NCBI GenBank assembly: GCA_030527565.1
Contig: JAUNAO010000004.1
Location: 1 to 28,200 of the forward strand
Direction of reading: 5' to 3'
Source: Candidatus Saccharimonadota bacterium
Lineage (GTDB): Bacteria > Patescibacteriota > Saccharimonadia > Saccharimonadales > Saccharimonadaceae
Length of the DNA: 28,200 nt
Shown here: piece by piece, positions 1 through 28,200 of the stretch
Numbering within the stretch: position 1 is the stretch's first letter
Layout of the letters: the number at the start of each line of letters is the position of its first letter
Program-made: the position numbers and the translations under genes
The notes under the pieces: generated by a model
Told to the model about the DNA's origin: nothing
What the model saw: the letters and a program-made list of their open reading frames with translations, nothing else
The model's database searches: none

Positions 1-64
1 CATGCAGAACCTCACGCACCTTCTTTCTCGACAAATTTCCAGTTGGTTTTTTCGATTCTACCAT
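1..64 (-). CDS. 5' end of an unidentified protein (partial)
   Basis: An open frame begins at an ATG whose complement is at 62-64 and runs off the left edge, giving 21 codons without a stop. The visible N-terminus (MVESKKPTGNLSRKKVREVL) is basic. A weak Shine-Dalgarno-like AAGGA lies about 11-13 nt upstream of the ATG, which is longer than usual. It follows the FISUMP gene on the same strand. Too little is visible to name a family, and the start could be wrong. Confidence 0.35.
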   Translation of the reverse strand, partial: MVESKKPTGNLSRKKVREVLH

Positions 65-97
65 TACTTTTTTGTTCCTTTTTCTTATTTGTCTTAC

Positions 98-128
98 GCG
101 CCGCGCCCCCAGGTCGCGGCGCATTTTT
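98..128 (+). terminator. Strong GC hairpin, terminator-like on the plus strand
   Basis: An 8-bp perfect stem (GCGCCGCG at 98-105, CGCGGCGC at 115-122) is followed on the plus strand by ATTTTT. On the minus strand, where the flanking genes are read, no T-run follows. It could stop antisense plus-strand transcription, or form a stable hairpin in the FISUMP 3' UTR. Its orientation makes a terminator role for FISUMP uncertain. Confidence 0.4.
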
Positions 129-161
129 CTCCGGTGGAGGTCTATAGGGAGGTAAACCTAC

Positions 162-2309
162 CTAGCTAGCGCGCACGCAGCGCACATAGAACCCGTCGCC
201 CCTGCTGTAGAAGCCGGTATCCAAGGACCCATCGTTGTAGTACAAGTCCCAACGATAGTACTCATTGATCGCGGTAGAAGACCACCAGTAGCCGCCCGTA
301 GTGGCATCGTATAACGTACCACCGCCCCAGTACCCACCGTAAACCGGTAAGAATTGGTTCTTCGCCCCAGTAATACCACTCTGTTCGCTATCCGTTGGCA
401 ATCTCCAACCCGCTGGGCAAACACTTTGGCTCGCCTCTTTAGTATTTAGCGGATTTTCGTAATCATTGTCCGGATCGCTACAGATTTCACCCGCCGTTGC
501 AGCACAATAGTTATACCAGTAACCTGTCGCCTCTGCCGAAAGCCCCGATTGTGCTAAGTCCTCGGTTGTTGGCGCATGGATTTGTGCCGTTGTATAACTA
601 TATGATGATGTCAAGTCGTCAACCGTCGAAACCGTCGTCTCCGAGGCAACATTCGAGGTGTCTGGCGAGAGGGTGTTATTTGTTTTGAGGTCATAGGCGA
701 GGTTCTGTGTCATCCAACACTGACCGTTAATATAGCGTAACGAGTAACTCTTGCCGTCGCGTGGGTCCGTCCCGATTACCGGAGCGTTCGCCGCTTCCGC
801 ACTACAAGTCGCATTATCATAAGCAATCATGCTTCCAACATTCTTACCCCATTGTGCGTAAAGTGTAACCTTGCTATCACCCGCACGAATTGCCGCCGCA
901 TACGAAGCTCCATCCATATAGGTCGTCCCCGAACCATCCGGTTGTGTATTCCAGCTAACAAACGCATGTCCCGTCTTCGCATAACTATTCGCCGTCAACG
1001 TCGTGCTGCTACCAGCCGCAACCGTAATCGGACTCATATTCCCGCTCGTATTCCCATTCCCGTCGAACGCAATAGTCACCGTCCCAGGCGTATAATCGTG
1101 AATACAACGCACATTTGCGCCACGATATCGATAAAGGCTGCTCGACGCAAGAGACGTACTATAATACCTTAAAGTTGACCGATAATTCGCGCTAGAATAG
1201 GTCGATGATGCCCAATAATAACCATATGTGCCACTGCTCGTAAGCGAAGTATTATTATAATAACCCGCCTTCACCGGCGCAAACTGACTCGCATAGTTAA
1301 TTAAAGTCTTCTGCTCATCCGTCGTCGGGAGGCGCCAACCTGCTGGACAAACATCCTGCGTCGCCGCCGCTCCTGCCGTACCGCTACCAGTACAAATTTC
1401 TCCCGCTGTCGCTGCGCAATAGTTATAATAATAACCGTTTTCCTTCGTACTCCCCGCTCGAGTGTTCAGTGTCGTATAAGTCGAAGTTGAGAACGACGCT
1501 GTCTTACTCGCTGTTACCGTCTTCGTTGATGCAACGTTCGAAGTCTCTGGCGAAAGCGTATTATTCGTCGCGAGATCGTAATTCAAGTTCTGCGTCATCC
1601 AGCAAAGCCCCGCAATCTTCCCGATTGTATATTCTTGCTGGTCTCGTTCATCAATCAAAGTCGCCGTCATCCCGTCATCCGTACCTAAACACGCCTCCGC
1701 GGCTAAGGTCTGCAAGGAATCCGCATCCTTCAACAAGTTCGTCGGCACATAATTCGTCACCGCCGCAAAACTAATCACATTCGAATAGTCGCCCGATTGC
1801 TGGCTCGAAGCCGCCCGTGCGCCAATCAAGAAATTCGTCGTCTCATCCGCTGCGCTATCCGAAGAGTTCAACTCCGTTCCGGCCGCTGAATTATACTTCG
1901 ACAACCCCGAGAAACTCGTCCCCGAGTTAATCGAATAGCCCCAAGTATTATCTGTCGTCAGCGAAGTTAGAACCGCACCCGTATCAATGCTCGTAAATGC
2001 CGCCGCGAGCGTCGCATGTTTAAGGTCGCGCGAATCGTTCGTCGTATCCCCAACCGTCGCCGAAAGTTTATAGCCCGTTACGTTATTCGTTTTTACGGTA
2101 ACGCCAATTTCGTTACTATTTTTCGCCGTCCCAGGCGCAAGATCGTTAATTATAAGATCCGCCTCCGAAATAGACATCGACAAAAACGGCTCGAACGTAA
2201 ACTGCACCTCGACTTCCGTCTCGTTTGTCTCCGCCGACGCCGAAAACCCAATTAATCCCCCAAGAAGAACTGTTAACAACACAACCGCTATGTATTTTAC
2301 CTTACTCAT
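162..2309 (-). CDS. Secreted protein with two FISUMP domains flanking an InlB-type B repeat
   Basis: A 715-aa surface or secreted protein. The start is placed at MSKVKY (2309) because an extended -10 ends 6 nt upstream; an in-frame ATG six codons earlier lies inside the promoter. Residues 1-26 form a signal peptide (basic n-region, hydrophobic core, ASA cleavage site). A Ser/Thr-rich beta-type N-terminal domain follows. Two Fibrobacter succinogenes major paralogous (FISUMP) domains come next; both share CWMTQNL, TNNTLSP, YNYCAATAGEIC, VCPAGWRLPT and a final VRC motif. Between them is a Listeria-Bacteroides/InlB B repeat (VTIAFDGNGN to VTLYAQW). The paired cysteines suggest disulfides outside the cell. 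No C-terminal anchor or LPXTG is visible, so the protein is secreted or held non-covalently. Adhesion or host contact is plausible but inferred. Confidence 0.88.
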   Translation of the reverse strand: MSKVKYIAVVLLTVLLGGLIGFSASAETNETEVEVQFTFEPFLSMSISEADLIINDLAPGTAKNSNEIGVTVKTNNVTGYKLSATVGDTTNDSRDLKHATLAAAFTSIDTGAVLTSLTTDNTWGYSINSGTSFSGLSKYNSAAGTELNSSDSAADETTNFLIGARAASSQQSGDYSNVISFAAVTNYVPTNLLKDADSLQTLAAEACLGTDDGMTATLIDERDQQEYTIGKIAGLCWMTQNLNYDLATNNTLSPETSNVASTKTVTASKTASFSTSTYTTLNTRAGSTKENGYYYNYCAATAGEICTGSGTAGAAATQDVCPAGWRLPTTDEQKTLINYASQFAPVKAGYYNNTSLTSSGTYGYYWASSTYSSANYRSTLRYYSTSLASSSLYRYRGANVRCIHDYTPGTVTIAFDGNGNTSGNMSPITVAAGSSTTLTANSYAKTGHAFVSWNTQPDGSGTTYMDGASYAAAIRAGDSKVTLYAQWGKNVGSMIAYDNATCSAEAANAPVIGTDPRDGKSYSLRYINGQCWMTQNLAYDLKTNNTLSPDTSNVASETTVSTVDDLTSSYSYTTAQIHAPTTEDLAQSGLSAEATGYWYNYCAATAGEICSDPDNDYENPLNTKEASQSVCPAGWRLPTDSEQSGITGAKNQFLPVYGGYWGGGTLYDATTGGYWWSSTAINEYYRWDLYYNDGSLDTGFYSRGDGFYVRCVRAS

Positions 2310-2315
2310 ACCCCC

Positions 2316-2344
2316 ATCATACCACAACCTTTTTCAAAAAACAA
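2316..2344 (-). promoter_or_regulatory. Promoter of the FISUMP gene, leaderless type
   Basis: On the minus strand: TTGTTT (2339-2344), a 17-nt spacer, and TATGAT (2316-2321) with a TGG extension. The -10 ends 6 nt before the ATG at 2309, so transcription should begin at the start codon. The six bases between are GGGGGT. They are purine-rich but would not be in the mRNA. Confidence 0.65.
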
Positions 2345-2369
2345 CAAAATTGTTATGATTTTTCGCCTA

Positions 2370-2399
2370 GAAAAATCCCCCGAAAACTCTCGGGGGATT
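2370..2399 (-). terminator. Rho-independent terminator after the 133-aa membrane protein
   Basis: A 10-bp perfect stem (AATCCCCCGA at 74-83 of the 2300 block, TCGGGGGATT at 2390-2399) with a 6-nt loop is followed on the minus strand by a run of five T. It lies 9 nt past the stop of the gene ending at 2408 and insulates it from the FISUMP promoter downstream. Confidence 0.88.
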
Positions 2400-2407
2400 C
2401 GTGTCGC

Positions 2408-2809
2408 TTAGCGACATCTTTGTTCCCATCTTGCCTTTTTCATTAGCTTTACATATGCCACTTTTATTTTAGCGCCAAGCCAAAATGATAAAAAGAACAT
2501 TACACCAAATAAAAAAGCAAAGAACACGATTGCAACACTGGCAAACAATACAGACCATACTCCGCTTTCTCCAGCTGCTAAACAATTGTCAAACAACTGC
2601 AAAATACCGTTAAAGGACTGTTCGCACACTTGATCGGTAATATAAACGCTCGCACCAATCGAAAGGCCTAATGCTAAACCCGTCTGAAAACTAGTGTTAA
2701 CGCGTCTCAACGTGACCCCGCCTACGATTGCGGCAGCGACCAAAAGCAACGGCGCCACCACATACCAGGTATTAAATCCGGGAACAAATTCATGATAAAA
2801 ACTACTCAT
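2408..2809 (-). CDS. Hypothetical small membrane protein, three predicted helices
   Basis: A 133-aa protein of no family I recognise. Hydrophobic segments lie near residues 16-35, 42-60 (weaker, Gly-rich) and 84-112, with two cysteines (C62, C76) in the loop between. The C-terminus is strongly basic (KLMKKARWEQRCR), which by the positive-inside rule suggests a cytoplasmic tail. A very good Shine-Dalgarno (GGGGAGG, 8 nt from the ATG) fixes the start. It has its own consensus promoter (2881-2909), a leader hairpin and its own terminator, so it is a monocistronic and probably well expressed gene. Function unknown. Confidence 0.8.
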   Translation of the reverse strand: MSSFYHEFVPGFNTWYVVAPLLLVAAAIVGGVTLRRVNTSFQTGLALGLSIGASVYITDQVCEQSFNGILQLFDNCLAAGESGVWSVLFASVAIVFFAFLFGVMFFLSFWLGAKIKVAYVKLMKKARWEQRCR

Positions 2810-2843
2810 TTTCTTTACCTCCCCTAAAGTTTCGTAGAATGCG

Positions 2844-2873
2844 AGACAGTTTTTATATTTTATTTAACTGTCT
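2844..2873 (-). other. Leader hairpin upstream of the membrane protein gene
   Basis: AGACAGTT and AACTGTCT (2844-2851 and 2866-2873) form an 8-bp perfect stem with an A/T loop. It starts a few bases into the roughly 65-nt 5' UTR and leaves the Shine-Dalgarno free. A role in mRNA stability is plausible but inferred. Confidence 0.5.
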
Positions 2874-2880
2874 TACCCCC

Positions 2881-2909
2881 ATTATAGCACATATGCTTAT
2901 TTTTGTCAA
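2881..2909 (-). promoter_or_regulatory. Consensus sigma70-type promoter, membrane protein gene
   Basis: TTGACA (complement of 2904-2909), a 17-nt spacer, then TGC-TATAAT (complement of 2881-2886). Both boxes are perfect. A 26-bp block including the -10 (2874-2899) is identical to 7359-7384 upstream of the L6 operon. Transcription should start near 2874. Confidence 0.88.
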
Positions 2910-2921
2910 TACTTATGCCAT

Positions 2922-3680
2922 TTATTCCGCATTTTCGGTAGATTCTACCTCTGTTTCGGCTTCCATTTCTTTTTCGTAATCAATCCCATAATATGCCGCC
3001 ATTTCGTACATTTGGTAAGCCGCGTCGAGCTCCGCCGCGAGCGTCTTTAGAGGTTCTTCATTCGCAACCGGCATCACAATAAACTTCAAAGGTTTATTTA
3101 CCCCGCCACAAATCTCAAGCTGGTCCTTATAGGCGTATTCGCTCGAAATCGTCATCTCGCGCACGCCACCAATTCGCGCCCCAATCATTCCAGTATTCCA
3201 ACCATCAATCATCCCCAGCGAGACGTCAAGCACCTTCGAAAATGCCGATGGGCTTTCCGCACTATTAAAAGACGAATCAAAAATCGTCTCGTCCGCACAC
3301 CAACCGACATAATAAGCCAAATAATTCGTATCGCCATCCGTAATTTCCCGTCCCGTCCCGACTAACAAATCTCGCGACTGGATCCCGTTTTCGTTCGCGG
3401 AAGTTTCATTATAGGCCTTAATTTCCGGAAGATATGTCGAGAATTTCACGAAATCATTCTTCGTTTCCGTCTCAAATTCTGCCTGTTTTTTGTAATATTT
3501 GTCCGAATAGTACGAAATTCGTTCGCTTGAAAGCGTTTCGCTCCCCGTTCCTGAACCGCTCGTCCCGCCCGCAATAATAATCGCCGCGTACGACGCAATA
3601 AAACTACCCACCATAATAATCGCGATCACACTAATCCAAAATCGCTGTTTTTTGCTTGTTTTCAATTCACTCTCATTCAT
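2922..3680 (-). CDS. Membrane-anchored FKBP-type peptidyl-prolyl isomerase
   Basis: A 252-aa protein. A short basic N-terminus and one hydrophobic helix (about 14-37) act as an uncleaved signal anchor, followed by a Gly/Ser linker. Residues about 99-206 match the FKBP fold: LLVGTGREITDGD, YVGW, then IFDSS (the FD pair lining the prolyl pocket), GMIDGWNTGM (pocket Trp161), GGVREMTI and AYKDQ, where most FKBPs have AYG. It should face the cell exterior and isomerise prolyl bonds of exported proteins. C128 and C191 could form a disulfide. The C-terminal tail is acidic (EAETEVESTENAE). The start is set by the leaderless promoter 7 nt upstream. It is divergent from the DUF1846 gene, with which it shares palindromic sites. 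Confidence 0.85.
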   Translation of the reverse strand: MNESELKTSKKQRFWISVIAIIMVGSFIASYAAIIIAGGTSGSGTGSETLSSERISYYSDKYYKKQAEFETETKNDFVKFSTYLPEIKAYNETSANENGIQSRDLLVGTGREITDGDTNYLAYYVGWCADETIFDSSFNSAESPSAFSKVLDVSLGMIDGWNTGMIGARIGGVREMTISSEYAYKDQLEICGGVNKPLKFIVMPVANEEPLKTLAAELDAAYQMYEMAAYYGIDYEKEMEAETEVESTENAE

Positions 3681-3687
3681 AGTGTTG

Positions 3688-3696
3688 ATTATACCA
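3688..3696 (-). promoter_or_regulatory. Extended -10 promoter of the FKBP gene, leaderless type
   Basis: TGG-TATAAT on the minus strand, ending 7 nt before the ATG at 3680. No good -35 box is seen; that region is occupied by a 25-bp palindrome (3699-3723). Confidence 0.75.
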
Positions 3697-3698
3697 TA

Positions 3699-3801
3699 GT
3701 TCTGAAATTTTTAATTTGAGAACGTTTCGCCGAAGGCGGGCCCGCCCGTTTAAGAACGTACGGGCCGGGCCCCCTTGTTCTAAAATTAAAAATTTTAGAA
3801 C
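3699..3801. repeat. Pair of 25-bp palindromes flanking a GC-rich core between divergent promoters
   Basis: Palindrome 1 (3699-3723) has arms GTTCTGAAATT and AATTTGAGAAC, with one mismatched pair. Palindrome 2 (3777-3801) has arms GTTCTAAAATT and AATTTTAGAAC and is perfect. Their centres are 78 bp apart. The stretch between is strikingly GC-rich and itself self-complementary (GGCGGGCCCGCC at 3736-3747; CGGGCCGGGCCC near 3761-3772). Each palindrome covers the -35/spacer area of one of the two divergent promoters, 5 and 7 nt from the respective -10. This is the placement expected of operators. A mobile or REP-like element is the alternative. Confidence 0.7.
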
Positions 3802-3805
3802 TGCG

Positions 3806-3814
3806 TGTTATAAT
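3806..3814 (+). promoter_or_regulatory. Extended -10 promoter of the DUF1846 gene, leaderless type
   Basis: TGT-TATAAT ends 6 nt before the ATG at 3821. The -35 position reads TTAAAA, a weak match inside the upstream palindrome. No Shine-Dalgarno lies between promoter and start. Confidence 0.78.
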
Positions 3815-3820
3815 AAAAAT

Positions 3821-5299
3821 ATGGAAGGGTTCGATAACGATAAATATTTAAAGCTGCAAAGCGAAAAAATTCTTGAACGGGCAGAAAAATTCGGAGATAA
3901 ATTATATCTTGAGTTTGGCGGCAAACTCTTTGACGATTACCACGCCTCTCGCGTTCTCCCAGGTTTCGAACCAGACAGCAAAATGCGGATGTTACTCGAG
4001 ATGAAAGACGAAGCCGAAGTAGTTCTCGTCATCTCCGCCGAAGATATTGAGCGCAATAAACTTCGTGGCGATTTAGGAATTACTTACGATGCGGATTCTC
4101 TTCGTTTAATCGACGAGTTTAGAGGTCTCGGTCTCTCGGTTTGCGGCGTCTGTATCACAAAATATAACGGTCAACGCTCTGCCGATGCGTTCGCGAAACA
4201 TCTTGAATCGCTTGGCGTTAAAACCTATCGGCATTACCTTATCCCCGATTACCCAACAAATTTGAATCTCATCATCTCAGACGACGGCTTCGGTAAAAAT
4301 GATTATATCGAAACTTCCCGTCGTCTCGTTGTTGTTACTGCGCCGGGTCCGGGTAGCGGGAAAATGGCTGTCTGTCTTAGCCAACTTTACCATGAATTAA
4401 AACGGGGTCGTCAAGCCGGCTACGCAAAATTTGAAACTTTCCCGATTTGGAATTTACCTTTGAAACATCCAGTCAACCTCGCTTACGAAGCCGCAACTGC
4501 TGATCTTGACGATATTAACATGATTGATCCGTTTCATCTCGACGCCTACGGCGAAAAAACCGTTAATTATAACCGTGATGTTGAAATTTTCCCAGTCCTA
4601 AACGCAATGTTCGAAAAAATTTATGGTACTTCTCCGTATAAATCGCCGACTGATATGGGTGTTAACATGGCCGGAAATTGTATTGTTGATGATGAAATTT
4701 GCTGCAAGGCTTCCCGCCGTGAAATTTTGCGCCGCTTCTACGCCGCAACTTGCGCGGAACAACAAGGCTCCGGCAAGAAAAGTGAAATCGCAAAATTAGA
4801 ACTTCTTATGAAAGGCCTCGATTTGACCGACGAAGAGCGTCCAGTGATCGAAAAAGCCCACGAAAAAGCCGAATTAGTCCATGGTCCAGCCGTCGCAATC
4901 GAACTTCCAGACGGTCGCATCGTCACCGGAAAAACTACGTCTCTGCTTGGCGCTCCATCCGCCTGTCTTTTAAACGCCTTAAAAACACTCGCCGGAATTA
5001 AGGACGAAATTACTCTCATCGCACCAGACGTCCTCGAGCCAATCTGTCAACTCAAAACTGAATATTTTAAAAATGGCAATTCTCTGCTTCTTATGGACGA
5101 AACTTTAATCGCTCTCTCAATTTGTTCACGTAGCGATAAAAATGCTGCCGCCTCAATCAACTGCCTTGATCTTCTCGCCGGCTGCGAAGCACATTCCTCA
5201 GTCATTCTTCCCCAAACCGAAATCGCCACCTTCAAAAAACTCGGCGCAAACCTCACTTGCGACGCAACTTACCAAACAAAAAAGCTCTACCATCAGTAG
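3821..5299 (+). CDS. DUF1846 (UPF0371) family protein
   Basis: A 492-aa protein matching the DUF1846 family in length and sequence (FDNDKYLKLQSEKILERAEKF at the N-terminus, then LPGFEPDSKM, DYIETSRRLVVVTAPGPGSGK and NMAGNCIVDDE). The family is widespread in bacteria and its biochemical role is not established. A GPGSGK element at 176-181 resembles a nucleotide-binding loop, suggesting NTP use; this is inference. The start at 3821 is preferred over the longer in-frame ATG at 3716 because a TATAAT ends 6 nt before it; the extra 35 codons would be intergenic DNA rich in Arg. The stop codon lies inside the terminator stem at 5280-5306. It probably shares control with the divergent FKBP gene. Confidence 0.85.
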   Translation: MEGFDNDKYLKLQSEKILERAEKFGDKLYLEFGGKLFDDYHASRVLPGFEPDSKMRMLLEMKDEAEVVLVISAEDIERNKLRGDLGITYDADSLRLIDEFRGLGLSVCGVCITKYNGQRSADAFAKHLESLGVKTYRHYLIPDYPTNLNLIISDDGFGKNDYIETSRRLVVVTAPGPGSGKMAVCLSQLYHELKRGRQAGYAKFETFPIWNLPLKHPVNLAYEAATADLDDINMIDPFHLDAYGEKTVNYNRDVEIFPVLNAMFEKIYGTSPYKSPTDMGVNMAGNCIVDDEICCKASRREILRRFYAATCAEQQGSGKKSEIAKLELLMKGLDLTDEERPVIEKAHEKAELVHGPAVAIELPDGRIVTGKTTSLLGAPSACLLNALKTLAGIKDEITLIAPDVLEPICQLKTEYFKNGNSLLLMDETLIALSICSRSDKNAAASINCLDLLAGCEAHSSVILPQTEIATFKKLGANLTCDATYQTKKLYHQ

Positions 5300-5306
5300 A
5301 GCTTTT
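5280..5306. terminator. Bidirectional terminator between DUF1846 and L15
   Basis: A 10-bp stem (AAAGCTCTAC at 5280-5289, GTAGAGCTTT at 5295-5304) with a 5-nt loop. T-runs follow on both strands: TTTTT on plus, TTTTTGTTT on minus. It ends the DUF1846 transcript, whose TAG is in the stem, and the convergent L6-L15 operon. Confidence 0.88.
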
Positions 5307-5317
5307 TGTGAGAAAAA

Positions 5318-5779
5318 TTATTTCTCGGTTTTAGTTCGTTGCAAAATCGCAACTTTTTTAAACGAGCCGCCTGCTTTTTTGATAGCCTCTACAGCCGTCT
5401 TCGAAGCAAACTGCGTCTCAAGCTCAATCTTCGCAGTCAAATCACCGCGCGAAATTACTTTTACTTTCGCGAATGGGCTCGAAATGAGCGAAGCCTCCGC
5501 AAGCGCAAAGTTGTCAACTTTACCTGAAAGATCATTCAATCGATCAGTATAGACAACTTCCGCTTTTTCGTGAATCGACTTAAAGCCTTTGAGCTTTGGA
5601 ATTGCCTGCATGATTGCGCGCTGGCCGCCCATGAACCCAGCTGGCATCTTGCGATGACCGGTTCGAGCTTTCTGACCCTTTGTACCGCGACCTGCAGTTT
5701 TACCCTGTCCAGCCGAGATACCGCGACCCTTGCGTGATGGTCGGGTATTTTTCTCGACGATGAGATCGTTGTATTTCAT
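5318..5779 (-). CDS. rplO: 50S ribosomal protein L15 (uL15)
   Basis: A 153-aa protein, near the usual 144-150. The N-terminus has the L15 signature: basic, Gly-rich GRGISAGQGKTAGRGTKGQKAR followed by FMGGQ. It binds 23S rRNA late in 50S assembly. Its ATG overlaps the S5 stop by one base. It directly follows S5, so the L30 gene normally found between them is absent. It is the last gene of the operon. SecY, the usual next gene, is not here; a terminator follows instead. Confidence 0.96.
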   Translation of the reverse strand: MKYNDLIVEKNTRPSRKGRGISAGQGKTAGRGTKGQKARTGHRKMPAGFMGGQRAIMQAIPKLKGFKSIHEKAEVVYTDRLNDLSGKVDNFALAEASLISSPFAKVKVISRGDLTAKIELETQFASKTAVEAIKKAGGSFKKVAILQRTKTEK

Positions 5780-6393
5780 TACTTATCCCCTTTCTTCGTC
5801 CATTCCGAACGTGGCACCTGTTGTTTCAAGGCTTCGATAACAGCGTAAGCAATGTTGACTTTGTTTGTCGAACCAAGCGATTTCGAGATCAAGTTCTTCA
5901 CACCAGTAAGACCGATAATCGAACGAACCGTACCGCCCGCGATGATACCAGTACCAGGAGCTGCTGGCTTGAGGAGCACATCTGCACCAGTTACCTTCGT
6001 TCGCGCTTCGTGGCAAATCGTCTCATTGTCCATGGCAAACGTAATCATTGATTTCTTTGCTTTTGAAGTTGCTTTTGCAACTGCCGTCGTTACATCGTTG
6101 CCCTTTGCGACACCGATACCAACTTTATTCTTGTGATTCCCAATTGCAACCAATGCCTTAAACCGCATCCGGCGACCACCAGCAACCGTTCGAGAAACGC
6201 GATCAACTGCAATTGTAACTTCGTCAAATTCTTTTGGCGCTACATCTGCTTTAACGCGATCTCGGCGACCTCGGCGATCCATTTTCCGACCAGCGATATC
6301 GCGAGCACCTTTCGTCTCCGCGACCTTGTCTTCCATCTTCAGCGTGCCAGATTTGTTAATTACTCTTGGGGCTTTGTTTTCTGCTTCAGACAT
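5779..6393 (-). CDS. rpsE: 30S ribosomal protein S5 (uS5)
   Basis: A 204-aa protein against about 166 in E. coli. The extra length is a charged N-terminal extension of roughly 50 residues (GRKMDRRGRRDRVKADVAPK) before the double-stranded RNA-binding domain (IAVDRVSRTVAGGRRMRF, then VGIGVAKGNDV). The C-terminal domain carries PAAPGTGIIAGGTVRSI. S5 helps decoding accuracy on the back of the 30S subunit. The start two bases after the L18 stop fits the tight operon. In the E. coli order L30 would follow; here L15 follows at once. Confidence 0.96.
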   Translation of the reverse strand: MSEAENKAPRVINKSGTLKMEDKVAETKGARDIAGRKMDRRGRRDRVKADVAPKEFDEVTIAVDRVSRTVAGGRRMRFKALVAIGNHKNKVGIGVAKGNDVTTAVAKATSKAKKSMITFAMDNETICHEARTKVTGADVLLKPAAPGTGIIAGGTVRSIIGLTGVKNLISKSLGSTNKVNIAYAVIEALKQQVPRSEWTKKGDK

Positions 6394-6395
6394 AA

Positions 6396-6725
6396 TTAAA
6401 ACTCCAATCCTTCCTTGCGAGCTGCGTCAGCCAAAGCCGACAAACGCCCCGCATATAATTTAGCACCGCGATCAAATACGACCTTCGAGATCTTAGCTGT
6501 TTTCGCTTTTTTCGCGATTTCTGCACCGATCTTTGCAGCTTTTTCGGTCTTCGTGCCAGTCATCTTTGCGCCAACCGTCGTTGCCGATGCAAGAGTAACT
6601 TTCTTATCATCATCGATAATTTGCGCAGTGATGTGGAGGTTCGAAAAATGAACCGAAAGGCGTGGGCGTTCCGCCGTGCCATGAATTTTTGCGCGAGTTC
6701 GATTCGCTCTAAAAACCTTATTCAT
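6396..6725 (-). CDS. rplR: 50S ribosomal protein L18 (uL18)
   Basis: A 109-aa protein, slightly short of the usual 117. It shows the conserved RPRLSVHFSNLHITAQIIDD block, the FDRGAKLYAGRLSALADAARKEGL end and a basic N-terminus for 5S rRNA binding. With L5 it builds the central protuberance. Its ATG overlaps the L6 stop by one base (TAATG), so translation is likely coupled. Confidence 0.96.
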   Translation of the reverse strand: MNKVFRANRTRAKIHGTAERPRLSVHFSNLHITAQIIDDDKKVTLASATTVGAKMTGTKTEKAAKIGAEIAKKAKTAKISKVVFDRGAKLYAGRLSALADAARKEGLEF

Positions 6726-7261
6726 TATTTCTTACCTGCCTTTCCAGCCTTGCGGATGATAACTTCATCAGCGTACTTAATACCTTTGCCCTTGTATGGT
6801 TCAGGTTTCTTAAGGCTACGGATCTCAGCAGCAACCTGACCGACTTTCTGTTTATCGATCCCAGAAACTGTGATTTCCATTTTATTAGTAGTGAGGGTAA
6901 CACCTTCTGGGGCTTTGTATTTCACAGGGTGTGAAAAACCAAGCGCCATCTCGATCTCTTGTGGACCACCTGAAAGGCGGAAACCGACACCATTAATTTC
7001 TAGTTTTTTCTCATAGCCCTTCGTTACGCCTTCAACAGCATTGAAAAGCAATGCTCTCTGAAGACCGTGCCAAGCTCGAGATTTTGGTTCGTCATTCTCG
7101 CGAGTGACGACCGCAGTAGTACCTTCAACCGTGACTTTCGTCTTTGGTTGTACCGGGACGATGAGTTGACCCTTTGGCCCAACAACAGTAATCTCACTGT
7201 CGCCGACCGTAATTGTCACTCCCGCCGGAATTTCGATGGGTTGTTTTCCGATACGACTCAT
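6725..7261 (-). CDS. rplF: 50S ribosomal protein L6 (uL6)
   Basis: A 178-aa protein of normal length. The start MSRIGKQPIEIPAG at 7261 is chosen over an in-frame ATG 14 codons upstream because it is the family's standard N-terminus and follows AAAGGA. Both tandem L6 domains are visible, and the C-terminal signature PEPYKGKGIKYADE is present. It sits near the sarcin-ricin region of 23S rRNA. In the classic spc operon L6 follows S8 directly. Here it opens a new unit with its own two promoters after a terminator. Confidence 0.96.
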   Translation of the reverse strand: MSRIGKQPIEIPAGVTITVGDSEITVVGPKGQLIVPVQPKTKVTVEGTTAVVTRENDEPKSRAWHGLQRALLFNAVEGVTKGYEKKLEINGVGFRLSGGPQEIEMALGFSHPVKYKAPEGVTLTTNKMEITVSGIDKQKVGQVAAEIRSLKKPEPYKGKGIKYADEVIIRKAGKAGKK

Positions 7262-7291
7262 ATCTTCCTTTACTTTTAATATATCCTTTCC

Positions 7292-7320
7292 ATTATAGCA
7301 CACTTTCGAAGAAAAAGCAA
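7292..7320 (-). promoter_or_regulatory. Promoter P2 of the L6-L15 operon
   Basis: TTGCTT (complement of 7315-7320), a 17-nt spacer and TGC-TATAAT (complement of 7292-7297). The stretch GTGTGCTATAATG matches the L3 operon promoter. It lies 31 nt upstream of the L6 start and gives a short leader with a Shine-Dalgarno. Confidence 0.75.
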
Positions 7321-7334
7321 CAAAAACCCTAAGC

Positions 7335-7353
7335 CCGGCGACCTCTTTTGTCG
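7335..7353 (-). other. Hairpin between the two L6 promoters
   Basis: On the minus strand GGCGAC and GTCGCC form a 6-bp stem with a 7-nt loop in the leader made from P1, just after its start. A five-T run follows some 15 nt later, too far for a standard terminator. Partial attenuation of the P1 transcript is possible but not supported further. Confidence 0.4.
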
Positions 7354-7365
7354 CCCTATACCCCC

Positions 7366-7394
7366 ATTATAGCACATATGCTTAAAAATGTCAA
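7366..7394 (-). promoter_or_regulatory. Promoter P1 of the L6-L15 operon, full consensus
   Basis: TTGACA (complement of 7389-7394), a 17-nt spacer and TGC-TATAAT (complement of 7366-7371). It shares 26 identical bp with the promoter at 2874-2899. Its -35 lies directly next to the S8 terminator, so the two units are cleanly separated. Confidence 0.88.
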
Positions 7395-7401
7395 GCCTCT
7401 C

Positions 7402-7428
7402 AAAAAATCCCCTCCGGAAAGGGGATTT
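7402..7428 (-). terminator. Rho-independent terminator after S8
   Basis: An 8-bp stem (AAATCCCC at 7405-7412, GGGGATTT at 7421-7428) followed on the minus strand by TTTTTT. It lies about 20 nt past the S8 stop and ends the L3-S8 transcript. Confidence 0.88.
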
Positions 7429-7449
7429 CTCTTGAGAAAGTTTAGTAAA

Positions 7450-7851
7450 TTACCAAACTTTCAATATGATTTCGCCGCCAAGCTTGTTTTTCTTAGCTTC
7501 ACGACCAGTCATCAAACCTTTCGACGTAGAAACGATAACCATCCCACGACCAGATTTAACTACTGGAAGATCTTCAGCTGCCGAGTAAACTCGGCGACCT
7601 GGTTTCGAAACCTTAGCGATTTCGTTGATTTTCGCGACGGTGCCCGGCTCGTTAATTACAACGTGGAGCATCCCGCGTGGCTCGCCCTCAATAACTTCCG
7701 AAGAAGTGAGGTAGCCATTTTTAACCAAAACTTCGGCTACTGCGACTTTGAGTTTCGAAGTAGGAACGAGAATTTCAGTCTTACCGACCATTACAGCATT
7801 ACGAATGCGGGTAATGAAGTCAGCGATTTGATCAGTAGATTGTAATGACAT
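7450..7851 (-). CDS. rpsH: 30S ribosomal protein S8 (uS8)
   Basis: A 133-aa protein of normal length. It shows the N-terminal DQIADFITRIRNAV motif and a C-terminal block ending LMTGREAKKNKLGGEIILKVW. S8 binds helix 21 of 16S rRNA early in 30S assembly; in E. coli it represses the spc operon. A Shine-Dalgarno (GAGAAAGGAG) precedes the start. It is the last gene of the first ribosomal unit, being followed by a terminator instead of L6. Confidence 0.96.
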   Translation of the reverse strand: MSLQSTDQIADFITRIRNAVMVGKTEILVPTSKLKVAVAEVLVKNGYLTSSEVIEGEPRGMLHVVINEPGTVAKINEIAKVSKPGRRVYSAAEDLPVVKSGRGMVIVSTSKGLMTGREAKKNKLGGEIILKVW

Positions 7852-7865
7852 ATTTCTCCTTTCTC

Positions 7866-8135
7866 CTACCAGCTGCTCTTAGTTACACCAGGAATTTCAC
7901 CTTTTGATGCTTTTTCCCGGAAATTAATACGCGAAAGACCGAATCGGCGCATATAACCACGTGGACGCCCATCGAGCATATCACGGTTCTTGAGCCGCGT
8001 TGGCGAAGAGTTGCGTGGAAGTTTCTGAAGACCTTCAAGATCACCAGCCGCCTTCAACTCTGCGCGCTTAGCCTTATATTTTTCATACATTTCGCGTCGT
8101 TTTTCGTCACGGAGAACCGCAGATTTCTTAGCCAT
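7866..8135 (-). CDS. rpsN: 30S ribosomal protein S14 (uS14), zinc-free form
   Basis: An 89-aa protein, the length of the zinc-independent form, with no CXXC pairs. The conserved end is [36 protein letters not shown]. The start [13 protein letters not shown] at 8135 is chosen over the ATG seven codons upstream, which would overlap L5; GGAG lies just before it, within the end of L5. It helps assemble the 30S head with S3 and S10. Confidence 0.95.
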
Positions 8136-8136
8136 C

Positions 8137-8721
8137 TTACTTGTCTCCTTTCTCAAACGGCATGCCGAAGTATTCTAACAATTTAGTACTTCCTTCCTTT
8201 GAACCATTTTTAATTACAAATGTCATCTCAAGACCATGGAGAACTGCTGCATCTTCGAAAGTGATTTCTGGGAATACAGTTTGTTCTTTAAGTCCCAAGT
8301 TGTAGTTTCCTTGCTGATCAAATGCTGTTTTCGAAACACCGTGGAAGTCACGAACGTGTGGCAATGCGATGTTGATCAAGCGATCGACGAATTCATACAT
8401 TTTGTCGTTGCGAAGCGTAGTGAGATAGCCAACCGGCGCGCCCATACCCTTACGAATTTTAAATGTTGCAATTGATTTCTTTGCAAGTCGGGAAGTTGTT
8501 GCCTGACCAGTAATCTTCGAGAGCGTAAGTTCAACCGTTTCGGTAAATTTCTTATCTTCACGTTTTTTACCAACGCCACAAGATACGATTACTTTTTTCA
8601 GTTCTGGGACCTGATTGATATTTTTAAGGCCCAAATCTTTCATTAATTTTGCCTTCAGCTCTTTGTTGTAGAGCTCTTTGAGGCGTGGTGCAGTTTTTGC
8701 TGCAGCTTTCTTTTCTGCCAT
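8137..8721 (-). CDS. rplE: 50S ribosomal protein L5 (uL5)
   Basis: A 194-aa protein (usually about 179), with about 15 additional Ala/Lys-rich residues at the N-terminus ([20 protein letters not shown]). The conserved block [21 protein letters not shown], the [16 protein letters not shown] loop and a [16 protein letters not shown] end are clear. It contacts 5S rRNA and the P-site tRNA. Its start overlaps the L24 stop by one base. Confidence 0.96.
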
Positions 8722-9014
8722 TACTTAGCTCCTTTCTTAGCCTTAGCATCTTTTTTCGGAGCAGCCTTCTTATCAGCTTTCTTATAAGTTGCCGCTTCGA
8801 CCAATTTCAAATTCGACATATCAATTCCAACATGGATAGTTTTCTTGCCACCAGTCGGGTTAAGATATGACTTTTTCATATGGCGTTCACGAACTTCAAG
8901 TCCTTCAAGCATTGCTTTGCCGGCCTTGCGATCGATCCCGACGATAGTTGCGGTTTTACCCTTGTTATCGCCAGCAATTACCATAACTTTATCGTTTAAC
9001 TTCAAAGTCTTCAT
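8721..9014 (-). CDS. rplX: 50S ribosomal protein L24 (uL24)
   Basis: A 97-aa protein. A KOW motif near the N-terminus (LNDKVMVIAGDNKGKTATIVGID) binds 23S rRNA at the start of 50S assembly; then come RHMKKSYLNPTGGKKTIHVGI and a Lys/Ala tail (KKADKKAAPKKDAKAKKGAK). The tail differs from the usual C-terminus and belongs to a pattern of charged tails in this cluster. Confidence 0.94.
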   Translation of the reverse strand: MKTLKLNDKVMVIAGDNKGKTATIVGIDRKAGKAMLEGLEVRERHMKKSYLNPTGGKKTIHVGIDMSNLKLVEAATYKKADKKAAPKKDAKAKKGAK

Positions 9015-9015
9015 T

Positions 9016-9384
9016 TTAGAGTACCTCCGGAGCTAAGCTGATAATCTTCGTAAACCCAAGATCGCGAAGTTCACGTGGGATTGGCCCGAACACACGCGTA
9101 CCTTTAGGAGTTTTGTCCTCATTAACGAGCACTGCTGCATTTTCATCGAAGCGAATCGTCGAACCATCTGGACGGCGAATTGGAGCAACCGTTCGGACAA
9201 TCACTGCCTTCACAACTGCTTTTTTCTTCACGTTACCATTAGGCGTTGCTTCCTTCACCGAGCAGGTTACAATATCGCCAACCCGAGCATATCGAGCCCG
9301 AGTGCCGCCGAGCACGCGAATTACTCCTAGCTCTTTTGCGCCACTGTTGTCAGCGACCTTTAATCTAGTTTCTTGCTGAATCAT
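9016..9384 (-). CDS. rplN: 50S ribosomal protein L14 (uL14)
   Basis: A 122-aa protein of exactly the standard length. It is well conserved throughout: [60 protein letters not shown] and [12 protein letters not shown]. It forms an inter-subunit bridge and is the binding surface for ribosome silencing factor RsfS. It sits in the standard place after S17. Confidence 0.97.
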
Positions 9385-9385
9385 C

Positions 9386-9730
9386 TTATTCCTCCCCCTC
9401 TGCAGCTACCGCTGCTTTTGCAATTTTGTCAGCACCGATTTTCTCTTCTTCTTTGACAGCGAGAACATCTTCCTTCAACTCAACCGTGCCGCGCGCCTTT
9501 TCGATAACTTTAACGAGAGCGTAAGATTTCGTCTTTGAAATTGGAGCGACTTGCGCGATCTCTACGAGGTCGCCTTTATTCGCTTCGTTTTTCTCATCGT
9601 GTGCGGTGTACTTACGAGTCTTCGTGTACTGCTTCCGATACAGTGGATGAGTTTCCCGACTGAGGATCGTGACGGTAATGGTCTTATCACGCTTGTCGGA
9701 GGTCACTGTACCTACGAGTGTATGTGCCAT
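9386..9730 (-). CDS. rpsQ: 30S ribosomal protein S17 (uS17) with acidic tail
   Basis: A 114-aa protein against about 84 usual. The OB-fold core is typical ([60 protein letters not shown]). Residues beyond about 80 form an extra Glu/Ala/Lys tail ([22 protein letters not shown]). It lies two bases after the L16 stop, leaving no room for L29, which normally separates L16 from S17. Confidence 0.95.
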
Positions 9731-9731
9731 A

Positions 9732-10151
9732 TTAAAACTCCTCTTTCTTTACAATTTTACATTTTACCGGCAACTTGTGCGATGCGAGACGCAATGCTTC
9801 ACGTGCCTGCTCTTCGGTCACTTCCGCAATCTCAAACATCACCGTTCCAGCCTTCACCTTCGCGACATAGTACTGTGGTTCACCTTTACCAGAGCCCATT
9901 TTTACATCGAGAGGTTTCTTCGTTACTGGCGTATGTGGGAAAATTCGAATCCAAATTTTACCACCACGCTTAATATAACGTGTGATCGCCTGACGAGCTG
10001 CCTCGATCTGGCGGCTGTTGATGCGCTCATTATCAAGCGACATCAGACCGAAATCACCGAACGCAACTGTATTACAACGTGTTGCAACACCAGTATTTTT
10101 GCCTTTGCGAACCTTGCGGTGCGCTAATTTTCGTGGAATTAAAATCGCCAT
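9732..10151 (-). CDS. rplP: 50S ribosomal protein L16 (uL16)
   Basis: A 139-aa protein of normal length. It shows [14 protein letters not shown], the family block [51 protein letters not shown] and [19 protein letters not shown]. It organises the A-site region of the 50S subunit. It is tightly spaced after S3, with no L29 gene behind it. Confidence 0.97.
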
Positions 10152-10152
10152 A

Positions 10153-10779
10153 TTATTTCTCCCCCTTGTAAATCCAAACCTTTACTCCGATGATCCCCGC
10201 AATCGTTGGTGCATGGTGACAATAAAAGTCGATATCGGCCCTAAGCGTATGTAGAGGCACCGAACCTTCAATAAATTTTTCGCGGCGCGACATTTCTGCC
10301 CCATTAAGACGACCAGATACCTCGATCCGGACGCCTTTTGCGCCTGCATTCATTGTCGACTGCAAAGCCATTTTAACAGCGCGACGGAAATTCATACGTT
10401 TACCAAGCTGGAAACCAATATTTTCCGCAACGAGTTTCGCATTGAGTTCTGGTTTTTTAACTTCTTCGACATTGATCCGAATTGGACCATCAACGATTTT
10501 CTCAAGCTCTTTCTTGATTTCATTGATGCCAGCACCCTGTTTTCCGATCACAGCGCCTGCTTTCGCAGTCAAAATCGTAATCGTCGTCAGGTTAGCTGAG
10601 CGTTCAATGTTAATCCGAGCAATCGTTGGGCGCGACTTGAATCGATTTTCGATCAATTCGCGAATCTTGACGTCTTCGACAAGCCAGTGTCGAAAATCAG
10701 CCTTGCGAGTAAACCATTTCGAAGACCAATCTTTGCTGACCTGGAGACGGTAAGAGATGGGATTAACCTTCTGACCCAT
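10153..10779 (-). CDS. rpsC: 30S ribosomal protein S3 (uS3)
   Basis: A 208-aa protein, shorter than the 233 of E. coli because the C-terminal basic tail is reduced. The start MGQKVNPISYRLQVSKDW is standard. A KH domain carries GKQG in VIGKQGAGINEIKKEL, and the C-terminal domain has GVRIEVSGRLNGAEMSR and LRADIDFY. It forms the mRNA entry channel in the 30S head. Confidence 0.96.
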   Translation of the reverse strand: MGQKVNPISYRLQVSKDWSSKWFTRKADFRHWLVEDVKIRELIENRFKSRPTIARINIERSANLTTITILTAKAGAVIGKQGAGINEIKKELEKIVDGPIRINVEEVKKPELNAKLVAENIGFQLGKRMNFRRAVKMALQSTMNAGAKGVRIEVSGRLNGAEMSRREKFIEGSVPLHTLRADIDFYCHHAPTIAGIIGVKVWIYKGEK

Positions 10780-10780
10780 A

Positions 10781-11206
10781 TTACTTTTTCTCCTTCTCTA
10801 CTGACTTAGCTTCAGCCTTCTCAGACTTCTTCGCTGTTTCAGCAGCCTTCTTTACTTTTTCTTCGCCGGCGACCTCGACAAAGATGTTGCTAGAAATCTT
10901 CTCAAATGGCAACGCACGACCGCGGGACGCTGGGACATACCGGCGCATCCGTGTACCGCTCGTTACGAAGATTCTAGCAATCCGAACCGTTTTCGGATCA
11001 ATCGATACTTTCGAGTTATTCAAAAGATTTGCGTTAGCCGATTCGATTGCTTTTCGAACCGCTTTTGCTGCGCGCCGTGGGGTATGCTCAAGGATTACCA
11101 CCGCGTCCGCAACATATCGATCACGTACCAATGCCGCAACAACATTCGTCTTGCGTGGCTGAGAATCGATACCTTTTTCATATGCATGTGCGAAATGTGT
11201 AGTCAT
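10781..11206 (-). CDS. rplV: 50S ribosomal protein L22 (uL22) with charged tail
   Basis: A 141-aa protein against about 110. The core is clear: RKTNVVAALVRDRYVADAVVIL, AAKAVRKAIESANAN, and the extended loop RMRRYVPASRGRALPFEKISSNIFV that lines the exit tunnel. After about residue 112 comes a Lys/Glu/Ala tail (KKAAETAKKSEKAEAKSVEKEKK), absent from most bacterial L22. Macrolide resistance changes in other species map to this loop; nothing unusual is evident here. Confidence 0.95.
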   Translation of the reverse strand: MTTHFAHAYEKGIDSQPRKTNVVAALVRDRYVADAVVILEHTPRRAAKAVRKAIESANANLLNNSKVSIDPKTVRIARIFVTSGTRMRRYVPASRGRALPFEKISSNIFVEVAGEEKVKKAAETAKKSEKAEAKSVEKEKK

Positions 11207-11208
11207 CT

Positions 11209-11493
11209 TTATTTCCCTTTCGCAGCCTCAGCAGCTTTTTTACCGCCATGGCGTTTAAATTTACGAGTTGGCGCAAATTCACCAAGTTTATGACCAACCA
11301 TGTTTTCCGAAATGAAAACTGGGACATGAACTTTACCGTTATGAACAGCGATTGTCCGTCCAACCATTTCTGGCGAAATCGTTGAGGTACGAGCCCAAGT
11401 TTTAATCACAGTTCGGTCATCACTTGAAAGAGCGGCAACTTTCTTCGCGAGTTTGTAGTCTATAAACAGACCTTTCTTAAGACTCCGAGACAT
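11209..11493 (-). CDS. rpsS: 30S ribosomal protein S19 (uS19)
   Basis: A 94-aa protein of standard length. It shows [40 protein letters not shown] and [28 protein letters not shown]. It forms a 30S head complex with S13 and contacts the A-site tRNA region. Its ATG overlaps the L2 stop by one base. Confidence 0.97.
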
Positions 11494-12329
11494 TATTTCC
11501 TCTTTCCTTCGTGGCGACTGCGCACGATCATTTTATTAGTTTTCTTATTATGGCGTGTCCTCTTGCCGAGAGTCAACTGACCCCATGGCGTACGTGGAGC
11601 TTTACCAGAACCGTGACGACCACCGTCACCACCACCGTGTGGGTGATCCGTTGCGTTCATCACGACACCACGTACCGTTGGGCGAATACCCTTGCGGCGG
11701 CGACGACCGGCTGAACCGATCTTAACGTTCTGATGCTGCAAATTCGAAACTGTTCCGATCGAAGCCGCACAAGTAACAAGTACTTTCCGAACTTCGCCCG
11801 AAGGCATCTTCAAAGTTGCATAGCCATTTTCTTTTGCCATCAACTGTGCCGAAGCACCAGCTGCACGTACCATCTGTGCACCTTTACCAGGAGCAAGCTC
11901 GATACCGTAAACGAAAGTACCAACTGGAATATTTTCGAGTGGCATTCGGTTTGAATCCTCAACCTCAATTTCGTTACCAGTCTTGAAAGTTGTCCCCTTC
12001 GTCATCTTCGTATCAGCGATCACATAATAATACGTACCATTCTGATCCTTAACGCGAGCAATCCGTGCTGAGCGGTTTGGATCATATTCAATTTCTTCAA
12101 CCGTAAAGGTGTAACCCTTTGGAAGGTTGTACGAAACTAAACGATAGTGTCGTTTAACACCACCACCGCGGTGTCGAACCGTAATTCGACCCTGGTTGTT
12201 TTTACCTGCCTGTTGCTTTTTCGCAGCAAGCAACGATTTCATCGGTTTTTTCGTCGTAATCTGATCGTAATCTTCGGTCGTCTTCTGACGCTGCGCCGGT
12301 GTAATCGGGCGATATGCTTTAATTGCCAT
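11493..12329 (-). CDS. rplB: 50S ribosomal protein L2 (uL2)
   Basis: A 278-aa protein of standard length. The signature [20 protein letters not shown] near the C-terminus holds the conserved His close to the peptidyl transferase centre. RNA-binding and SH3-like parts ([35 protein letters not shown]) are present. It is required for subunit joining. TAATG overlap with L23 upstream and S19 downstream suggests coupled translation. Confidence 0.97.
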
Positions 12330-12724
12330 TATTTATTCTCCTTACCTGCATTCTTGTCAGCCTTCGCTTTCTTATCAGCTTTAGCTTCCTTTGCGCTGGT
12401 TTTAGCTTCTTCTTTTTCTGGTTCTTCGAATACACGAATCGAATTACCTTCAGCAAGCGTTACGTATGCGTACTTCTTGTCCTTGCGGAAAGTCGTACCA
12501 GGATATGCATGCTTACCTTTCGAATATTTGGTCTTTTTACCATCGCGAATAAGAGTTCGGACATCAGTTACCTTAACGTTAAACTCTTTTTCAACCAATT
12601 TCGCAATTTCTTGTTTGCTCATCCCGCATTTAACCGCAAAAACATAAGTCCGCTTCGTCTGTTCGAGATAAGTTTTCTCGGTAGCCCTAGGCTCGAGGAT
12701 GTTAAGTTTGATTTCTTCTGCCAT
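12329..12724 (-). CDS. rplW: 50S ribosomal protein L23 (uL23) with charged tail
   Basis: A 131-aa protein against about 100. The core (ILEPRATEKTYLEQTKRTYVFAV, then EIAKLVEKEFNVKVTDVRTL) matches L23, the docking site for trigger factor and SRP at the tunnel exit. From about residue 100 a tail of Lys, Ala, Glu and Asp (EKEEAKTSAKEAKADKKAKADK) is added. Because this protein borders the tunnel exit, the tail could reach emerging chains or the membrane; that is inference. Confidence 0.95.
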   Translation of the reverse strand: MAEEIKLNILEPRATEKTYLEQTKRTYVFAVKCGMSKQEIAKLVEKEFNVKVTDVRTLIRDGKKTKYSKGKHAYPGTTFRKDKKYAYVTLAEGNSIRVFEEPEKEEAKTSAKEAKADKKAKADKNAGKENK

Positions 12725-12725
12725 C

Positions 12726-13325
12726 TTACTTTTCCTCCCCGATCAATCGTGCTTCAGTTGCTTTAAGACCAGCCTCTGAAAATACGATTGCGTCTGCATT
12801 CATAATATCAAAGACGTTAAGGTAAGCTGCGCGGACAAGTTTAAGGTTCGCAATGTTGTTTGTCGAGCGGAGTACTTCTGGAGTTTTCTCTGCGCAAACC
12901 GCGAGCACATTCTTATCTTCGAGCTTCATGTCCTTAAGGACCTTAACTGCATCTTTAGTTTTGCCGGTCAATTTAACCGCCTTATCGAGTACGAAAATCG
13001 CTTTTTCGGCATTCTTCATCGACAAAGCCTGGCAAACTGCCTGGCGCTTTGCTTGTTTCGAAATTTTCTTCGTGAAGTTTTCTTCACCGGTACGACCAAA
13101 CGCCACACCACCGTGTCGCCAGATTGGGTTTCGAGTCGAGCCGAAACGTGCTCGCCCAGTACCTTTTTGTTTCCATGGCTTCTTACCACCACCACGAACC
13201 TCACCACGCTTCAAAGTCTTAGCGTGCGAAGAACGCGAATTAGCAAGATATGCATCGTAAGCGAGCTTGACGAGCTCGTGATTCTCTACAGAGAGATCGA
13301 AAATGTCTTTATTCAAAGTAGCCAT
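12726..13325 (-). CDS. rplD: 50S ribosomal protein L4 (uL4)
   Basis: A 199-aa protein of normal length. The conserved block GEVRGGGKKPWKQKGTGRARFGSTRNPIWRHGGVAFG forms the loop that reaches into the exit tunnel. In E. coli L4 represses the S10 operon; the structured L3 leader upstream makes similar control possible here, though not shown. The Shine-Dalgarno AAGGAG is built into the last codons of L3. Confidence 0.96.
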   Translation of the reverse strand: MATLNKDIFDLSVENHELVKLAYDAYLANSRSSHAKTLKRGEVRGGGKKPWKQKGTGRARFGSTRNPIWRHGGVAFGRTGEENFTKKISKQAKRQAVCQALSMKNAEKAIFVLDKAVKLTGKTKDAVKVLKDMKLEDKNVLAVCAEKTPEVLRSTNNIANLKLVRAAYLNVFDIMNADAIVFSEAGLKATEARLIGEEK

Positions 13326-13326
13326 A

Positions 13327-13947
13327 TTACTCCTTTCCCTCCACAGTTACGATTCCTTTTTTCGGGCCTGGCACAGCGCCTTTAAGACCAATCAAGTTGT
13401 TTTCTGCGTCGATATAAGCAACGACGAGATTCTTGACCGTTACAGTATCGTGACCCATTCGTCCAGGCATTTTCTTGCCCTTCCAAACTTTTTGTGGGTA
13501 CATCGAACCAATCGAACCGACTTTACGAATATCGCCTTTAAAACCGTGCGTATTGCGCGATTCGTTAAAGTTCCAGCGCTTAACCGTACCAGCAAAACCT
13601 TTACCTTTGCTTGTACCAGTTACAGCAACCTTATCCCCAAGCTTAAAACTTTCGACGGTGATCACGTCGCCGAGTTTAAGCCCCTCTGGAAGTTCCTCAA
13701 CGCGGAATTCCTTGAGAACTTTAGGACTGATATTTTCGCCGGCCTTTTTGACGTGGCCAGTAACCGACTTGCTCAGATTCCGACCCGAACCATATCCCAC
13801 CTGAACAGCGTTATAACCGTCGGTTTCGACAGTTTTAATCTGAGTCACTGTTAAGGGGCCCGCTTGAAGAATTGTTACCGGAGTAACAACGCCATCTTCG
13901 CTGATGATTTGAGTCATACCAATTTTGGTGCCGAGAATGACTTGCAT
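13327..13947 (-). CDS. rplC: 50S ribosomal protein L3 (uL3)
   Basis: A 206-aa protein of normal length and the first gene of the cluster. It has ILGTKIGMTQI at the N-terminus, then KGKGFAGTVKRWNF, THGFKGDIRKVGSIG and GKKMPGRMGHDTVTVKNL. It nucleates 50S assembly near the peptidyl transferase centre. The Shine-Dalgarno (GGAAAGGAAG) is strong and lies at the end of a leader of about 138 nt. S10, the usual first gene of this operon, is absent upstream. Confidence 0.96.
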   Translation of the reverse strand: MQVILGTKIGMTQIISEDGVVTPVTILQAGPLTVTQIKTVETDGYNAVQVGYGSGRNLSKSVTGHVKKAGENISPKVLKEFRVEELPEGLKLGDVITVESFKLGDKVAVTGTSKGKGFAGTVKRWNFNESRNTHGFKGDIRKVGSIGSMYPQKVWKGKKMPGRMGHDTVTVKNLVVAYIDAENNLIGLKGAVPGPKKGIVTVEGKE

Positions 13948-14085
13948 GTCTTCCTTTCCTTTATTTTATTATTCTCCCGAGTTTTACCTCTGTACATCAG
14001 GCAAAACTGGCATTATTAAAACTAGACTTTTAGACCGGTTTCTTAGCATTAAAATCTAAGACCTAATCTTTTGTCTAGGCTTAAC
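13948..14085 (-). promoter_or_regulatory. Structured 5' leader of the L3-S8 operon
   Basis: From the expected transcription start (about 14085) to the L3 ATG there are 138 nt without an obvious ORF. The best element is a hairpin at 13980-14008: AGTTTT/AAAACT plus CCT/AGG across one internal mismatch, with a 9-nt loop. Upstream lie CTTAG/CTAAG and a longer-range CTAGAC/GTCTAG pairing that could compete with a local CCTA/TAGG stem. These alternatives suggest an autogenous ribosomal-protein binding site. The binding partner is not known. Confidence 0.5.
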
Positions 14086-14091
14086 CCTTTC

Positions 14092-14120
14092 ATTATAGCA
14101 CACTTTCCCCAAAATTTCAA
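14092..14120 (-). promoter_or_regulatory. Promoter of the L3-S8 ribosomal operon
   Basis: TTGAAA (complement of 14115-14120), a 17-nt spacer and TGC-TATAAT (complement of 14092-14097). It is close to full consensus and similar to the L6 P2 promoter around the -10 (GTGTGCTATAATG). Confidence 0.85.
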
Positions 14121-14158
14121 GAGAAAAATCATAAAAAACTACCAAACTTGGCAAAAGC

Positions 14159-14186
14159 TTGACATTTTTTAGTTTTTAGCTAGAAT
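14159..14186 (+). promoter_or_regulatory. Candidate plus-strand promoter for a short RNA
   Basis: TTGACA (14159-14164), a 16-nt spacer and TAGAAT (14181-14186). No ORF follows on this strand. A terminator-like hairpin comes about 20 nt after the expected start, which would give an RNA of roughly 50 nt. Confidence 0.5.
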
Positions 14187-14192
14187 GGTAAG

Positions 14193-14242
14193 TGAATTGT
14201 TAATTTATTTCTTTCGCTTGCGACGGGCGAAAGAAATTTTTA
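14193..14242 (+). ncRNA. Candidate ~50-nt antisense RNA
   Basis: Bounded by the plus-strand promoter at 14159-14186 and by a hairpin with an 11-bp perfect stem (ATTTCTTTCGC at 14207-14217, GCGAAAGAAAT at 14227-14237) followed by a T-run. The RNA would be complementary to the 3' half of the minus-strand peptide ORF at 14205-14282. Prediction only; no expression evidence. Confidence 0.35.
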
Positions 14243-14282
14243 TCTGAATTATAATCTTGAAGATTTTTAAGTTCAGAACCAT
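14205..14282 (-). CDS. Candidate 25-aa cationic peptide
   Basis: A 25-codon ORF encodes a peptide starting MVLNLKIFKIIIQIKISF and ending in a basic run, ARRKRKK. The case for a gene is its Shine-Dalgarno: AAAGGAGGTGA 2 nt before the ATG (core GGAGG 5 nt away), among the best in the window. A possible -10 (TGC-TATGGT, complement of 14342-14350) lies upstream; it may also be co-transcribed with prfB. It sits between RF2 and the ribosomal operon. The amphipathic, Lys/Arg-ended sequence and the overlapping antisense RNA recall type I toxins, but a leader peptide or small ribosome-bound protein fits as well. I recognise no family. Confidence 0.45.
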   Translation of the reverse strand: MVLNLKIFKIIIQIKISFARRKRKK

Positions 14283-14390
14283 CTTCACCTCCTTTCTATC
14301 CGAATTGTTAATTTTCGCCAAGCTTTTGCCGCCATCTTTTTACCATAGCATCAAAAACTTTACAACCCCCACCCTATCGCTTATGCTTTT

Positions 14391-15461
14391 TTACCCCTCC
14401 AAAAACGCATCGATAAACTCGTCGATCTTCCCGTCCAAAACCCCGTCCGTATCCGCCGTCTCGAACCCAGTTCGCGTATCCTTCACTAACCGATACGGCT
14501 GCAAAACATAATTCCGAATCTGTTGCCCCCAGCCCGCCGACTCGCCTGCCCGAAGTTCTCCAATCGTCGCCGCATGTTGTTCTAACTGCATCTGCACTAA
14601 CTTCCCCCGTAAAATTTCCATCGCCTTCTCGCGATTCTGGATCTGCGACCGCTCGTTTTGAATCGCAACAACCGTCCCAGTCGGCAAATGCGTAATCCTA
14701 ACCGCCGAATCCGTCGTATTAACGCTCTGTCCACCATGCCCACCCGACCGATAAACATCAATCCTAAGATCCTTATCATTAATCTCGACCTCAGCATCCG
14801 CCTTAATTACTGGCAAAATCTCAACTAAAGCAAACGACGTCTGGCGCAAATTATTCGCGTTAAACGGCGACAACCGAACTAACCGATGCGCCCCGTGTTC
14901 CGATTTTAAAGTCCCATACGCATTCGCCCCCGAAACCTCATACACCGCAGTCTTAATCCCCGCTTCTTCCCCAGTCGTCCGTTCAATCGTCGCAACTTTA
15001 AACCCCTTTCGCTCCAAAAACCGAAGGTACATTCGCTCTAACATCCCCGCCCAGTCCATCGCTTCCGTTCCCCCAACCCCCGCCGTAATCCGCAGCACCG
15101 CATCCTTCGAATCATACGCCCCCGTAAATCGTAACGCCTTCTTTAACTCCGCAAAATTCGCCTCCATCGCCGCAAGCTGCTCCTCAAGTTCCGAAACCAA
15201 CCCCTCATCTGTCAACTCTAACAACTCCCGAATATCCGCAATCTGGGTTTTTAATAATTCCCAAGGCTGCACTTCGTCCGACAACTTCGCGAGTTCCTGA
15301 TTTTTCTCCGTCGCAACCGCAACATCATGCCAAATTTCCGGCTCCGCCACCTCCGCTTCGAGCTCCGCAACTCGCGCCACCTTCTTGAGAATCGCCAACT
15401 TCTCATAAGTCTTTAAAAATTCTTCTTCAAACTCCGCTACTTGCCTTAGAACATCATTCAT
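14391..15461 (-). CDS. prfB: Peptide chain release factor 2
   Basis: A 356-aa class I release factor. The SPF tripeptide at 198-200 (RLSPF) is the RF2 stop-codon reader for UAA/UGA, and GGQ at 243-245 (SGGHGGQSVNTTDSAV) triggers peptide release. The coiled N-terminal domain is complete. It reads in one frame from a normal start, with no E. coli-type in-frame UGA and +1 frameshift. Its presence shows UGA is used as stop, which argues against the UGA-recoding CPR groups. The start is fixed by a -10 box ending exactly 6 nt upstream, with no Shine-Dalgarno. In Firmicutes prfB often follows hpf-secA; here those lie some 5 kb away. Confidence 0.96.
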   Translation of the reverse strand: MNDVLRQVAEFEEEFLKTYEKLAILKKVARVAELEAEVAEPEIWHDVAVATEKNQELAKLSDEVQPWELLKTQIADIRELLELTDEGLVSELEEQLAAMEANFAELKKALRFTGAYDSKDAVLRITAGVGGTEAMDWAGMLERMYLRFLERKGFKVATIERTTGEEAGIKTAVYEVSGANAYGTLKSEHGAHRLVRLSPFNANNLRQTSFALVEILPVIKADAEVEINDKDLRIDVYRSGGHGGQSVNTTDSAVRITHLPTGTVVAIQNERSQIQNREKAMEILRGKLVQMQLEQHAATIGELRAGESAGWGQQIRNYVLQPYRLVKDTRTGFETADTDGVLDGKIDEFIDAFLEG

Positions 15462-15467
15462 TCTTCA

Positions 15468-15476
15468 ATTATACCA
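15468..15476 (-). promoter_or_regulatory. Extended -10 promoter of prfB, leaderless type
   Basis: TGG-TATAAT on the minus strand (-10 = complement of 15468-15473), ending 6 nt before the ATG at 15461. No Shine-Dalgarno. Confidence 0.8.
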
Positions 15477-15479
15477 TAG

Positions 15480-15500
15480 AAAATAGCCCCGTAGGGCTAC
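15480..15500 (-). terminator. Weak terminator after the 83-aa gene
   Basis: TAGCCC (15484-15489) and GGGCTA (15494-15499) form a 6-bp stem followed on the minus strand by TTTTC. It sits between the 83-aa gene and the prfB promoter. The short T-run makes it a modest terminator. Confidence 0.5.
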
Positions 15501-15503
15501 TCT

Positions 15504-15755
15504 CTATTGTGTGAGGTGCCAGGACAGCTCGCGCGAGTTGAACTCGAGCGTCAATCTTTCCCGACCAACCAGAACATCGAAGATGTGCAGCGCGACTTCG
15601 CCCGCAAACCTAATTTGCGTTTGCAAGAGCTCTGTAATCTCAGTCTCGCTTTCGCCCCGCCGACGGAAGGTCAGCGGCTGACACGGGGTCATTTCATACC
15701 CAAACAATGCCATAACTTCGACTTGTTCTGTTTTATTTTTGTTAAAGTTTTTCAT
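15504..15755 (-). CDS. Hypothetical 83-aa protein
   Basis: A small protein I do not recognise (N-terminus MKNFNKNKTEQVEVMALFGY, then EMTPCQPLTFRRRGESETEI and a C-terminal LEFNSRELSWHLTQ). It has no signal peptide or membrane helix and looks like a compact alpha/beta cytosolic protein. The start at 15755, not the longer in-frame ATG at 15788, is set by AAAGGAG 6 nt upstream. It has its own promoter and a structured leader of about 134 nt, unusually long for such a small gene here, which hints at RNA-level control. Confidence 0.7.
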   Translation of the reverse strand: MKNFNKNKTEQVEVMALFGYEMTPCQPLTFRRRGESETEITELLQTQIRFAGEVALHIFDVLVGRERLTLEFNSRELSWHLTQ

Positions 15756-15889
15756 AAAAGACTCCTTTAAATTAATTATTAGAGTCATTTATGTGAGCCT
15801 GATTTATTGGCTCCTAGCTGCGAGTATAAATGACAATGCTCGCCGCCTTTAACTTTTCTCTACACCAGGGACCGAAGTATGGCGAGAGT
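15756..15889 (-). promoter_or_regulatory. Structured 5' leader RNA of the 83-aa gene
   Basis: Read on the minus strand: stem A is CTCGCC/GGCGAG (15881-15886 with 15839-15844). Stem B is a 9-bp perfect GTCATTTAT/ATAAATGAC pairing (15826-15834 with 15784-15792). Inside stem B is GAGCC/GGCTC (15809-15813 with 15795-15799). A GCGAG/CTCGC pairing across stems A and B could compete. The Shine-Dalgarno follows in an A/T-rich single-stranded stretch. I do not recognise a known riboswitch class. Confidence 0.5.
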
Positions 15890-15895
15890 ACTTTA

Positions 15896-15922
15896 ATTAT
15901 ACCACGAAAAACCTCAAGTCAA
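15896..15922 (-). promoter_or_regulatory. Promoter of the 83-aa gene
   Basis: TGG-TATAAT (-10 = complement of 15896-15901) with TTGACT (complement of 15917-15922) only 15 nt away, shorter than ideal. The extended -10 probably compensates. The start is about 134 nt upstream of the ATG, unlike the leaderless genes. Confidence 0.65.
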
Positions 15923-15946
15923 ACACTCCAAATACCCCTGTTAATC

Positions 15947-15975
15947 TTGACTTTTTATCAAAAGTATGCTATAAT
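15947..15975 (+). promoter_or_regulatory. Promoter of the coiled-coil protein gene
   Basis: TTGACT (15947-15952), a 17-nt spacer and TGC-TATAAT (15970-15975). The leader of about 45 nt carries a small TAGGCC/GGTCTA hairpin and ends in AGAGGTGAT, a good Shine-Dalgarno. Confidence 0.82.
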
Positions 15976-16026
15976 GGAGAGATAGGCCCTTTTGGTCTAA
16001 AAAGTACTTTAAAAAGAGGTGATAAA

Positions 16027-16857
16027 ATGTCAATTCCAACTGATCCTGTCAAATTACAGCGAGATCTCCGCGACCTTCAGGAACGTCGAACTAAAATCAA
16101 GGCCGCCCTCAAAATCGCGCGCGATAAAACTCAGCGTGCTTGGTCGGCGATGGATGCCGCTTGGCAAAAACTGGTCTGCGCTCGCGACGCCATGAACGCA
16201 AAACTTCAACCTTTCAAGGATGAAAACCGCGAGAACCATCAAATTTGGACTAATTTTAACGCTCTCAAGCGTGAAAAGAAAGCCGAAATTAAGGTTCTCC
16301 GCGAACGTGCTAGCGCCGAACACACCGCGATGCTCGACAATCTCAAACGAGCCGAAAATGCTCATATCTGGCGCGCCATTGGCGAGCCGGCCGAGGTTTA
16401 TCGACAAAGAGCGGAAGAAAATCGCATTCGTCGCGACGAGCTCCATGCTAAAGTCCATGAACTTCTCGCGGAAATCGAGACCGCAAAAAAGAATGCTGAG
16501 TGCAGCATTTCAAACGATGCTACTCTTGAATTTAATTTCTTAAAGAGTGACTTCGAACTTGCTAGGCTCGACCACGGCGCCGCTCGCGAAGATTTTCTCG
16601 CCGAGAAAGACAAACGCGACCGCTTTAATGAAGAGCTCTGCGATATTGAGGCTGAAATTAAGCGCCTTGAACTATTTTGCAATTATTTGACCCCCCCCCA
16701 GACGATTTTTCCGACCCCGAAGCCGAAGCTTACTTCAAGCTCCACTCCGAGTCTCCAAAAACCGAAAAATCCAACCTTGGATTCTTCTCTCGTCTCAAAC
16801 ACTGGCTGGAAAAACATTTTTAGCCTTCGAAGACCAGCCTCGGCTGGTCTTTTTTAA
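16027..16857 (+). CDS. Long coiled-coil protein, C-terminus apparently frameshifted at a C9 tract
   Basis: As given, the frame encodes 276 aa. Residues 1-220 are almost wholly charged alpha-helix with heptad-like spacing (LQRDLRDLQERRTKIKAALK at the start; RDRFNEELCDIEAEIKRLEL near 205-220), interrupted near 118-130. No signal peptide, membrane helix or known domain is recognised. At 16691-16699 there is a run of nine C. Beyond it the frame turns Pro/Thr/Ser-rich, runs straight through the terminator hairpin and stops at 16857. With one extra C the frame would read PDDFSDPEAEAYFKLHSESP, continue to SRLKHWLEKHF and stop at TAG 16821-16823, just before the terminator, giving 265 aa. The second version looks like the real C-terminus. 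Own promoter, Shine-Dalgarno and terminator. Confidence 0.75.
   Translation: MSIPTDPVKLQRDLRDLQERRTKIKAALKIARDKTQRAWSAMDAAWQKLVCARDAMNAKLQPFKDENRENHQIWTNFNALKREKKAEIKVLRERASAEHTAMLDNLKRAENAHIWRAIGEPAEVYRQRAEENRIRRDELHAKVHELLAEIETAKKNAECSISNDATLEFNFLKSDFELARLDHGAAREDFLAEKDKRDRFNEELCDIEAEIKRLELFCNYLTPPQTIFPTPKPKLTSSSTPSLQKPKNPTLDSSLVSNTGWKNIFSLRRPASAGLF
16830..16855 (+). terminator. Rho-independent terminator after the coiled-coil gene
   Basis: A 10-bp perfect stem (AAGACCAGCC at 16830-16839, GGCTGGTCTT at 16842-16851) with a tight loop and a T-run to 16855. It overlaps the tail of the frame as sequenced, which supports the frameshift reading. Confidence 0.92.
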
Positions 16858-16863
16858 TCTTTA

Positions 16864-16872
16864 TGGTATAAT
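16864..16872 (+). promoter_or_regulatory. Extended -10 promoter of dus, leaderless type
   Basis: TGG-TATAAT, with the -10 at 16867-16872 ending 6 nt before ATG 16879. No -35 match is visible because the upstream terminator hairpin occupies that position. Confidence 0.78.
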
Positions 16873-16878
16873 ATAGAA

Positions 16879-17841
16879 ATGAACATCTGGGATAATCTAC
16901 CAAAACCGTTTCTGATTCTTGCGCCGATGGAAGGCGTGACTGATATTATGTTCCGCCAAGTTATCGCACGCGCCGGTCGCCCAGATCTCTTTTTCACCGA
17001 ATTTACCAACGTTTCAAGTTACGCTTCCGAAAAAGGCCGTGATAATGCCCTCGAGCGCCTCGAAATTGCACCTTCTGACGCTCCGATTATCGCCCAAATC
17101 TGGGGTAAAGAACCGGAACATTTCGAAAAAACTGCTAGCGCCCTCGAGTCGCTTGGATTTTCCGGCATTGACTTAAACTTTGGCTGCCCAGACAAAAACG
17201 TTAATAAAACTGGCGGTGGCGCAGCTATGATTAAAACCCCCGATCTTGCCATCGACTGTTTCCGCCGCGCAAAACAGGCGACAAATCTCCCTGTTTCGAT
17301 TAAAACTCGGCTTGGCTGGTCGGATATTGATGAGTATAAAACCTGGTTACCGACTCTCCTCGCCGAACATCCTGCCGCCCTAACCGTCCATCTTCGCACG
17401 AAAAAAGAAATGTCGAAAGTCGAGGCACACTACGAACTTATCCCTGAGATTATCAAACTTCGCGCCGAAATCAGTCCAGAAACAAAATTGATCATCAACG
17501 GCGACATCAAAACCAAAGACGAGGCCCTCGCGCTTCATAAAAAATATCCCGAAGTTGATGGTTTCATGATCGGTCGTGGCGTTTTTCAGAATCCTTATTG
17601 CTTCACCAACCACATCGCAACTCGCGAAGAATTAATGGAACTCTTAAAGTTGCATCTCGATCTTTATGAAAAACAATCAAAAAAATACTCTGAACGCCAT
17701 CCCGGCAAAACCCTCTCCTACGAACCATTAAAACATTTTTTCAAAATCTACATCAACAACTTCCCTGGCGCTTCCGACCTCCGTGCAAAACTAATGGAGA
17801 CGCATAGCCTCGATGAGGCACGTGCTATAATAGAGTTATGA
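16879..17841 (+). CDS. dus: tRNA-dihydrouridine synthase
   Basis: A 320-aa FMN-dependent enzyme that reduces uridines in tRNA D-loops. The TIM-barrel motifs are in order: LAPMEGVTD near 14-22, NFGCPDKNVNKTGGGAAMI with catalytic Cys103, IKTRLGW, HLRTKKE where most Dus have HGRT, INGDI and MIGRGVFQNPYCF for FMN phosphate. Length fits the family; the subfamily (A, B or C) cannot be settled. Its TGA stop overlaps the murD ATG (ATGA), and the murD promoter lies within its last codons. Confidence 0.92.
   Translation: MNIWDNLPKPFLILAPMEGVTDIMFRQVIARAGRPDLFFTEFTNVSSYASEKGRDNALERLEIAPSDAPIIAQIWGKEPEHFEKTASALESLGFSGIDLNFGCPDKNVNKTGGGAAMIKTPDLAIDCFRRAKQATNLPVSIKTRLGWSDIDEYKTWLPTLLAEHPAALTVHLRTKKEMSKVEAHYELIPEIIKLRAEISPETKLIINGDIKTKDEALALHKKYPEVDGFMIGRGVFQNPYCFTNHIATREELMELLKLHLDLYEKQSKKYSERHPGKTLSYEPLKHFFKIYINNFPGASDLRAKLMETHSLDEARAIIEL
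17823..17831 (+). promoter_or_regulatory. Extended -10 promoter of murD inside the end of dus, leaderless type
   Basis: TGC-TATAAT, with the -10 at 17826-17831 ending 6 nt before ATG 17838. It lies wholly within the last codons of dus. murD could thus be made from a leaderless mRNA as well as by ATGA-coupled reinitiation from the dus transcript. Confidence 0.65.
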
Positions 17842-19061
17842 AAATTGCATTATTAGGCTACGGCAAAGAAGGCAAAGCCGCCGAAGAATACTTCGGTAAA
17901 AAAGGCGCCACCTTCGATATCTTCGAAAACTTTACTTTTGACGAGATCGCAAACAAAGATTATTCGTCCTATGATATAATTTTGCGTTCCCCCTCTGTTC
18001 CGCCACTAAAAAACGAACCAAAACTCTCGAGCCTAACTCGCTATTTTTTCGACCACTGTCCTTGCAAGATTATTGGCGTCACCGCAACAAAAGGCAAAGG
18101 CACAACTTGTTCCTTCATTAAATCTCTCCTCGACGCGCATGGCGAAGACGCCTATCTTGTCGGCAATATCGGCAACCCAGCCATCGAAGTTCTCGACCGC
18201 CTTACTGAAAATTCCGTCGTTGTTTATGAAATGTCGAGTTTCCAGCTCTGGGACCTTGAAAAATCCCCTGCTATCTCTGTTATCGGCACAATTGAGCCGG
18301 ACCATCTCAACGTCCATGACGGCATGGAGGACTATTTAAATGCAAAAGCAAATATCGGTCGCTACCAGTCCGCCGATGACTTTATGATTTATTTCAAAGA
18401 AAATCCAGATTCCGTAAAGCTCGCCAAAATCTCGCCTGCGAAAAAAATTGCCTACCCATTCGAGGTCTCCGACGATATTAAAAACGCCGTAAAACTTCCT
18501 GGCAAACATAATTTAAACAACGCCCTTGCCGCAATTGCTGCCATCGCAAGTTTCTACAATATATCACCAGACGAATATTTGCAAAAATTCCCAGAGGTCA
18601 TAAAACAAGGTCTTTCGAACTTCCGCGGCCTCCCGCATCGCCTCGAATTCGTCCGCGAAAATGATAATATTAAATATTACGATGATAATTTCTCAACCAA
18701 TCCTGCCTCGACTAAAGTTGCAATCGAAGCTTTCCCGAATAATAATGTTATTCTAATCGCTGGCGGCCGCGACAAAACCAACAACGAAGATCTCCCAGAA
18801 ATCTTCGAGACCATCACAGCCAAAAACGTTAAAAAGATCATTTTCATCGGCGAATCCGGCCACGAACTCATGAAACGTTACTCAGATTCGCGCTTCGAAC
18901 TCGCCGAATCTCTCGACGAAGCTGTCAAAAAAGCGACAATCGCCGCAAAAACCTACGATTCCGCCATCGTCCTCATGTCCCCTTCCGCCGCCTCTTTCGA
19001 CATGTTCGAAAACGTCTACGACCGCGGAGAAAAATACCAGAAACTGATTCTAGAAATTTAA
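17838..19061 (+). CDS. murD: UDP-N-acetylmuramoyl-L-alanine--D-glutamate ligase
   Basis: A 407-aa cytoplasmic Mur ligase (usual 430-450) adding D-Glu to UDP-MurNAc-L-Ala with ATP. The N-terminal nucleotide-sugar fold begins IALLGYGKEGKAAEEYF, and RSPSVPP is typical of MurD. The ATP loop is VTATKGKGTT at 81-90, slightly variant from the common TGTNGKTT. YEMSSFQLWDL, EPDHLNVH, GKHNLNNALAAIAA and AGGRDKTN follow in the family order. It shows the organism makes or finishes its own peptidoglycan precursor. The gene overlaps the convergent M16 gene by 12 bp at the 3' ends, with no terminator hairpin between. Confidence 0.93.
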   Translation: MKIALLGYGKEGKAAEEYFGKKGATFDIFENFTFDEIANKDYSSYDIILRSPSVPPLKNEPKLSSLTRYFFDHCPCKIIGVTATKGKGTTCSFIKSLLDAHGEDAYLVGNIGNPAIEVLDRLTENSVVVYEMSSFQLWDLEKSPAISVIGTIEPDHLNVHDGMEDYLNAKANIGRYQSADDFMIYFKENPDSVKLAKISPAKKIAYPFEVSDDIKNAVKLPGKHNLNNALAAIAAIASFYNISPDEYLQKFPEVIKQGLSNFRGLPHRLEFVRENDNIKYYDDNFSTNPASTKVAIEAFPNNNVILIAGGRDKTNNEDLPEIFETITAKNVKKIIFIGESGHELMKRYSDSRFELAESLDEAVKKATIAAKTYDSAIVLMSPSAASFDMFENVYDRGEKYQKLILEI

Positions 19062-20321
19062 GTGCGTTTCAAGTTCCGAGATTACGGCTTTTTCAACCGA
19101 TGAAACGGTCGCGAAAGCCTTAATCCCCGACCCCGCAAACTCCCTCGCGAGCTCAATCGTCTTACTTCGATCAATCCCTCGAATCAAATCCGGCATCCCA
19201 TCATAATGTCTAACCGCCCCGTTCGTAAAATACCCCTCAGCATAATAATCCGCAATCTGTCCAACCGTCTGTGCCCCCATCTGCGACCGTCCAAGCGCAT
19301 ACGACCTCGCCGCCTCAAAATCCGCCTCCGAGATTTCCCCGTTCAAAGCCTTCATCATCTCCTGCTGGATCAAAGTAAACAACTCTTCCGCATTTTCCTC
19401 GTTCACTTCCCCATCAAAATCCCAATACGCATTATGCGGATTATTCGCAATCGAACTCCCCATCCCATACACTAACCCCCGCTTTCGCGCCGCCCCAAAA
19501 ATCTTCGAATTCATCGTCCCGTTCAAAATATGGTTAAGACAGCCCATCGCGATTTCCTCGTCCGGTTCAAGATGCCTCGGCGTTACCAGCGAAAACCCAA
19601 ACGTAATATTCGAAGCGTCCTTCCGCCGAATTGAAACCGCCTCCGACGAATGGAGTTCTGCTCTAGGGATCTCAAATTTCTCACCCTCCTTCAGCGGCCA
19701 ACTCTCAAGTTGGCGAATAATCTTATGTTTTCGTCCTTTGATCCGCCCCGCAATCACAAAAGTCATATTCTTCGCCGTATGCGTCCGCCGATAATGTTCC
19801 CGAATATCCTTGAGTTCGATATTCGAAATCGTCTTCAATCTCTCCGGCAACAACAAAGTATCCTCACCAATCGCCTGCTGGACTCTCGGCCACAAAAGCC
19901 GATAGTAATCATTCATATACCCCGTTAATTCCGACCGCACATTCGACTTTTCCGACTTTAACTCTTCTTCATTAAACCGCGGCTCACAAATCGAAACCCG
20001 CTGCAGATCCATAATCCGTTCCCACTCAAAATCTGCACATTCTGTTTCATAACAAACCGAGATATCCGAAGTCCAGGCATTATGATAAGCCCCATTCTTC
20101 GTGAACTCCGCTTCGAAAGCCTGCTCATCCTTAAACTTCGCATTACTCCCGAACGCTAAATGCTCAACAAGATGCGGGATCTCGTAAACCTCGTGATTTT
20201 TCGCGTACTGCATTCCCGCCCGAAACTGTACCCGAGTCGACATTACGCTCGCCCCAGGGATATCAATCAGTAACCCAGACGCTCCGTTTTTCAGTTTTAT
20301 TTCTTCTACAGCATGCTTCAT
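19050..20321 (-). CDS. M16-family zinc metallopeptidase
   Basis: A 423-aa pitrilysin/processing-peptidase-like protein. The inverted zinc motif HLVEH (H50, E53, H54) is intact, with a downstream Glu (about E131 in KSEKSNVRSEL) as third ligand. The C-terminal half (GLVYGMGSSIANNPHNAYWDFDG) matches the second M16 domain. Substrate unknown; M16B members process short or unfolded peptides. No signal peptide, so probably cytoplasmic. It starts 44 bp after secA and has neither a clear Shine-Dalgarno nor the 6-nt -10 arrangement, so its initiation is unexplained. It overlaps murD tail to tail. Confidence 0.88.
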   Translation of the reverse strand: MKHAVEEIKLKNGASGLLIDIPGASVMSTRVQFRAGMQYAKNHEVYEIPHLVEHLAFGSNAKFKDEQAFEAEFTKNGAYHNAWTSDISVCYETECADFEWERIMDLQRVSICEPRFNEEELKSEKSNVRSELTGYMNDYYRLLWPRVQQAIGEDTLLLPERLKTISNIELKDIREHYRRTHTAKNMTFVIAGRIKGRKHKIIRQLESWPLKEGEKFEIPRAELHSSEAVSIRRKDASNITFGFSLVTPRHLEPDEEIAMGCLNHILNGTMNSKIFGAARKRGLVYGMGSSIANNPHNAYWDFDGEVNEENAEELFTLIQQEMMKALNGEISEADFEAARSYALGRSQMGAQTVGQIADYYAEGYFTNGAVRHYDGMPDLIRGIDRSKTIELAREFAGSGIKAFATVSSVEKAVISELETHLNF

Positions 20322-20322
20322 A

Positions 20323-20351
20323 TTGACAAATTCGGTAATCTATGATATAAT
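20323..20351 (+). promoter_or_regulatory. Full-consensus promoter pointing antisense into the 3' end of secA
   Basis: TTGACA (20323-20328), a 17-nt spacer and TGA-TATAAT (20346-20351) on the plus strand, between the M16 and secA genes, both of which are on the minus strand. Transcription would start near 20358 and run antisense through the secA stop (20366) and its Lys-rich tail. No plus-strand gene follows. Confidence 0.6.
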
Positions 20352-20365
20352 GGAATTATCGGGAT

Positions 20366-23128
20366 TTATTTCCGCTTACTTTTCGATTTCTTTTTCTTCG
20401 CGGCCGCTTTCTTCTTTGTAGCGGTCTTTTTTGCTGGCGCTTTCTTTACCCCCGCCCCTGGAGTTTTCTTCTTAAATTCTTTATCAAGCTTCTTTTCTCC
20501 CGCCGAAATTTCATTCACACCTTTTTCGGTCTGCCCCTCTGCCATCTTCGTCAGCTCGGATTCATATTCCTCACCATCCGTCACATTATCCATCCTCGCT
20601 TCAGCCGGCGTAATCGAAAGCAAAATCTTCAAAACCTCTTCGCGCAAGTTCCTTTGCAAACCATCAAACAACTTCTGTGACTCCGAACGATATTCAACCA
20701 GCGGATCTCGCTGACCAACCGATCGCCAGTGAATCCCCTCACGCAGATGTTGCATATTCTCAAGATGTTGCATCCAAAGCATATCAAGCACCTTCAAATA
20801 CACTTCACGCTCAATCTTCCGCATCACCTCGGCGTCAAATTCTTCTTCCTTCTTCTTATAAGCTTCCTCAATCGCCTCAAGCGCCAGCTTCTTTCGCTCA
20901 ACTTCTTTTCGTTTCAACCCAATTTCATGGATTAAATCATCGTCAAAATCAAATACCGCCTTGAATTCCGCATCAAAATTCTTATTCACTCGCGAAGAAA
21001 ACTCGGTCAACATCGCCGCTTCATCCCGCATCAACCGCTTAATTTCGGAATGGATATCTTCACCCTCAAGAATCTTTCGACGCATCAAATAAACCACTTT
21101 ACGATGCCGGTTAATCACGTTATCATATTGCACGACGTTCTTTCGCGAATCAAAGTTAAAGCCCTCGATTCGTTTTTGCGCCGCCTCAAGCGTTTTCGAA
21201 ATTGCTCGCGTCTGGATTGGCATATCTTCATCAACTCCAAGCCGCGTGAGTAGCATCTTGACCCGATCACCTTGGAAAATTCGCATCAAATCATCTTCAC
21301 AAGAAACAAAGAACTGAGTCGTACCCGGATCACCCTGACGACCACCACGACCTCTGAGCTGATTATCAACCCGCCGCGAATCATGTCGTTCCGACCCAAT
21401 CACAACAAGACCACCAAGCTCCTTAACTCCTTCGCCAAGTTTAATATCTGTACCACGCCCCGCCATATTCGTAGCAAGCGTAATTGCACCTTTTTCGCCA
21501 GCTTTCGCGATAATCGCCGCCTCGCGTTCGTTATTTTTCGCGTTCAAAATCTCGTACGAAATTCCTTCCTTATCAAGATGCCGCGCAATCTCCTCGTTAT
21601 TTGCGATCGAACCCGACCCAACCAAAACTGGCTGCCCAAGTTCATGATACTTCTTTATTTCTTCGGCAATCGCTTTCAACTTTCCAGCTTTCGTCTTATA
21701 AATCAAATCATCTTTATCGACACGCGCAATTGGCTTGTTTGGCGGAATCTGAATCACATCAAGCGCATAGATCTGCTGGAACTCTTCCGCTTCCGTAAAC
21801 GCCGTACCAGTCATCCCCGACAACTTTCGATACAATCGGAAGAAATTCTGGAACGAAATCGTCGCAAGCGTCATCGATTCCTGCTTTACCGCAACACCTT
21901 CTTTCGCCTCAATCGCCTGATGAAGACCTTCATTATAACGCCGCCCCTGCATCAACCGTCCAGTATGTTCATCAACGATAATTACTTCGCCCGAATTCGT
22001 TACAACATAATCTTTATCGCGCTTAAACAAAATCTCCGCTCGAATCGCCTGTTCAAGATGATAAACCAGCCGCGTATTTTTTGTCGAGTACAAATTATCA
22101 ACCCCTAAAATCTTTTGAACTTTGTCGATTCCTTTATCAGTCAAAGTTACAGAACGTCGCTTCTCGTCCAAGATATAGTCTTCCGCCGTTAACCGATCCG
22201 CAACTTTTGCAAACTGATAATAAGCCTCCGGATTATCTCCCGCTGGCGCCGAAATAATCAAAGGCGTCCTTGCCTCGTCAATCAAAATCGAGTCAACCTC
22301 ATCTACGATCGCAAAATTCAGCTCTCTCTGCCTCAAATATTGCACTTCCGAGGTCATATTATCGCGTAAATAATCAAACCCGAACTCATTATTCGTCCCG
22401 TAAGTCACGTCCGCATTATAAGCCTCTTTTCGTGTTGCCGGCTTCAGATGTCGGAAACGCTCGTCTTCATGATCTTCATTTTCATACTCTGGATCATAAA
22501 TGTATGATGCTTCATTTACAATCACGCCGACCGAAAGACCTAAGAAATGATAAACTGGACCATTCCAACCCGCATCACGTTGCGCAAGATAATCATTTAC
22601 AGTTACAACATGCACACCTCGCCCAGTCAAAGCGTTCAAATACGCCGGCAGCATCGCAACAAGCGTCTTGCCTTCACCCGTCTTCATTTCCGCCACCGTA
22701 CCAGAATGAAGCACCATCCCACCGATCAACTGCACGTCATATGGCCGCATCCCGAGCACACGTTTCGCCGCTTCTCGCGCCACTGCGAACGCGTCCGGCA
22801 AAAGTTCATTCAAAATTTTCGCATCGTCAACCGGCGGCAACTTTTTCGCCGGCTTTGCATCTTTTTTACCGGTCTTCTGGATGCCTTTTTCCGCCCGCGC
22901 CTGCTTCAAAGCCTTCGCAATTCGCTTTTTAAACTTTTCCGTCTGCGCCGCAAGATCTTCATCGCTCATTTTTTCATATTTCGGCTCCAACTTACCGATT
23001 TCCTGAGCTCGTCGCCACATCTTCTTTAAGATTTTTTTCTGAGCATCACCAAACACCCCTTGTAGGAACTTTGTGAGCGCTGTCTTATCAGCCAATTTAT
23101 CAGTTGGTTTTTTCTCTTTTTGCACCAT
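20366..23128 (-). CDS. secA: Preprotein translocase ATPase SecA
   Basis: A 920-aa motor that drives secretory proteins through SecYEG. Motifs: Walker A MKTGEGKT at 148-155, VTVNDYLAQRD, YGTNNEFGFDYLRDN, Walker B VDEVDS at 275-280, the preprotein-binding region, ATNMAGRGTDIKLG and QLRGRGGRQGDPG. A Lys-rich insert (about 80-100) precedes NBD1, and an acidic insert (EYENEDHEDERF) lies near 214-225. The usual C-terminal zinc motif (CXCX8CH/C) is missing; the end is a Lys/Ala tail of about 35 residues. A Shine-Dalgarno GGAG precedes the start, and a possible TGA-TAAAAT -10 lies at the hpf stop (complement of 23149-23157). It follows hpf, as in many Firmicutes. Confidence 0.96.
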   Translation of the reverse strand: MVQKEKKPTDKLADKTALTKFLQGVFGDAQKKILKKMWRRAQEIGKLEPKYEKMSDEDLAAQTEKFKKRIAKALKQARAEKGIQKTGKKDAKPAKKLPPVDDAKILNELLPDAFAVAREAAKRVLGMRPYDVQLIGGMVLHSGTVAEMKTGEGKTLVAMLPAYLNALTGRGVHVVTVNDYLAQRDAGWNGPVYHFLGLSVGVIVNEASYIYDPEYENEDHEDERFRHLKPATRKEAYNADVTYGTNNEFGFDYLRDNMTSEVQYLRQRELNFAIVDEVDSILIDEARTPLIISAPAGDNPEAYYQFAKVADRLTAEDYILDEKRRSVTLTDKGIDKVQKILGVDNLYSTKNTRLVYHLEQAIRAEILFKRDKDYVVTNSGEVIIVDEHTGRLMQGRRYNEGLHQAIEAKEGVAVKQESMTLATISFQNFFRLYRKLSGMTGTAFTEAEEFQQIYALDVIQIPPNKPIARVDKDDLIYKTKAGKLKAIAEEIKKYHELGQPVLVGSGSIANNEEIARHLDKEGISYEILNAKNNEREAAIIAKAGEKGAITLATNMAGRGTDIKLGEGVKELGGLVVIGSERHDSRRVDNQLRGRGGRQGDPGTTQFFVSCEDDLMRIFQGDRVKMLLTRLGVDEDMPIQTRAISKTLEAAQKRIEGFNFDSRKNVVQYDNVINRHRKVVYLMRRKILEGEDIHSEIKRLMRDEAAMLTEFSSRVNKNFDAEFKAVFDFDDDLIHEIGLKRKEVERKKLALEAIEEAYKKKEEEFDAEVMRKIEREVYLKVLDMLWMQHLENMQHLREGIHWRSVGQRDPLVEYRSESQKLFDGLQRNLREEVLKILLSITPAEARMDNVTDGEEYESELTKMAEGQTEKGVNEISAGEKKLDKEFKKKTPGAGVKKAPAKKTATKKKAAAKKKKSKSKRK

Positions 23129-23159
23129 ATAACTCCAATTTTCCCCCTATTTTATCACA

Positions 23160-23522
23160 CTATTTTCGCTTGATAAAGAGATTCTTTAAGCTCTTCTTCG
23201 GTCGACGGTCCTGCGTTTCGACTTTATAGCGTCGAATCTGTCCAACCAACTTCGCTTCAACCAAATCTACGCCCGCAAAAATGTTCGAGCATTCATCTTT
23301 CGCCGCGATGACCTTACCGCCAGGAATCTCCATCGCCACCGAAATTTCATATTTTTCGGTTTTACCCTTGCCAACGCTTGCGACAATTACCTTTACAACA
23401 ACATCCTTTTTCGAACCGCGTGGCAAATAGCGATCAAGTTTTCCAATCCGCTTCTCAATATATTTCTTTAGACTTTCTTCAACCTTATACCCAGTTCCGG
23501 TCACATCGATTTTCTCGATCAT
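23160..23522 (-). CDS. hpf: Ribosome hibernation factor, HPF/RaiA family
   Basis: A 120-aa short-type protein. It has the beta-alpha-beta-beta-beta-alpha fold of the family (IDVTGTGYKVEESLKKYIEKRIGKLDRYL, then VAMEIPGGKVIAAKDECSNIFAGVDLVEAKLVGQIRRYK). It lacks the C-terminal dimerisation domain of long HPF. It binds the 30S channel where tRNA and mRNA would sit, silencing idle ribosomes. A strong AAGGAGG Shine-Dalgarno is embedded in the last codons of serS and the gap is one base, so it is coupled to serS. The tail (KKSLKNLFIKRK) is basic. Confidence 0.9.
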   Translation of the reverse strand: MIEKIDVTGTGYKVEESLKKYIEKRIGKLDRYLPRGSKKDVVVKVIVASVGKGKTEKYEISVAMEIPGGKVIAAKDECSNIFAGVDLVEAKLVGQIRRYKVETQDRRPKKSLKNLFIKRK

Positions 23523-23523
23523 T

Positions 23524-24768
23524 TTATAATTCCTCCTTATTATTTAAATACGGTCTCAAAACTTCAGGGATTTTCAACTTCCCATCCGCTGTTGCATAAT
23601 TCTCCAACAAGACAACTAGCGCCCGCGCCAACGGAATTGCCGTTCCATTCAAAGTGTGCACAAACTCAATGCTACCATCTTTTCGACGCACGCGACAATT
23701 AACCGCTCGCGCTTGAAAATCCGTACAGTTCGAACAACTCGTAATCTCCTGATATTTTTGGTTCACTGGCGACCAATATTCCATATCGTATTTTTTAGCC
23801 GCTGGTGCACCTAAATCACCCGCCGCGATATTAATCACGTGATAAGGAATCCCGAGCCCCTGCCAAATTTCCTCTTCAATCGCTAAAATCTTCTCGTGAA
23901 TCTCTTTGCTCTGTTCCGGCAGACAAAATGCATACATTTCAAGTTTATTGAACTGATGCACTCGGAAAAGTCCCCGCGTATACTTACCATACGTCCCCGC
24001 TTCTTTTCTAAAACATGGCGAATAACCCGCATAAAAGAGCGGCAACTTGTCTTCATCTAAAATTTCATCCATATGATAGCCAGTTAACGGCATCTCCGCC
24101 GTCGCAATCAAGCCCAAATCTTCACCTTCGATAAAATACTCGTCGGATTGATCCGAAGTTCGCGGATTAAACCCGCAACCCTCGAGAACTCGCGAACAAA
24201 CCATATCTGGCACCGTCATAAATGTAAAGCCATGCTTTAGAACAACGGAAAGTCCATACTGCAACAGCGCATTCTCTAAGAGTGCCAAACCATCTTTCAA
24301 ATAATAAAACTTTGCCCCCGCGACCTTCGCACCTCGTTCAAAATCCACCCAATCTCGCGAAACCGCAAAATCAAGATGATCAATCCCCTCAATCTTGTTC
24401 TCGCCCCAATGTTTAATCTCGACCGAACACTCCTCGCCCCCAAGCGGCACATCATCGAAAATGATATTCGGAATCCCTTTTAGCCCCGCCATCACTTTCG
24501 CTTCAACTTCGGCCAATTTCTCTTCCTTCTCCGACAGCTCAACTTTTAAGGCTTTGCCCTCTTCAATCAACGCCGCTTCTGGCTTCCCGCCTTTCATTTT
24601 TGCCGCAATTTCATTTCGTCGTTGCCGAAGCGCCTCAATTTCGGTCAACATCGCTTTCCGCAAATCATCAAGCGCTAAAACCTCCCGAATGTCAACTTTA
24701 TACCCCTTCTCTCGAGCCGACTTTTCGACGAGCTCAAGATTCTCTCGAATAAACTTCACATCTAACAT
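23524..24768 (-). CDS. serS: Seryl-tRNA synthetase
   Basis: A 414-aa class IIa enzyme charging tRNA-Ser. The start MLDVKFIRENLELV at 24768 is the family's standard N-terminus and lies 6 nt after a TATAAT box; an ATG 26 codons upstream falls inside rsmA. A coiled-coil arm (about 27-95) grips tRNA-Ser. Serine-binding TAEMPL is at 223-228, motif 2 is PCFRKEAGTYGKYTRGLFRVHQF near 251-273, and motif 3 is the GTAIPLARALVVLLENY region near the end. It is first in the serS-hpf-secA run. Confidence 0.95.
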   Translation of the reverse strand: MLDVKFIRENLELVEKSAREKGYKVDIREVLALDDLRKAMLTEIEALRQRRNEIAAKMKGGKPEAALIEEGKALKVELSEKEEKLAEVEAKVMAGLKGIPNIIFDDVPLGGEECSVEIKHWGENKIEGIDHLDFAVSRDWVDFERGAKVAGAKFYYLKDGLALLENALLQYGLSVVLKHGFTFMTVPDMVCSRVLEGCGFNPRTSDQSDEYFIEGEDLGLIATAEMPLTGYHMDEILDEDKLPLFYAGYSPCFRKEAGTYGKYTRGLFRVHQFNKLEMYAFCLPEQSKEIHEKILAIEEEIWQGLGIPYHVINIAAGDLGAPAAKKYDMEYWSPVNQKYQEITSCSNCTDFQARAVNCRVRRKDGSIEFVHTLNGTAIPLARALVVLLENYATADGKLKIPEVLRPYLNNKEEL

Positions 24769-24774
24769 AATTTT

Positions 24775-24783
24775 ATTATAGCA
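24775..24783 (-). promoter_or_regulatory. Extended -10 promoter of serS overlapping the rsmA stop codon, leaderless type
   Basis: TGC-TATAAT on the minus strand (-10 = complement of 24775-24780), ending 6 nt before ATG 24768. The rsmA stop codon TAA forms the middle of the TATAAT box. Confidence 0.75.
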
Positions 24784-25534
24784 TACTTTCGAAAAGTTGT
24801 TTGTAGGTTTCAAGATTGAGGTCAGCTGGACGCGCATTAGGATCAATCCCGAGCTCCAAAAACGCCGTTTCTAAAACCTGTCGGCCCTTCAAGACTTCCA
24901 AATTGTGCATTAATTTCTTCCTCGGCGACGAAAATGCAACCTGGATAAACTTCATCACCGCCTCCGATACAATTGGCGGATGTGGTTCCAAAATAATTAC
25001 CTCGCTATCTACTTTTGGCGGTGGCGTAAATTCTTCGCGCGGCACAAACACTCCAGCCCGCGCATTTGCCCGATTTTTCACCGCAAGCGACAAAATCGAC
25101 GATTTCTCGGACAAAATCCGCTCCGCAACCTCTTTCTGAATCAAAAGCACCACTCTTTTTGGCAAATTCTCCGCCTTTAAAATCTTCTCAATAATCGGAC
25201 TCGTAATATAGTATGGAATATTTCCCGCAATCACATAAGGAGACGGCATTTTTTCGAGATCAAATTGCAAAAAATCCGCATTCACAACTTCTAAATTCTT
25301 CCCCGGAAACGAACCCGGCAACTTCTTCGCCAAATCCGCATCAAATTCAACCGCCAAAACTTTCTCAAAGCGCTTCAAAAGACTCGACGTTAATGTTCCG
25401 AGCCCCGGCCCAATCTCAAGACAAAGTTGCAAATCCGGCCCCACCGAAAAACCAACCGCCTCATCCGCAATTTCATCTAAAATCGCCCGGTTTTTTAGCC
25501 AATGCTGTCCTAAACTCTTCTTATTTTTCATCAT
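24776..25534 (-). CDS. rsmA: 16S rRNA dimethyladenosine transferase
   Basis: A 252-aa SAM-dependent methylase (KsgA) that dimethylates two adjacent adenines near the 3' end of 16S rRNA and checks 30S maturation. The N-terminus has KKSLGQHWLKN. SAM-binding motif I is EIGPGLGTLTS at 40-50, and catalytic motif IV is NIPYY at 105-109, followed by ITSPI. The start is set by ATGA overlap with the upstream yabE-like gene and a GGAAG site. In Bacillus subtilis yabE, rnmV and ksgA are also neighbours; rnmV is missing here. Confidence 0.95.
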   Translation of the reverse strand: MMKNKKSLGQHWLKNRAILDEIADEAVGFSVGPDLQLCLEIGPGLGTLTSSLLKRFEKVLAVEFDADLAKKLPGSFPGKNLEVVNADFLQFDLEKMPSPYVIAGNIPYYITSPIIEKILKAENLPKRVVLLIQKEVAERILSEKSSILSLAVKNRANARAGVFVPREEFTPPPKVDSEVIILEPHPPIVSEAVMKFIQVAFSSPRKKLMHNLEVLKGRQVLETAFLELGIDPNARPADLNLETYKQLFESML

Positions 25535-26616
25535 CTTCCATTCTTGTTCGTCCAGTCAGTCGCAAGATCAAATTGTTCCGGATTAGACAAAGCAAACGTC
25601 CCTGTATCGTACACTTTTCCTAACCCCAAACTCGTCTCAACCACTGAACAACGCGGATACCGATTTAAGTCCGCCGCAACTAGCACATACCCATCCGAAT
25701 CGACCTTGGCCCCGTCTGCTCGCACTGTATAATAATTACCCGATCCGCATTGCTTCGAAAACAGACTCATCACCCCAGACATATCCAAATCATAATAAGT
25801 CTCTTGTCGCTCAATCACTGTCCCATCCGCTTTCGTCACCGTATATCGATTTCGCCCCATCGCCGCCGTCAATGGCGTTTTTTCGATCTTGCTTACCCCT
25901 ACCGCAATTATTTTCTTCACTGGCTCTCTTAAGGTCGTCTCCGAAATCAACTCTCGCGAGACCTCAACCCCGTCAACATAGTTTACCTCATAAATTTTCT
26001 CTTTAAGCCCAATCTCCCCCAACTGCCGCACCTCTCTCATCCCGGGCGCCAAATTATAGTCTTTCACTTCCTCTTCGCTAAACGCAATTTCTTCCTGTAC
26101 AGTCAAAGTTCGCCCCCCGTTTCGCGTAATCTGATAAACTTCCGCTGCCCCAAACTCTAAAAAGTTCGTATTCGGAACCTGGGCCATCTCATCCCCATCA
26201 TAAACCGTAAATCCAGCTTCTTTCGCGATCGTTTTCAAATCATAACTTGCCGTCATAATAAACTTCTTCACACCCCCATCAACCACTACCGCCGGTCGCG
26301 ACCTGTAAATATTCACAAAAAACTCCTCCCCCGAGATCTTTTCACCTAAGCCAGGTTCAATAATATCCGTTGAGCTAAGTGCAATCCCCGCCCTCTCTAA
26401 AGCTTCCCCAACCGTCGCCGCGTCCGTCCGAAAAGTTAACTTTTCCCCATCAACATAAAAAGTCACAAAATGATCTGTGACCTCCGAATAAACCTCAACT
26501 TCACTCTCCGCAAACGTTTCATGATTATTGCGGATTCCCATAAAGGTAAAAACAAATGCCAAAATAAACACCGTCACGAACATCAGAATGCTATCCATTT
26601 TTCTTGGCAATCTCAT
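25531..26616 (-). CDS. YabE-like cell-wall protein: DUF348 repeats, G5 and 3D domains
   Basis: A 361-aa protein with the Firmicutes YabE architecture. A signal anchor (about 9-27) is followed by two DUF348-like repeats (about 50-105 and 108-160), a G5 domain (about 165-240, ending KKIIAVG) and a 3D domain (about 272-355) with D316, D337 (YDTGTF) and a DLATDW end. 3D/Rpf-type proteins are wall-remodelling lytic enzymes. The 3D core here is divergent, and C290 and C323 might pair. The start at 26616 is preferred because a TATAAT ends 6 nt upstream; GTG 26685 or ATG 26673 would add up to 23 residues. Coupled to rsmA by ATGA. Confidence 0.85.
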   Translation of the reverse strand: MRLPRKMDSILMFVTVFILAFVFTFMGIRNNHETFAESEVEVYSEVTDHFVTFYVDGEKLTFRTDAATVGEALERAGIALSSTDIIEPGLGEKISGEEFFVNIYRSRPAVVVDGGVKKFIMTASYDLKTIAKEAGFTVYDGDEMAQVPNTNFLEFGAAEVYQITRNGGRTLTVQEEIAFSEEEVKDYNLAPGMREVRQLGEIGLKEKIYEVNYVDGVEVSRELISETTLREPVKKIIAVGVSKIEKTPLTAAMGRNRYTVTKADGTVIERQETYYDLDMSGVMSLFSKQCGSGNYYTVRADGAKVDSDGYVLVAADLNRYPRCSVVETSLGLGKVYDTGTFALSNPEQFDLATDWTNKNGR

Positions 26617-26622
26617 GCCCCG

Positions 26623-26631
26623 ATTATAACA
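26623..26631 (-). promoter_or_regulatory. Extended -10 promoter of the yabE-like gene, leaderless type
   Basis: TGT-TATAAT on the minus strand (-10 = complement of 26623-26628), ending 6 nt before ATG 26616. It is proximal to a second promoter at 26746-26773. Confidence 0.75.
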
Positions 26632-26745
26632 CAAATATCTTCTAGGTGGCACTTTTTCAGCAATTTTAGCCATTAACTCGTTCACACTCCCACCACTTCT
26701 TTGATTCTGGCCCCTCTCAACGTCGATTGGCCCGAACCTAACTTT

Positions 26746-26773
26746 ATTTTAGCATAGGCGTATTTCGTGTCAA
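26746..26773 (-). promoter_or_regulatory. Upstream promoter of the yabE-like gene
   Basis: TTGACA (complement of 26768-26773), a 16-nt spacer and TGC-TAAAAT (complement of 26746-26751). It would give a leader of about 120 nt to the 26616 start, or of 54-66 nt to the in-frame GTG 26685 or ATG 26673. Confidence 0.6.
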
Positions 26774-26822
26774 TATTGATTTTTCACATTTTTGATGTTC
26801 TAACTTTACTTGACAATAGTGA

Positions 26823-26938
26823 GAATTGTTGTTTTGTTTTAAAGCGAAGCGTAAAGAAAATCCGAAGCTCGGATTTTCAGAGCGAGTCCCCGTAAAGACG
26901 GGCGACGAGCGGGCTGAGCGTAAAATAAACAACAATTC
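26823..26938. repeat. 116-bp inverted-repeat element upstream of glyS
   Basis: Outer arms GAATTGTTGTTT (26823-26834) and AAACAACAATTC (26927-26938) are perfectly complementary over 12 bp. A further TTTTA/TAAAA match continues across a small bulge. The core holds two more hairpins: a 10-bp GAAAATCCGA/TCGGATTTTC and CCCGT/ACGGG. There is no ORF. The right arm ends 1 nt before the TGG of the glyS extended -10 (26940-26948). AT-rich arms around a GC-rich core resemble the 3699-3801 element in layout, not in sequence. Confidence 0.6.
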
Positions 26939-26939
26939 G

Positions 26940-26948
26940 TGGTATAAT
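26940..26948 (+). promoter_or_regulatory. Extended -10 promoter of glyS, leaderless type
   Basis: TGG-TATAAT, with the -10 at 26943-26948 ending 6 nt before ATG 26955. The -35 region falls in the right arm and core edge of the inverted repeat and has no consensus match. Confidence 0.78.
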
Positions 26949-26954
26949 GTCTAT

Positions 26955-28200
26955 ATGAGTAAATTAGAAGATATCGTAAGTTTATGTAAACGCCGCGGAT
27001 TCATTTTCCCAGGCTCCGACGTCTACGGCGGCATGTCCGGCACTTGGGACTACGGTCCGCTCGGCGTCGCATTGAAGAAGAAAGTTATGAACGAATGGTG
27101 GAACTATTTCGTCGAGAAGCGCGACGATATGTACGGCGTCGATGCCGCCATTATTATGAATCCTCGCACTTGGGTCGCTTCCGGCCACGCCGCAACTTTC
27201 TCAGATCCGCTTGTTGAGTGTAAAGAATGTCACCAGCGCTTCCGCGCCGACAAAATCGCCGACGTCTCCGAAAAAGTTACTTCCGAGGAATTCCGCGCTA
27301 AACACGTAAAATGTCCAGCTTGTGGAAAAGAAAACTGGGACGACGTTAAACAGTTTAATATGATGTTTACGACCCATGTCGGTGCCGTCGCGGACGACTC
27401 CGGAAAAGCCTATCTTCGTCCAGAAACCGCCCAGGGCATTTTCACAAACTACAAAAACGTAGTTGACTCACTCTATCCGAACCTCCCGTTCGGTCTCTGC
27501 CAACAAGGTAAGGCTTTCCGCAATGAAATTTCCCCTCGTGACTTCGTTTTCCGCTCGCGCGAATTCGAACAAATGGAAATTGAGTACTTCGTTGATCCGA
27601 AAACTTGGGAAGAAAACTTCGAAAAACTGCTTGACTCCTGCCACGATTTCCTCGAAAATAAGATGCAACTCCCGAAAGATATGATTCATGAACTCGAAGT
27701 TGCGCCGGAAGATCGCGCACATTACAGCAAACGCACAATCGATATCGAATTCGACTACCCAATCGGCCGCGAGGAGTTAATGGGTATCGCCTACCGTACC
27801 GATTTCGACTTAAAGAACATCGAACGCGAAGCGAAAAAATCGATGGAATATCGCGATAAGAATACTGGCGAAGTTTTCGTTCCGCACGTCATCGAACCGA
27901 GCTTCGGCGTTGAACGCCTCGTTATGGCGGTTCTAACTTCTAGTTACATCGAGGATGAAGTCAACGGCGAAAAGCGCATCGTCCTTAAACTTCCAGAAAA
28001 CCTCGCTCCGTTCCGTTTCTGTGTTTCCCCACTCTTGAAAAACAAACCAGAACTCGTCGAGAAGGCAAAAGAAGTCTATAATCTTCTCCGCGAAAAATAT
28101 ACGAATGTTACTTGGGACGATTCCGGCAATATCGGCAAACGTTATCGCAAACAAGACGAAATCGGCACCCCGAAATGCGTCGTCATTGACTTCGACACGC
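26955..28200 (+). CDS. glyQS: Glycyl-tRNA synthetase, dimeric type (partial at right edge)
   Basis: An open frame of 415 codons runs off the right edge. It is the alpha2 GlyRS of eukaryotes, archaea and some bacteria, not the alpha2-beta2 form. It has GFIFPGSDVYGG near the start, DYGPLG, a Cys4 zinc-type insert (CKECHQRF, then CPACGKENW), LRPETAQGIF and motif 2 FRNEISPRDFVFRSREFEQME. Motif 3 is EPSFGVERLVMAVL; the anticodon-binding domain begins at APFRFCVSPLLKNK. The start MSKLEDIVSLCKRRGF follows a -10 box by 6 nt and has no Shine-Dalgarno. Confidence 0.95.
   Translation, partial: MSKLEDIVSLCKRRGFIFPGSDVYGGMSGTWDYGPLGVALKKKVMNEWWNYFVEKRDDMYGVDAAIIMNPRTWVASGHAATFSDPLVECKECHQRFRADKIADVSEKVTSEEFRAKHVKCPACGKENWDDVKQFNMMFTTHVGAVADDSGKAYLRPETAQGIFTNYKNVVDSLYPNLPFGLCQQGKAFRNEISPRDFVFRSREFEQMEIEYFVDPKTWEENFEKLLDSCHDFLENKMQLPKDMIHELEVAPEDRAHYSKRTIDIEFDYPIGREELMGIAYRTDFDLKNIEREAKKSMEYRDKNTGEVFVPHVIEPSFGVERLVMAVLTSSYIEDEVNGEKRIVLKLPENLAPFRFCVSPLLKNKPELVEKAKEVYNLLREKYTNVTWDDSGNIGKRYRKQDEIGTPKCVVIDFDT

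Follow-up and report, generated by a model that had tools for sequence, protein, structure and literature searches.

Extended -10 elements beside start codons suggest leaderless genes in a saccharibacterial genome

In Deinococcus radiodurans, nearly one third of genes carry a -10 motif ~6-7 bp upstream of the open reading frame (ORF), according to the available text of Zhong 2025 (PMC12340547). The accessible part of the Zheng 2011 survey (PMC3160421) reports a TATAAT-like signal ~12 bp upstream of start codons, which it reads as leaderless; the terms “TM7” and “candidate division” are absent from that text. A sequence-only reading of the DNA analysed here had proposed a similar arrangement while holding that the idea is not new, and indeed leaderless genes with an adjacent -10 were already described in Deinococcus. 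In the searchable literature, we found no treatment of leaderless genes in Saccharibacteria, Patescibacteria or CPR, although the GeneMarkS-2 survey may list relatives; a limited search of the start-site and promoter literature found no promoter consensus for Saccharibacteria or CPR. Because these bacteria are known mostly from genomes, their gene starts and promoters are predictions. The nearest mention found concerns YchF, which in the available part of one source is said to promote leaderless translation and to be kept in CPR (PMC12641178). We analysed a 28,200-nt stretch of DNA (the window) and the genome to which it belongs (594,968 bases); the organism is a tiny gut bacterium.

Adjacent -10 elements in the window and the genome

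Nine genes in the window had been said to share TGN-TATAAT (TATGAT in one), a gap of 6 nt (7 nt in one) and ATG, and all nine sites read this way (Table 1). The motif TGNTATAAT is present in eight of them and TGGTATGAT in the remaining site (start 2309); the spacing is 6 nt in eight and 7 nt for start 3680. A Shine-Dalgarno (SD) sequence had been described as absent from these starts, and a regex search likewise detected no strong SD at any of the nine. The -10 element of murD lies within the 3' end of the preceding dus-like gene, and that of the seryl-tRNA synthetase (SerRS) gene shares bases with the 3' end of ksgA (24776-25534), the gene upstream of it. In total, the window has 16 copies of TGNTATAAT, where shuffles predict 0.65. 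Eight copies are 6-7 nt upstream of a start, six are placed 30-144 nt upstream of another gene start, and two (+17972 and +20343) have no start nearby.

Table 1. Extended -10 elements next to start codons in the window, with two contrast cases at ribosomal-protein genes.
Element	Positions	Strand	Distance to start	Gene
TGGTATGAT	2316..2324	-	6 nt to ATG 2309	FISUMP-domain protein (domain match), 162-2309
TGGTATAAT	3688..3696	-	7 nt to ATG 3680	2922-3680
TGTTATAAT	3806..3814	+	6 nt to ATG 3821	PRK13663 family protein, 3821-5299
TGGTATAAT	15468..15476	-	6 nt to ATG 15461	Peptide chain release factor 2, 14391-15461
TGGTATAAT	16864..16872	+	6 nt to ATG 16879	tRNA-dihydrouridine synthase-like, 16879-17841
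TGCTATAAT	17823..17831	+	6 nt to ATG 17838	MurD, 17838-19061
TGCTATAAT	24775..24783	-	6 nt to ATG 24768	Seryl-tRNA synthetase, 23524-24768
TGTTATAAT	26623..26631	-	6 nt to ATG 26616	G5/DUF348 domain protein, 25531-26616
TGGTATAAT	26940..26948	+	6 nt to ATG 26955	Glycyl-tRNA synthetase, 26955 to window end
TGCTATAAT (contrast)	14092..14100	-	144 nt to start 13947	uL3
TGCTATAAT (contrast)	7292..7300	-	30 nt to ATG 7261; AAAGGAAG before ATG	uL6, as read by eye from the N-terminus

Four of the nine starts had been proposed as corrections. Homology backs two of them: in family alignments independent of the motif, residue 1 of SerRS (start 24768) matches model position 1, and residues 3-492 of the PRK13663 protein (start 3821) align with model positions 5-494. 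The other two, 2309 and 26616, are supported by the motif only, together with an N-terminus that looks hydrophobic by eye.

The contrast cases in Table 1 have the -10 element at a greater distance. The gene for uL3 is the first of a ribosomal-protein cluster, and its leader would be ~138 nt if RNA starts 7 nt past the -10 element. GTG 7303, the start that the longest ORF would give for the gene at ATG 7261, is probably incorrect. The ribosomal-protein genes do show the proposed SD contrast, but the strict SD regex is passed by only 9 of 18 listed cluster starts. Most of those that fail show a weaker purine-rich site on visual inspection; starts 7303 and 8156, both among the 18, look wrongly placed.

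The sequence-only reading had also predicted a sharp peak at 6 nt genome-wide, which we found. Distances were measured in 296,645 bases, half of the genome, consisting of the window and 20 stretches; because these stretches came from contigs with an earlier motif match, the sample leans slightly towards the motif, and it holds 46 of the genome's 85 6-nt sites in 50% of its bases. From 138 copies of TGNTATAAT, the counts of ATG at 0 to 10 nt were 0, 1, 2, 1, 2, 1, 46, 15, 5, 3 and 3, and each other distance up to 20 nt had 0-6 pairs. Each of the 46 ATGs at 6 nt begins an ORF of ≥80 codons. Thirty approximate dinucleotide shuffles gave 0.4 pairs at 6-8 nt on average and never more than 2, compared with the 66 observed. 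Over the whole genome, there are 85 sites at 6 nt vs. 1 for the reversed pattern, and TATAAT-N6-ATG occurs 106 times vs. 6 for TATAAT-N3-ATG. With a relaxed TANNNT and all ATGs, 88 ORF-opening pairs fall at 6 nt vs. 19-61 at any other distance within 0-30 nt; this peak can be seen but is noisy, and we therefore worked with the strict motif.

Among 275 called genes, 74 carry the motif, 58 at 6 nt, 11 at 7 nt and 5 at 8 nt, as counted with a crude gene caller and with the starts of this class picked using the motif. Decoy distances with at most one mismatch gave 0-1 genes each at 0-5 nt and 0-5 genes each at 9-25 nt. The 6-nt spacing dominates; the word “exact” that had been applied to the spacing is slightly too strong, as genes with a perfect motif number 44 at 6 nt, 10 at 7 nt and 4 at 8 nt. 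Even a weak SD match is lacking in 70 of the 74 genes, and the other four have a weak one. The remaining 201 genes comprise 83 with a strong SD, 80 with a weak SD and 38 with none; the first two numbers are upper bounds because these starts were picked to favour an SD. The anti-SD sequence GGATTACCTCCTT was read in the 16S of two genomes from a sister genus, and the 16S was not found in the assembly of the organism itself or those of five genus mates. The proposal of two initiation systems is reasonable insofar as leaderless and SD classes occur in one genome.

Mycobacterial leaderless genes use GTG as well as ATG. In our sample, no GTG and no TTG ORF start was found 6 nt from the 138 copies of TGNTATAAT; strong-SD genes have GTG or TTG starts in 9 of 83 cases, and the leaderless class was built from ATG starts only. 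TATAAT lacking TG has two GTG and four TTG ORF starts at 6 nt, so ATG-only usage may not extend to weaker promoters. The lack of GTG and TTG at leaderless starts is suggestive rather than proven. A greater A-richness of codons 2-3 was dropped as a trait of the leaderless class, since only position +4 of four tested differs from SD genes (uncorrected p 0.003).

Promoter features, sigma factor and relatives

A pyrimidine occupies position -1 relative to the ATG in 53 of 58 leaderless-type genes (6-nt spacing) vs. 30 of 76 SD genes (Fisher p 2.8e-10); the other five of the 58 have A there. A pyrimidine at -1 followed by a purine at +1 is the usual preference at transcription start sites, and the pyrimidine fits a transcription start at the A of ATG. 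At bases -17/-16, T occurs in 40/58 and A or G in 56/58, i.e., TRTGN, and the region from -35 to -30 relative to the ATG, where a -35 element is expected, holds ≤0.17 bits per base. TATAAT is also found upstream of 7 of 10 tRNA genes tested, at 9-10 nt in five and 14-15 nt in two, placed as a promoter would be; within 15 nt upstream, it is absent at the other three. We found one ordinary sigma-A with regions 1.2, 2, 3 and 4, which is the sole region-2 match in the genome and keeps HMVE, which we take to be the region 3.0 motif. Start-site preference, sigma regions and tRNA use point indirectly to a genuine sigma70-type -10. Missing translation factors were rejected as a cause, as nothing unusual was seen for the two factors examined: IF3 is encoded in all five genomes examined, and the genome also codes for an S1-like protein that scores below the rpsA cut-off.

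We compared orthologs of three genes whose starts are fixed by homology. The TANNAT peak lies at 6-8 nt in orthologs of SerRS (21/27), glycyl-tRNA synthetase (GlyRS; 58/78) and MurD (10/27). With at most one mismatch, the motif is placed at 6-8 nt in 54 of 78 GlyRS relatives and, including the window gene, in 20 of 28 resolved SerRS genes and 10 of 30 MurD genes. The rest consist of 15 SD-type and 9 neither among the 79 classified GlyRS genes (window included), 8 neither among the 28 resolved SerRS genes, and 6 SD-type and 14 neither among the 30 MurD genes; many in the neither class have a weaker -10 in that position. The arrangement is conserved in orthologs, though not universal, with MurD below half. 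A few genomes of the family are barely above the reversed control (11 vs. 10 in G179), and a quick tree indicates at least six changes of GlyRS initiation mode over the family.

Leaderless initiation and its alternatives

These genes are very probably leaderless, with an mRNA that starts at the start codon and is read without an SD, and in about one in four of the genes examined the mRNA seems to begin exactly with the first base of the start codon. The 6-nt genome peak, the -1 pyrimidine, the similar tRNA promoters and the orthologs all support the leaderless interpretation. As we envisage it, the single sigma-A would recognise an almost pure extended -10 (T-R-T-G-N-TATAAT) with little -35, and RNA would start on a purine ~7 nt beyond the final T of the -10. 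This purine is the start codon's A, and the mRNA would accordingly begin 5'-AUG. The ribosome would then bind the 5'-terminal AUG directly, with no SD. A -10 further upstream (~30-144 nt in the window) would yield a leadered transcript, and for the ribosomal-protein genes this leader would contain an SD; the distance from -10 to ATG would therefore set the initiation mode. The DNA grammar, its excess over chance, its persistence in relatives and the sigma and anti-SD features are seen directly, whereas both the RNA 5' ends and leaderless translation itself we infer from DNA.

Leaderless transcripts might coexist with read-through transcripts, the latter being the main template inside clusters. 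In 21 of the 74 leaderless-type genes, the same-strand upstream gene overlaps or ends within 30 nt, so the -10 lies inside or beside that gene, as for murD and serS. However, such packing is rarer than among the other genes (105/201), and the 70 genes that lack even a weak SD have none to serve a read-through transcript; we regard this reading as possible but doubtful. Very short leaders of 1-3 nt, with the ATG near rather than at the 5' end, are unlikely. Sigma70 start sites do scatter over a few bases, and a start fixed 7 nt past the -10 would give leaders of 1-2 nt to the 16 of 74 genes spaced at 7-8 nt, but the other 58 have a spacing of 6, and the pyrimidine at -1 in 53 of them points to the A of ATG as +1.

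It is highly improbable that TATAAT instead enhances translation, for example by binding ribosomal protein S1, on mRNAs whose 5' ends lie further upstream. The genome does encode the S1-like protein, and S1 has been named as a possible cause of AT-rich bias upstream of non-SD starts (available text of PMC5397173). Against an enhancer stand the full extended -10 with TRTG, the nearly fixed distance, the start-site pyrimidine, and the same motif upstream of tRNA genes and, at other distances, of leadered genes. Chance in AT-rich intergenic DNA, where TATAAT and ATG are both frequent, has a negligible probability and is already refuted by the shuffle, reversed and N3 counts given above.

Beyond leaderless initiation in this genome, a broader proposal seems to us evenly poised: across the genus, the -10 and start codon may be fused as ~TRTGN-TATAAT-N5-Y-ATG in about a quarter of genes, including genes within clusters whose promoter lies in the preceding coding end, and the family may have switched repeatedly between leaderless and SD initiation, gene by gene. 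With such switching among relatives, the way initiation evolves can be tested directly, and, if the proposal is true, Saccharibacteria would be a natural series for following initiation mode gene by gene. So sharp a rule would also fix many start codons and supply a promoter consensus for the group, and expression tools for Saccharibacteria could take into account that many genes may require neither leader nor SD.

Comparison with known systems

The Mycobacterium genome similarly has many leaderless genes beside SD genes; in the available texts (PMC3898074, PMC4633059), those leaderless transcripts were mapped by RNA-seq, whereas here they are deduced from DNA. In the accessible part of Zheng 2011, a strong TG extension is described for Firmicutes and most of all for Lactococcus (PMC3160421); our case differs from its taxa in being a Saccharibacterium, with 45% GC in the sample. 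Deinococcus-Thermus is alike in that the genome also has a distinct GGAG-type class and that starts were corrected by means of the motif, whereas the Deinococcus motif is TANNNT, mostly TACACT, with a GTG start for pprI (available text of PMC12340547). The Saccharibacterium instead has a TG-extended TATAAT and no GTG or TTG ORF start 6 nt from TGNTATAAT. The best reading is that the organisation known from Deinococcus and Actinobacteria would occur here in a new lineage, the Saccharibacteria, with a stricter, TG-extended -10.

Distance between the extended -10 element and the start codon

The window forms contig C32 of a genome of 594,968 bases in 61 contigs (95% complete). Its GlyRS has 82-93% identity to the five nearest named relatives, three of which have a ruminant-gut source; all five are labeled "Candidatus Saccharibacteria," which indicates that the source organism is a Saccharibacterium (CPR/Patescibacteria). 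The sequence-only reading had proposed a fixed grammar for nine window genes, in which an extended -10 element (TGN-TATAAT) ends as a rule 6 nt before ATG with no Shine-Dalgarno (SD) sequence; the sequence is present at all nine starts. Products in this set are release factor 2, SerRS, MurD, a FISUMP-domain protein, a PRK13663 protein, GlyRS, a G5/DUF348 protein, and a Dus-like protein that scores under the equivalog cut-offs; the protein of gene 2922-3680 has weak matches only, all below cut-off.

Across the whole genome, TGNTATAAT followed by ATG at 0-20 nt has 174 matches versus 10 for the reversed pattern. The genome-wide peak that the reading had expected at 6 nt is present, with 85 sites at exactly this distance versus 1 for the reversed pattern; these counts and the nine window sequences confirm its observation.

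Our detailed sample comprised the window and 20 stretches (296,645 bases); it is slightly motif-rich (46 of the 85 genome sites at 6 nt in 50% of the bases) because contigs were chosen among those matching TGNTATAAT-ATG at 0-20 nt. Downstream of the 138 copies of TGNTATAAT in this sample, an ATG occurs 46 times at 6 nt, 15 times at 7 nt, 5 times at 8 nt, and 0-6 times at every other distance within 20 nt. Each of the 46 ATGs at 6 nt begins an ORF of 80 or more codons, and none of the 138 copies has a GTG or TTG ORF start at that distance. The 66 ATGs at 6-8 nt compare with a mean of 0.4 and a maximum of 2 in 30 approximate dinucleotide shuffles. In the same sample, TATAAT without TG adds 8 ORF-opening ATGs at 6 nt, plus 2 GTG and 4 TTG; therefore, much of the rule depends on the TG extension.

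A simple codon-usage caller yielded 284 genes in the sample, 275 of them with a closed 5' end. With at most one mismatch, the motif precedes the ATG of 58 genes at 6 nt, 11 at 7 nt, and 5 at 8 nt, versus 0-1 genes at each decoy distance of 0-5 nt and 0-5 at each of 9-25 nt. With one start per gene, these are 74 of 275 genes (27%), an estimate because the start was chosen with the motif itself; 44 of the 275 have a perfect motif at 6 nt. Among the 74, hereafter leaderless-type, 70 have no SD match and 4 a weak one; matches in the 201 other genes, whose starts were picked to favor SD, are strong in 83, weak in 80, and absent in 38. The upstream neighbor of the leaderless-type genes is on the opposite strand in 29 cases and on the same strand in 41; the remaining 4 genes are at contig ends. 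A same-strand gene overlaps or lies within 30 nt upstream in 21/74 leaderless-type genes versus 105/201 others, so the class is less common in tight clusters yet not absent from them.

For the 58 genes with 6-nt spacing, information lies in TRTG-N-TATAAT, at positions -17 to -7 from ATG; where a -35 element would be (-35 to -30, 17-bp spacer), no position exceeds 0.17 bits. Immediately upstream of ATG, these genes have T in 37, C in 16, A in 5, and G in none, versus A in 35, T in 26, G in 11, and C in 4 of 76 strong-SD ATG starts (Fisher p 2.8e-10). Sigma70 prefers to start transcription where a pyrimidine precedes a purine, and the pyrimidine before the A of ATG thus points to a transcription start on that A. 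On the sequence evidence, we regard a leaderless reading of the motif genes as highly probable.

Use of the element at other distances and the initiation machinery

The ribosomal-protein cluster that begins with uL3 has TGCTATAAT 144 nt upstream of its start, and five other extended -10 copies in the window lie 30-107 nt upstream of a start. Of the 21 sequences, 18 yielded twelve tRNA genes in total; 10 were tested, after exclusion of one truncated at the edge of its contig and one immediately following another tRNA. TATAAT lies 9-10 nt upstream of the tRNA 5' end in five, 14-15 nt in two, and is missing in three; if transcription begins 7 nt beyond the -10, the first five would have 5' leaders of some 3-4 nt. 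Occurrence before the ribosomal-protein cluster, other starts, and tRNAs suggests that the motif is a general -10, and the mode of initiation would be set by its distance from the ATG.

No Rfam match at the gathering threshold was found in the window, so the predicted uL3 leader is possibly an undescribed ribosomal-protein leader. At a single 16-bp site, back-to-back palindromic copies of the extended -10 (TGNTATAATTATANCA) could drive a divergent gene pair.

The genome has one sigma70 region-2 match, in a protein with regions 1.2, 2, 3, and 4 whose nearest solved structures are SigA proteins. Its region 3.0, the place of the TG-reading residues in E. coli, reads RIPVHMVETINK. IF3 is present in 5/5 genomes, as is an S1-like protein under the rpsA cut-off. 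Neither this genome nor five genus mates yielded a 16S gene; in two genomes of a sister genus, the 16S 3' end is GGATTACCTCCTTT. No exotic machinery is required.

Hairpin elements beside promoters

Copies of a repeated hairpin element are 80-100% identical across as many as 81 bases; 3/9 directly adjoin a leaderless-type promoter. Nine other genus genomes gave a single short match, of 24 query bases. In predicted folds, every copy has a conserved two-hairpin core within a long stem, and the outer arms differ at each locus yet are mutually complementary. Insertion at palindromic sites and the copying of one flank onto the other side are candidate origins of such locus-specific inverted arms. 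By eye, the left arm of a hairpin at the GlyRS promoter of one relative (L001) matches the plain GlyRS upstream sequence of another (L003), and the right arm is its inverted repeat, as though reverse copying of one flank had taken place; the L003 upstream region has no such element.

Coordinates of individual features (L-numbers, sequences from this genome or GlyRS upstream regions of relatives)
Feature	Location	Description
uL6-like gene	window ATG 7261	probable start, not longest-ORF GTG 7303; SD-like AAAGGAAG; -10 at 7292-7300 (by eye)
Predicted uL3 leader	window 13948-14085	about 138 nt
tRNA genes, -10 9-10 nt before mature 5' end	L085:105, L082:2582, L081:11617, L086:5223, L096:6155	
Palindromic extended -10s	L088:7354, L096:812, L096:9758	same form at some relatives' GlyRS promoters, e.g. 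L021
Repeated hairpin element	window 26823-26938; L165, L167-L174	9 copies in own genome
Second hairpin family	window 3697-3803; L099:14014-14104	-55 kcal/mol; common core, 90% over 91 bases; complementary arms locus-specific (by reading); window copy directly 5' of the -10 of the PRK13663 gene
Hairpin at a relative's GlyRS promoter	L001 about 1387-1492	another core

Occurrence among relatives and comparison with known systems

Among GlyRS upstream regions from the best 80 of 305 relatives (two dropped at a contig edge, leaving 78), 54 are leaderless-type, 15 SD-type, and 9 neither, with at least six changes between the first two types on a quick tree (good support for 23 of its 78 inner branches). 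In the 43 leaderless-type GlyRS regions with 6-nt spacing, ATG is preceded by T in 24, C in 16, A in 2, and G in 1. Of 30 SerRS genes, window gene included, 20 are leaderless-type, 8 neither, and 2 without assignment; the corresponding 30 MurD genes comprise 10 leaderless-type, 6 SD-type, and 14 neither. With starts set by homology alone, TANNAT occurs at 6, 7, and 8 nt in 45, 13, and 0 GlyRS (n=78), 12, 7, and 2 SerRS (n=27), and 6, 4, and 0 MurD (n=27) genes. GlyRS matches at 4 nt (10) and 11 nt (11) are taken as putative shifted overlaps with the same promoter. By reading, this position holds a weaker -10 (TACAAT, TAGAAT, TATACT) in many relatives, in the place of the regular element.

TATAAT-N6-ATG sites number 99-124 in each of six genus genomes and 5-126 in 115 other family genomes, versus 6-15 and 1-34 for the TATAAT-N3-ATG control; family genome G179 barely exceeds control (11 versus 10 for the reversed pattern). 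TG-extended sites number 3-55 per genome in the family outside the genus (12 genomes), 1-9 in order and class mates (10 genomes), and 0-36 in the rest of the phylum (261 genomes), with at least one match in 265/286 genomes. The first 96 of the 261 phylum genomes have 511 sites versus 51 reversed, and 13 of them have none. By these counts, the rule holds most strongly in this genus and in one other (g254), and less so across most of the phylum genomes sampled.

Zheng 2011 (PMC3160421) treats TATAAT-like signals about 12 bp before starts as marking leaderless genes, TG-extended in Firmicutes, and Zhong 2025 (PMC12340547) places a -10 6-7 bp ahead of almost one third of D. radiodurans ORFs and corrects starts. 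The organization seen here is of the same kind; within the literature searched, the features that look new are the lineage, how strict the TG-extended element is, and the change of mode inside one family.
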